A DNA stretch of 64,000 nucleotides from Thuidium tamariscinum (Eukaryota; Streptophyta; Bryopsida; Hypnales; Thuidiaceae), in NCBI GenBank assembly GCA_947034885.2, contig OX344755.2, positions 4,776,501 to 4,840,500 of the forward strand, in the 5' to 3' direction. The position numbers were made by a program, and so were the translations under genes. Below are positions 1-64,000 of this stretch, piece after piece (position 1 is the first letter of the stretch; each line of letters begins with the position of its first letter). The notes beneath the pieces were generated by a model, which was not told the DNA's origin, ran no database searches, and was given only the letters and a program-made list of their open reading frames with translations.

Positions 1-924
1 AGATTGTACTTACTCTCCCGAGAATCTGGACAAACCCAATATCCGGGCACACTCTCTCCCTACCTATTCCTGCAACTCTACAGAACATACACCAACAGAG
101 TCACCCACTGGAATACACGCCGCCACCTCAATGTGAATCAGAAAAGCTGATTTGAATTGCACAATGCTAGGAAAACAAGATATGAAAATGCACACTAACA
201 AACTAAAAACTAACACCTAAATACTTTACAACCCAAGGGAAACCACAGCCCAAGGGAAATCAAAGCCAACCACAAGGGAATGACACATGTCACTCGCCTT
301 ATCCGACTCTCAGTTGACTTCCACTGAACGCCAGCACTATCCGTAAAAAGTGGATCTCAGATCCGAAAAATCCGGATCTAGTGGAGTCAACCTTACCTAC
401 TCATCTAAAAGCAACTTGAAAAGTGCTTTCTACCAAAAACTTAGGTTTTTAGCCGCCTACCTACTGCTGTACCTAACCCTAAACCTATTTCCTTGGCTGC
501 TTCCCTGGAGTCTCTTCCTTCTTGGCGGCGCCCTTCCTTGGTGGCTGTTTCCAAGCAAAACCGGAAGTGTTCTTGCGCTTCCTTGCTTGTGATGATTTGG
601 CCTTCAATTGGGCCTTGACCTTCTTTGTCATGGCCAATTTAGCATCTGGACCAGAATCAGGTTCTGACTCCTCACTTCCAGATCCAGAGGTGGACTCCTC
701 CTCCTCCTCCTCCTCCAAAGAGGTATTCCGGTTCTGGTTCCGGTAAAAAGACAATCCCTCTCTTAACACTATTATCTCCTTACTGTTTCCCAACATTCCG
801 GTTTTCATTACTATACTATAAATCTGGATTTAGACTAGTAAATCACAAATTTATATGACAAATCAAAAGAATTAAAACCTAATTTATACTTTCTAGAATA
901 AAGATGACTTTCCAGGTTGCGACA
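1..924 (-). mobile_element. Fragment of the TG..CA, 5-bp-TSD element family, cut by the window edge
   Basis: On the minus strand this matches the 3' part of the element at 22876-26789. The end of the acidic/basic ORF is followed by a tail with the shared words GGCGGCTAAA and GTGGAAGTCAAC. Its right border ends in GGTTGCGACA at 915-924, which matches the family terminus (TGTSGCAA when read inwards). The domain-coding 5' half is missing, so the copy is internally deleted. The other end and its target duplication lie outside the window; CTATC at 925-929 is the expected duplication. The assignment rests on reading alignments by eye. Confidence 0.65.
485..808 (-). pseudogene. C-terminal remnant of the gag-like ORF
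   Basis: The frame has a poly-Glu/Ser/Gly stretch followed by a Lys/Arg-rich tail ending in PRK. This is the same order of acidic patch and basic tail seen at the end of the ORF at 24143-26239 (residues EEEEESDEE, later KKQPARKG). The N-terminal domain and coiled coil of full-length relatives are absent, so this is not a complete gene. The first roughly 30 residues of the open frame look non-coding. Confidence 0.55.
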
Positions 925-929
925 CTATC

Positions 930-1165
930 TCATTTGCCAACGACGCTAGCATTCGAGCGTGGAGCAGTGAGCCTGTGAGCTGCGAGCATGGAGCCTGTGA
1001 GCCTGGAAACCAAAAAAACTGAAATTTTTTTGAAATTTTTTTTTTTCCAAATTTTTTGGTTAAAAAGTTGATTTTTTTACGGAAAATGGTGAAAATATGA
1101 CCTATGACCATGTCACCTATAACCGTGGTTTAGGTGAAATGTTATATTTTGGAGATGAACTTTTA
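930..1165. repeat. Putative left terminal inverted repeat of composite unit A
   Basis: The segment holds GCTAGC, then several GAGCCTGTGAGC-like words, a T-rich stretch with TTTTTTCCAAA, then CCTATGACCRTG and CCGTGGTTT. The same blocks occur in reverse complement at about 22110-22236, beyond the 3' end of the ParB-methylase gene, as expected of the two ends of a MULE with long terminal inverted repeats. A third, partial copy of the outer part lies at 36733-36815. The exact terminus cannot be fixed because fragment 1-924 abuts it. Confidence 0.4.
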
Positions 1166-3094
1166 TTCACTAAAGGGTGAGGCCTTCCAAGGTTTAGGGG
1201 AAAATTTTCAGCATGTAGTTTTCCCATTATCCACAAAACTAGCAAAGGATTTATAAGAAAAAATGTTGTATTCATGGAGGGGGTCAAAATTCAACAAATT
1301 TTTTTGATAAAACATTCTGTGACACTTTGTGAATGCATTGATAGTTTTGAATACTTCTGTAATACGCGAGAATTCACTTCAAATGGCAATCATAATATAT
1401 ATTTATAAATGCAATTCAAGTAGACCAACATATCTAGCCATGCCTATTCTGGAATTGCAATAATTCCCGCTCGGAGTAGAAGTAGCTTCAACTCATTGAA
1501 GCTATAACTTGGTGCATGAATGAATTTATCTTCGTGGACATCCATCTTGCAAAAGTACCTATACAAATAGTACAAGTGCTTGCAATTCACGTACTGTTGA
1601 TGACCACCAATAGCTGAAACAACCATATTCACAAAATCTGGACATGTGCACGTTGGGAACATTCCTAGGGTAACTCGATATGCATTCCTGTTAGAATCTG
1701 ACCCTGTCTCAAGTACCACAATTGCACCAAGTCCAGGAAAAGGGAGTAATGTGACCTCCAAAATTTGTCCTCTGACATTCCCTGCACTTTCCCATTTATT
1801 CTGTTGTTCTGTAGTTGGTGCATTTACCGTCCTTCGAATGGTTCGGTTGTTCCTGACTGTAGGATACGTGTCTGGGTTCTTTGGTGAAGGTTCGTCATAC
1901 AAAACAGTGGTGAAAATCTTTGACATGCTGAACAATCGCCGTGGTGATAATGTTGGACGTACTTGGAGGTGGAATCCCGCATGCTGCAAGAGCAATGTCT
2001 CTTCACGGTTGAGATTGGTTCCACTCAGAACAGGCCATACCTCTAAGACCTCTGGCCAATCAATTACCTACTTCCGCTTTGTACCTTTTACACATCGTTC
2101 AATGTCGTCCCAACAGAACCAGAAATCTGCCACAACCTCTCGCTTACTGCCATATTCCTTTTTTCGTCCACGATAGGTAGGAGCTGGAGTTCCCTTCTTT
2201 CCTCTTGCAATTTTTGACGTGCACTTTATGCTGGATCTCTGTTGTTGAGCTTGACATCTTGCGTTGGATTTGTGGCTAATCCTTGCTATATGCCACTTAG
2301 ATATGTCGCAGTCACTTTCAAATGCAATCGTAACATGTCCTACAGTAGAATCTTCTAATTCTTTACCCTTATTTTGCAAAGAAGGTGAAGAAGTTGTTGT
2401 GGACCTTGTTCGAACACGGGGTTGAGAAAAGTTCACTTTGTCCGGTCTATGTGAATCTCCTGCATCGCCAATGGGCACATCCAACTTCCTCTTCATACTC
2501 CTAAATATTTCTTCTCCCTCTAAGTGCGGTACTCTAGTTCCAACACCTTCTGAACCAGGCAATTCATTCAAAGCATCTGCTATTTTTTTGGGATCCCCAC
2601 TCCTTCTAGCAGCTCTGAGCTTCAACTCACCCTTAGATGGCCCTGATCCTAATGCATGACCTCTCAAATAGGCACGATAGTTTGTCATTTGCATCCAAGC
2701 ATGGATACTGTCATCACATGTTGCATCGAACAAGTTGTTCCCTCGCTTTCCAGACATTTGTAGCCACTTGTTATGCACCGTTTCAGATAGATTGCACGAT
2801 GGTAAGTCCAACATCTCTTCAAGATTCAACTTCTACAAATGAACAAAAATTTCCAAAATAGTTAGAAATTTATAATCCAAAGACAACAAACTTTTAGATT
2901 GTAATATTAGGGTCATGATTTAATACACTTTGTAATAGTAATTACGACTTACAAGGACTTCTCATTGTAGAAAGATATATCCATATTGAATTACTAAAAA
3001 TCAGACTAATTGAAAAAAAATCTAGTCTAAATAGACAAATATATTTGAATTGCATACCTACTGATGTTCATTTTTTGAGGTTAGGAATAAAATT

Positions 3095-3169
3095 GAGGGG
3101 GTCATGCTGATACTCGGATGAGAACCGTCGGATCCGAGGCATGTAGATTGAGTATTACCCGGACCCCCT
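3095..3169. repeat. Hairpin element, GGGGGTC..GGACCCCC type, in the transposase intron
   Basis: An imperfect inverted repeat starts at GAGGGGGTC and ends in GGACCCCCT, with a centre close to CGTCGGATCCGAGG. It belongs to the hairpin family seen at 14707, 14983, 15196, 18525 and 18763. The homologous intron of copy B keeps only a short palindrome at 57565-57586. Confidence 0.6.
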
Positions 3170-4019
3170 ATTTTCCATATCTTGAAGTACAAAATTAAAA
3201 AAAAAATTCCAAAAAAAACTCGAAAACAAAATTACACTTCCACTTCAACAGAATTCAGATTTTACATTGAACTGAACTTTGAATTCGAGAATGTAAATTC
3301 AAACTTCAAATTGGTATACAAATTGCAATGAATGATAAAACATACCATGTCCATGAAGCCTCCCCATTGCCGGTAACGAAAATGCCAAAAAGCTAGCCAA
3401 TGGTCCAAGTGATGAAGTGCATCTTCATTAGCAGCTCCAGATGATAGCCACCATGACCGTATGGCTAGGTACTGTATCTCTGCTTGGTCCATATTCTTTG
3501 AATCCTTGTACTGCTTGCACAATGACATGTGTTGTTGATGGAATGCTTCTTTGATGTACTTCTGTGTATGCTTAATCGTAGTGGCTACGTTGAACAGTTT
3601 GCAATCTAGAGAAGGATTGCAAGATTTTTTGAGAAATAGTATAGGCAGAGGCATTGTAGAACCAGAACAAGGTTGAATACCTTCTGGTGATGAGTTAGGC
3701 CATTAGACGAATGTATAGTATATTAGTATTGTAAATAGTATTTGGCTATGACGACCATTTACGAGCGTTTGTTGCTCATGTTGCAAAAGTACATTTTTTG
3801 GGCAATGAAGCATTTTCATTTTTCTCGTACAACTGTATTGTCTGTTAAACACTTAAACTGAAAACTTAACCATGAACAAATGAAAAGAATACTCAATACG
3901 TTTGCTTGAAATGTATGTGCAACAAGTTCATTTAAATCCAATGCCATACTTTCACTTAAAGTAGATTTTGTAAGTTCACTTTTAAAAATTGCCAAAATTC
4001 TATTTTTTACATATGCCAC

Positions 4020-5285
4020 AAGTATATATGCTTTTGTTTTTGATTCCCACCATTTTGAATTTTTTTAATCAAACCATTAACCCAAGTTTTTCCCACCGCA
4101 TTTTTCCACATTTTTTTTTTCCACATGTCAAACCATAACCATTTTTTTACCCTAACCCATTTCCATTTGTTAGATTCAAACCCTTTCCATATTTTAGATT
4201 GAACCCATTTCCATATTTTTATTAGTCGAACCATGAACACATTTTTTTAAACCATTTCTATATTTTTTTGTCGTCCACATTTCAAACCATCAACGTTCTT
4301 TTTTATTCAAAGCATTCCCATTTTATTGATTCAAACTATTTCCAATTTGAGCCTTAACCATTAAGGCATTAACATTTTTTTTCCAAACCATTTCTAAATG
4401 TTTTTTATTCAACATTTCAAACCATGAAAGTTTTTTTTTTCAAACCATTTCCATATTATTTTTAATCAAACCCTGAACACATTTTCTTTCCAACTTATTT
4501 CCATATTTTTTTTAGTCAAACCATTAACACATTTTTTTTCACGACCCTTTCTATAAGTTTTTTTCCAACCTTTCAAACCATTGCCTTTTTTTTTATTCAA
4601 CCCATTTCCATATTTTTTTTTATTCGAAGCATTTTCATATATTTTTTAGTCGAAACATGAACACATTTTTTTTCCAAACCATTTCTATATTTTTTTGTAT
4701 TCAACATTTCAAATTATTAACTTTTTTTTAATTCAAAGCATTTCCTTTTTCTTTTTCTTTGATTCAAACCATTTCCATATTTTTTTTAGTCGAACCATTA
4801 ACCCATCTTTTTTCCAAACCATTTCTATATTTTTCTTTCTAACACCCTATACCATTACCGTTTTTCTTTACTCAAAACTTGGCCATTTTTTTACCCTAAA
4901 CCATTTCCATATTTATTCTAGTCAAACAATTAACACATTTTTTCTCCAAACCATTTCTAAATTTGTTTTTCCAACATTTCAACCCATTTCCATATTTCTT
5001 TTAGTCAAACCCTAATCACATTTTTTTCCCAACCCATTTCCAAATTTTTTTGGTCGAGCCATTAACACATTTTTTTCCAAACCCTTTCTATATTTTTTTT
5101 TCATTCAACATTTCAAACCATTAACGTTTTTTTTATTCAAACCATTTCCATAATTTTTTTATTCGAACAATTAACACATTTTTTTTCAAAACTAGTTTTA
5201 CATTTTTTTTATTCACAATTCCAAACCATTAACGTTATTTTCATTCAAACCATTTCCTTTTTTTTGATTCAAACCACCAAAACCT
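4020..5285. repeat. AT-rich minisatellite
   Basis: About eleven degenerate units of roughly 105 bp are built from the phrases CCATTTCCATATTTTTT, AGTCGAACCATTAACAC, CCAAACCATTTCTA and CAACATTTCAAACCATT. The whole array lies inside the insertion at 3576-5923. Open frames across it are low-complexity and not coding. Confidence 0.8.
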
Positions 5286-5454
5286 TTTTTTAAAATACAG
5301 AATATATATTATATTTAGACTATGGAAGGCCTAAAATACAAAACCATGGGAAATTATTTTTTGAGAGATGGTTAAACCTCATAGACTAATGAGAAAATTT
5401 TGATTGCGAATATGAACTCAGACTTTTAAGTCTTACAAATAAAGAGTTCCAGTC

Positions 5455-5815
5455 CACGGAGCCCAGGCCGTCCATCCTGACCGTCGACGGCACGGCCAGG
5501 CCGTCCATCGAACCCAGGCCGTCCAACCTTCCTCTCAATCCAAGCCGTCCTTCCCAAGCGTAGACTGTACCCAGACCATCGATCTGGAGGTGTCCGTCCA
5601 GGCCGTCCACTGGACGTCCTGTCCATCGGGGCCGTCCATACCCCGCGAGCGGGGCCGTCCCCTAAAACCGTCCACCGGATCCGGACCGTCCGCAGAACCC
5701 AGAGTGTCCATCCAAGCCGTCCAGTCAGCCAGGACCGTCCATCGGAACTGTCCACCGAGCACGTCCTTCCAGGCCGTCCATGGAGGTCGTCCGTGAGGGC
5801 GTCCATGACCGCTGT
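5455..5815. repeat. GC-rich minisatellite (GGCCGTCCAT)
   Basis: About twenty degenerate copies of a short unit around GGCCGTCCATC or GACCGTCCAT. It sits next to the right terminus of the insertion at 3576-5923. All six-frame ORFs here are shadows of the repeat. Confidence 0.8.
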
Positions 5816-8592
5816 CACGATTTTTCATCCTCTATCGCGGATTCTGTCGTGAATTTCATCCTGACGGACGCTCGGCTCCCCGTCACGTCAGCGGACGGAC
5901 GTGACGCGACGGAAGCAACCCTGATGCTTATGGAGAGAGGTACTCCAATGTAGCAAACATGTTCTTTCTCGATTCTCCATGGCAACATTGGCAGAACCGC
6001 TTCCGTACACAATGCGTACCGCATTCCAATTGGCCATGGCACTATCCGCCATAAATCCCTTGAAGTTTGGATTAGTCACCCCATGTGAATGCATTACCAT
6101 ATTCAAGCTTCTCCAGAACTGTACTTGAATCTCGGTGTCTTCGGATTGCATATCGCATATTGCAATGGTCATTACCTTTTTGTACTGAGTATCATACACG
6201 TGGCAAGCCATTGTGGTCCAGTCCTTCACGCGCTTTACGTGGTCAAACATCAACCAAGCATTCTGAAGATCATCTCCTTCTTGCATGCGCTTTACGAGGT
6301 CTACCCCATTCCCTGGGCCTTCAGTAAGCATCTTGAAGATGTATACCTTCTCCTTCCCTTGCCCAGGGAAGACACTGTCGTGTATGAATTTGAACTTGGA
6401 CTCTCTCTTCATAGTCATAATGTTGTCGATCACTCCTCCTCGGTTGTTAGAACAGAAAGAAGAAATAACATTGCGAATACTTGGACTACTTAGGTATTGA
6501 AAGCGATCCATGACCTCCTCCATTTCTTCCTCCCTCAACATCTTTTTCTCGCCCTCTCCATTGTGGAACAAGTAGCTCGTTAAGAACTCTTTACTAGCAG
6601 AAAGAGCAATAGCAGAGTTTGTGGCCATGGGTGTCTTTTCCACTTGCTCTGCTACGAGTCCGCAAATTTTTTCCGCGGAATCCCTATACATCCCCTTAGC
6701 AACAGGGTGCTCGTGCTTTCCAAAGTGAATTGCAGCCCTACTAAGTTTTGGGTTATCAGCATATGCATAGTAAATCCTAACCTTGCATTTGCTAAGACAG
6801 GATGGTGAAGTTTTGCAGACTTTGCATACTAGAGTTGAATCTGCTGGTGGACACTCCCCCGGACTAAAAGGAAACACAGTATAGCCAGTCCACTCTGTTT
6901 CATTTTTCTTAGAAGCTCTCTTAAAATAATCACAATTTGGATTTTCACAACTGAGATGGCCAGCACAGTAGGACTTATGGAATTTTAAGTTGTCAGAGTT
7001 GTAGATGTTCGTGGTCATGAGCTTGCACCACGGATGTCCGTCATACCGCTTGTCCATTCCCTCCAAGTTTCGAGCACTAGTCGACAAAGAAGATGAGCGA
7101 CAGGGGGGCAGTTCAAAGATGACATCTCCGTCAAATACTGCTGGAAGGTATGGAACCTGAAGATGCTTAAGGGTATCTAGATCCATTGTCAACAGTTCAT
7201 TGCGAGACCGACGCATTGTAGCGAGTCTCTTCAAACATTCCATAATGCTTTCTCTCCCTGCTACATACGGGTGTACAAGAGGAAGTGGTAGTGACGAAGT
7301 TGAGGGACTTCTAGATGGAATATCGGAAATTGATTCTACTCTTTCCATCTTGCATGATGCAAGGGGAACAGAGGCATGAGGCTTCTTGGACTTGCAATCT
7401 ACAAGCTCTCCTTCGGAATCGGAAGACAACTCTATAATAGTATCTAATCTCTCTACTTTCACCGTACGAAGGACTGTATGCATCTCATTCATTGGCAGAG
7501 TATGTAGAGGTGGGCTAAGTGCAACGACATGTGGTAGTTTAGGCATATCTACAGTGGAATTGTCTGATTGGCGACTAAGGATTTCAGTAGATGCACTGAG
7601 TGTAGACAATGGAAGCCCATATGCTCTATAGTTTCCCGGAGGAAGGTGCCAGCAACGTCTTCCATCTTCTATAGACATGTCAACAGGGACAGACTGATGT
7701 ACTTCTCCTGATTCCCACATTTTTTCTTCCTCAACATATATAGAGTTTTCTACAAACTTAAATCGGACATGGAGAAGGTGGCTGGCGACTCTAGCACATC
7801 CACCGTCTACTATCGGAAACACAATAGGAACAACATGCCCATCTACTTGAATGGAAGCCATAGTTGAATCTTATGGAGGGATTGGAAGACAAAGATAAGA
7901 CAAGGAAACCTACAGTCCTACTGTGGCAAGACATATTTTTGATCTTTCCATTTAAAGTCAGTATGGAGCGGAAAGTGGAAAATTTAGCAACCGGATTTGT
8001 TCAGGGAATGGGTAAGATCCAGAAGTAGTACCAGATAATGTTGTAGAGACCGGGGGCAGAATAATTCCGGTTTATTACGACGGAATACCGGAACGGAAAA
8101 ATTCCGGACCCTACAGAACGGATTCTATCCGGATTCAGTCCCAGAACGGAACGGATGATTTCCGGACTTGGACCGATCGGATGAGAACGGGAACGGATGA
8201 TCAGGAACGGAAGATCGGATCCATTTCTGGAAACTATATAAGGCCTGACATTTTCAGTTGGCCCATTTGCTCTCAGGCGCTTCGTTGTGTGTTTTTTAAC
8301 CCTCAGCGTTTTCCGCCTTTTCTGTGAGTTGGTTTTCCGCGCGTGTTTGGTGGCGCGACTTTCTGTGGCGCGGCTGTCAGTGGTAGCGCCTGGTACTTGT
8401 CAGGGCGGGCGATTGTCAGTGTGCGCGGGTTTCAGACGGTGTGCCCAGGCGCTGGTGTGCGCGGGAGGACTGTGTGTGTTTTTGTGCAGGTGATTATTAC
8501 GGGCGGTTTAGTTTTGTCTGTCATTGTGAGTGTGTGTGAGGAACGGGACGTGCGGCTAGGAGAGAAGTGAGGTAGTTTTCCGGATAGTTGCC

Positions 8593-10275
8593 ATGCCGCA
8601 GCTATGCCGGAAGAGAACCGAGTCCACTACACCCCCACCCTCAGGGATAAAACTAAAGAAAGTAGTTCCGCTCATTCCTACTACAGAGCCGGAGAAAGGC
8701 AACTTGATGGCGGACTTGACCACCATGGGGTGTCTAGGGTTAGCAGAGATACCCTGGGGTTTCAAGGAGGAGCGGATGGTGAAGGAGCTGAAGGGCAAGG
8801 TGTCAAATCAGTTCGACAACACGGCGCGGGGAATGCCGCACAAATGGACGGAGGCGCACTGGAGGGCCGTATACGGGTTCAAACACCAGGGGCACGGACC
8901 GGCCGGGAGGAAGGTAGACTTCCTCCAAAACAAGTTCAGTGGCACCCCTCACCCGAAGGACGGATACCGGATCATGGACTGCAACGAAGACAGGCATAGG
9001 CGCCTGTTGAAGTTTCTGCTTCCGATCCTTCATCCGGAGAAGCCAACCCGGATCACGATCGGCCTGGCCAACACCATTTTCGGTGCGCTGATCGGAGACC
9101 GGAAAGTGGACTGGGGCCGGATCATACAGGACCTGATCACCCGGTTACTGAAGAACCTCGGAGGGAGTAGGGCAACTCCGATCTCCCCCTACCTCTTCCA
9201 CCTCTACCACCATCTACAGCTCCTTTCGGATACGGAAGAGAAGACGTGGCACACCCAGAAGATAGTCTTGACGTACGGGGAGACGTCAACGGATGATGAG
9301 GAGAGCTCCGAGTCCGAGACAGACCGGGAGGACTCGGATAAGGGAGAGGAACCGGAAGTTCCGCTCGTGAAGCGGCAGAAGACCACACCGCCGAACACGA
9401 GGGGATCTCCTCCGGTCCGACACAATCCGGGAACGGAAGGCAGAGCAGGACCATCCGAACCGGGTCAGGCCGAACCAGCAGCAGAGGAAACGGATCCCAG
9501 TGATCCGTTCGTACAACTGACGGAAATCCTGTGCAACATCCGAGCGGATTGGGAGGTCAAGCGGATCGTCTTGGAGAACATCGCGGAGATGGTCAATGGC
9601 AAACCGGATCATACTCTCCCGACCGTGGTAGGGAATTGCATCGCCTCGCCTGCGGATCTCGCCAAGATGGAGGAGGAAAACCGGAAACTTCAGGAGGAAG
9701 TTGACGGTTTGAAGGCGGAGCTCCTTGTTCTCAGGGACAACGAGGCCGCTACCAAGGAGATGGCGGCGGAGACCGTCAAATTGGCGGAGCACGTGAAGGC
9801 AACATTCGGGGAACCCGGATCGGCTGTCATCCGGGCTCAACTGTTTGACGAAGAGGTGCACAAGGAGAAGAAACTATCCGGAAGCCGGATAGTCCGGATT
9901 CTGTCCGACTTCTCCGAAAAGGTGGAGACGACTTTGGTGAAGGTTCAGGAGGCGGCCGAACGGATGGAAGACTGTAGCCGGAGACTGACGGAAATTCCGG
10001 TCAGACTCTCCGATCTGTCTCTACCGGATATTTCCGAAGGGTTGCCTCAGAGACCAGGGAAGGACAGGACGCCGCAATCCAAGAAGTCAGGGCGAGCGTC
10101 AACGGGCAACCGGGAGGCGGCAATTCAGTTGTCGGAGTCTCCTGCGAGTCCGGTTACTGGAGCTCCGGTTGCAACAGACGGAGAACGGAATCGGAACCTC
10201 ACCGAGGTCTTCGAGCAGATCAGTAGGGCGGAAAGCCCGACTATAGGATCTAGGGTAGCAGAGCCGGATACGTAG
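8593..10275 (+). CDS. Gag-like / plant-transposon-domain-like coiled-coil protein, intact
   Basis: 560 residues, starting at the first ATG after a 5' leader of about 670 bp. Residues about 35-220 form a conserved domain shared with the ORF at 24143-26239. Shared words include RLLKF, ANTIFGAL.GDRK.D and PISP.LFHLYH. The pattern resembles the 'putative plant transposon protein' domain found in plant gag-like ORFs; this is a motif resemblance only. Then come an acidic Ser/Glu stretch (about 240-265), a Pro-rich linker and a coiled coil (about 365-470). No protease, reverse transcriptase, integrase or zinc knuckle is present. It is probably the structural or DNA-binding protein of a non-autonomous element that relies on enzymes supplied elsewhere. 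The frame is intact, unlike its relative. Confidence 0.75.
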   Translation: MPQLCRKRTESTTPPPSGIKLKKVVPLIPTTEPEKGNLMADLTTMGCLGLAEIPWGFKEERMVKELKGKVSNQFDNTARGMPHKWTEAHWRAVYGFKHQGHGPAGRKVDFLQNKFSGTPHPKDGYRIMDCNEDRHRRLLKFLLPILHPEKPTRITIGLANTIFGALIGDRKVDWGRIIQDLITRLLKNLGGSRATPISPYLFHLYHHLQLLSDTEEKTWHTQKIVLTYGETSTDDEESSESETDREDSDKGEEPEVPLVKRQKTTPPNTRGSPPVRHNPGTEGRAGPSEPGQAEPAAEETDPSDPFVQLTEILCNIRADWEVKRIVLENIAEMVNGKPDHTLPTVVGNCIASPADLAKMEEENRKLQEEVDGLKAELLVLRDNEAATKEMAAETVKLAEHVKATFGEPGSAVIRAQLFDEEVHKEKKLSGSRIVRILSDFSEKVETTLVKVQEAAERMEDCSRRLTEIPVRLSDLSLPDISEGLPQRPGKDRTPQSKKSGRASTGNREAAIQLSESPASPVTGAPVATDGERNRNLTEVFEQISRAESPTIGSRVAEPDT

Positions 10276-11541
10276 GTATTAGGACTTTCCTGTTTTTGTA
10301 GTTTTTAACTTAGGAACGGATCAGGAGGAAATCCGGTCCGGTTTAGGAACTTGGAGCGGGTTGGAATCCGTTCCGGTTCAGAAGTAGGTAGGAACGGATC
10401 CGCCGAGCGATAATCGCGGCAGACTTGTATGGCACTTTTTGCTTTTTGCCCATTATTTAGGTCAGTCCCCTCGCGGTGGACTGGGAGTCTTTTCCTTTGC
10501 ATTATCTTTGTGTATTTTATTCTCTCTTGCTTTGCGTGTGTATCTCCCGAGTTTGGCAGGGCGGCGTGATGCGGAGTTAGGAAGGCGCAAGTGGTTTTGC
10601 AGGCGACATTCTCCCTTTGGTGTTTATTTTCCGTGTCTGAGTATATGAGAACGGGTAGAGAAGAGTTGGGAGTGTAACTCTAGCGCCTCAGCGCTTCTAG
10701 GACTTAAGATTCCGGGTGAGAAAGCCGTTGTTAGGCTAGACGAGAGGGAGGGATTCCTTAATCGTGCTAGAGCTCCTGGGTGGGAAACCCAGTTGAGTGT
10801 CCGATCTCCTGTGAGGTCTCACTGTCTTTGTGGCAAACGGAAGAGTTCTGGTTGACGTTGGAACGGACGGATACACTTGTAGCCACCTGGCTCCCCAGGA
10901 ACGGAAAGTCGCGTCAAAGTCGTTGTAGTATGAGAAGATCGTACGGGGGATCTCTGTGTGACCTACAGTCCGGATCTTTGTCTGGATTGTTGTGAGGGAT
11001 CAAACCGGATCTGAAGTAATTTTAGAATTAACGGGTAGAAAGTGGGTCTTCAGCCACTATAAGTCACGGAAGGAGCGGTGGGCCTACCGCTCACAAAATC
11101 AAGCGGCGACCCCTCTGATGGTAAAACAGAGGCAAAACCAAACCGGATTGAGGAACGGGTGTGGACGGATCATCCGGAACGGATTGGTCCGAAGAGGAAA
11201 CCAAGAGCGGAACTCGTTAGGGAGCAGATCCGTTGCAGTCTGACGGAACGGATAAAATCCGGGAAACCGGAAAAGTGAAGGAACGGATCCGTTCCGGACC
11301 AGATTGCTAGAATATCAGTTTTTGAACGGGATAACGGGTTGTCGTCTCGGGTTATTTGTGTATTTCCGGTTCTAGATCTAGAACCGGATTATAGAGTTTT
11401 GGGAGCTGTCCTATCTTAATCGCTTAACTAAGCCAGATACTTCACAGAATCTCGCGGGTTCGATCTTTAGAGTCACTTAGTTATACTCTACAGTGATTTT
11501 TGTGAGTATAACAGGGAATTTACTTACCCTGTGTTGCGACA
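10276..11541 (+). other. 3' tail of the 7922-11541 element
   Basis: No ORF of substance. The tail is dense in GGAACGGAT, CCGGA and CCGGAT words, as are the leader (8040-8240) and the coding region. This biased wording is limited to the element and is absent from the flanks. No terminator or polyadenylation signal could be assigned. Confidence 0.5.
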
Positions 11542-11546
11542 CCTAC

Positions 11547-12367
11547 ATAGCACACAAGGTAAGAAGGAATACAACAATCACATCATTTGAGCTTCACCAT
11601 GTTTTCTCCCTCTTGTATAAATTCAAAATTTAGATAATAATGTCCGCCGAATTGCTAGAGATTCTTCAATTATTACCATCTTTTGCTATAGCTCAAAACA
11701 GTATATATAATTAAATCTACTGTCCTAATAGGAAGGCGTTCCTACCTAACATAAGTACTTCTGTAATATCAAACATTCAAAAAAACAGGACAGGCACTTG
11801 TGATTAATGAAGGACCAGTACACTAGAAATGGCGTCTATAATCGGATTTTTAATTTGTATTTTCAAATGTGCAGGATTGTACAACGCCGGGCTGCCGGCA
11901 AAATCCTACATCAATATTCTTTTAAGAACTGACATGACTGAGCCTCCACAACAAACGCGGAAGCACTTTTGAATTCCAGTGTCGCGGAAATTTAAAGAAA
12001 CTGACAAGGATGAGCCGGACAGTACTTCATTTTCCAATTGAATTTTGGCGGCGCCCCTACAGCTAGGTTCCTTCACACATGTGACACCACACTCCCACGT
12101 TCCTCCATTAAAATCACCCTAACGTGGCGTATTCACTAGAATTGTCCTCATTGCCATAAGAGGGAGGCACAAACGAGCTTCTTCATATGTGTTGTGTAGT
12201 TCTGTTTACCACTTGCGCAAGAGATTGATAGCTATCATATATTTGCTTCTCACTTCATGCTTGTAGAAGATAGGACACTTTCTTTCTTTAGTTTGGAACA
12301 AGGAAGAACACGAAAGCGCCGTAGGTTACTGTATTTTTCATCTAGAAAGGCTTTAAACAGGGCTAGA
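11547..12367. other. Intergenic and 5' leader region between the divergent transposase and ParB-methylase genes, copy A
   Basis: No ORF is convincing. The last roughly 120 bp align with the leader upstream of the copy B exon at 61013 (shared wording around TTCTAGAAARGCTTT.A..AGRGC). This marks it as the 5' untranslated leader of the methylase gene. The region presumably holds promoters for both divergent genes. No clear TATA box could be assigned. Confidence 0.45.
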
Positions 12368-13314
12368 ATGACGAAAAGAAGTAGAGGGGCAGCAAAGAGT
12401 ACTCAACCAAGAGGCAGAGATCTTCGTCGAAACTTGCATTTTGAAGGAGGGAGTACTGTCGGGGAAGACGATGTTCCGAGCGACAGCAATGATGGAGTCC
12501 ATGAGACGGTGGTGGACAACAGAAGCACCCAACAAGATGCAGGGGCGCCGAATTCTGAAAATGTAAGATTTTCTCAAATACTCCTCTTACTATCGCAAGT
12601 CCTTTGTATACACTAGTGATGAAAGAGTAGTAGAGCTTTTGATATTTATTAAGTATTTAGAGTACTTCTTCCATTTGAAGTATTAAGAATAGAGTACAAT
12701 AATCAAAATCGTAATGTTTCATAGGCATGACCTGTATACACAATTACGCACTGCCACAGATGACCAAGGGTCTTTAGAACGTACATAGTCAAAGCACATG
12801 AGTGTTATGCTTGAGTGTTCACAATAGAAAAGCTTTCAACAGACAAGTGAGATGTGATCCTTCCAGTAGTAAGCCTGTTATATAGACAAAATGCTATTTT
12901 TGAGAACGAGAGGATGTAAACAATCATTGTGAGATAAGATGCACTTGATACTACAGAATATCTGAAGTAGGCATCTTTCCATTAGAAGTAAGCACTATGT
13001 TTTATTCTAGGGCTAAGAATAAATGTAGACTCGTTGTTGTAAGTAACTATAGATGAAAGCCTTTTAAATCATTTTCTATTTCCAACTTGCTATCAAGTAG
13101 ATGGTCAATACTTGAATTTGGAGAAAAAATGACTTTTAAAATAAAATAGGATTGAAAGCCACATATCCAATCATCAACTACATTCCATTTATGAAATTCC
13201 ACTTCAAATTCAAAATATTTTCTATTTATAGTGAGAATCTCATTCAAATTCTGTTCTATTAAATTTATTTGGTGGCTAAAACTTTCTCAAAAAGTGAACC
13301 CACGTGTTTCTAGA

Positions 13315-13615
13315 GGTCTTGAAGTCTGCAATATCCACGTCAGATTTCAGGGTTTTAAGACAAATAATTTTCAGCCATGTGTCAAAGTAGGACCCCAAGT
13401 CTGGAATTGCCACGTGAGATTTTAGGGTTCGAAGACAAATCATTCCCTGCCACGTGTCCGAGAAGGCCTTGGGGTCTAGAATCGCCATGTCATATTTTAA
13501 GGCTTCACGGCAAATCTTCAACCGCCACGTGTCCGAGAAGCCCTTCAGGTCTACAATCGCCACGCCAGATTTCAAGTGTCAGGACGAATCCTTAGCAGCC
13601 ACGTGTCCTTTGCTT
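13315..13615. repeat. 75-bp tandem repeat with CCACGTGT core, intron 1
   Basis: About four units of 75 bp, each with GCCACGTGTCCGAGAAG, TCTAGAATCGCCA and AGATTTYARGG segments. Every unit carries a CACGTG G-box-like core. It lies between the two candidate first exons of the ParB-methylase gene. Confidence 0.75.
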
Positions 13616-14061
13616 TGGCCTCAAAAGGGCCACGTCAACGAGACACGTCATCGGGATTATCTGCTAGTGACCTGGGATCCTGGATCATCGGGATTTCCAG
13701 GTCTTCCTGGCTTGCCGTGGCACACAGAGTCTGGAGCTCGAACGGCACGCGATGCTTAATTTGAATCCTGACTTGGAATCAGGATCAACGTCCAAAGCGC
13801 GTAGAAAAACCTGCACGCCACTTTTCCAAAAGCTCCGGGTGGAATGTACCTGCATTCTTTCTGTTATCGAGAATGTACCTGGATTCTCTTGGCGGACCAC
13901 GCTATGCAGTGTACAGACTTGAATTGAAAATTTCGAATAAAGCCGAAAGTTGTGGCGGCGTCAAGCCACTACCTTCATGTGGCCCTCAACCCTTCTCATG
14001 AATTTTCATTCTTTGTTCCGTAATCTCACACGGAGTTCTCTTGTGCAAGTAGGAATCCAGC

Positions 14062-14145
14062 ATGAAGAGGTCCACGAGGAGTCGAGCCAGGCAGGGCACA
14101 CCAGAACCGGTTCCACCTCCAAGCCAGCCTCGGAAGACAAAGCAG
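14062..14145 (+). other. Candidate alternative first exon of the ParB-methylase gene, copy A
   Basis: ATG is followed by 28 codons (MKRSTRSRARQG...) and a GT donor at 14146, in phase 0, compatible with the acceptor at 15757. Copy B has a counterpart at 62824-62892 (MARTTRSRARVG...) with a GTAAG donor, also phase 0. Conservation of TRSRAR in both copies suggests real coding, either as an alternative first exon or as the start of a separate gene. Confidence 0.5.
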
Positions 14146-14706
14146 GTGCACATTCATGAACTTCTTGTTTTCTTTCATTTTCTATATAGTCAGGAGACTT
14201 GCACCCGCGTGAACGTGAAGATTAGATTCTTCGAGCCTCCACAACAGCAGGTCCATGAGTCTTCGTGAGAGAAACCAGATACTCACCTTGTCGAGATTCG
14301 TTGATTCGATGAGTGTGTTCACAGTTGTTTGTGAATGTGGATTCACAACGTGCATGTAGAGCTAGTTAGAAGTGCGGCAGGTGGTTCGGACACTTGCCAA
14401 ACTTGCGAATCCATCGCGAAGAAGAAAGTCAGGGGGTCTTGGTCGGACTCGGCCGAGTTAGCTCGGATTCGAGGTAACATTCTCCAGATTCGGCAGGACC
14501 CCTACAGTTCATCTAGCTTCGGGGAGTTTCAAAATTTTTGTTTGTTCCCTGTTGAGATTCCGACGTGGTGCATGCTGAGTCTTGCGGACGCATGAGGAAG
14601 TGGCCTCCAATTCATGAGGAACATGAGCTTTGTCTCAGTCTTGTTTATTGTTGTTTTCGTTTTTTTCAGTCATGAACTCATCACTCCGACTTGAAGTAAG
14701 AAACTT

Positions 14707-14781
14707 AGGGGTCTTGGCAGTTCTTGTCAGATGTGTCTCGGATCCGAGGCAGATCAGACCGGAATCCAGAGGACCCCCCCG
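14707..14781. repeat. Hairpin element, GGGGTC..GGACCCCC type
   Basis: Inverted repeat with GGGGTCTTGGCAGT on the left, centre CTCGGATCCGAG and GAGGACCCCCC on the right. It lies in the intron before exon 2 of the ParB-methylase gene. Confidence 0.7.
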
Positions 14782-14982
14782 ATTCATGTTCCATTGTCAT
14801 TTTTTGAAAAAAATTTCATCTCATGAGCTTCCGAAATCTCAGAACCCCGAGCTCTGATTCCAGAGTGTGTCAATATCTTGTGTGATTTACGATAAATCAG
14901 AGCTTGCTTCATCTCACCCAGCGGCCCCAGTCTTCCGAATTTGACTCCAGCAGGTCGAGTTTTTGCAACTTGATTCCAGTAA

Positions 14983-15080
14983 TGTCCAAAATTTTGGGGG
15001 TCCTTGCAATTCCCGTCTGAGGTGCCTCGAATCCGAGACACGTCAGCCGGGAAGTACGAGGACCCCCAAACTTCTGGACA
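14983..15080. repeat. Hairpin element, 98 bp
   Basis: It starts TGTCCAAAATTTTGGGGGTCC and ends GGACCCCCAAACTTCTGGACA, with the centre CTCGAATCCGAG. It belongs to the same family as the neighbouring hairpins and shares the outer TGTCC..GGACA arms with the copy at 15196. Confidence 0.75.
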
Positions 15081-15195
15081 CGTGTAAAAATTTTTGCTTA
15101 TTCAAACTCTAAATTTTTAAAGCGTCTCATGCGATTAGCAATCCGGGAAGTGTGAGGACCCCCAACGGCTCCTGTTTCTGGATCTTCAATCCAGT

Positions 15196-15297
15196 AGTGT
15201 CTAGAAGTTGGGGGGTACTCTCAATACCCAGCTGACGTGGCTCGGATTCGAGCCACGTCAGCTGGGTATTGAGAGTACCCCCCAACTTCTGGACACT
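15196..15297. repeat. Near-perfect 102-bp palindrome, youngest hairpin copy
   Basis: The arms of 51 bp pair almost completely about the midpoint 15246/15247 (CTCGGA|TTCGAG). The arms run AGTGTCTAGAAGTTGGGGGG and CCCCCCAACTTCTGGACACT. A truncated relative lies just upstream near 15140-15172. Such perfect pairing suggests recent formation. Confidence 0.85.
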
Positions 15298-18200
15298 TAT
15301 AAAAAATTTCTAATTTATCCTCTTCATTTTAAAAAAAGCTTACGCGAACAGCCATCTAAAGCTGATTTTTGAAATTTTGAAAGATTTTTGTGTAAATCTT
15401 ATCAATATTTAATTGGAACGAGTTTCAAGAAGTTTTTCATGTGAATTGTATGATTTTTGAACTAGAAGAAGCTCTGATTTTTGGATTACAATGATCTACG
15501 TAACCGAGATTGATAGTCTGGAAAATTGAATTTTTTGCAATTGTGGTTTTACTTAAAGATATGGATTGATCACGTACGGAAAGCAGTCACAGTATTCTCA
15601 GTTGTGATGCAATTTCAATTTTGCAATTCATTAGTTGCCATTGTAAAACCTCTATATCTTTACAAAATTATTTAAATCCAAATTCTTTGCATACTTCTTA
15701 CTTATGGTATTGGAAGCTAATATGAGGTATTGTCTTTTATTCTGTATTTCAAACAGAGAGGTGATGGTGCAGGCTCATCTTCACCTATAGTAGAGCCTCC
15801 AAAAGGCCCTATGGTTCATGAAGCAGGACCCTCACAGACTCCTACATCAAGGCGCCCAAGTAAGGAGGTCTCTAGTGATAAGGAGGAGGCAGGAGGACCA
15901 GACTTGGTAAGTTTTGGAGATGTCATGGATGCCGCTGAGCGTGCGGTATATGCTTTCCAGAGTTCCGTGCTTAGTCGCGTCAGTGACCCAAATGCAGGAA
16001 GGCGAAGGCATGCCTTGAGGCTTGTTCAGATTGCTAAAAGAAAGGGATTTAGGTGTTTGTCTTCAGAGAGCTCGGAGATTGAGTATAGCTCTGAGTCGCA
16101 GGTCTCCATCACTGTTGATGGTCCACCACTGCAAGAGACATGTACTTGTGCTTGCAGTGGTCCTATAGGTCCACAGGTTCCAGTCTTCATTCACCTCAGC
16201 TCAGATTCTGAGGAAGATGTAGAGATTGACTAGGTTCTGTTTTTCAAAAAAGTTTTATATTCAAATGGCACTATAAAGCCTTACATATTTCAAAATTAAT
16301 GTTTTACTTATGTACTCTATCTTTTGAAAGTTTATCTCTCAATTCAACTTGAATTCTTCTTTGCATTTTTGTGTTATAAAGGTAGGCTTGTGGTCATACA
16401 TTTATGGGTGTTTTATTATTGTAGATGGAAGTGTCTCCAGTAGTTCTTTCCCAAGAAGAAACTATCATGGAAACCCAAAACATGGATGTTACAAGTCAAC
16501 CCCCCATTGGTGGTGAAGCGAGGAGAGGAGTCACAAGTGAAGACGTGGTGGAGGAATTCATGGATGAAGATGACAAGGACCTATTGGAGGATGACCTCCA
16601 CCAATATCACAAGGTAGACTCTGTGAATACCATTGCAGGCTTGAGGATGAAGCCTGATCATCTATTTCGGCTTGAAATTCCCTTATGCCGGATGGTAGCG
16701 ATGCCCATGGTAAGACCTAATTTGTCTTGCGATCTTGAATTGCTTGAACATGAATTTGCAAAGGGCTACCTCGACGGGGCAGTAGTTTTCTATGTCACAA
16801 CCACAAATGAAGCCGGAGAAAGCTCCAAATTCACAAAGGAGGAGATAGAGAAATGGGGGCCTTTATGGAGAGAGAAGAATGAGATCTTTGAAGCCCACAT
16901 CTAGTCTGTTCCCGAATTGAGTTTCTTGAAGAACTTAAAGTTCTTTGTGTGTGACGGGAATCACCGCCTGCTATCATGGATGAATCATATTTCCCGGCTG
17001 CACTCCAAGGATATAACTTGGCACTATGTAGTGGACTCAATTGTGTTGGACACAAAGGGCAAAATCAAGGTAGCTATGCATGTCATGCATGACATTAACA
17101 AGTAAGTTGTTTACTTGAATTTGGTCTTTGAAGTTTTGTTTTATGTTTTTAGAAAATTTTGAAACTATTTCATCTTCGCTTATATAATATGAAATGCATA
17201 TACTTATAAAGCCTTGTTGAATTTCAGGTCTACAGAGGGCTCACACGTGAAGACCAATTTGGTTCATACCCTTTATAGGGTTCAGAAGTATGGGCTTTTA
17301 CCCATAGAGCGCTTCAACGAAATGTTGAGGCCATCTGAGCTTAAACGCTGTTCTGCATAGAAATTGAGGAAGACGTGGTATTCTATGCCACTTGAGGTCT
17401 TCACATCCTTTGTTTTTCGGGTATGAAATTATTGTGATAATTCTTCCTTTCAATACAATGTATTTTAGTATATTCAGTTTTGTTCTTAAAGCTTTTGTTC
17501 ACTTTGATTGGCCTTGGAAATGTGCAGCAAGAGATTTCTCAAGCCGCAGATGCTGCAGTACGAAAGTACAACGAGATCACGCCTGAGGAAAAGAAAACTG
17601 CGGAGGGACTTGCTCACGCTATGAGATCTGCAGCACATGAGAGGACTGGAAAACTCAATGTGAAGATGTCAAAATTGGCCACCGTTGCTAATCCGGCTAA
17701 TGAGCCCGACTTTTTGAAAGAGGTAACTACTTTGCATACTTCAAAAAATTAAGCAAATGGTCTATACCTTGAAAATTAGAAGTGTGAATCTCACATCATT
17801 TTTTTCAGGTTGAGAAACACTGGACTACAAATGAGGTTCCCGAGATGACTCTCGAGAAACTCCAAATGGTTGCAACGTGCAATACAACGGCAGCTCACAA
17901 GATCAAATTCTTGCAGTGGTGGAACTCTTCTATTCCCTCACGTGATGCAAGGCGTTTCCCACCTAGGCCAGTGTCTGAGCTACTACTTGGACCATTTCTA
18001 AACCGTTGTGTTTGGTATGTTGGGGTAAGTAACTTACTTTGAAGTTTGTTTTCAAGTTTAACAATTTCTGAATTTGATGTTTATAATAATTTGAATTTTC
18101 TAATCATGAGGCATAGTACTTTGAATCATGTGAATTGTAATTCTTTTTTTCTTTGATCCAGATTGAGGATGCAGTGGTGGATATCTTTGAGGGTGTTGTG

Positions 18201-18524
18201 AGGCATGACAACATACCTATAGATATGAATGTTCCACAGAAACCAGAGACTCTCCTTGACTATTTGAAAGGTTGGAGAACAAAGATCTGGGATCAAGGAT
18301 TTCTAGCTCATCTTCGTGGAGCTAACTACTTCAAGAAAAGCGATAACTTCAACACCTTTGAGGGATCAAAGCAGGTAGTAAGAAGGGTTCTTTTCCGGTG
18401 AGTCTCTAAAAATCATAGCTCATGTTTGACATTATAGTTATTGAATGTCCTATAAGTCAATCTTTGCATTGGGGCACAAAAAAAAAATTCAAAAAAATCT
18501 TGAATTGTAGTAGGAAATGAAAAA

Positions 18525-18604
18525 GTAGGGGGGTCCTTAAGCATCCTCCTGGACATAGCTCAGATCCGAGCTATATTGAGGAGAATGATGAGGGACCCCC
18601 CTAG
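18525..18604. repeat. Hairpin element in the intron after exon 7
   Basis: GTAGGGGGGTCCTTA on the left, centre CTCAGATCCGAG and GAGGGACCCCCCTA on the right. It is followed by AGTTCTTGCCCCTT, which also follows the next copy at 18763, so the pair probably arose by local duplication. Confidence 0.75.
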
Positions 18605-18762
18605 TTCTTGCCCCTTACAAAACTTGAAGTCTCAAAGTTTAATTTTTTTTCATCTGAAAGTGCGATTTTAGAGTGAATTATGAGGAATGAAAAGTCCATT
18701 CTTGCATGTGATCACCAAAAATTTTTTTTGTGAAAATCAAAAAATCATGTAGGATATCAAAA

Positions 18763-18843
18763 ACTGGAGGGGTCCTTCACCTACCTTCAAGACTTAGCTC
18801 GGATCCGAGCTACCTCAAGGATGTTGCTCAAGGACCCCCCTAG
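18763..18843. repeat. Hairpin element, second copy in the same intron
   Basis: GGAGGGGTCCTTCACC on the left, centre CTCGGATCCGAG and AAGGACCCCCCTAG on the right. It shares its right flank (AGTTCTTGTCCCTTGCA) with the copy at 18525. Confidence 0.75.
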
Positions 18844-21409
18844 TTCTTGTCCCTTGCAGACTTTGAAACTAAAATTTCGCATCTCAAATTGAGAATTTAG
18901 AAAAAATACTTTGTAGTTGGTATCCTTTCAAAGAGGTTGTCAAATCATTTGGTAGTTGAGATTGAATTTTATCATTTGTATTTATTGAATCCTCTTGAAA
19001 CTGCAGGTACTTCAAATATGAGCTCGAAGGTAAAGAAGCAATCAAGAGTGAGGACCTACCTACCTTCTTGAAGAATTTTCTGGACTGCAACTCCAAAGAC
19101 TGCATGTATACTCCGACTCAGCTCAAGACCTTCACTACCTTACATCTCAGTGGTGGTGGATGGTACATTGACTGCCCCATCTCCTACACACATCCGTCAG
19201 AGGTAGAATTGCGGGCTTCTTTGGAAGGACAAGGCACCATCAACACGGACGTTGACGAGTTTCCAGGACTTAGTGAGAATGAGAGGAAGAGGGCTATTGC
19301 AAAGAGGGAGACCATGGACAGGAGGAAGGCAATACGAATTCAACTGGCTTTGGAGCACAAGGAGAAGAAGGAGGCGGAGCGTTTGGCCAAATTGGCGGAG
19401 AAGGAGAAGGAGAAGGAGGAGAAGGACAAGGAGAAGGAGAAGGAGGAGAAGGATAAGGAGAAGGAGAAAGGTAAAGGAAAGAAGAAGGAAGAAGGAAGTA
19501 GCATTCCAACATCGTCTGCAGTGGATGAGGGCTCCCAAATGCAGGGTGCATCACAAGGTGGGTTGAAGAGGAAGGCTGTACTTCCAGACTTCTCGGAGGA
19601 GGTTATAACACAAGGTACACAAGTCATTGCTCTTGGAGATGACGATGATGTCACCTAAGAGGAATTGCTTCTTGATGTCTCAATTTCAGAGGTGGTGGAC
19701 AACGAAGGAGTCCGGGGACCAAACCCTTATACAGAGGTCATGGATTTTCTACAAAAGGTAATATTCTTCTTTCTCTTAGCAATTGAGATTGTTATTTGAT
19801 TAACAAGCGCTTATTTTCTGAACTTGTTCTTGGAAATACTCATGTATTGAAGAAATGTTCTTGCAGATGGTCATAGGTAAGGCCAGGGTGTATGATGGGG
19901 TCATGAATCGACAGCCAGGATTTGATCTCATGATCTTTGACTGCCAAGAGAACTTGCCAGTGCCAGAGATAGGGGGGTCGAAGCACATTCCTTATTGGAA
20001 CGCAGATAAGGACTACTTTACAATTTTCCAAGCTTTCAACTTTGCACACAAGCATTTGCAGGATGATGGGTGCCTTGTAGTGTTTCATTCTTGGGGCCAG
20101 GACTCCTTGGAAACCATTGCAGGACTTCTTCAGGAGTATCCAAACATCAAGAAGAAGAAGGACTGGATGGGCATGAATTGGATGCACCTTACATCGGCAA
20201 TTCACCCCGACCAAACGGTAAGACTCTATCATTTCATTATAATAATTTAATATATTTGAATTTGTTGCTTTTTATAGTTTTCTAATCTCATGTGAGTTTT
20301 GATTATACCTGCAGACATTGAAGTTTGGCATCACCCTTTTTGTCAAACATCTGGGAGCCAAGGGGAAATCGAATTTTGAATTCAGGCGCTCTCAAACCAT
20401 GCTGAAGGCAAAGGTATGCCTTCGGCGTGATGACTTGCTCATGAACTACACCACGGAGGACACGATGTTGGTGAATGACATGGATCGAATGGCCTGGCGA
20501 GGAGCTCGAGAGAAGGACCCGCGCTTCATTCAATTCATCATTGAGGGCACCACGGATGAAGGGGACATTGTGGTAGACTGCACGACCTCTACAGGTGAAT
20601 TCTTGTTCTACAACTTTTGCACAATGAAATTATTTTTATAGAAGATCATTATGCAGATGATGTAAATTATGGTTTTTGACAAGTGCATCCATTACTGCTT
20701 GTCATGCTACTGGGAGGCATATTGTAGCGTTGGAGGAAGATAAGAGGATTTTCTAGCATGTCCTCTTGCCAATGAAGAAGTCTGCTTCTCCAGTGACCAC
20801 AAATCCAAGTGTGGAGGAGCCCATAGTTGTGTTATCACAAGACCAAGAGGCCATGGTGATAATACCTCGAAAATTTGTTTAGCGCCCTAAACCTAGTAAG
20901 TAAGTTTTTCCTAAATTCAATTTTCTCAAATTCTTGATTTGGATTATGTTTCATACATCTAACAATGTTTCCATTGAATTTACAGCAGCGAGGGAGTGAT
21001 CGCGCAAGACCAAGTAAAGAAGAGACGAAGACTCATTTTGAGCCCAGAGAAGCCATTCGATCTTCCAATCTATGCAGAGCAGCTAGCATCAGCGTTTGCG
21101 GAGTTTGGCACTTCCAAACCCAAATCCCGTAAACCTTCGTACGCTCTAAATGTCTTAGAATTCATAGATGGATCAACATTGGAAGGTAGAGAGACTTCAG
21201 ACTCTTCTAGTGATAGGGACTCTGCAGCGGAGTCTACTGCATATTAGACTCATGAGATTGACGTATCTCATAAGTCAAATCAGTATGTTTGGATTTTCAT
21301 TATGATTGGATTTGTGTGCTTTATGGCTATATGTTGAGTGATTTTCATATCCTTCAAAGTTAGCATCAAAAAAATAATATTCATATCCTTCAAAGTTAGC
21401 ATCCAACAA

Positions 21410-21910
21410 AATGGGGATTTAAATAAATATTAACCTTCTTTAAAGTCTCTATGCAATTAATGGGGAGTGAAATAACTAATCACCTCGTACATTGTCTTCA
21501 TTAAAAAAAATGGGGAGTCAAATCCCTAGAACCTCGTACTACATCTACATCCCAAAAAAGGTGAACTCAAAGAAATATTCACCTCTTGGAATGTCTTTAA
21601 AAGAAATGGGGAGTGAAATAAATATAAACCTCCTACATTGTCTTCATGAAAAAAAAATTGGGAGTGAAATATATATTTACCTCCTTCCATGCTTCCATCC
21701 CAAAAAATAGGCATTGAAATAGACATTCACCTTGTAGAAAATCTTCGTCACAAAAAATGGGGAAAGAAAAAAATATTCACCTTCTAGAATGTCTCTACCA
21801 AACGAGATGGGGACTGAAATCAATATTGACTTCCTACAATGTCTCTGACCAAAAAAATGGGGAATGAAATAAATATTCACTTCTTATAAGGTCTCCGTCT
21901 TCAATAATGG
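21410..21910. repeat. Degenerate tandem repeat, unit about 60 bp (ATGGGGAGTGAAAT)
   Basis: About eight units contain AAAATGGGGAGTGAAATA, AATATTCACCTCCTA and AATGTCTYCAT phrases. It lies downstream of the ParB-methylase gene in unit A. A similar but distinct repeat with AATGAGGTTCCCAATG lies at 42640-43080. Confidence 0.7.
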
Positions 21911-22109
21911 GTGAGTGAATACAATATTTCATGTTTCTCGAAATACAGTATACTTCCAAGAAATAAATGGTGAAGAATGGAAACAAACGTATGATCCTAA
22001 GGCTACTCATTTTTTTTCATCCAAAATTTGGAAATACAAGCTATTTTGATGAACCCCAAATTTTTAGATAAGAATTTCTAACCCCAAACCCTAACAATCC
22101 AAAAACAAT

Positions 22110-22345
22110 ATAGATTTTTCAAAACCACGGTCATAGGTAAATCCACGATTACAGATCCTCATCCACTTTTTTGGAAAAAAAAAGTTCCTGCTCACAGGCT
22201 CACAGGCTCACAGGCTCATACGCTAGCAACCCTGTTTTTTTTCAATCAATTTTTTTTCCAAAAATCAGCAAAAAATTACTATTTATAGTAAATTTTGCTA
22301 CCTATGACCGTGTCTCCTATAATTGTGGATTTTCATGAAATCTCA
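22110..22345. repeat. Back-to-back terminal repeats at the A/B unit junction
   Basis: The left arm has AAACCACGGTCATAGG and the right arm CCTATGACCGTG, both with T/A-rich CCAAAA blocks. The centre has three CTCACAGG repeats, CGCTAGC and AACCCTG. The left arm plus centre is the reverse complement of 930-1165, and the right arm repeats its inner part directly. This fits the right end of unit A meeting the left end of unit B. The terminus AACCCTG is reminiscent of the hAT ends, so a nested MITE is an alternative. Confidence 0.4.
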
Positions 22346-22806
22346 TATTTTTGGATATGAGATAATGTCATCTATACATTTGAGTTTTGGGATTTAGAGT
22401 CCGAAAGGGAGATTAAAAACAGGCCAAACAATTCAAATACAAAAGTAAGTGTGCCTTGTTCTAGAGGTTAGGACTTTTTTGGAGTTAATAAAATGAAAAT
22501 GGGAAACTTTAAAAACTGGATAGAAAAAGAAAGTTTGCATATATATGTATTGTAAAGAAAGTCAATGTTCATGATTGGACTGCATCACTTCTTTATTTCA
22601 TTTGCAGCACTTGGAGAAGAATACAACATGAATGTACTACACTCCAAATAACTAATCATATCTACTTTGAAATAATGATGATTCCTGCTCGAACTAGGAG
22701 TAGCTTCAACTCATTAAAGCTATAACTAGGTGCATGAATGAATTTGTCATCATGGATATCCATCTTGCAGAAGTACCTATACAAATAATACAAGTGCTTA
22801 CAATTC

Positions 22807-22814
22807 ACGTATTG
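22807..22814. other. Target-site duplication, left copy (ACGTATTG)
   Basis: The 8 bp directly abut CAGGGTTG on the right. The identical octamer follows the opposite terminus at 56051-56058. Eight bp is the hAT-superfamily length. Confidence 0.95.
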
Positions 22815-22835
22815 CAGGGTTGTTCTGCCGGACAT
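22815..22835 (+). repeat. Left terminal inverted repeat of the giant hAT
   Basis: CAGGGTTGTTCTG matches the right end exactly, followed by CCG and GACAT. Just inside is CGCGACGTCACG, a subterminal word shared with the right end of the smaller hAT-like insertion (CGTCACGTC at 5881-5889). Confidence 0.95.
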
Positions 22836-22875
22836 CGCGACGTCACGAAACGTCCAGTAGACCCTCCGCGACGTC

Positions 22876-25800
22876 TGTCGTAGCACAGGAAAGCACAATT
22901 CCTTCTCTAAGGCTTTAGAATGCACTAAATTAGCCTTAAAGTGACTCGTGTATCGTTCCCAAGAGATTTGGTCGAAAGTTGACGAAAGACCGGAATACGT
23001 TAGTGGTTATCACAACAAAACCCAAGCAAAAGACTGATCCGGTCTTGGTCTCCAACGTTCCTAAGATTTCCTTGGACCTGATTACCAGATCAATCCTTTA
23101 TCCTTCCAAACTAAGTCTATCTATCTATACCTGTATGTTCACCACCTTGATGCTTACGCTCACTAGATATGGGACTAAAGACCGGATACTAGTAGCTGGT
23201 CCAATCCCTAGTATAGTAACCAAGTGTAAGTTTAACCTCGATAACAAGAGGGATCTGCTTGTTTGGGCGTTTAGGAAGGAAGCTTACTCCTACCCTTCAA
23301 GTTTTAAAGTGTCAGAAGTTCCACTTATGAGTAAAAAGAAACTACTACTACAAACAGACCGGAATACCTCACAACTGGACCGGGACTAATCCGACCCAGC
23401 AGGTCACGCAAGCACTCCTGCCTAATCCTAACAAAGACTACAACGACGGAAGAACCAGTTAGTCTAATCCCTGGTAGAATAAGGGCGGTAGCTTATGCAA
23501 GAGAATTGAATTTCCTCACTTAGTCCTTCTTTCTTCTACAGAGACCGGATCACCATTCAGTTGGCATTTGGCCGGACGCTCCCGATCTCAAACCCAGACT
23601 CTACAAGTGTCTATCTCTATCAAATACTCCCTAGACCTGTTTCAGAAAGCACTGTGGGATCCTGCACAAATTCCCTATCAAAACCGAATTCACTTTAAGT
23701 CCAGAGACCGGATAAACTGACCATCCGGGCACACACTTATCCACACAAGGTTGCAATCCTAACCATCACCATAAGACTTTGACAAGGTCCCATGCACACA
23801 ATCCACTTCAGAGTGAATCAGAAAGGTTCTGACTTGTATTTGCAACACAAAAACTTGTGAAAGTAAGATAACATAATGCGCGCCCGGATTCAATTACGAA
23901 CCGGGTTTAAATACTAAACTGCAAGAAAACCTAAAAGTGCAAATGGAATCAACACCAACCGCCAAGAATGCCACCTCACATTCCTCTACAACTTGGGTAG
24001 GTTGACTTCCACAAAACTACAAAAATACCAACAAAATAGGATCACAGATCCTACATATCTGGATCCGGTCTAAGTTCAAAAGTTCCTAACCTAAATATAA
24101 CTTGGTTTAGCCGCCTTCCTATCTACCTGTAATTAATGCCCCCTATTTCCTCGCCTTCTTGAGAGGCGACGCACCTTTCCGGGCTGGCTGCTTCTTCGGA
24201 GATCGGTACATCTTGATGGGCTTGGGTTTCGGTTTGGTCTTACCCCGCGCCCTGGCCCTGGTCTTCGTGGTCTCTGCCAATGCCTGGTCCGCATCTGAGT
24301 ACTATTCCGACTCATCACCGGAGTCGGTCTCTTCCTCCGAGTCCTCATCTTCCTCATCTGACTCCTCTTCCTCTTCATCCCGGGCCTTCCGCTTCACCTT
24401 GGATGTCTCCGCGGTCTTCTTCTTGAATCCGGTGATGGGCGGGTGGTGCACTATCTTGCTTTGCGGGGTCTGCTCCCCCACTCTCTCGGCAGTCCGGGCT
24501 GGTCCCTGGCTTGGTGACCCGGATCCAGATCCGGTCTTCAGTATAGAGCGGACCTGCACCGTTGCCTTCGCTTCCCCTCCGGTCTTTGGTTGTGTGATGA
24601 CCGTGGGTGATGACTTGCTTGGAGAATCATCCAACAAGGTGATGAACTTGGTCTTCTCCCTTGGTGGTGTAGTTCCCCGGATTATCTCCCTCAACACAAT
24701 CGGCTCGGGTTCCGGCTCCTTGGTCTTCTCGGGTTGAGAAACCCTGGGCTCTTCAATCCGGGCCGGTGGGACAGATTCCTCCTCCACTGCGTCGGTCCTG
24801 GTTCCCTCTTCCTTCGCCGGTTCAGATATGCCGGCTTCTACCTCGACAGTTGCTAGTGGTGGCTGATCCTTCGGTTGCTCCTTCTCCATCTTTGTCTCTT
24901 CCGGTCCTGAGACCGGAGCAGAACTAGCTTGGACCTCCGTGACTACTGACCGCCACTTCTCCAGCGCTGCCTCCATTTTCTTGTTGTAGGCCACCAGAGC
25001 TGTAAGCATCTGAGGACCCACCATCTTGCCTGCTTCCAAGACCTTCCTGTCGAAAAGCATGGCTTTGTTGACGACTTCACCCGGATGCGTGATGAACTCT
25101 CGGATTTCTCCGAGTGTGTTCTGGGCCTGTGTGGTGAGGCGTCTCTCTTCATCCAGCTCCTCCTGAGTGTGATGGAGCTCCCTCCTCAGGGCTGAGACCT
25201 GATTTGTTAGCCGGAGTACCTCCTCTCTGTCCCGACTATCATGAGCCTCCTGAATCAATTCTCCCAACACCTCCATGATCTTGGAGGGGGGAATAGAGCC
25301 TAAGGCTTGGCTTATGGCCCGCAATAACCCTCTCTCCTCTAGGTGGTACTTTCTGAAATCTTCCAGGTCTCGCAGGATCCTTAGCAAGGGATCCTATTCC
25401 CAGACCGGATCTAACCTCTGGGCTTCCCCGGCTACTACAGGGGTTTCTAGAGGTGGATCCTCTCTTCCTACCTCTGGAACCTCCTCTACTTCTTGTGTGC
25501 CTCCTTGATGCCCCTCCTGACTCTCATCCTCGGAGTCCTCCTCATCTTGGTCATTTTCAGCTTCCGGGTCTGCAATCTCATACTCTATCAATGCAGCCCC
25601 TACCTCGTAAGCTTCCATCTCCTTCTCTCTCAAGAGGTCTAACGAATGATACAGATGAAACAGGAATGGTGAAATGGGAGAGGGTTTAGATTTCCCAATT
25701 CCTTTCACCATTCGGTCCATCCGGTCCCTCATAACTAACCCCAAATCTATCTTCCTGTCTCCCGACAGTGCACCAAAGACAGTGTTGGCCACGGTGACCG

Positions 25801-26789
25801 TAATCCTACTAGGTCTATCCGGGTTCAAGATCGCCATCATGAACCGCAGTAGCCTCTTGTGTCTAGCAGACACACACTCTGCTACTGTAAAGCCGTCCTT
25901 CGGGTTGGTGGGCCTGCGGAACTTCCCTTGGTGGAATTTGTCCGTCCGGGTGCCCGTCGCATCTCCTCCTTGCTCGAAGGCGTACACCTTGCGCCACATC
26001 GCTGCACTCCACTCCTTTGGCAGCGCCCGGACCGTCCCTTTCCACTCGTTGGTCTGGCCGGCCAGTAGCTCCTCCACCATCGCCTCATCCTTCAGGTTCC
26101 AGGGGTGAGCCATGAACCCCTCGCAGCCCATCTGCCTGAGGTCTTCCTCCAGCTCCCTCTTGTCTTGTGCGTCAGTTGGCACGACCGGATTCACATTCCG
26201 GAAGGCTAGAATCCTTCCTTCCTGCACCTCTTCTGCCATCTCTCACTTGACGCCTACACAATCTAGGCGCGGTCCAACTTAACTAAACCTCCCGCGCTCA
26301 AGAACCTGTCAGCTAGCGTAGTGCTATTCGCTCAACTATGTACCAGACCGGATTGACAGTTTATCTATCCCTTCTCTCTGTCTGTAGACCGAATACTCTA
26401 TCTCTGGCCGGAAACCCTTTCTCGAACTGCGTGCAAGAAAGTGGCAGGACCTGACCCTGCTTCCCTGGTCTTATACTTTTTCCCCCGGCATTAATTACTG
26501 ACCGTTAGGTTTAAACCAGTCTGGTCACGTGGGAGAGATCCCGACGATCTCTAGACTCGGTAGCCACTCATTACCTATCCGGTCTCGGTCGCTAGGTGGG
26601 CGGAATCCGGGATTTCATACGCTGTCCCTTAACGTAGTTTCTGGTTTACGGTCTAGGGTTTTCCGGTTTCCGGTCTTGGTCCCAATTATGTGTAGAAACT
26701 AAGAAAACAAAAAAAAAATGGGGATTGAATAGATCCCTCTTCCCGTATTTTGCTTAAGAACCTGCTTAGGTGAATTCTAGGTTGCCACA
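22876..26789 (-). mobile_element. TG..CA element nested 61 bp inside the left end of the giant hAT
   Basis: Left end TGTCGTAGCACAGG; right end, complemented, TGTGGCAACC. Both match the ends of 7922-11541 (TGTCGCAACACAGG and TGTGGCAAG). ACGTC precedes (22871-22875) and follows (26790-26794) as the 5-bp duplication. It runs on the minus strand: leader 26789-26240, ORF remnant 26239-24143, tail 24142-22876. No LTRs are visible. It is younger than the hAT it interrupts and separates the left terminal repeat from its GC array. Confidence 0.85.
24143..26239 (-). pseudogene. Gag-like / plant-transposon-domain-like protein with two in-frame TAG codons
   Basis: A single frame of about 698 codons broken by TAG at 25394-25396 (after LDPVWE) and 24302-24304 (after GDESE). 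Both are one transition from CAG. The N-terminal 215 residues align with 8593-10275: RLLRFMMAIL, ANTVFGALSGDRKID, PISPFLFHLYHSLDLL. A coiled coil follows (TNQVSALRRELHHTQEELDE), then a Pro/Glu-rich region and an acidic patch (EEEEESDEE). The basic tail (KKQPARKG) ends at 24143. It is longer than its intact relative (560 residues). The fragment at 485-808 matches the end of this version better. Confidence 0.75.
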
Positions 26790-26879
26790 ACGTCCATAAA
26801 AGTCAAATTTACCTTTGACTTTTTAAAAATTACCACGTGGAAAATAATGCCACCTGGATGCCCGCGTGGCAAAAATTAG

Positions 26880-27257
26880 GGCGCATGCGGGTAGGGCGAC
26901 CGCGGGTAGGGCGACTGCAGATAGGGCGAACGCGGGTCGGGGCGACTGCGGCTAGGGCGACCACGGGTAGCGGTTTAGCGTGGGGGCGACCGCGCTAGGG
27001 GCGACTGCAGGATTAGGCGACCGCGGCTCACCCGAAGTCGCCCCATGCGCAGCCGCGGTCGCCCTTCAAGGACCCGTGGTCGCCCCCCCACATCCGCGGT
27101 TGCCCCATCCGCACCCGAGGTCGCCCTACTCGGACCCGCGGTTGCCCCCTTCCAATACGCGGTCGCCCTAAGCCGCAGTCGCCTCTAGCCGCAGTCGCCC
27201 TGGCGCCACCCGTGGTCGCCTCTGATTCGCACGCGCCCTGGATTTTACCCGTACTCG
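26880..27257. promoter_or_regulatory. GC-rich motif array A, bidirectional, between the left hAT end and the RING cargo gene
   Basis: About 25 copies of the 14-bp motif ACCCGCGGTCGCCC or its complement, with linkers of a few bases. From 26880 to about 27030 the motif reads GGGCGACCGCGGGT, pointing to the left transposon end. From about 27035 it flips to CCGCGGTCGCCC, pointing to the gene at 27425. A TATA box follows directly at 27262. The flip makes it both a terminus-type and a promoter-type array. Confidence 0.85.
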
Positions 27258-27261
27258 CGCC

Positions 27262-27267
27262 TATAAA
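27262..27267 (+). promoter_or_regulatory. TATA box of the RING cargo gene
   Basis: TATAAA within CCTATAAAGCC, just after the last motif of array A and 163 bp before the ATG at 27425. The same layout occurs at 44208 and 50162. Confidence 0.7.
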
Positions 27268-27424
27268 GCCGTGCTCGCACAAGGCATTGGTACCTTAATT
27301 CTCCATCGAGGCTCTTCGTCTTGCATCCTTCATTGGCTGCATGCATTAACTTCGGGTTGAATAATTACTTCTTTCTTCATCCATCCACGTTTCCTTATTG
27401 GTGTTTTGAACACCAACTTATCTC

Positions 27425-29560
27425 ATGGCTACAGAGCAGACCCCGGAGGTGCCCCCCGTTGTTCCACGCAATACACGAATCACTTATGCTGCGAGGAAGT
27501 CTATACTAAACAAAAATCGGAAGCGCAGAGGCAATACTCATCGCAAGCGATTACACGTGCTGAACAATCCTGATCACCCCGCATTTAAAGGCTGGAGCGA
27601 GGAGGAGGAGCCTTGGTCAATTCAAATGTGCGAAGACTACATTGAATGGTGTCACATTGGGAAATTGTTTCCGGCATGGCGCCATCATCACAATCGGCAC
27701 ACAAACAAGGCGAACTTGAAATATTGTGAAAATCCAGCTTTTGTTCAAAGGTGCATCGAAATTTGGCAAGTCCTCTACAACACTCCTTTTGTAGAAAGGA
27801 ATGAAGTCACGCTTTCCATTGCTCGAGGAGCGTATGCTGAGGTGGTTCTAAAAAAAGAAGTGGATTGGTCCACCATCAAGGAAAGTATGTATGTTTCACC
27901 TCCAGAAATTGGATCAATACCAAGAGGAGTCTTGAAGTTTCCGGAGGGTGGACTTGGACCAATTCGAAAAGATCCTTTCGATAAGAGTGTCATCGAAGTT
28001 ATCACATCAGAATCTGAAGAAGATAGCGATTCCGATGGCACACATGCTCCAAGGCCAATACGGATTGCTCCACAAATTGCCCCTGTACCAGTAATTCAAG
28101 ATCCAACTGTCAGAGGAGCTTCATCATCACGAGGACGGAAACCTAGACGCCCCTCTAAGGTTCCATGCTCGCCGAATCAAATCGGACTTGGATCGACCTC
28201 AGCAACAGTTCGCAGTCCATCATTACCACTGCAAAATGCGACCGATGTCTTCGACTTCGAACCAAATGATGAAACGCCTGTGGATGCGAGCGTTCCTGTT
28301 CTTTTAGCTCAAGGGGATTCAACCACGGCTCTCAATAAGGCTCTTGACCTCTTGAAGACCAAAGACACGACAATTGCTTCACTCCAATCTGATGTGAAGA
28401 AATTGCAATCAAATTTGGACCAGAAGAATGCTCTCATTTTAGAACAAGCCAAAGAACTTCAACGCCTTCGACAAAAACAACATGAGACGATTACTTTGTC
28501 AGATATGGACGAAGGTTTCATTGAACATGATCCTCATCATTTGGAGAGGGTCGTGGAAGACCTCACTAGCGGTCTCATTGAGTGTACTCCTCCTGGCAAG
28601 CGTGTCAAACGTTCTTCAGTATTGCCAGCTACGATTTTGCCTACCGTCACGGAAGATGCTATCATGGGGGCAGATGGTGTTCACAAGACTCAAGATTCAC
28701 TTTCATTTCCATCACTTCCACTCCCAGTACCGGTACCATCTCCGAAGAAACTAGGCCTTCGAGAGGAAAACAAGATGCTTCATACACGATTGAATGAGTT
28801 GGCAGCAACATACTATCACTGGAAGGTTGCGTGCATTCTCTCCGTGGACAGATCACAGCAAGTTGCAAAGGAGTTGGACAAAATTTCAAAGAACTTCGTC
28901 GCAAATGCCCCTAAACGTGAGAATGGACTCACATCGTGGGCATTTATGGAGGACATGTTTCCTGAGAATATGCCTATGTTGAACACCCCTGGAAATGAAG
29001 GAATCAATTGGACACAGCTTGGTTGGGACCACAAAAACCAGATGTCGTGCCACGTAGATGAGAAACAACGACAACTTTTGTGGCCAAAGCCAGCAACTTT
29101 TGTTTTGGACCATACAAAATGTCCTATATGTCAAGAATCCTTCGGCCCTGAAGGAGGATGGGCACTTGGATCATGCGTGCACGTATACCATCTTCAATGT
29201 CTAATTACACAATGCCTCATACGGAGACGTTGTGTTATTTGTTCAGCCCCATTCCATGATCGTTTATACGCCTTGTTCAACTTGATGACATATATGCCGC
29301 CCTCTTGGGAACACACAGGTGACACAACTCCGGAGACCAGATTATGGGGCCGAGACCTGATTTGGAGTTGGCGACAAGGCCAACATGATCAAGAAAAGGG
29401 CACAGATAGTTCTCAATTGAATTGGGAAACTGACCCAGAAGAGATCGTGCAAGTTGCATCCAAGCTCATGGGAAACGGTCCACAGAACGAGGGACGAAGG
29501 GCATTTTTTTTCCAATGCCTTGGTGGATTTTTCGATAAACAATCACAAAGCTTCATGTAG
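27425..29560 (+). CDS. Cargo protein with shared N-terminal domain and C-terminal RING-H2 finger
   Basis: 711 residues from the first ATG after a TATA box. A basic N-terminus (about 24-45) precedes the family domain at about 55-153, with WCHIGKLFPAWRHHHNRHT, NKANL and VDWSTIKE. It shares this domain with the genes at 31787-33295 and 44405-45802. A coiled coil follows at about 300-350. The RING-H2 finger is complete: Cys566, Cys569, Cys584, His586, His589, Cys592, Cys603, Cys606. It is probably an E3 ubiquitin ligase whose N-terminal domain chooses the target. After the TAG at 29558 the same frame stays open for 113 more codons, with coding-like composition, to a stop at 29897. The TAG may therefore be premature, leaving the finger intact but trimming a C-terminal tail. 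The N-terminal domain is not one I recognise. Confidence 0.75.
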   Translation: MATEQTPEVPPVVPRNTRITYAARKSILNKNRKRRGNTHRKRLHVLNNPDHPAFKGWSEEEEPWSIQMCEDYIEWCHIGKLFPAWRHHHNRHTNKANLKYCENPAFVQRCIEIWQVLYNTPFVERNEVTLSIARGAYAEVVLKKEVDWSTIKESMYVSPPEIGSIPRGVLKFPEGGLGPIRKDPFDKSVIEVITSESEEDSDSDGTHAPRPIRIAPQIAPVPVIQDPTVRGASSSRGRKPRRPSKVPCSPNQIGLGSTSATVRSPSLPLQNATDVFDFEPNDETPVDASVPVLLAQGDSTTALNKALDLLKTKDTTIASLQSDVKKLQSNLDQKNALILEQAKELQRLRQKQHETITLSDMDEGFIEHDPHHLERVVEDLTSGLIECTPPGKRVKRSSVLPATILPTVTEDAIMGADGVHKTQDSLSFPSLPLPVPVPSPKKLGLREENKMLHTRLNELAATYYHWKVACILSVDRSQQVAKELDKISKNFVANAPKRENGLTSWAFMEDMFPENMPMLNTPGNEGINWTQLGWDHKNQMSCHVDEKQRQLLWPKPATFVLDHTKCPICQESFGPEGGWALGSCVHVYHLQCLITQCLIRRRCVICSAPFHDRLYALFNLMTYMPPSWEHTGDTTPETRLWGRDLIWSWRQGQHDQEKGTDSSQLNWETDPEEIVQVASKLMGNGPQNEGRRAFFFQCLGGFFDKQSQSFM

Positions 29561-29899
29561 GGACGTCATCCGGAATGTCACCGTTGGGATTTTGAAGGAA
29601 AAAGAGTGTGCGACCAGACTGCAAATGCCTCTGAAGAAGATCTTACTAGTATGGCATTGCTGGACTCTACATATGGGCCCTACTACACGAGTCAAACAGT
29701 TGACTATTTGTTGGAGAAACACTCTCCACAGACCATGAGGACCCTCCAAGCCTTGAAGGATTCCAACGTCTTAGAATCCATTCTAAATGCGAATGGACCA
29801 GCTTCACGCACTCGCGCCAAGCGCAAACTTGTGGTTGGAGAATCATCCAACCACGAGCGTGGTGAATCAAGCAATGCACATGAAGACCCAAATGTTTAG
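29561..29899 (+). pseudogene. In-frame continuation of the RING cargo gene beyond TAG
   Basis: Open in the same frame as 27425-29560. It encodes about 112 residues starting GRHPECHRWDFEGKRV and ending in a Lys/Arg and Ser/Glu/His-rich tail. No ATG or splice acceptor of its own is needed to explain it. It is either the former C-terminus of the protein or translated by read-through. Confidence 0.5.
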
Positions 29900-31780
29900 G
29901 GTTTAAGATGCTAACTATGGTTCTATAGCTAGCCTCGTAATCATCTAGGTCACTTGTGACTTTTCGTCATACTATATATATAAAAGAAGGCTCTTAGAGT
30001 CTTCTTATACGATAATACGATGGAACTTCATCACTATTTGCATTGTGAAGTATTAGCCTATGTGTTATTGTTATAGTTTTATTTGATGGATTCTAGTAGG
30101 TTTTCTTCATTAATTGTTATTTCATAATAATTTTGTGTTTATCTCTTTTTAATATATACTTTTTTTTCGGCTTTACCTTATTGTATAGAAATTCTATTGT
30201 TTGCACTTGTCTAAATAGTGAATGGCTTCATTTCTATAAATACGAATTGAATCTTTGTATTAAGGAAATTGATTTGTTTTTTATTCTTGTTTTATAACAA
30301 AGTACTCTTTCATGTTGGATCATGGAAAGAAGTAGCCTACGTCGGTTTTATTTTTGAATGAAAGAAAGGTACTTCGATCATTAAATCCCATACAAGAAGA
30401 CCGCATTTTTTTATTCTAATAATTTATATGATAAATATCAAAAAATGAACAATGAGAGAAGTTGAAGGTTCAAATTTTTTTTTACATACATACTTTTATG
30501 GAATAATATAGACAAAATATGTCTCATGAATTTTGTTTTTCCATAATTCATTGTTCATTGACATATTAGAGGAAAATTTATTTTCCTAATTTTATGTTCT
30601 TTGAAAACCATAGGCAAATGTATTTGTAAACCTAGGATTGTACAAATATAGATTCATTTTTCAAAAAATCATGTATTATTTGAATTCTCTACAAAGTCTA
30701 GAATCCATGTTATAATTAGAAATCATATAATTTGAAACCAAATCAACACACTTCAGACATCCATTAGGTATAATAAATGAATTTTTGAAGGAAATTTCTA
30801 AGCCAAAAAAAGGGTTGAATTGAAGTTCAATTAAATGTCCAAGAATTGATTTGACATTTGGATCTTTATTTCAAAATTTATGGATAAAAAGGAGAAATAA
30901 TGTTGAAGTTTTTGGTAATTTTTTGGCCTTTGAAGCCTTCTATGATTTTTGCACATTACTTTTGATCAGAAGCTTGAAATCTCAATTCTCAAACGGATCT
31001 TTGGAAAAAATAAGTGAACTTTGTCACACAATTTTTTTTAGAAAGTTCTCTTTTTATCAATGACTGTTAATTTACTATGCCAAAAAGATTATCAAAGTTT
31101 ACTAAAAAATATCATAATTTTTTTATTATTACCACAACTGGAAATTGGAAATGTACCTAATCTATTTTTCTTAAAACTCCACTTTCATTCCACCATAAAA
31201 ACATGAAGTATTTCTTCTAGCAAATGAATGTAATTAGTATTTTGTATTCTCCATTTATAGGCATTGCATCTCGGAAAACTTTATTTCGAACTTTCGATGG
31301 CCATATCTTTCAATCTGTCCGGTCAAACTTCCTAAACATTTCACCACATGATCTTAGGCAAGCAAAGTACAAGATCCTACGGTTGGATATTATGGAAAAA
31401 AAAGTCTTCTTTTGGATGAATGCAACAGAAATGGCACCACAAAGTAATTTTTCGAAAAATTTGACATTCTTCCTTTAGAAGTTAATCATTATTGGTTCTT
31501 TTTTATAGATAAACATTTGTCATTACAATGTCCTAACTCCTAAACAACAGAAAATAATTGATTTTATATTGATTTGGGTAGGGTTTTCAATTGGTGGAAC
31601 AATTATTCAAGTGGTTATGTCCTAAACTATCATAATACTATTTCACATCTTCAATAAAATATCCTCACGACTTGCACATTTTTTCCAAAAATTGCTTTTT
31701 ACATTAATTACCAAAAAATTACATCCTAAAATTAGACACATTTGTCCAAAACGCAAAATCAAAGCACAACCCTATAATAC
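29900..31780. other. AT-rich spacer between two cargo genes
   Basis: The two flanking genes converge here, so the region should hold the 3' ends of both. The open frames at 30851-31063 and 31224-31478 are Phe/Leu/Lys-rich products of AT-rich DNA and have no support. I see no repeat or motif array. Confidence 0.5.
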
Positions 31781-31786
31781 TTCACT

Positions 31787-33295
31787 TCAACGTGTGGTAT
31801 TACAAAAATCTTCTTCTTTGGGTTCTGGACCTATCTCTTCAAGGTCTTTACGAGTAACACCTCGAGCTGTAGTACGCACTTTCCACTTCATCCAAGCGTG
31901 CTCAAATTTAATTTGTGAATCCAATTGTCCCACCTCTTTCATTGATTCCACAAATTTCTTCTCATGTAGCTTTACAAGCTTCCGCAATACTGATACTTCT
32001 TCTTCTGTGGTACCGTATTGAGGAGCCATAGCGAGAAAATCTAGCTCTGAGGCACATTGTAGAGCAGCAACGTAGTTGGTCTTTTCTTCCTCATCTATTT
32101 ACCGATTGAGGACTCTTACGTCATTGTGCACCCGCCAACGTTCGCGTTCAAGAATTCTCAATTTTTGTTGAAGTATGGCATACACGTCCATTGGGTGTCC
32201 ACGCTTCTCTTGTTTCTTCTTGTAATAAAGATCTCTACTTTTTTTCATAGAAGCTAGGCGCTCATCATTTTCAGAGATGGCCCTATGTATGGCCTTCATC
32301 TCTTCCTTCAACATAGGGATGGTGTGTGCAGTTGTGCCAGCACTAAGTTCCAATGCTCTTATTTGGCGCAATTCTAACACATGTCTTTTCACCAAATCCA
32401 AGGCCTCAATTGCTGAATCTAATTGAGCTTGGATAATGTCCACACTCTCTTCTCCATCACCTACTCTCCCATCTTGGAGGCCTTCAACAATTTTTTGGCC
32501 TACTTCCATATGCTCATGACCCTCCCTGACTTGTTTTGGGATGTTTGATGGAGTCCCTCGGTCCTCCACCTTTCTTTTGCCTTTCTTGGCAAGTTCCAAC
32601 TCCAAGGCCTTTTTTTGGTCGCCCATGCCAACATCCTCATCGTCGCTCTGGAAATTATACCCATCGTATTCATGGGTGTGTTCATCCGAGCTAGAATTAG
32701 GCGACCATACTACGTCTTCATCGAAAACAGCTAACTTCCCAGGCTTCACTTGTGCCAATGACTTCTTCACATCAATTGTTTCACCTTCTGCCACAATAGA
32801 TGCTTCTTCCACATGGTCTCCAACTAGAAGCTCCTTCAATGTTGACCAGTCCACTTTTTTCTTCAATATGTTTTCAGCATACACCATTTGGACCAGGAAG
32901 AAACAGAAATTGTCGTTTCTATATGGCTTGGTCTCCCCATACAACCTCATCCATACTTCCAAGCATCTGAGTGTGAAGTCTTCATCTTTGCAATATGCAA
33001 GATTGGCCTTGTTTTGCCCCAAATGAATCTTGTGGCGCCAATGTGGAAACAACTTGTTGATGTGGCACCAATCAACATATTTGTTGACTGTTTTGTAAGT
33101 CCAAGGCTCAGGTTCAGTCCTCCAACCCAAAAAAGCCTTGATTTTTGGATGTTGAAGGAGAGGCACTCGCTTCTTGTGACATTTCCCCTTCCTTTTACGG
33201 TCCTTGTCTCGAGCTGCCCTCTTCTGTGGTGAAGTCAATGGTTTGCCTGTACTAGGCTGGGCTGCTCCAGTCTCATCTTCTATAACTATTGCTAC
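31787..33295 (-). pseudogene. Cargo paralogue 2, family domain plus coiled coil, one in-frame TAA
   Basis: The exon opens at a probable acceptor (CTCAG|GTAGC at 33295), so a short upstream coding exon is implied but not located. The N-terminal part has KRKGKCHKKR, then the family domain: WCHINKLFPHWRHKIHLGQ, NKANL and VDWSTLKE. The rest is acidic and coiled coil with many Leu/Arg/Glu heptads. TAA at 32099-32101 (after VLNR) splits the frame. The same frame resumes as IDEEEKTNY and runs to 31787. CAA to TAA is the simplest origin. Without the stop the product (about 500 residues) would resemble the 465-residue paralogue at 44405. Like the other cargo genes it has a GC array upstream. Function unknown. 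Confidence 0.65.
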
Positions 33296-33599
33296 CTGAG
33301 TACTATGCTACTCTATGGTTAACTTAACTAATTGTTCTACGACTAAAATGTTCTTTTCTAAAAACCTAAATCCCTAGAACAAGCAAACTACACATTTACA
33401 AACCTATATGCATTTACAAAATGTTTTTTTTATAAAAAAAAAAAGGCACATACTCATACATAACAGTATGCCAAGCATGTGCAGAGCTCGAGCGCAAAAA
33501 TGGCAAATCCCGACGTGAAGTATGGAATCCCTTGCTCACGGGCACGCAATCAGCCACATCTAAGTGGGTGAAGGTCAATGCGCAAAGCAAGGGAGGTGG

Positions 33600-33785
33600 A
33601 CTACGGGTCGGGGCGACTGCTTAAGTACCCGCAGTCGCCTAGGGCGCGTGCGCAAGGGCGACTGCGCATTCAAGGCGACCGCGAGTCCAGGAAGGTGCGC
33701 GTTCGTGGGGTGCGACCGCGGGTGCGCGACCACGGGTGCGCGTTTGCGGGATGGGCGACCGCGCCTTCGGGGTTGGGGCTTCTAG
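33600..33785. promoter_or_regulatory. GC-rich motif array B, upstream of cargo paralogue 2
   Basis: About ten motif copies read GGGCGACTGCG or GCGACCGCGGGT on the plus strand, so ACCCGCGGTCGCCC points leftwards to the minus-strand gene. A TATA-like TACTTAAG (minus strand, 33620-33627) lies inside its gene-proximal edge. The 33510-33640 segment aligns with 39960-40070 upstream of the kinase (shared CAGCCAC, GGGTGAAGG/GACAATGCGCAA, GACTGCTTAAGTACCC), so the two promoters share origin. Confidence 0.8.
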
Positions 33786-33789
33786 TTCT

Positions 33790-36730
33790 TTTGTTGTTTT
33801 AACACCTTCATTATCAAATATTATAGTCTTTCACTCTATAAGTGATATATTTTTTTTCCTATGCAACCTTTGATGATAATGTTTGTCATTTCTAATCAAG
33901 AGTGAAATAATAAAAACTTATGAAAATGTTTACATTCCGTTTTAATGAAAGCAAATTCGAAGGAGTTCAAAATAGGCCCTGGCCATTTACTGGTTAATGA
34001 TTAGTTCAGTGACTTCTACGAAGTTAGCATCCCCTAAAGTCGTGAAGTCCCAAATTTGTAAGAATTTTGTATGGTTGAAATCGAAAAATCCTTTGTGTTG
34101 TAACTTTCTATAATCTTTGAAGATAATAGTTCACCAAAAAAAAGATATCTATTTTCAATAATTTATTTCTGAGGAACCTCTCATGTATCTAGAAATGGTT
34201 TCGCAAGTAGTTAAAAAATAGTAGTCTTCTTCTATATTTACGAAAAAAACAAATTTGATACTGTATTAAAAGGTTTTAAAACTATTCAAATTATATATGA
34301 TAAGGGAAATAAATTGTAAATAGGCAAAGGTAGAAAATTATTGTACATGCCAAAATGGCAAAAAAGTGTTGATGGAATAACATAATTGACCATCCCTATG
34401 GTTTAAATGATTTCTAAACAACATAGTTCAGTACTATCTATCATTTTCTTCCTTCTTTGAAAATATTGCAAACAAAACAAAATAAAGGAATTCAATCTAT
34501 AATAGTATATAAGATAAAGAAGTTAAATATACCATGAATAAATGAATTCACATCCATTCTTCCAAAATGTAATAAACAAATTATTGTAAAGCATGATGAC
34601 AAACTCCATTTCCTCATCCAAATATCCAATATGTCAGTAAGCCAATCTAAAATCATTAAAGAAAATAAAAAAATATAGTGCCTTTCAATATTTTCTTGGT
34701 TTCTCCCATTACAAATTTATAACTTCATTTTGACATTCAAACTTAACCAATTAGCTATTCATAAAAGGTAACAAAACCGAATATTTGGAATTAAATTTCG
34801 TTTCCATTCAAAATTTCTAAATTGAAATCTTGTACTTTATTCAAGATCTATAGCAAAACTATCAAACATGGAATGGCACAAGAAACTTCTCTACACGTAA
34901 AGCCATTAACTCCTTAATGACAAAGCGCCAAGGCCTATTTTGAGCTTCTTGGAATTTGTTGTAAATTGAAAAAATTGTCTACATTTTGACAAGTTCGACA
35001 ACTTTCTTTTAATTAAAATTGTTCAAATTCTAATTCAAGTATTCAACATGTTAGATCTTTCAAAGAATTTTATGTTGTAGACCATTTATCGTAAGTTCAA
35101 GAAAGACTAGGGTGGCCCGTGCCGTTGCCACGATCTAAAAGAAAAGAAAAAAATATTTTTATAAATGTATAAAAACTTCAAAATTCAATAACTTTCATTT
35201 CGTAGGTTGGAACACCGTGAATCAAAGCCCGTGCACCCCTCCTCGCCGAGGGCTTTCCGACGGTACCAAACAGGCACCCGGGGGACTCACGGTCCGGGAG
35301 ATCTCAACGTAACATATAGAAACTTCAAAATTCAATAACTTTCATGCCGTAGGTCAGAACACCATGAATCAAAGCCCGTGCACCCCTCCTCGCCGAGGGC
35401 TTTCCAATGGTACCAAACACGCACCCGGGGGACTCACGGTCCGGGAGATCTCAACGTAACAAACATCCAAACAAACAAACAGCCTATCTTCATAGGAGGG
35501 TTGACCGGTTTTGGTACACTTTGGCCATAGTACTCTTGATTTTCCGGGAGTACTTTCAAAATACAAAAACAATTTTTAAAAAATATAAAAAATATAGAGA
35601 ATGTATATTTCTTCTAGAAGAAGATATCTGATGAAGGAAAAGTGTAGAAAAGGTTTCTAAGTAGGTGAAGTGGTGAACTAGAAAAATACAAATGGCTCAT
35701 GGAAATAGGCACTTTTATTTTTCAATTTGTAAAAAATAGGGAAATTGGCCAAATTGGATCTTAACATTTTTATAAAACCTATATATGTGTAAATTTTCAA
35801 ATTTTATAAATCTTTTATTATCATTCCATAAATAGAAACATCTTCCCAGAAAATTGGAATCATTCTAATTATTTGGTATTTTCTATCATACATTCACACT
35901 ATAATTCTAGAACTCTAGGTTTAGGGTAATATTTTTCAGATTTATAATAAATAAAATTTGAAAATAAAATTAAAGTTTTCTTTGTGTATTAAGAATGAAG
36001 ACTTAAATTAGTTTTGCCCTATCGGGAATTTGTCATTGAAAATTTCGAGTAAGTACATTATGTCCCCCTTTGCCCTTCAAGGATTAAGTATTGAATATTA
36101 GTTTCTTTTAAGCTTTCTTCATAAATTCATATTTCATAATGATCAGAAATTTTTAATAGAAAATTCAAATTCTGAATACATGCACTAGTCAATCATGTCA
36201 ATTCATCTCTAATTCATCTCTAATCTAAAAAATCACCTAAAAATCTTTGCATGTAAGGATTGAGGAGCAAAGAAATGGAGGATACAATTATCAAGGACTT
36301 TTTAGTTTCACTATACGGATAAAGGCTCATCATATTTTATTTAATTACTACCAACTTGAACTCTTGAAGTGAATGAAGTCTCAAATGTTTGGGTCCTTTG
36401 TTGCTTGAAGTCCCATATCTCTTAAGTCTATTTTAAATCTTTAAGGATGTAAATTACTAGAGGAAAAAAATCCCTTATACTATAGAGTACTATGGACAAA
36501 AAAAACCTATAACATTTTGGGAATTGTAATTTTACTCAATATTGTCTATTATTGGGAAAAAAAATTGCACACTAAAGGGCCAACAAACATGTCAATGTCA
36601 TTGACTTCAAGCAATCAAGTGACTATTTAAAAATATGACAAAATATTTTTAAAAAAAATAAAAATAAAAAATGACAAAATAATGAAAATCCTTTAACACA
36701 ATTTAACAAGTAATTTGAACACGTTCACTT
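33790..36730. other. AT-rich spacer within the giant hAT
   Basis: No credible gene. Around 33815-33850 a stretch (CTATAAGTGATATAT) matches 55395-55440 (CCATAAGTGATATAT) near the right end, evidence of internal duplication. It also holds a 147-bp tandem duplication at 35173-35466. Confidence 0.5.
35173..35466. repeat. 147-bp tandem duplication, GC-richer than its surroundings
   Basis: Two adjacent copies start AAACTTCAAAATTCAATAAC and include CGTGCACCCCTCCTCGCCGA and CACCCGGGGGACTCACGG. They differ at only a few positions, so duplication is recent. The GC-rich core looks like a remnant of another element in AT-rich DNA. Confidence 0.8.
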
Positions 36731-36732
36731 TC

Positions 36733-36815
36733 AACGACACTAGTATGAGAGCTTGCAACAAAGAGCTTGTGAGCTAAGAGCCATGACTCCATGAGGCATG
36801 AGCATGAAATTTGTG
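36733..36815. repeat. Partial copy of the unit-A terminal repeat inside the giant hAT
   Basis: CAACGACACTAGTATGAGAG and GAGCTTGTGAGC match CAACGACGCTAGCATTCGAG and GAGCCTGTGAGC near 934-975, with further GAGC repeats after it. It directly precedes the foldback element at 36826. Confidence 0.4.
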
Positions 36816-36825
36816 AGCATATTAA

Positions 36826-37916
36826 GGGTGAATGCACGAAACACTTGTACTATTTGTTGCGTTTTTTTGGGTTGACCGCTTTAAGATGGCTCTAACTTTT
36901 GAATAAAAAACTAAGTGTCCAAAATAAAAAAACACTTCCTCGATATCTTGACTCAAATTATTATTCTTATTTCTTACAAATTAAAAAAAAACATTTGATA
37001 TTTAAAATTCAATTTTGTTAATTTGTCACACTTTGACATTGTGGGGTTTTTAGTACTATTTAGAACCCAGAAAACCGAATTTTGAGTTGAATATTTGAGT
37101 GGATATTCTATTAGTAGACTTGTAGCTTATCTCCAAAGGAATTATAAAAATAGTCATTTTTTGGATGTATAGAAGTCCACAAAGAGACCTTCTTTCTACT
37201 TGCTTTTTGAAACATATTAAACATTTTTTTGGTGATTTTCTTGGTCAAGCCTTATCACCAAAAAGTCTTCTCAAATGGCCAATTTTTAGATTTCATTAAA
37301 TTTGTTTTTTCTATTTTTTACAAATTAAAATGTTGAAGTTGTATTTTTCTTCACTAGGATTTTGGACATAGAACACATAGAATTCCGGTGAAGAAAATAC
37401 ATACTTCAATGTTCTAATTAATAAAAAATAAAAAACATTTTTGAAAATAAAAATAAAAATTGGCCATTTGAGAAGATTTTTTGGTGATAAGGCTTGACCA
37501 AGAAAATCACCAAAAAAATGTTTAATATGTTTCAAAAAGCAAGTAGAAAGAAGGTCTCTTTGTGGACTTCTATACATCCAAAAAATGACTATTTTTATAA
37601 TTCCTTTGGAGGTAAGCTATAATTCTACTAAAAAAACATTCTCTCAAAATTTCAGCTCAAAATTCTTTTTTTGGGGTTCTAAATAGTACTAAAAACCCCT
37701 AAATTGGAATATGTGACAAAAAATTGGGGGCTATTTAAAAATAGTAAAATATTTTTTTTAAATCTTCAAAAATTCTAAATGATGTATAATAGTTATGAGT
37801 ACCCATTTTTAAAAATTTGAATCATTTGGAGCTAAAAAACATAAGTTATGGCTAAAAAACTAGTCACCACAAAACATGATGCAACACAGCAGTACAAGTG
37901 TTTCATGCAATCACCC
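36826..37916. mobile_element. Foldback element, 1.09 kb
   Basis: The ends GGGTGAATGCACGAAACACT and, complemented, GGGTGATTGCATGAAACACT pair. Long inner arms pair too, for example 37140-37290 with 37455-37605, with words such as AGAAGTCCACAAAGAGACC and GGTGATTTTCTTGGTCAAGC. TAA-like flanks (ATTAA on the left, ATAA on the right) suggest a TA or TAA duplication, but this is ambiguous. Open frames within it are arm shadows. Confidence 0.75.
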
Positions 37917-38211
37917 ATAAAGCCTGCGTAATATATTATTTCCCCATACTCCCCAAAAAGGTGATCTTATGGACTTGATACAAACATGTCATATGACATT
38001 TCAACTCACAGTGAAGACAAATTTGACTCCAAGATAAATTATATTTTAACTTTTAAAATACAATGCATGGAAGGCAATGGTATGTACACTTTGTTTTGCC
38101 AAAGAAAAATTTATATATTCGTGTATAGTAATACAAAATGATAGGCTCACATTGTTGCCAACAATTTCTTCTAATAGCTCAACAATTTGCCTTCAACTAA
38201 TGCATTCATCA

Positions 38212-39867
38212 CTACAGGGGGGAATCGTGCAATACAAATGTTGGAGGCTTCATATACCATGGAGGCCCCAGGACCAAATTCACCACCTCTGTACATGTTG
38301 GTCTCTCCTTCAGATCTTCATTTTTGAGTTGGCCCACCTTCATAGCAAAATACCTACATGCATCCATCATTGTGAATGTCTCTTTGTCAAAAGGATACAT
38401 ATCCCCAATCTTCATAGCTTCCACCAGCTTTCCAATAGAATACGAGTCTGACTGCTTTGTATATTTATGCCTCAATTGCATAATTGGTATGCTTGTATCC
38501 GAATTAGGTGGTCCAAATGTATAAAACAACTCTGGAGCCACCCACCATCGTCCCTCTTGTTGCTTCCGTGTCTCTTCCTTGGTAGGATATCCATAATGCG
38601 ATGGGGCTTTTTCGTTTACACGGCTTGTAATTCCGAAATCACAAATCCCAATGTTGATTATTTCATTTGAATAATCAGGATAGTGCAACAATACATTTCT
38701 CGGAGATAAATCGTTGTGTAGCACTGATGATTGGTGCATGAGGTGAGTCACATACACCAAGGTCCATGCCAACTTTGCCTTATGCCTTCGAAAAAGGCTA
38801 ACTTCCTTTTGTTTCTCTTCAGGAAGTTCTCTGATTCGATGCACTTCGTGCCATTCAGTAGTTCGTGACACCAGCTTATCCACATTCAGTAAGTCACCCA
38901 AATGACCTCCATTCCACCACAATGTATACGCTTCCATGGTAATTGAGTTTAAGGCAAAAAACTTAATTAAGCCTGCATGATTTAAAGGGCATGCCAAGGC
39001 CTCTACGGACCGCTCCACCCGTTGATCACGCAAGTCCTTCGTTTTTGGCATTTTCCCCGCAAGAGCAATATTTGGTGGAATGGTATCTAGACCTGTTATT
39101 CGAACCTTTCGCACCTTTCCGTGGCCACCTTCACGAGAAAAACCACCGAGGGCCTCAACCTTTGCTGTGGGTGGAATCCATATGATACTCACTCCACCAT
39201 CTCTTGCAAATGCAGCCTTCACAGCGTCATTTTTCCACTTGAAACCCCTCAATCCAAACTTTGACAATCTCTTGGACGCAGTATGCCACCACTCCATCTT
39301 CGCACGGAATTCCTTTGCCTCTTCATCTTCCACTCGTCCTGTGGTTGGTGCACGGAACTCTATCATCAATTTCTTGGTATTAAAAGTTACTGCCTGAATA
39401 GTATCAGTCATCCAATCACAAAATCTGGAATTGTACGTTAAGTCCACGTCTTTGAAGTCCTCTGATTCATAACACTTGCTTAAGATTCGGGCCTCCAAAT
39501 CCCCCGTCAGCTTCTCCGTGCCTGTTCCAGCATCCCTCAAATAGTTTGCCTCCAAAAATTGTACACTTTTGCCAGCGTACCATTGAAGGCACACCTCGTA
39601 TGCATACTTCGTATAACTTGAAGGAGGATATGTTGGATCCTTATCATGAGCAGACCTGGATTTCTTTTTCTTCAATCGAGCTTCATTCCCTGTTGTTTCG
39701 CTTGTAAATATAGGCTCTAGAAAGTGTTGTGGATCATCCAAATCCCAAAGGGATTTTCGCCTCAAGGTACTGGTACCCTCTGTGGGATTAGGCATTTCTG
39801 AGAATATTGGATGAGTATCCAAAACACCTTTGTGCCTCACGTCGCCATCTTCTATTGGGTTGGACAT
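38212..39867 (-). CDS. Eukaryotic-type protein kinase carried by the hAT
   Basis: 551 residues, intact single ORF from ATG at 39867. An N-terminal region of about 230 residues of unknown role precedes the kinase fold. Readable motifs: glycine-rich loop around 241-252 (GGFSREGGHGKV), Lys272, a helix C Glu near 285-289, hinge AYTLWWNGGHLGDLL, catalytic loop HNDLSPRN (Asp386, Asn391), DFG at 410-412, APE at 444-446, Asp474 (SDSYS) and a final Arg in ERPT. HND replaces HRD and SPR replaces the usual Lys-x-x, as seen in some divergent kinases, so activity is plausible but substrate choice is unknown. It has its own GC array and TATA-like box, and its promoter resembles that of cargo paralogue 2. 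It may be a host gene captured by the transposon, for example to alter host chromatin or cell-cycle state; that role is inference. Confidence 0.85.
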   Translation of the reverse strand: MSNPIEDGDVRHKGVLDTHPIFSEMPNPTEGTSTLRRKSLWDLDDPQHFLEPIFTSETTGNEARLKKKKSRSAHDKDPTYPPSSYTKYAYEVCLQWYAGKSVQFLEANYLRDAGTGTEKLTGDLEARILSKCYESEDFKDVDLTYNSRFCDWMTDTIQAVTFNTKKLMIEFRAPTTGRVEDEEAKEFRAKMEWWHTASKRLSKFGLRGFKWKNDAVKAAFARDGGVSIIWIPPTAKVEALGGFSREGGHGKVRKVRITGLDTIPPNIALAGKMPKTKDLRDQRVERSVEALACPLNHAGLIKFFALNSITMEAYTLWWNGGHLGDLLNVDKLVSRTTEWHEVHRIRELPEEKQKEVSLFRRHKAKLAWTLVYVTHLMHQSSVLHNDLSPRNVLLHYPDYSNEIINIGICDFGITSRVNEKAPSHYGYPTKEETRKQQEGRWWVAPELFYTFGPPNSDTSIPIMQLRHKYTKQSDSYSIGKLVEAMKIGDMYPFDKETFTMMDACRYFAMKVGQLKNEDLKERPTCTEVVNLVLGPPWYMKPPTFVLHDSPL

Positions 39868-40029
39868 TGCGTGTAATCGAAAGCTTTACCGTAGCTTTGA
39901 GGAATTTTATAGATCAAAATGACAAAAAAATCCCCCCAAAATCGAATAAAGGACCCCGGCCCACGGGCATGCATTCAGCCACTCCAAGGCGGGTGAAAGA
40001 CAATGCGCAAGGCCGAGGCAAGATGGCGA

Positions 40030-40240
40030 ATGCGGTCCCGGAGACTGCTTAAGTACCCGAAGTCGCCCCAGGCGCGTGCGGATCCAGATGCGACCGCGGG
40101 TAGGCGACCTCGGGTGCGTAGGGCGACCGCGGGTAGGGCGACCGCGACTGGGGGCGACCGCGACTGGAGGGCGACCGCGGCTGGGGGTGACCGCGGCTGG
40201 GGGGCGACCGCGGATGGGGGGCGACCGTGTTTGAGGAGCT
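40030..40240. promoter_or_regulatory. GC-rich motif array C, upstream of the kinase
   Basis: About twelve copies of GCGACCGCGGGTAGG or GGGGCGACCGCGACTGG on the plus strand, so the motif points left to the minus-strand kinase. A TATA-like TACTTAAG lies at 40048-40055 on the minus strand, 181 bp before the ATG. The long Arg/Gly/Ala reading frame across it is a by-product. Confidence 0.85.
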
Positions 40241-40584
40241 CCCTTACTCTGAAGAAAGAGCTTCCTCCACGCAAGGCCGGGAAGGAGGTGTTTATATCGC
40301 AAGGCAGTATCAAGGGAGTTGAGAATGAGAATGTGGTGGAAGTTTTGCTCGGGAAGGCAATTGTGCTGTGCACTGCCAAGTGTCGAGATAATCCCGTATC
40401 GTCGGAGCTGCAAGTGAAAAGTGCTCATCATGTTTTCAATCGAGTTTATGATGTCTACAACAAAAAACTTCTGAAGATGGATAAAATCGAGAAATGTCTC
40501 GTTGAAACTCGAACTTCAACCCTGCTGATAAAGCATTGCGGGACACTGGATGAAACCTATTTAGTAAATAGAATATTCTCTTAA
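40241..40584 (+). other. Open frame of unknown status between arrays C and C'
   Basis: About 115 codons with balanced composition (VENENVVEVLLGKAIVLCTA, HHVFNRVYDVYNKK) are continuous with array C on the left and have no ATG of their own at a sensible place. They could be a captured gene fragment or one exon. I recognise no family, and there is no paralogue elsewhere in the window. Confidence 0.3.
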
Positions 40585-40586
40585 GG

Positions 40587-40800
40587 GGCGACCGAGCCTG
40601 GAATGGTAGTGTGTTCTGACGCAACTTGTGGCACTGGCGATCGCCCTTGAGGCGCGGTCGCCCCTTACCCGCGGTCGCCTTACTTTCAGGGTTTGCAAAT
40701 TTTGTTAAGCTTCTTCATGCAGAGGGCTTGCCCCTTTGGTTCAAAATAAATAAATAAATTGTGAAGCGTGGTCGCTCTAAAGGCGGTCGCTTTACATGAC
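40587..40800. promoter_or_regulatory. Orphan GC-rich motif array C'
   Basis: It contains GGGCGACCGAGCC, GCGATCGCCC, GCGCGGTCGCCCC, ACCCGCGGTCGCC and GGCGGTCGC. Most copies read CCGCGGTCGCC on the plus strand, pointing right, but no gene follows for 3.6 kb. It may be the relic promoter of a deleted cargo gene, separated by the inverted-repeat arm at 40840. Confidence 0.6.
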
Positions 40801-40839
40801 AACTAAAAATTTGTCATTAGGGAATAGTTTAATGTATTG

Positions 40840-41885
40840 TATCCTAGTTTTTTAGTAAATGGAAAATCTCATTGTACTAAAATCTAACATTTAATAGAAC
40901 AAAGCATTTGAGCCAAATGGAGTGAAGAATTAGAAGAGGTTATACCTTTGCCAAACTAATGCAAATCTTTGAATGCAATTCAATGAACATTCTCCAACTA
41001 TGAATTTTAAACCTCTAAGTGATTTGAATTTTGTTTTATCCATAATTGCTCTTTTGAATACAAGTAGTAGATTTTGAGGAAAAAAATGAATTGAGGCAGA
41101 TATAGTTGTAGTATCCTATATTATGCTAGTTTGAAAAGTGGTGGAGGAAATTTCAAATTTTTCTACCATGAGAATTACCTTGCTATTAACATTTGAATTG
41201 GTTGAAATTCTTTTGAGGGCCGTGACATGTAAGAAAATCTGGAAGTTGCCCTTCATACAATCACATTTATATAAAACAATTGCCGTAATTGCCGTAAATG
41301 GTGGTGCTTATTTATACCAATGTTTAGAGGCAATTGATAATATACTTGAGAACTTTTTAACCATTTGGAAGTGTATAACATTTTGGGAAAACATAGCAAG
41401 TAGATAGGAATATTGAATGATTTCAAAGACTAAGTTGTTAGTAGTTCAATTCTAGAATTGAAAATGCTAATTTCAATGGTTCAAATTTCAAAGAATTATC
41501 CTACACATTATATTTTAATTATTGTAATAAATTTTGAATATTGAATTAAATGAAGAACTTTACAAACCATTGTACAATTTTTTATTTTTTATTTTTTGAA
41601 CAAATGGGAGATCTATTGCATCCCAAATCCCTCTTAAAACTTGTGACGGATGCTACTATATGAGCCTAAGAATGTGAGTCCCTAAGACTAGAAGACGATT
41701 CACTTATAATATACGTGTCTGGATCATAGAAAAGAGATTTCTAGTACACTTATGTTATACACACTTATATTATAGGGTATATGTTATAAACACGTTGAAA
41801 TATTCTATAGTTGTGGCATACCTATTTATACTCTCTTGATCCATAATTCCATAAGTGATAATATTATATTTTCTTTACCTTGATA
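40840..41885. repeat. Left arm of a 1-kb inverted duplication
   Basis: The reverse complement is found at 46265-47590. Matching words include CATAAGTGATAATATTATATTTTCTTTACC with its complement near 46265-46305, GATGCTACTATATGAG with CTCATATAGTAGCATC near 46780, and CTTCATACAATCACATTTATAT with its complement near 47160. The arms flank array D and the cargo gene at 44405. Confidence 0.75.
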
Positions 41886-43930
41886 ATCTCTGCATTTACC
41901 TAGTTAGAACTTGTACGCTTATAATTTTAAGGAATTGTTAAAGTGTATAAGAACTTGTCCTATCTCAAAAAACTAAAGAGGATTGATATTAATTTGTAAA
42001 GGATAAAGGCAAGGATTAGAATAGAAGAAAACTCAAAATAATCCTTGATATTTTAATAAGATTATAACATATTGTTGGACAATAATACCATATACAATAC
42101 CTACGTTTTAGAATATTTAGATCCTAAAATTTTTCCACTTTGAATTTAGATTTTGTAATACTTTATTTTTGAAATGAATTTGCAAAAAATAAAATTAAAT
42201 ATGTATTTGAAAAAATGGAAGAACTATTGCATTAAGATGAATCCAATATACAAAGCGGCCAAGCTTGAAAAGGGCCGAAAGGCTAGATAGAAAAGGAAAT
42301 TGAGCACTAAAATCCCCCCCCTTCATGTTCCAAATGATGATATCATCAATCCTGTGACCAATAACTAAGGAATCTTTCAATATTTGATCTACGATTTCAC
42401 CCTAAAGAAAATAATGTTTTGTTCTCTCTAAATAGTTATTTAAGTAGAGGTTGATTTAAAGTTGACCCCTAACCTCAACTACTAATAGCTTAAAAATTTA
42501 ATTTTTTTCCGAGAATTCCAAAGGTGAGGTTATATCACTTAACATCTTTTGAATGAGTATTCCAAATAAGGCATCACAGAATTTAATGCATATGAGTTTA
42601 TGCACAACAAGAACCAAATTTTTTATAAAATAAAACAAATTATTGGATTGAATGAGGTTCCCAATGCAAACCTCTTTTGAAAAAGAGGGAAATTGTTTTT
42701 TTTTATGAAATGAGGTTTGCAATGTAAACCACGCCAAAAAAAGAGGGAATTGTGTTTTTGAAATAAATGAGGTTTCCAATGGGAACCACATCCAAAAAAA
42801 TGTGTTTTTGAGTGCAATGAAGTTCTCAGTGGGAACCCTTTAAAAAAAAGGGGTTCAAGATAAATATGTTTTTGAATTAAATAAGGTTCCTAATGAAAAC
42901 CCTTACTAAATAATTAAGATATTAGTTTTATAATTAAATGAGGTTTCTGATGTGAACCTCTTAAAAGAAAATGCACTTTTGAATTTAATGAAGTTATGAT
43001 GGGAAACTTTCTAAAAAAATAAAAAAATATGTCTTAGAATTAAATGAGGTTCCCAATAGAAACCTCCCACAAAAACAAGGCTAATGTGCTTTTGGATTCA
43101 GGGTCTTTCACACCATAATCATCATATTCTAAAACCCAAAAAAGAAATTCATGTTTTATTATGCTCTTGGATGTTGATTGGGGGTCGTAAGGAAAACAAA
43201 GAAATGATGTGATTTTGTATTTACAATGGCTCTCAAATGTCACCTTCAACTTAAATAAAAAAACAATAAAGAATAGACATGCTTCTATATTTTTTTATGT
43301 AAGCAATATGGATCCAAAAAAGAAGGTTGAATAATACTTAGTAGTCCACTTGGTAGTTATTTTTATATAGAATACTTTTGCAACAATTTCTTTAGTTAGA
43401 TATTTTTCCCACCAAATTAGATGGTGTACAACTTTGGACATCATTATTAATCTATATAAAATGAATCTCAGCTTCCTACGCTCAAAAATTACACACCAAA
43501 TATTGGTGGAAATGTATACCATTGCATTTTAACTTATATAGGCATTCAATTACATTATTGAGCATTTAGCTTTGACATACTTCAGGTCATTACTGCACTA
43601 TTGTAGTTGAATTCATGATTTTTTTTTATTGATACTGAGATTTTTCTTTTCATTCCTACAATGCATTTTTCTTTCAAGCCTTTCATTGATTGTGTTATTT
43701 TTATATTTATTTTCTCATGGAATTTTCTCCAAATGAGCATTCTTTAGTTAATATGATTTCCCTTTTTATTTTTATAAACTTTTATTTTTTGAAAAAATGG
43801 GCATTTCCTTGTTCTTTTACACACCATTTCTTCCCATGAATCCTTTTTTTAGTTCACATCGGCTTCCTTTTCATTTCTACAACTATTTTTCAGAGGGCGA
43901 AATCCAAAATTCAGATTTCCTTGGTGAACA
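41886..43930. other. AT-rich spacer with a degenerate 65-bp repeat
   Basis: Between about 42640 and 43080 there are six or seven units with AATGAGGTTYCCAATGKGAACC, A-rich tracts and GTGTTTTTGA. No gene is supported. The minus-strand Trp/Pro-containing frames here are shadows of the repeat. Confidence 0.55.
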
Positions 43931-43934
43931 ACCT

Positions 43935-44245
43935 GTGGTCGCCCAAGTCAGAAGGCGGGAAATTCAGAAATAAATGACCTCGTAAAAGGACCCGCGGTCG
44001 CCCTACCCGCGGTCGCCACTACTGTGAAGGACCCGCGGTCGCCTTTCCCGTGGTCGCCCTTCGCGCACTCGCCCAGGCGCGGTCGCCCAGACCGCAAAAC
44101 AGGTCCTTCAAAGGACCCGCGGTCGCCCTCGTGCGGTCGCCCTTCCCGCACTCGCCCCACCCGCAGTCGCCCTCGCACGGAACGCACGCGCCCCAGGCGA
44201 CATCGGGTTTATAAGTGGTCGCCCCATCCGCATTCGCCCACTTGC
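43935..44245. promoter_or_regulatory. GC-rich motif array D, upstream of cargo paralogue 3
   Basis: About fifteen copies of GACCCGCGGTCGCCC or CCCGCAGTCGCCC, all in the same direction, pointing right to the gene at 44405. A TATA box (TTTATAAG, 44208-44215) lies among the last motifs. Downstream leader wording (CACTTG, CACCCGC, GTGGCTGACTGCGTGTCC) is the complement of the leaders at 33510-33560 and 39960-40010. Confidence 0.85.
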
Positions 44246-44404
44246 AATTCCAGCGCTGCACACTGCTCTGTCACCCGCTTCTCGTGGCTGACTGCGTGTC
44301 CAGTACTTGGTTTTTTTTTACTGTGATTGTGTGGTTCGTGCATCTATTGGGGCAGCTATTGTCGCATTTTGGTATTTCTTAATACCTCCATCTACTTCAA
44401 TCCA

Positions 44405-45802
44405 ATGGATGCCACCCGAAGGAACCGTGAAGCCAAAGGCAAGATGCAAAAAAGACAACGACACGTCCTTGTGGACTCTAATGTCGTGGCTCATGGAGGT
44501 TGGGAGAGGATCGAAGGCTTTTGGACCGCGACCACTTGTAGGGCATTTGTACAATGGTGCCACATCGATAAGCTTTTCCCCTATCATCGACACAAAATCC
44601 ACTTGAAGTCAAACATGGCAAATCTTCATGCTTGCACTCACGATGGATTTGTACAAAGATGTATCGAAGTATATCGATACTTGTACAAGACACGAAGTGT
44701 GCCTCGGAATGAAATTCCCTTGTTTCTGTGTGAGATGGTGTACGCGGAAGTTATTCTTCGACGAAGGGTGGATTGGAGCACCATTAAGGGAGCAAAGCTT
44801 GTCCAAAAACCGTCAACCAAGGACATTCCTAGGGCGGGTCCCTCCCAAAACCCACGTGAAGGTTTAGGGAAAAAGATTTTCATCAAGAATGAAGTTCCGA
44901 ACAATGAGTTCGTGTGGTCGGATCACGAAAGTAGTGAAGATGAGTTGATGGATGTTGGACTGCCACATGTGGGTGAGACATTGGCTAATTTGGAGCCTTT
45001 GGAGGAGGGGGAAGTGGAGGCGGGCCCCACGTTGACATTGCCTTCATTGGAAGGGATGCCAAGAATTGAAGGATCTGTTGAAGCTGCAAGTGTGGAGGCC
45101 AACGAAGATATTCCATTGAACGACTTTTATAAAGTTCAATTGAAGAGTGTGCTTGAAGAGTTGGATAGAGCAAATGAAGAGAAAAGGACTTTGGAGGAAG
45201 GGGCAGTGACTGATACTTCTGATGATGTTCCAACCCTTCAAGCCCTCATTGAATCGGGACGAATTCAGTTGTCCAAGCAACATGAGCAAATCTTGAACTT
45301 GGAAGCATTCTATCTGAACTTCTCCGTTTCAGGGGGTGAAGGTTCTAGTTCTTCAACTAACAAATTTGTAGAAGAACGATTGGCTAAACTCAAGGAAGAT
45401 TGTCACATCGAAGCTGACTGCTTGGAAAATGAAAAAAGATCTCTTGAAGGTGCACAATCAAAATTACGTGACCTTCAGAAAATGAAGGACAAAGCCCCTC
45501 TTGATCGTATTGTTGATATACAAGATTCTGAAGATCATGAGAGGCAACATGAGACATTGAAGTTGGAAGCAGAGGACCTAAAGAAGAAGTTAGCCCATGC
45601 TCTCGCATTGGAAAGTGATGTGGCCGGGGAAGTGGAGAAGAAGAAGATGAATTTGCTCAATGCACTGAATTTGAAGAAAGAGTACATGAAAAATAAATGG
45701 TGGGATTTTCCTCTTCAATCCAATTTGGATAGTGCCTACAAGGAGGCGAAGAAAGACTTGGAAGCTAAGAAAAGGCTAAAGACAGATGAACAAAGCAAGT
45801 AG
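44405..45802 (+). CDS. Cargo paralogue 3, family domain plus long coiled coil, intact
   Basis: 465 residues starting MDATRRNREAKGKMQKRQR. The ATG at 44405 is chosen over an earlier in-frame non-ATG codon because it aligns with the basic N-termini of the paralogues and follows the TATA box by about 190 bp. The family domain spans residues 45-128, with WCHIDKLFPYHRHKIHL, SNMANL, FVQRCIEVYRYLY and VDWSTIK. An acidic linker (SDHESSEDELMD) and a coiled coil (about 235-460) follow. There is no RING finger. The conserved Cys/His residues (WCH, RH..H, RC) could bind a metal, but no known zinc signature fits. It probably dimerises with itself or its RING paralogue. Function unknown. Confidence 0.75.
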   Translation: MDATRRNREAKGKMQKRQRHVLVDSNVVAHGGWERIEGFWTATTCRAFVQWCHIDKLFPYHRHKIHLKSNMANLHACTHDGFVQRCIEVYRYLYKTRSVPRNEIPLFLCEMVYAEVILRRRVDWSTIKGAKLVQKPSTKDIPRAGPSQNPREGLGKKIFIKNEVPNNEFVWSDHESSEDELMDVGLPHVGETLANLEPLEEGEVEAGPTLTLPSLEGMPRIEGSVEAASVEANEDIPLNDFYKVQLKSVLEELDRANEEKRTLEEGAVTDTSDDVPTLQALIESGRIQLSKQHEQILNLEAFYLNFSVSGGEGSSSSTNKFVEERLAKLKEDCHIEADCLENEKRSLEGAQSKLRDLQKMKDKAPLDRIVDIQDSEDHERQHETLKLEAEDLKKKLAHALALESDVAGEVEKKKMNLLNALNLKKEYMKNKWWDFPLQSNLDSAYKEAKKDLEAKKRLKTDEQSK

Positions 45803-48598
45803 AATGTTGTATGATCTTTTGGGGGGCTAGCAATGCTAGCATTTTTTGGAGGACTTATGACTTTTGTAAACATCTATATATAAAAAGGCTACTATTATTT
45901 TTTAGTATTATTTTGCAAACTTGGGGTGTTTCATTTCTATCATTGATGTGTATGGATGCAAAAGAATTCATATTCCTTTGTTTGCATGTTGATGGGTTTT
46001 TTTTAAACATCCAAAATGCTCATTCAATCTTTCAAAAAGCATCTCCATAAAATGCTCAATATGTAATATGTAGACATTTCAAATTTTTATGAAGAAAGTG
46101 TCCATATCTAAATTTCATAAAATAGATGTTTCTTTCAATTAATACATTTTTGTACATGCAACTTTCATATTCCTTTTTAGTTTTTAGGAATAGGATAATA
46201 TTTCATATGCTTCATCAATTTTCTTTAAATTATAAGCATACAAATTTAAACTGTGCATATTAGAGGTTATGAAGGTAAAGAAAATAGAATATTATCACTT
46301 ATGGATGACAGATTATAATGTTTGATCACGACTTCACGAGTGTGTTAAATTTACAAAACACATGCACAGTCTTACAATCCTCTTTTCATATGTTCAATTT
46401 TAAAAATTTGGTCACCGAAAAAATGAGATACAAACATTGGAGATGCATACATTGGAGACGCATAACCCCAATAAGTTTTGGGCTTTGAAATAAGTGCTCT
46501 ACAAATTTTCAAAATAAATTTAAAATGTGAATTTCTTAATTTGATTTTGTTACTAAAATGCTAGCATGAGAAGATAGAAATGCAAGTATGTAAGCCTTGA
46601 TTATAGATATAAGTAGGTATCCCACAACTATTGAATATTTCAATGTGTTTATAACATATGCACCAATAATATAAGTGTGTATAGTATAATCAAACTAGAA
46701 ATCTCTAATTATAAAAAGTTTCTATGATTTAAACACCTATACTATAGGTGAATAGTCTTGGGGATTCACATTTTTAGACTCATATAGTAGCATCTGTCAT
46801 GATCGTTAAGAGGTATTTTGATTAAGAGTTGTTAGGGATTTCCTAGTTTTCTAATCAACAAATGCACAATAAATTCTGTAAAGTTCTTCATTTAATTCAA
46901 TATTCGAAATCTATAACAAAAATTGAAATATTAGATGCAGGATAATAATTACCATTGGAATTGGCATTTTCAATTCTATATAATTCAACTCTTAACAACT
47001 TACTATTTGAAATCATTCTATATTCCTATGTACTGACATATATTTTCCAAAAATGTTATACACTTGTAGTTTGCCTAAAAAAAATTTCAAGCATCTTATG
47101 AATTGCCTTTGAACATTGGTAATTTGGTATAGAAAAGAAACACCATTACGACAATTATTTTATACAAATGTGATTGTATGAAGTGCAACTTCCTAGGTTT
47201 TCATACATCACAAGGCCCTCAAAAGAATTACAATCAATTCAAATGTTAATATCTTGGCAATTTTCATAGTAGAAAATTGGTTAACTTTCCTCCACATCTT
47301 CTCAAACTAGTGTAATATAGGATCTTACAATTATATGTGCCTAAATTCATATTTTTTCCTAAAATCTATTACTTGAATTAAAAATAGCAATTGTCAAAAC
47401 TACCTGATTCAAATCACCTAAAGGCTTAAAATTCATTTTTGGAGTGTGTCCATTGAATTGCATTCAAATATTTGTATTAGTTTCACTATAGTATAACTTA
47501 TTTTTATTGTTCACCCCTTCTGGCTCAAATGTTTTTGGTCTAAATGTTCATTTCTAATACAATGGTGTTTGCCATTTACTAAAAGATATATGTATAACTT
47601 CAATTTTTAATTTTTAATTTTGCAACATTGAAGTAGCATTCTGCTCAAGTGTCTATTAACTACAAATTTTTTATGCAATAGTAATATTGCATTCCTTTAA
47701 TCCCTACAAGACTAAAACGGTTTTGACAATGGAGGATTTCAATCAATTCTATCCTTCCATATTTTTGGGCACATAGGTGTTATCATTTTTTAAAATTTTA
47801 ACTGTACAAAAGTAAAAATTATTATATCTAGCATGTATGGAATTAATTGTAGAACATTTCAATGGTTAGATCTTTACATTATAGCAATTCTTGATGATCA
47901 ACATCATGGGCCACAAACGTAGTTTTGGGAGAAACAAATTTATAAAAAGATGAATATAGATTTTTTAACCCCTTAGAAAAATTTATTTGGAGTCTAAAGA
48001 TAATTTAGTATTACCATATTGAAATTTGCTTCACCCTTAATTATTCCTAAAGATCTTTTGTTGAACATTTTTTAGATCTTAAATTATATGTTCTTGGAGT
48101 ATTATATTCAATAAAACCGAAATCCTTAATTATCCCTAAACTTCCATTGTCCCTCTACTTTGGAATGTTATTTATCTAGAAATATAATTGATATTTCAAT
48201 TACAACTTTAGAATGGAAGTTATATAGCAAAAAAAAAACCATTTACCTAAACCCTTAAATCATGAGAAGCCTACACAAAGGCTTCAAATAAGGATTAAAC
48301 ACAAAATACTATGACATGAGATTGGATTCATTTTTATGGAAACCTCCTACTCATTTGACTTGGAGTAAAGTTCTTCTCAAATTGTACACAACATTGTTAT
48401 CATTTGGTCAATGCAAGCATCTTTACAATAAATACTTGTCCTTAAGATGCATTCAACATAATCCATTATTGCAACTAAATCCACATAAATTTTGGAGGCT
48501 AAGATATCCTCTTTAGGATACTATCTAATTGCTTAGATCAATGTCATTAAGGTCCATGTTAGAGCTAAAAAGGTAACTTAAATTTCTAATATTTTATT
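45803..48598. other. AT-rich spacer containing the right arm of the inverted duplication
   Basis: The right arm (46265-47590) is the reverse complement of 40840-41885, with an extra insertion near 46320-46600. Beyond it, to 48598, I see only AT-rich DNA and no coding potential. Confidence 0.6.
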
Positions 48599-49290
48599 TG
48601 TAAATGTCCTTCTATTTCCACATTCTTGGATAAGTGCCATATTTTTTCAATTTTGTCTTCCCATTTTTCTTCAACTAATCTAAGTCTAATATTGAAATCT
48701 CAAAAATATTACATTCCCTTCTTTTTTTTAAAGTACTAGGGGGGGGGGGGGGTATCCATTGAATTTTAATAGAAACTCTATCTCCATAATGTTTTGGTAG
48801 TAGTTCAAGTATACATTTTGGGATAAGTATCATTTTTTAAAATTCTGTCTTCCCATTTTTTTTTCAACTGATCGAAGTCTAATTTTGAGATCTCAAAAAT
48901 ATTACATTTCCTTTTTTTTTAAAGTACTAGGGGGGGATCCATTGAATTTTAATAGAAACTCTATCTCCATAATGTTTTGGTAGAAGTTCAAGTTTACATT
49001 TTTGAATAAGTGTCATTTTTTAAAATTTTGTCTTCCCATTTTTTTCCCCAATAATCTAAGTCTAATATTGAGATCTCAAAAATATTACATTTCCTTTTTT
49101 TTTAAAGTACTAGGGGGGGGGGGGGGTTCCATTGAATTTTAATAGAAACTCTATCTCCATAATGTTTTGGTAGAAGTTCAAGTATACATTTTTGAATAAC
49201 TGTCATTTTTTAAAATTTTGTCTTCCCATTTTTTTTCCCACTAATCTAAGTCTAATACTGAGATCCCAAAAATATTACATTCCCTTTGTT
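48599..49290. repeat. Tandem repeat, unit about 187 bp, with oligo-G tracts
   Basis: Three and a half units contain TCTTCCCATTTTT, GAGATCTCAAAAATATTACAT, AAAGTACTAGGGGGG and TAGAAACTCTATCTCC. The G tract varies from 7 to about 14 between copies, typical of slippage. It holds no gene. Confidence 0.85.
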
Positions 49291-49744
49291 TCATATTGAG
49301 ATTTGCTTCACCCTTACAAGAAATTGCCATTGAAAACTTTGAAGATGACACATTGTATCTTCTTAGTCCTTTAGGGATTAAGCATTTGAAATATCATGAA
49401 ATTGAGGGTTGTCCTCCTCCATAATTGAGCTCTCATAGAACTCAACATTCCTAAGTAAAAGTATGATATTTTTTATTGAGGTTTGAAGGTTTATGATTTC
49501 TTGGAGAAAGAGCCAATAGGGCTTGGTGGTGAAGGGGTTGGAAATACCTTTAAAAGCTTCTATGTGCATGAAATGGTAAATCACTTTGGAGTAACTATTG
49601 CTACATAGTAATTTAGATGCTGCTTTTAATGAGAATGAAGTGGGATATAATGTGGAACTAGGAGGAATCTCCGAATCTCTCAAATAATACCTGTTACAGC
49701 TAGGTTAATAACTGTCCACCTTGCTCAGGCCAGCTGGTCCTGTA

Positions 49745-50155
49745 AGGCGACCGCGTGTACAGCAACCGCGCTTTCCAAAAATTGAAAACTTGCAAAGGTG
49801 CGACCGCGGGTCAGGGGCGACCTCGGGTGCCAGAACTGCCGCCCGCCACCTCCATGCGCGGTCGCCCGTCCGGGGAGTGCGATCGCGGGTCAGGGGCGAC
49901 CTCCGGTGCCAGAACCTAAACCGCCACCTCCATGCGTGGTCGCCCGTCCGGGGAGTGCGACCGCGCTTGGGGCGATCGCGGGTCATTTTTTGCAGTTCCT
50001 CACCCTGTCCCGCGGTCGCCCCACTACCCGCGGTCGCCCTCGTACGTGCGGTCGTCCTTGCAGGCGCCGTCGCCCCCATTACCCGCGGTCGCCCATTACC
50101 CGCGGTCGCCCTGTTCACCCGAAGTCGCCCTATACCCGCAGTCGCCCCTGTGGCG
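49745..50155. promoter_or_regulatory. GC-rich motif array E, upstream of the hAT transposase
   Basis: More than twenty motif copies. The left half includes two units of about 105 bp, each with GCGACCGCGGGTCAGGGGCG, then CACCTCCATGCG and GGTCGCCCGTCCGGGGAGTG. From about 50005 all copies read CCCGCGGTCGCCC and point to the transposase. A TATA box follows at 50162. The left half is mixed in direction. Confidence 0.85.
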
Positions 50156-50161
50156 ACAGAG

Positions 50162-50167
50162 TATAAA
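50162..50167 (+). promoter_or_regulatory. TATA box of the hAT transposase gene
   Basis: TATAAA in GAGTATAAAGCTG, immediately after the last motif of array E and 233 bp upstream of the ATG at 50395. Confidence 0.7.
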
Positions 50168-50394
50168 GCTGCAGCTGAAACACTGAGGGATTACCTTGCT
50201 TCAGTGATTAGACTCTAGCCTTGAACCTTCGAAAGAGGCTTCTTGCGGATGTTTTGGTTCATTGGAGGGCAAGAGCCTTGCTTTGAGGGGGTTTAAAAAC
50301 CCTCTCACAGTAGGTAGCATTGTCATAACTTTTTCCTTGTTACTCGATTCTTGGATCGATTTTTTGGGGGTGAAACTCATTGTGGATTCACACC

Positions 50395-53300
50395 ATGGTT
50401 GTCCCAGGTGGTGGTCAAGGTCGGCCCGATACGCGTAGGGCTACAAAAGATTGGGACCCTTGGCTTATACCATGCGTTCCAAATGATCATTCACCCTATC
50501 CTCGGAAATGCTTGTTTTGCGGGTGGAGCAAAGTCTTTGTGCGGAAAAGGGCATTTAGTCACTTTGGATATGGTGGCTCGGCAACAGCAGAACGTTGTCC
50601 AAAAATCCCTAGAAGTGCACGTGAAAAGTTTATGACTTGCGGCGGAAACGTTCCAAAAGCCATGAGCTTTGAAGAATTGTTTGAAACACCATTTGTGGGC
50701 AATGAGGCCATTGGTGCGGCACAATCCCTCATTCAAGAGGTAGAGGGTGGTGAGGTGGGTGGTTCTTCAAATCCAACGGGTCCAACCGGCCCGACAAACC
50801 CTACCCCAGATTCAGTGGATTCTACTCCAAGTACGGTTGACAGAACAGGAAGCCACCCTGTGGTTTCTCGTCAAAGAAGTATGGATGAAGCATTACAAAT
50901 AGGCTTGAGACAAAAGTTGGATGCGACGTGGGCTTCATTTTTTTATGAAGCCAATATTGCATTCAACGTCACGCGACACCCTGCATTTATAAATGCAGTG
51001 AAGGAAACTGCAGCAGCTGGAATTTTATATCGTCCACCAGCATTCAACGCGTTGCGTACCAAGATGATTGATGTGAAGAAAGAAGTTGTCCAAAAAATGG
51101 TCAATGACCGGACAAAGAACTCTATTGCGCAATATGGAGCAACTATTTGTTCAGATGGATGGTCAGATACCAATAGGCGGCCGTTGATGAATGTGATGCT
51201 CGTTTGTCCAGCAGGGGATGTGTTTTTGGGATCAGAGGACAGTACGGGACCGAAGAAGGACATTGCCTACACGACAGCTTTAATGTCGAAGTACATAGAC
51301 AAGGCCGGTCCTTCAAATATTGTGCAATTGTGTACAGACAATGCTTCAGTAATGATTGGAACTATGTCATGTTTGTTACTGAAATATCCCCACATGTACA
51401 AACAAGGGTGTGCGGCTCACATCTTGGATTTGCTTTTGGAAGATTGGGGAAAGTCTCAAACGATGAAGGATTTGGTAAGCGAGTGTAGGACAATGGTGAA
51501 GCATATTAGGAAATACCATTTCACTATGGCTTTGTTTCGGAAACATTCTCCAAACAAAATGCTTAGGCTGCCTACTTTGACATGGTTTGCCACCAATTTC
51601 TTTATGGTAGACCGCCTGCTCGATTGCAAACAAGCTTTGCAAACCGTGGTTGCAGATGATGCTTACATGACCTTCGAGTTCAGTTTGCAGAATCGGACTA
51701 ATGGAGGTACCATTAGGCGCAAAGCAATGGATGTTCGGCTAAACATTCATTCTGAAAGGTTTTGGTCAAAATGCAAGAATTTCGTGTTTATGATAGAGCC
51801 AGTACTCATTGCTCTACGACACTTTGATGGCAAAAAACCAGCAATGCCAAAAGCTTGGTTGATAATGTTCGAGTTGAAGAAACACGTGTATGCTCTCAGG
51901 GATCCTCCATTTCTTTTAGACCCTGTGGTTGCAACGCGTTACGAGAAGAAATTTGAAGCTCGTTGGAAGTTAATGCGAACGGACCTCCACTATGCAAGAG
52001 CACTCTTGAATCCGTTTTTGGCAGGAGTAGAAGAAATTCAAAACGATGGGGCAGCCAAAGCAGCTTTGAATCGAGTCATACGAAAACTAGCTCCATCATT
52101 AGGAGTTTCAGTGGTCGTAGCAATGCAAGAGCTTGTCAAATTTGAGGAGAAGACAGGGCCATTTGATCCCCGAGAAGAGGTTCTCGACATCACAGAGACC
52201 AATTTAGAACCTCATCAATGGTGGAATCATGTAGGCGGCGATGCTCTTCCGAAGATTGCAAAGAGAATTCTAGGGTTGACTTGTTCAGCATCTTCATGTG
52301 AACGAAACTGGAGCATGTATTCATTCGTGCACAGTAAAACGCGAAATCGTTTGACCACAAAGAAGGCTCAAGATTTGGTGTACATTTATGCTAACTGCCA
52401 CTTGGAACGTCAAAAGTGTGGGTACAATGCTGCTCAATTTTATGAAAGGGTCCTCGTGGATGGAGACACTGATGAAGAGAGGGACGAGCCTATGCCTTCA
52501 GGATCGGAGGACGAGGGTTATTTTGATTTTATCGAAGATAATTTAGTCCGAAGAGAAGAAGAAGATCTCTTGCGCGATTACAATGAATGGGCAGATATGG
52601 TCCCACCTCCACCAAGTCCACCGCCATATCAATATGGAAACACATTTGCAAGTGGCAATGATGCGGAAGGTGTTGCTGAGGAAGAACTTTTTCGTTCTCC
52701 AGAGCGGAACCCTGATGATGCGTGGGTCGGAAATTGGGGCACAGTTTCACCACGAACTGCGGCAAGAACACCTTCTGACAACAACGAACAAGCAGATAAT
52801 CAAATGCCTGCCTCAGATGTTCAAGAAACATCTCCAGTACCAACATTTCCAGTACCAACACGTATTCCTTCAAGCAGAGCAATGAATATTGGAAACATTG
52901 CACCAATCAATGCGGGAATTGAAGCAGAAGAAGAGGTGGATCACATTGAAGAGGTTGTAGAAGAAGTAACTCCTATTTCGGTAGCAATGAATTCACCGAC
53001 CATACAAACAACGGAGGCAGCTGAGTATGATTCAGATGCGCCACTGAATACCATCCTCAACCGTAGTCGGAACGTTTCCTTGACTCGAGGTGGACATACA
53101 GGGCAGACTACAGTCAGAAGGTCAGTCACAACTCCTTCTATAAGGGGCCGTGTGCCCAGAGGGGAAGATACAAGCCAAGGTAGAGTCAGAAGATCGGCCC
53201 CTAGTTCATCGACAAGGACGCCTTTAGATGGAGGTCCACTATCCAGCATCAATGAAGAAGTCCCCGAGTCTGCTCCACAAGCCACCCAACCAACTCCAGT

Positions 53301-53778
53301 GTCTGAGCCAAGAGAAATATCGTTGGAAGAACGACTACGCAACAACAACAATAGAGACAGAAGTAAAAAAAGGCGCATTAGAAGAGTAGATGAAAGGACA
53401 CACAAACATCCGAAGCGCGCAAATCAAATTGTGGCACCTTGTAGGCTTGGGGCAGGGTGCTCCACGCAAGCGGTCCAGCAATCAAGCCAATCAATAGCGG
53501 TTCAAGCAGGTCCTGAATCTGTAGTTGATGGAATTATTGATGCAACACGTCCCACAAAACGACTAGTCCAGACTGCGATTCCTGGTGGTCAAGACATAGT
53601 TGTGCGGAATTTGACCTCGGAGGTGGAAAGAGAAATACGACCAGAACCAATAACAAGAGAAGAGGACGAGAATGACAGCTCAAGCCACGATAGCGACACA
53701 GACGCTGGTTACGCATCGCGCGAAGATACGGACCCTGATGCTAACGAAGTGCAGAACGATTCAGATTTTTGTTTGTAA
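50395..53778 (+). CDS. hAT-superfamily transposase with long C-terminal extension, intact
   Basis: 1,127 residues from ATG 50395 in a single exon. A BED-like zinc finger lies near residues 39-68 (CLFC, then His56 and Cys68). A DUF659-type core follows. The hAT catalytic residues are present: Asp254 (CSDGWSD), Asp315 (CTDNAS) and Glu636 (SSCERNWS). The hAT-C dimerisation region continues with KTRNRL and ends near residue 685. Beyond it are about 440 residues of acidic, Ser/Thr/Pro/Arg-rich, probably disordered sequence. Typical plant hAT transposases are about 650-850 residues, so the tail is unusual. It should cut at the CAGGGTTGTTCTG ends and make 8-bp duplications, matching those flanking this element. 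Being uninterrupted, it may be active. The BED finger is the natural candidate to bind the GC motif arrays. Confidence 0.92.
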   Translation: MVVPGGGQGRPDTRRATKDWDPWLIPCVPNDHSPYPRKCLFCGWSKVFVRKRAFSHFGYGGSATAERCPKIPRSAREKFMTCGGNVPKAMSFEELFETPFVGNEAIGAAQSLIQEVEGGEVGGSSNPTGPTGPTNPTPDSVDSTPSTVDRTGSHPVVSRQRSMDEALQIGLRQKLDATWASFFYEANIAFNVTRHPAFINAVKETAAAGILYRPPAFNALRTKMIDVKKEVVQKMVNDRTKNSIAQYGATICSDGWSDTNRRPLMNVMLVCPAGDVFLGSEDSTGPKKDIAYTTALMSKYIDKAGPSNIVQLCTDNASVMIGTMSCLLLKYPHMYKQGCAAHILDLLLEDWGKSQTMKDLVSECRTMVKHIRKYHFTMALFRKHSPNKMLRLPTLTWFATNFFMVDRLLDCKQALQTVVADDAYMTFEFSLQNRTNGGTIRRKAMDVRLNIHSERFWSKCKNFVFMIEPVLIALRHFDGKKPAMPKAWLIMFELKKHVYALRDPPFLLDPVVATRYEKKFEARWKLMRTDLHYARALLNPFLAGVEEIQNDGAAKAALNRVIRKLAPSLGVSVVVAMQELVKFEEKTGPFDPREEVLDITETNLEPHQWWNHVGGDALPKIAKRILGLTCSASSCERNWSMYSFVHSKTRNRLTTKKAQDLVYIYANCHLERQKCGYNAAQFYERVLVDGDTDEERDEPMPSGSEDEGYFDFIEDNLVRREEEDLLRDYNEWADMVPPPPSPPPYQYGNTFASGNDAEGVAEEELFRSPERNPDDAWVGNWGTVSPRTAARTPSDNNEQADNQMPASDVQETSPVPTFPVPTRIPSSRAMNIGNIAPINAGIEAEEEVDHIEEVVEEVTPISVAMNSPTIQTTEAAEYDSDAPLNTILNRSRNVSLTRGGHTGQTTVRRSVTTPSIRGRVPRGEDTSQGRVRRSAPSSSTRTPLDGGPLSSINEEVPESAPQATQPTPVSEPREISLEERLRNNNNRDRSKKRRIRRVDERTHKHPKRANQIVAPCRLGAGCSTQAVQQSSQSIAVQAGPESVVDGIIDATRPTKRLVQTAIPGGQDIVVRNLTSEVEREIRPEPITREEDENDSSSHDSDTDAGYASREDTDPDANEVQNDSDFCL

Positions 53779-55600
53779 CTAGATATTAGTCCAATTGTTT
53801 GGAAGGTAAATTAGTCCCACTGTATCTTCCAAAAATGTTTTTTTGAAAAGATTTCTAGCGGAAGTTTATAGCCTAGTAGTTTAGTACCTTACATATTGAT
53901 ATGTTGTAGCACCTTACTAGGCATTTTCATCGTATTTCGACATATTAACTTTGGGGTTATTTTATTATTTTCTAGCCTTTGGTTTAGTTGGTTAACCTCA
54001 CAGATTTTTAACTAAGTATATTTCTACCCAAATTGCTCCAAAATTGCGTTTTGTAATACAAGTGCAATGTTTTTGAAATTTTTGTTGTCACATATGAAAT
54101 GGTGAGATATTCTTGTGGGATGGTTTCAGAAGATGTGGAGAAAATCTTCACCATGTACATTGCAAGATATTAACATTTGTACTAGCAAAACCCCTTTTTT
54201 TCCGGCAATTGGCCAATTGCCCTTGACAAGGTGACATTAGTATAAAAAACACTCAAAATTGATGGTTATTCTTTAAACTCATATTAGAATCAAAGTGGTA
54301 TGTATGCTCTACATTCTATAAATTTGTAATCATTTGGAATTGTTCAACATATGGGAGAAAAAACATTAAGTTAGAAACCAACAAAAAAATAGAAAATGCT
54401 TGAAAATACTAAGTTGTCAACAAATTATTTATAAAAATGACAAATGCCAATTACTTTAGTTAAAGTATTGTAAGAAACAATCTTCATCCAATGTTTCACT
54501 TTTTTTTCAAAAATATAAAAAATTGAATGAAATAAAGAATTTCAAACTTTTTTGGTAGAGTAGAGATTCTATAAGTACCCATTGACTACCCCAAACTAAA
54601 ATTCCTCATAACTTTTGACTCATGTATTGAAATGGAATGATTCAAAGGTTTACACATAGATAAAAATCTAATAAAGATATTTCAAATTTTTATTTCTTAA
54701 TGTCACAATTTCTAAAGAAGTTTTTTTTTGGTGCCCGGGCTACGCACAATTTTAAAGGAAACAACACGTCATGTCCTAACTTTTTGATCGTGTAGTCAAA
54801 AGGGATTATATTGTTGGTCCTTTTCCCCTAAGTTGCGCCGTTGCGGGCACATGTTGTGTCAAAATTTCAAAGAAAAGAAAATTAAATTCAATAGGTAGTG
54901 AGATCCCTAGAAATGCAATTCGAGGCTTTACGGGTTAATGATTGTGTCAATTCAATTCAATACACCACAAACACAAAGGTCCTTTAGAGGCACACCCTCA
55001 CACCCCTACAAGAAAAAAATTCAAAATGTATAATATATTGTTGTTATTTAAAATGAAAACTACAATGAAGTGTAGACCTGTAGTAATAATCAAGGATTGT
55101 AGTTTAAAAGGTCACAATGCTATAAATAAACTTTGAAAATGGTAGTTATATTTTAAAACCATTCTATAAGGCAAGCTCGGTATACGCTTCAAACAAAATT
55201 AAAGTCTATTGGAATTGTACATTATATAGGAAAAAGATTGTAGAGTACATTTTGAGAAGCGATAAATTGACCGGGGTTATGCTTGTAAAGCCCTTTCATC
55301 CTGTTTTTTTTAATCATAAACTTTTTAGATTAGACTTGTAAACGGAGGGTTGAATGACTTCAAATCTCTTTGGCAATTTGGACACTATAGTGATTAAACA
55401 TTATAATCTTTCAATCCATAAGTGATATATGTTTTGTTCTCCTAAATGATCTCTGACATGTCTAGTTTGAATTAGAATGGTTACATTTAAAATTTTCTTT
55501 CTTAAAGCTCATCCTGAAGTAATTTTTTTCTTCACTTTAGAAATTAGAACAAATTCCTAGAAACTCCCCCAAAGGCTTTGAGCATTTAGGGGTAAAAAAC
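53779..55600. other. AT-rich 3' region downstream of the transposase
   Basis: No credible gene. 55395-55440 resembles 33815-33850 in direct orientation, implying that segments around array-bearing modules were duplicated within the element. Confidence 0.5.
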
Positions 55601-55604
55601 ACCT

Positions 55605-55870
55605 GCGGTCGCCATCAAAGACAGAGGCGTGGTCGCCCTGCACCCAAGGTCGCCCCTAACCAGAAGTCGCCCTTCTCTTGTACCCAAGGTCGCCCTTCTA
55701 TTGCACCCGCGGTCGCAAAAGAGACGCAGTCGCGCTGGATTTTTAACCCGCGGTCGCGCCTGAGCCCGGTACCCGCGGTCGCCTCTGCACCCGCTGTCGC
55801 CCTGAAAATCGGATGCACGGTCGTCCTTACCAGAGACGCGGTCGCCCCACCCGTAGTCGCCCTGCCTCGC
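55605..55870. promoter_or_regulatory. GC-rich motif array F, right subterminal region of the giant hAT
   Basis: About fourteen copies such as ACCCGCGGTCGC, CCCAAGGTCGCCC and CCCGTAGTCGCCC, all pointing right to the transposon end 180 bp away. No gene follows. Array A mirrors it at the left end. Between array and terminus are CCACGT words (TTTCCACGTCAGCGTGG), with CCACGTGGAAA in the matching position on the left. Confidence 0.85.
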
Positions 55871-56029
55871 TTTCCACGTCAGCGTGGACAGCCTGCCACG
55901 TAGGCAAAAACTTCTTACTTCGCGGTAAAAAAATTAACCCTTGCGCGACGGGACGGGACGGGGTAGCGACAGGTTGTCTTATACGACACGCGACATCGGA
56001 CGTCTAACACGACGCCGAAACCCAAAAAT

Positions 56030-56050
56030 ATGTCTAACAGAACAACCCTG
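56030..56050 (-). repeat. Right terminal inverted repeat of the giant hAT
   Basis: CAGAACAACCCTG is the exact complement of the left 13 bp, and ATGTC just inside pairs with GACAT. Further in are CGTCTAACACGACG and GACGTC-like words comparable with the left subterminal region. Confidence 0.95.
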
Positions 56051-56058
56051 ACGTATTG
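56051..56058. other. Target-site duplication, right copy (ACGTATTG)
   Basis: Identical to 22807-22814. It directly abuts the right terminus AACCCTG. Confidence 0.95.
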
Positions 56059-59000
56059 TGCTCGGCCTCCCACAGTAGATACTATCATATTGACAAAGTC
56101 AGGGCATGTGCATGTAGGGAATGTACCCATAGTAACTCGATATACATTTTTGATGGGCTCCACTCCAGTCTGCAGCACCATTATTGCACCAAGTCCAGGA
56201 AGAGGTACGAGGGTCACTCCTAGAATTTCCCCTCTAATATTTGAAGCACTTTCCCATTTGTTGCGTTGCTCTATAGTTGGAGGATTTGCAAGTCTTTTGA
56301 TAGTTCGGTTGTTCCTTACAGTAGGGTGCACATCTGCATTTGGTGGACATGGTTGGGTGAAAAAGATAGGCTCAAAAATCTTAGACATGGCAAAAAGTTC
56401 ACGTGGTGACAATGTAGGCAATTCTTGAAGCCGGAAGCCAGCATGTTGTAATAGTAAGGTTTCTTCACGATTCAAATTGGTCCCCGTTAGAATAGGCCAA
56501 AATTCAGGCAGCTCTGGCCTATCAATGACCCACTTCTTCTTTGTACCTTTCACGCATCGTTCAATGTCATCCCAACAAAACCAATAATCCACGAGCACCG
56601 GGCGCTTAGTTCCATACTCTTCTTTCCTTCCGCGATAAGTAGGAGCAGGGGTTCCTTTTCTACCCTTGGCAATCCTTGAGGTACACTTGATGTTTGATGT
56701 CCGTTGTTGAGCCCAGCATCTTGCATTTGATTTCTGGCTGATCCTTGCAATGTGCCACTTGGATGTGTCACAATCTGTTTCAAATGCTACCGTCACATAA
56801 TTGGAGGTAGTGACTTCATTGCGATTTCCAATGCCTTCCCTTGAATCTTCTGCAACCTTTGTAGACCTAGTTCGGACCCGGGGTTGCGAAAAGTTCACTT
56901 TGTCTGGTCTATGTGAATCCCCAGCATCACCAATAGGTACATCAAGCCTCCTCTTGGTGCTCCCAAAAATTTCTTCTCCTTCTAGATGAGGTACTCGAGT
57001 TCCCACACCATGTGCTTCTGGCAATGTATTCAATGCCTCAGCAATTTTTTTTGGACACCCACTGTGCCTAACCGCCCTCAATCTCAATTCTCCCTTTGAT
57101 GGTCCTGACCCACATGCATGTCCTCTAAGGTATGCTCGGTAGTTTGTCATTTGCATCCAAGCCCGAATACTGTCATCACAAGTGGCGTCAAATAAATTGT
57201 TTCCTTTTTTCCCCGACATTTGCAGCCACTTATTATGGATCGTTTCCGACAGATTACAAAAAGGCATGTTTGTCATCTCTTTTAAAGTAAGACCCTAAAA
57301 TTCCAACAACAGGCAGACATGAATCAAAATACAATTCACACTATTATTATACAAATTATATCTGAAATTCCTCTCTATACTTCTAAGAATTTCAGTATGG
57401 TTTAGGAGTTAGGGATTCAGGGTTACAAAGAAGAAACAAATAGTATTATATAAATTGCAGAATCTGAATGTTTCACTTGAGAAAAAAAATTGGAAATATA
57501 GTACCAGCAACTACTACTTTAATGGCAACCAATTTTGAACCTTGGAAAATTAACTAGGTTTGGGAATCCGTTGGATCCGACGGATTCTATATATGATATC
57601 ACTTTACAGTACAGTTAAAATACTAAATGATTGAAACTTCAAGCAATTAGCACTTCCATGAATGCCTTATTGAAAGATTCATCAAAAATATACTTATAGC
57701 TATTGGATGCAACAAGTGTCTCATTGATTCCCTACACTACTTCCTTTAATAAACCTTCTAATTCTGTACTATAAATTATCTTTAAGAAAAATTGAAATTA
57801 TTTGTATTCTAATTTTTTATTACAAAGACATTAAAAGTAAAAAGAATCATCTCTTCTATATAATTGAAGCGAACAATTGTCTAATTAAATCAGAATACAA
57901 AATATAAATTTCAAACCAAAATAAGATTCACATACCATTGTCATGAAGCCTCCCCACTGTAAATAACGAAAATGCCAAAATGCCAACCAATGCTCCAAGT
58001 GATGAAGTGACTCTTCCGTTGTAGCTCCAGATGATAACCACCATGACCGAATTGCAAGATAGTGCACCTCCGCTTCATCCAAAGTCTTGGATTCTTTGTA
58101 CTGCTTACATAGTGCAATGTGTTGATGTTGTAATCCTGCCTTGATGTGTTTCTGGGTGTGCTTCTGAAGAGAATTACTCCAATGCAGTAGGCATGTTCTC
58201 TCACGATTCTTCATAATGTCATTTGCGGAGCCACTACCATACACAATGCGAACTGCATTCCAATTGGCCATTGCGTTATCTGCCATAAATCCTTTAAAAT
58301 TTGGCTTAGCCACTCCGTGTTTCTCCATTAGAGCGTTCAGTGACCTCTAAAATTGTACTTGAATCTCTGTATCTTCTGATTGCATATCACACACTGCAAT
58401 GGTCATGACCTTCTTGTACTGAGAGCCGTACACGTGGCATGCCATGATGGTCCAGTCCTTCACGCGCTTTACGTGGTCAAACATCATCCACACATTCTGT
58501 AAATCACCTTCAGGTTGCATGCGCCTTACCAAGTCCACTCCACTTCCAGGCCCTTCAGTAAGCATTTTGAATACATAAACCTTCTCTTTGCCTTGGCCTG
58601 GGAAGACACTATCATGTATGAACTCGAACTTTGATTCCTTCTTCATAGTCATGATGTTGTCAATGACCCCTCCTTGGTTGTTTGAACGGAAAGAGGAGAT
58701 AATATTTCGTATACTAGGACTACTTAGCAACTGAAAGCGATCCATGACCTCTTCCATTTCTTCTCCCTTCAATATCTTCTTTTCTCCTTCTCTGTGGTGA
58801 AAAAGGTGGTTCGTAAGGAAGTCTTTGCTAGCGGATAAAGCTATGGCGGAGTTTGTAGCTGAAGGAGTTTTGGCAACTTGTTCTGCTATGAGTTCGGTAA
58901 TTTCTTTTGTAGAATCTCTATACATGCCTTTTGCTACTGGGTGAGTGGTTTCTTAGGTGAATAGCAGCCCTAGTCATATTTGGGTTATCACTATAGCAGT

Positions 59001-60094
59001 AGTAAATTCTAGCATCACAGGTGCTCAGGCATGTAGGTATTGCTTTGCAAACTTTACAAACTAGTTTGCAATCTTTTGGTGGAACGACTCCTACTGCAAA
59101 AGAAAGTATTGTAGAACCTATCCATTCTGTTTCATTTTTCTTAGAAGTCCTAGACAAGTACTCGCAGCTAGGGTTTTCACAAATAAGATGGCCAACACAG
59201 AATGACTTACGGAACTTCAAATGGTTCGAGTTGTGGATGTTTGTTGTCACTAGCTTGCACCACCTATGTCCGTCGTACCGCTTGTCCATTCCCTCTAAGT
59301 TCTTAGCTGCAGATGAAGAAGAAGAGGCCCGACACGACGGTAGTTCAAAGATGGCATCTCCGTTGTAAGTAGGTGGTAGAAACTCCACTTGGTGGTGCTT
59401 CACAGCATTCATATCTAATGTTGAGAGTTCATTTCTTGAACGGTGAAGACCAGAAAGTCCCTTCAAGCATTTCATTATACTAGTTATACTAGCCGCACTT
59501 GAATGACAAACTTGTTGTGAAAAGGTACGTTGCTCAGAAGTACTAGTGGAGGTGTTCTGTATAGAGTACGTAAGACTGATGTCATTGGACTCTTTCTTGA
59601 CGAAGGAAGGTTCCATGTCAGGAGTCAAGGAAAGAAACTCGCCTTCAGACTCACTAGATAGTTCAACAATAGTCCCTAACAACTCTACCTTTGCTTCAGT
59701 AGGCAATTCATTTCGTACTAATATAGGGAAGCATCCTACAGGAGTAGTAGGATTAGCACTCTCAGGTCCAGAAGATCTGTTCACTGTAGAATTATCAGAC
59801 TGGCGACTTGCTATCTCAGTGGACGAAGCTAACATGGACAAAGGGAGACCATAAGCCCTATAGTTCCCGAGACCTAGATACCAGCAATGCCCTTCATCAG
59901 AGAGACATTTTTGAAAGCGGGATTGACTAAAGTAATTCACCAGACTCAGAATAGAGCTCTTCTTCAACATAGATAGATGACTCTACAAACTTGAATCGAA
60001 CATGGAGCAAGTGGCTGAATACAGTAGCACGACCTTCTAGGTCTAAAGGAAAAACTAACGGAACCTGATGACCATCTACGCGAATGCTTGCCAT

Positions 60095-61012
60095 GTCGCT
60101 CACAATACACTATAAGATAGAAATGAAAGAAGAAATGGCTTGAGAGAGTGAAAAATAGACATATGGATTTATATAGGGTTCTCAAGGGTGCATTGATTAT
60201 TTGAATATGATGGCAGGTAGGAAAATATGGATTTAGAGTTGATGGATTAAGGGTACAGAAGCAATAAAGTTTAACAATAGTTTCTAATGTAAATATTACA
60301 TTACAATTAGTGAATACAAGGTTTGTACTACAATCATTACTTAGTGTAGTTGAATGTAGCGCCGTTAATTTTCCATGTACAAATTAGGTTTTCAATTATA
60401 GAATGATCTTATCTGTACTGAAGTCTAGGGAACTTAGATATTCTGGCATTGCATTCGTGGCGGTTGGCAGAATGATTATTACCCTGGCGACTCGATTGAA
60501 ACGGCTTCAAGTCTCCAACACATCTCATTCAATATCCAAATCTGTAATTCTACTGACATTGACGGCGCTGTCGCATGAAGTTGCCTCGGGCAGTGCCAAT
60601 TTCAAATTTCAAGAATTGTTGGCGTTGTCCCCTCAAGTTGCCTCGAGCAGTGTAAATTTCGAATATCAAGAATTGCCAGCGCTATCTCATCAAGTTGCCT
60701 CGGGCAGTGCAATTTTCAAATTTTGAGAAATGTCGGCGCCGGAATTGATATGTCATAAGACACGCGTGAAGTACAAAGGAGACGTAACGTAGAGGGTTAT
60801 ACAAGGGATTCTTGGAACACAAGAACTCATTTCATTGTCACCTTTGGAGGAGAGAGTTCATTTCTGTATAGAGCAGGAGTAACTACTTGTTCTACATGCT
60901 CATGAGTTTAGAATAATCAAGTGCACTTTCTAGCCTTTCAGAGCGAAGTAAGAGTCATAGGAAACACTCTTCTTTCCTCTATTCTTCTAGAAAAGCTTTG
61001 AGGAGAGCCAAG
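60095..61012. other. Divergent intergenic region of unit B
   Basis: It lies between the starts of transposase B and the ParB-methylase first exon, as 7862-12367 does in unit A without its inserted element. It includes a 57-bp tandem repeat (60568-60738, three units with AAGTTGCCTCGGGCAGTG and TTTCAAGAATTG). The 60920-61012 leader aligns with 12290-12367. Promoters for both genes are expected but not resolved. Confidence 0.5.
60568..60738. repeat. 57-bp tandem repeat, three units
   Basis: Units start GCGCTGTCGC, GCGTTGTCCC and GCGCTATCTC and carry AAGTTGCCTCGRGCAGTG. The open frame across them is a repeat shadow. Confidence 0.8.
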
Positions 61013-61207
61013 ATGACTCGTGCGAAGAAGACTGTGTCAAAGCGAGGTCATGGTCAGTCGAGTGAATCGTAGAGGTCTCATTCTATCGAGGGAGAGGGAC
61101 GCGACTATATGACAAGTGCTGAGGTCCAAAATGCTGATCCTATTCAAGAGTACCTGGAGGAGGCGCATGCCGAGGACGAGGGCAGAAGGTCACCGGAAAA
61201 GTCTAGT
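61013..61207 (+). pseudogene. First exon of the ParB-methylase gene, copy B
   Basis: ATG to a GTAAG donor is exactly 195 nt, the same length as the copy A exon 12368-12562. Both start MT-K/R-rich and both end in phase 0. A TAG interrupts codon 20 (after SSES). The rest of the gene lies beyond the window. The sequences have diverged strongly, yet length and phase are kept, which supports real coding history. Confidence 0.55.
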
Positions 61208-62823
61208 GTAAGTCAATTGCACACATCTTTCCAGTCTTTTGCGTTCCTAGTTGTTAGAGTTGCAAGCATTGAATCAATTCAATGAACAGCAGGTCTTAGG
61301 CTGCCAACATAGTTGTCATTAACAATTTGTTAATAAGAGCTATTGAAGGTGATGTAGTAGTAGTAAGTAGAAACAGAGGAGCCATTCTTTTGCATCATGT
61401 TTGAATGCCAACTATGAGAACATTGTCAGGACATTTCTTAGAGTATAAATGACAGAGGATTGAGGTAGAAATTGTAATCCATATGAACATTGAGCTCTGA
61501 TTGAGGCTTACAGTCGGAAGAGAAGTTTAGACATTCTATTGTAGAAATTAAAGAAATTTTCTGAGTACTATTTTCAAAGAGCTTAGAAATTTGTCTATAT
61601 TCATTGGAACCTACCGTAGAAATTGAGAGATTTCAATATCAGTGTAGGGTTCTGGATTGTAGATCTTACACTGGCTTTTGCAACCACGCAAGAGGGGCTC
61701 TAAAAAGGATATAAACACTCTGGAAAAGTTTATTCTCTCCTGTGATGGAGCTTCATGTGATTTTTTTTTTATTCTTGAATGTATGGTTGAAGAATAATAC
61801 TTCATTTGTTCCTAACTAAGTGTCTAGGTGTCTAATAATTTCCTTCAAAATTATAATAGGTGAAATAACTCTCAAACTACAAGTAATTATAAATAATGAT
61901 AAAATTTGAAATAATGTGAAATTCAATTATTCACTTTACATGAAGTAAGATACACTTCCAGAAACCATTTCAAAGACTTTATAAAAAGAGTAGTGCCATT
62001 TCTTTGGATTAGACTTAAAATCTTCAAAAATTTGCATAGATGCATTCTTAAGTGCCTATTATTGTGTATAGGAATTCTAGTCATGTTTGTCTTTGAAAAT
62101 TCATAACTAATTCAATAATGATAAAAAAAATATGAAACAACTTGTGTTGGATTCCTCATTCATTTCTCTTTTAGTGAAAAATATACTAAAAATATTTTAA
62201 GCTTAGGGAATATATGAAAAAGCCGGATCAGTCCAAAGGTGATTGGTTTGTACGCATTCCTGACTCATTCAAAATTAGATTTCGGATTTCAAATCCAGAA
62301 GAGCAAGTCTTTTATCCAAAATCAAGCATACTGAAATAGAAAATGCTATGTATGATTAAAATTCCTCAAGGAATGTTGGAAGAATTTCCGGCATAGTTTC
62401 TGAAATTCTGAAGAGCCTAAATACGCTCACCTACCGAACTGAATACCCTCACAAAAATCTTAAAGTATCCGGGAATAATCTTGGGCCACCCAATCGCGTG
62501 ACTTCAGTAGAATCTCAAAAGTCAACCAGTGCCAAAACTGTAGCTCAGCACCGGCTGGGGGAAGAGACACCTGCACGCGCCGCCACCTTTGTAGCGTGTC
62601 CCAGCTCATTCCCACCCTGCAACCACGAGAATCCGGCAATTAGGACTTTGAAAGTTACTTTTTCATTCAGATAGCGCTGGAATGGTGGCGGCTGGGATTG
62701 CGCACCTCTGCGCTCCAAGCCTTGCTTTCCAAAGTGCTTTATCTGACAAGAATCAACTGCCCCAACAAGTTCCACTTACTTGGCATTCAGTCCTCGCAAA
62801 GGTCTCATTCTGTCTTGCTACAG
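61208..62823. other. Intron or leader region, copy B
   Basis: It corresponds to 12563-14061 of unit A. I see no ORF, hairpin or motif array. The last 300 bp are more GC-rich. Confidence 0.4.
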
Positions 62824-62892
62824 ATGGCGCGCACTACGAGGAGCCGGGCGCGAGTTGGAGAGAATGTAGATGGGCCGGAGGTGCAGCAAGAG
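62824..62892 (+). other. Candidate alternative first exon of the ParB-methylase gene, copy B
   Basis: ATG plus 22 further codons (MARTTRSRARVGENVDGPEV...) to a GTAAG donor at 62893, phase 0. It is the counterpart of 14062-14145; TRSRAR is shared. Confidence 0.5.
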
Positions 62893-63179
62893 GTAAGATT
62901 TCCTCACCATCTCTTGTCTTCTGGAGCTCTGTTGACGTGGTGTTTAGGGGAACCATCATGAAGGCGCGCGTGACGTGCATTCCTGTGCACGGCGGGTGTT
63001 TAGCTGAGCCATGTGCACAGAGCTCGTTTACCTCAGCCGCCTGCACAAATGCGCAAGTTTAGCTCAGCCTAGTGCACGGCACGCGTGACGCGCATCTCTC
63101 CACCCGCTTGCCACACTCGTTAGATCTAGAAGACGCTTGCTCGATCTGCCCGTGACGCCGTAAAACTATGTGCGCGCGT

Positions 63180-63965
63180 GTTGCGCACTTGAATTTGACG
63201 TTGGAAACTCTTGTGGCGCTGCATTCCTTAACTCGTGGCTTGCGCCCTGGAATTCTTGACTTGCGCGTCTTGGAACTCATGGCACCCTGGAACTCGGCTC
63301 GTGGCGCGCGTCTCATGCACCCTCGAACTCGTAGCGTGGCGCGCGCCTTGGAACTCGTGGCACCCTGGAACTCGTAGCGTGGCGCGCGTCTCGTAGCGTG
63401 GCGCCCTGGAACTCATAGCGTGGCGCACGTCTTGGAACTCGGCTCATGGTGCACGTCACGCTGGAACTCGGCTCGTGGCACCCTCGTGCTCGTGGCGCGC
63501 GTCTTGGACCTCATGGCACCCTAGAACTTGTGGCGTGGCACGCGTCTTGGAACTCATGGCACCCTGGAACTCGTAGCGTGGCACGCGTCTTGGAACTCGG
63601 CTCGTGGCGCGCGTCACCTTGGAACTCGGCTCGTGGCACCCTGGAACTCGTAGCGTGGCGCACGTCGCGCTGGAACTCGGCTCGTGGCACCCTGGAACTC
63701 GTAGCGTGGCGCACGTCGCGCTGGAACTCGGCTCGTGGCACCCTAGTGCTCGTAGCACCCTGGAACTCAGCTCGTGGCGCGCGTCTTGGAACTCATGGCA
63801 CCTTGGAACTCGTAGCGTGGCGCGCGTCACGCTGGAACTCGGCTCGTGGCACCCTAGAACTCGTCTCATGGCACCCTGGAACTCGTAGCGTGGCGCGCGT
63901 CTCGTGGCACCCTGGAGCTCGTGGCGCGCCCGGAAGTGATTTCGCGCTGCGCCCTGGAGCTCGCG
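63180..63965. repeat. GC-rich minisatellite (GGAACTCGTAGCGTGGCGCG)
   Basis: More than 25 degenerate units of about 22-28 bp alternate CTGGAACTCGGCTCGTGGCA, CCCTGGAACTCGTAGCGTGG and CGCGCGTCTTGGAACTCATG. It lies in the intron after the alternative first exon of copy B. All reading frames here are repeat shadows. Confidence 0.85.
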
Positions 63966-64000
63966 GTGCGCCCAGAAGATACTGATTCTTGATTAGAATC

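Follow-up and report, generated by a model that had tools for sequence, protein, structure and literature searches.

Introduction

The window, as the whole 64,000-nt stretch of Thuidium tamariscinum DNA analysed here is called, contains a hAT transposase gene together with genes for a protein kinase, a RING protein and two related proteins, all enclosed by one pair of matching ends. The locus raises the question of whether these five genes form a single transposon, and whether the four additional genes are passengers or serve the element that carries them.

Results

Element ends, insertion site and nested insertion

The initial annotation had described a 33-kb hAT transposon with 13-bp perfect inverted termini and an identical 8-bp duplication. 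Both structures were present as described (Table 1), with CAGGGTTGTTCTG at 22815 (+) and 56050 (-) and no further exact copy on either strand of the window, and with ACGTATTG directly outside each terminus. Removal of the element and one duplication rebuilt an open target exon of 1,389 nt, also as claimed, which aligned without gaps over 459 aa with the paralogue at 1444-2832 at 75.6% identity; its partner in this alignment contains a single internal stop. A third paralogue (locus L012) spanned the site without insertion of this hAT element and showed 78% identity over 544 columns with small gaps. The assignment to hAT was upheld whereas the length was not: since 22876-26789 is a later nested insertion of 3.9 kb, the hAT proper measures approximately 29.3 kb rather than 33 kb.

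The nested insertion was solo-LTR-like and was flanked by its own duplication (22871-22875 and 26790-26794). Its first ~140 bases matched 39 other genomic places at 99-100% (40 scored of 702 candidates), and all six of the other copies fetched matched over 3.9 kb at 98.95-99.36%, each with a 5-bp duplication of its own. The ORFs within it, which we take to be gag-like, were rejected as cargo of the hAT because of this location. An arrangement of several small hATs side by side was also rejected, as the window held no exact internal end and the nearest had two changes. Finally, Rfam returned no match at gathering scores.

Table 1. Coordinates of the hAT element, its genes and arrays, and the insertion nested in it.
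Feature	Position	Strand	Basis or remark
Target-site duplication, left copy, 8 bp ACGTATTG	22807..22814	.	read in sequence
Terminal inverted repeat, left, 13 bp CAGGGTTGTTCTG	22815..22827	+	read in sequence
Nested solo-LTR-like insertion, TG...CA	22876..26789	.	5-bp duplication ACGTC; not the hAT's own
ORFs within nested insertion	24302-26242	-	no significant Pfam match
Left subterminal GC-rich tandem arrays built on a GCGGTCGC core, upstream of RING gene	26880..27219	.	
RING-H2-like protein, 711 aa	27425..29560	+	Pfam RING models below gathering score; N-terminal domain common with the two paralogues
Accessory paralogue 1, putative 5' end	32099..33307	-	N-terminal domain common with RING protein
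GCGGTCGC array upstream of accessory paralogue 1	33675..33763	-	
Protein kinase, 551 aa	38212..39867	-	Pkinase 1.2e-11; catalytic residues intact
GCGGTCGC array upstream of kinase	40090..40790	-	
GCGGTCGC array upstream of accessory paralogue 2	43937..44173	+	
Accessory paralogue 2, 465 aa	44405..45802	+	N-terminal domain common with RING protein
GCGGTCGC array upstream of transposase	49747..50148	+	length varies among copies
hAT transposase, 1127 aa, long C-terminal extension	50395..53778	+	Pfam
Right subterminal GCGGTCGC array	55605..55860	.	
Terminal inverted repeat, right, 13 bp	56038..56050	-	read in sequence
Target-site duplication, right copy, 8 bp ACGTATTG	56051..56058	.	read in sequence

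Genes and tandem arrays

The transposase was open over its whole length, in agreement with the initial annotation, and its DUF659 (5.8e-32) and dimerisation (Dimer_Tnp_hAT, 2.8e-07) regions exceeded the Pfam cut-off. Among 21 aligned proteins, D317 and E638 were invariant and D256 was kept in at least 90%; the three residues presumably form the DDE catalytic triad. At the N-terminus, a CxxC from residue 41 followed by H and C was seen by eye, and this putative BED-type zinc finger had no Pfam match. A search against solved structures returned hAT (Hermes) chains only, all of them weak (E 0.067-0.13).

Four genes had been claimed between the ends besides the transposase, and all four were found and their domains checked. 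All 22 aligned sequences, comprising the window's and 21 of the 56 relatives, kept the catalytic residues of the kinase unchanged. The single-sequence structure search with the kinase showed four MAP-type kinase sequences and one phosphotransferase, and its profile produced nothing at 1e-8 against solved structures. The RING protein matched RING models only below the gathering score, which a distant homologue exceeds. In accessory paralogue 1 the conserved domain precedes the first in-frame ATG. The N-terminal domain common to the accessory proteins had no known match in Pfam, and its profile gave nothing meaningful against solved structures; with the three accessory proteins as queries, four protein matches were obtained among the best 7,994 candidates, which were the ones scored. 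Paralogue 2 was flanked by a 1.1-kb inverted repeat (40850-41982 / 46171-47584), which was considered as a nested element and rejected, as no sharp ends or duplication were seen.

The GCGGTCGC motif was counted 36 times within the element and 0 times outside it, compared to 0.11 (maximum 2) in 200 simulations. In the window copy, clusters of this motif preceded all five genes and one more was located at the right end.

Copies in the genome

A total of 363,211,507 bases in 19 contigs were searched. Full-length transposase copies numbered 41 among the matches listed (914 first-look candidates), counting that of the window, with 95-100% identity; 19 of these were stop-free and 22 carried stops. 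With the window copy as reference, pN/pS was 0.52 for changes shared among copies and 0.87 for singletons, the private changes of the window copy therefore being counted as shared. In all 29 other copies fetched, the match extended past the transposase ORF both ways, into the upstream array and downstream, with gaps or insertions in these flanks in four (L023, L037, L045 and L047). The 61-bp left end gave 126 candidates at first look, and the 41 matches listed include the window's own and one end split over two entries.

The exact 13-bp repeat was present at the left end in 9/9 copies asked, and the right end was found at the colinear place in all ten copies probed (eight exact, two with one change). 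End-to-end spacing was 29.4-29.6 kb in nine copies on six contigs. Identical 8-bp duplications, a hAT superfamily trait like the short inverted repeats that are perfect in the window copy, were carried by the window copy and, specific to each locus, by eight of nine other end pairs; the exception was L026, where the 8-bp flanks differ between ends. Four extra pairs were matched by position alone: one agreed at 6/8 bases, one disagreed, and for the remaining two the right end was absent from the 401-bp stretch fetched. The kinase was located at the colinear place in 10/10 copies probed, nine of them over 800-801 bp at 98.9-99.6%. One of nine kinase pieces (L065) has a stop, and in L064 the kinase is interrupted, the match stopping after 187 bp. 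Probes for the RING protein and the two paralogues in seven copies matched in 20 of 20 cases at 98-100% (RING 7/7, paralogue 1 7/7 and paralogue 2 6/6 copies probed).

The claim of a single element had been made to depend on second copies alike in ends and genes. Such copies were sought and several complete ones were found, flanked by different 8-bp duplications. In the copies probed, neither the set of five genes nor their order changed. The five-gene hAT moves as one unit, as shown by its identical ends, by 8-bp duplications specific to each locus and by the colinearity of the five genes wherever they were probed, and the family was amplified recently, given the ~98% identity between copies.

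A distant relative

On a contig of a distant genome (L001), a transposase piece (39% identity) lay ahead of a RING homologue (E 1e-34), both on the same strand. The array unit there differs from GCGGTCGC, so a conserved array motif is not supported. A 15,563-base ENA contig probably contains a kinase (P0038) as well as a transposase (P0083).

Discussion

Nature of the element and role of the additional genes

Overall, the locus is almost certainly a multi-gene mobile unit, and its best account is very probably an autonomous multi-gene hAT DNA transposon of ~29.3 kb. The transposase would bind the short ends and the subterminal arrays, and would cut and paste the entire ~29.3-kb unit. "Cargo", the word first applied to the four other genes, is probably the wrong one because they share the element's own tandem arrays and because a transposase and a RING homologue are linked again in a distant genome. 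The kinase, the RING protein and the two related proteins are likely to be accessory rather than passenger genes, with roles that would serve the element.

The GCGGTCGC arrays before every gene may be common control or transposase-binding sites. Their reader would most likely be an element protein, with the shared N-terminal domain as the candidate, and could keep the genes on; this is modelled by analogy on the VANC proteins that read the tandem motifs of VANDAL elements. A role of the accessory genes and arrays in anti-silencing or co-regulation is proposed tentatively. It is also possible, though less likely than not, that the element belongs to an ancient multi-gene hAT lineage in which the kinase, the RING E3-like protein and array-reading proteins form a self-encoded control system enabling 30-kb amplification, where activation or anti-silencing would act through private tandem arrays diverging between lineages.

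Capture of host genes by a hAT (Pack-type or hitchhiking cargo), leaving passengers without benefit to transposition, would suit the host-type kinase fold, the stop in the L065 kinase piece and the interruption in L064, and DNA transposons are well known to capture genes. However, all five genes were present wherever probed, the same private array lies upstream of each in the window copy and the transposase-RING pair is found again in a distant genome. Kinase and paralogue 2 are moreover not fragments, as relatives align over 100% of each (P0001 and P0111, respectively), and host capture is accordingly unlikely. A Teratorn-like fusion of transposon and virus, in which the kinase and other genes would come from the virus, would fit the large size, and large DNA viruses often encode kinases. 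This origin is very improbable: no viral core gene was found with Pfam in the ten window ORFs scanned (seven inside the ends), and IMG/VR, in which records near the window's genome may be left out, held no relative of the kinase or transposase when queried with single proteins and alignments. A composite of a small ordinary hAT and separate nested genes, its 33 kb an accident of locus or assembly, could appeal to the one real nested insertion and to the inverted repeat around paralogue 2, but it is already refuted by the colinear copies, whose lengths leave the nested insertion no room, whose duplications match in eight of nine and whose accessory genes are colinear where probed, and only an assembly error repeated at many loci would save this extremely improbable reading.

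Comparison with known systems

Typical autonomous hAT elements are a few kb long and carry only a transposase, and Ac-type subterminal repeats are known in the superfamily. The multi-gene element shares with the hAT superfamily (Ac/Ds, Hermes) the 8-bp duplications, short CAGGG-type inverted ends, subterminal repeats and a transposase with DUF659 and the hAT dimerisation region. It differs from the short, transposase-only pattern in having five genes and about 10 times the length commonly given for a hAT. The hAT is the textbook minimal DNA transposon; five ordered genes carried through a recent amplification break this one-gene picture, and the recurrence of the transposase-RING pairing in a distant genome adds to the break. 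The copies demonstrate repeated natural transposition of almost 30 kb by hAT machinery. They also raise the question of why a kinase and a protein resembling a ubiquitin ligase would be needed by a transposon.

Teratorn, also a giant DNA transposon in a eukaryote, is piggyBac-like and fused with a virus, whereas no viral genes were seen by Pfam in the ten window ORFs. Its size is given as 180 kb in the available part of PMC10175614. Starships of fungi are likewise very large multi-gene mobile units; they are moved by a tyrosine recombinase with DUF3435, according to the available part of PMC12506042. No such captain was found by Pfam in the ten window ORFs, seven of them inside the ends, and the present element has a DDE hAT transposase and 8-bp duplications instead. 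ToxhAT (ToxTA) of fungal wheat pathogens is similar as a 14-kb cargo-bearing element first named a hAT. The same partial source places it near Tc1/mariner and describes a TA duplication, 74-bp ends and a non-autonomous element (PMC12506042). Because its authors now place it there, ToxhAT is no true hAT precedent.

The VANDAL transposase is Mutator-like, whereas only hAT domains and no Mutator-like transposase were found here by Pfam, and binding of the arrays by a protein is putative in the present element. The likeness to VANDAL / Hiun with VANC lies in extra genes and in tandem arrays of short motifs: in the available part of PMC5735166, these elements carry further genes besides the transposase and family-specific motifs in non-coding tandem arrays, which are gained and lost between copies. 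A kinase or RING gene is not among the contents described in that part of the source (PMC5735166), and both are present here. The moss element offers a second, independent system for studying tandem arrays in element self-control or escape from silencing.

Termini and insertion site

The terminal sequence CAGGGTTGTTCTG was located at 22815 on the plus strand and at 56050 on the minus strand, with no other exact copies within the 64-kb window. Inspection of the sequence showed that both ends of the element were bordered by ACGTATTG, an 8-bp duplication, so that the inverted ends and the duplication were present where the initial annotation had placed them. Removal of the element and one duplication restored the claimed exon of 1,389 nt, which lies on the minus strand, is open and aligned gap-free with the paralogue at 1444-2832 (459 aa, 75.6%). 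Since the paralogue itself has an internal stop, the frame and length of the exon are restored and a functional gene is not proven. A third paralogue (locus L012) spans the insertion site without the element. The hAT target was the right-hand copy of a gene which we take to be MULE-like. The third copy of this gene, in L012, adjoins the high-copy 3.9-kb repeat that is also nested in the element.

Features of the window and of the element
Feature	Positions	Strand	Remarks
MULE-like gene (presumed), left-hand copy	1444-7870		no Pfam match
Paralogue of the target exon	1444-2832		one internal stop
ORF outside the hAT	8560-10275		43% identical over 181 aa to the presumed gag-like ORF
hAT element	22815-56050
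Nested insertion	22876-26789		3.9 kb; ACGTC on either side
RING protein	27425-29560	+
Paralogue 1	32099-33307	-
Fold-back	37022-37720		downstream of kinase; 340-nt arms, 86% complementary, 19 nt between arms
Kinase	38212-39867	-
Inverted repeat	40850-41982 and 46171-47584		around paralogue 2; ~1.1 kb, ~77%
Paralogue 2	44405-45802	+
183-bp tandem repeat	48620-49291		3.6 copies; upstream of transposase array
Transposase	50395-53778	+
MULE-like gene (presumed), right-hand copy	55915-59982		no Pfam match
GC-rich tandem array	63263-63992		dense; units ~20 to 158 bases

Nested insertion and element length

With the first 201 bases as query, the whole left end was found solely at the window, while 39 other places, with 99-100% identity, matched only from about base 53-62 onward (702 candidates, of which 40 were scored), which indicates that a high-copy repeat starts there. 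In 6/6 other copies of the repeat fetched, the match spanned 22874 (or up to 7 bases earlier) to 26789-26796 at 98.95-99.36%, and every copy was a TG...CA unit flanked by a 5-bp duplication of its own. The 5-bp duplications ended in TC in 7/7 cases. The window showed no second long terminal repeat, and the nested insertion therefore looks like a solo LTR, carrying an ORF that we presume to be gag-like. Subtraction of the insertion and one ACGTC gave a hAT length of 29,317 bp. The ends of the 33-kb element initially described were retained and its size was revised.

Copies in the genome

The genome-wide search listed 41 full-length transposase copies (914 first-look candidates) with 95-100% identity, the window's own included, and 19 of these were stop-free. 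Homology extended beyond the transposase ORF, upstream into the array and also downstream, in all 29 other copies fetched, as compared over match pieces of at least 200 bases. Two copies (L037 and L045) diverged further upstream and two (L023 and L047) carried an insertion downstream.

Ten of the 29 copies were chosen, and short pieces were fetched where the layout of the window copy predicted the features to lie. The right end was at the predicted position in 10/10 copies (8 exact, 2 with one change), as was the kinase, over 800-801 bases at 98.9-99.6% in nine copies and over 187 bases only in L064. The left end was exact over 13 bases in 9/9 copies asked, all among the ten probed. Left and right 8-bp flanks were identical in eight of these nine and differed from locus to locus (ATTTATTC, GCATAATG, CTCAGAAG, GACAAGGG, GAAATGGT, TGTCCAAT, TCTAAAAC and CCAGTGCG); those of the ninth copy, L026, mismatched (GTTCTATG and ACTGGAAC). 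The nine end-paired copies were distributed over six contigs with lengths of 29,418-29,638 bp. Four further end pairs, joined by position alone from the transposase and left-end listings, are weaker: flanks agreed in 6/8 bases in a pair of 26,862 bp and disagreed in one pair, and the right end was absent from the 401 bases fetched in two. In addition, seven copies were probed with 100-base pieces for both the RING gene and paralogue 1, and six of these seven also for paralogue 2; the predicted gene was hit in 20/20 cases at 98-100%. Overall, the proposed cargo-bearing unit, which depended on a second copy with the same ends and shared cargo, was borne out by copies with the ends, the kinase, the RING gene and both paralogues.

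The transposase copies (n=29) differed from the window copy by 0.8-2.5%. With the window copy as reference, its private changes counting as shared, transposase pN/pS was 0.87 for changes seen once and 0.52 for shared changes, with 14 stops among the former versus 2 among the latter. This fits recent copies in decay from a source lineage under constraint. For the kinase, pN/pS was 0.65 and 0.30, respectively, from few changes (534 bases, 9 of 10 copies, L064 left out), and the kinase piece of L065 had one stop.

Genes of the element

The transposase had a DUF659 domain and a hAT dimerisation region, in agreement with its initial assignment, and a C-terminal extension of ~450 aa. A protein search found 54 relatives, 35 of 961-1,202 aa and 10 of 630-665 aa, among candidates of 0.55-1.75x the query length, so that shorter ones could not appear. 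The same type of search found 56 kinase relatives. Alignment of the window kinase with 21 of these showed that K273, E290, H385-N386-D387, N392, D411 and A445-P446-E447, to which we assign presumed catalytic roles, were invariant, and the kinase is therefore probably active. An N-terminal domain of ~120 aa was common to the RING protein and paralogues 1 and 2, with no Pfam match and no meaningful PDB relative, and a joint search with the three proteins gave 4 relatives among the best 7,994 candidates scored. We infer roles for the kinase, the RING protein and putative array readers. The inverted repeat around paralogue 2 is old and no sharp ends were seen.

Shared tandem arrays

GCGGTCGC or its complement occurred 36 times in the element versus 0 in the 30.8 kb of window sequence outside it, with a chance expectation of 0.11 on average and 2 at maximum (first-order simulation, 200 runs). 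The core hexamer clustered ~200-920 bases upstream of all five genes, the distance for paralogue 1 being measured to the upper end of the ORF and not to a start codon. It also clustered within the right end, an arrangement mirrored by the left end once the nested insertion was set aside. Single hits were in or near genes at 28238, 29610 and 32617-32701, and one lay beyond the element at 11106. Upstream of the transposase, 441 core hexamers were counted in 20.5 kb of array segments versus 6 in the 169 kb remainder (30 copies), with 6 to 20 per copy and the remaining sequence ~98% identical. The 183-bp tandem repeat was matched in 25/29 other copies fetched, whose stretches ended in or near it.

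Distant linkage of transposase and partners

A transposase scan of bacterial and archaeal genomes led to three contigs (L001, L002 and L003), which are probably eukaryotic transposon DNA in wrong bins. Their bins were named cyanobacterium, Halorubrum and Lachnospiraceae, and NCBI attributes P0057, a 68%-identical transposase, to a Bacilli MAG. L002 and L003 had transposase pieces only. On L001, which is 6,291 bases long and assigned to a cyanobacterial MAG, the end of a transposase (39% identity, residues 459-775) was adjoined on the same strand by an 855-aa RING-protein homologue (N-terminal domain 29-32%; C-terminal half 30%, E 1e-34; RING score 36.9 versus a cut-off of 27.3), followed by a GC-rich 21-bp array with a repeat unit different from that of the element. 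Kinase relative P0038 and transposase relative P0083 were each assigned one ENA contig, and as both contigs are of 15,563 bases, a single shared contig is likely. From this indirect case and the direct one of L001, the partnership of the transposase with accessory genes appears to predate the moss element family.

Classification and comparison with known systems

A survey of plant hATs (PMC6027215) takes as defining features a transposase, duplications of 4-8 bp and ends that measure at least 8 bp. The element was filed as a multi-gene member of the hAT superfamily, new as such, because the tested defining features other than the N-terminal BED-type zinc finger were found. For the zinc finger, a CxxC from residue 41 and later H and C could be discerned by eye, with no Pfam match. 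No hAT with such genes was found among the open-access titles and abstract openings listed, up to 20 for each search. The sole apparent precedent, ToxhAT, is now put near Tc1/mariner by its authors (PMC12506042). Finally, arrays of VANC targets expand and contract between copies, as described in PMC5735166, and the element's arrays likewise vary in length between copies, a likeness rather than a test.
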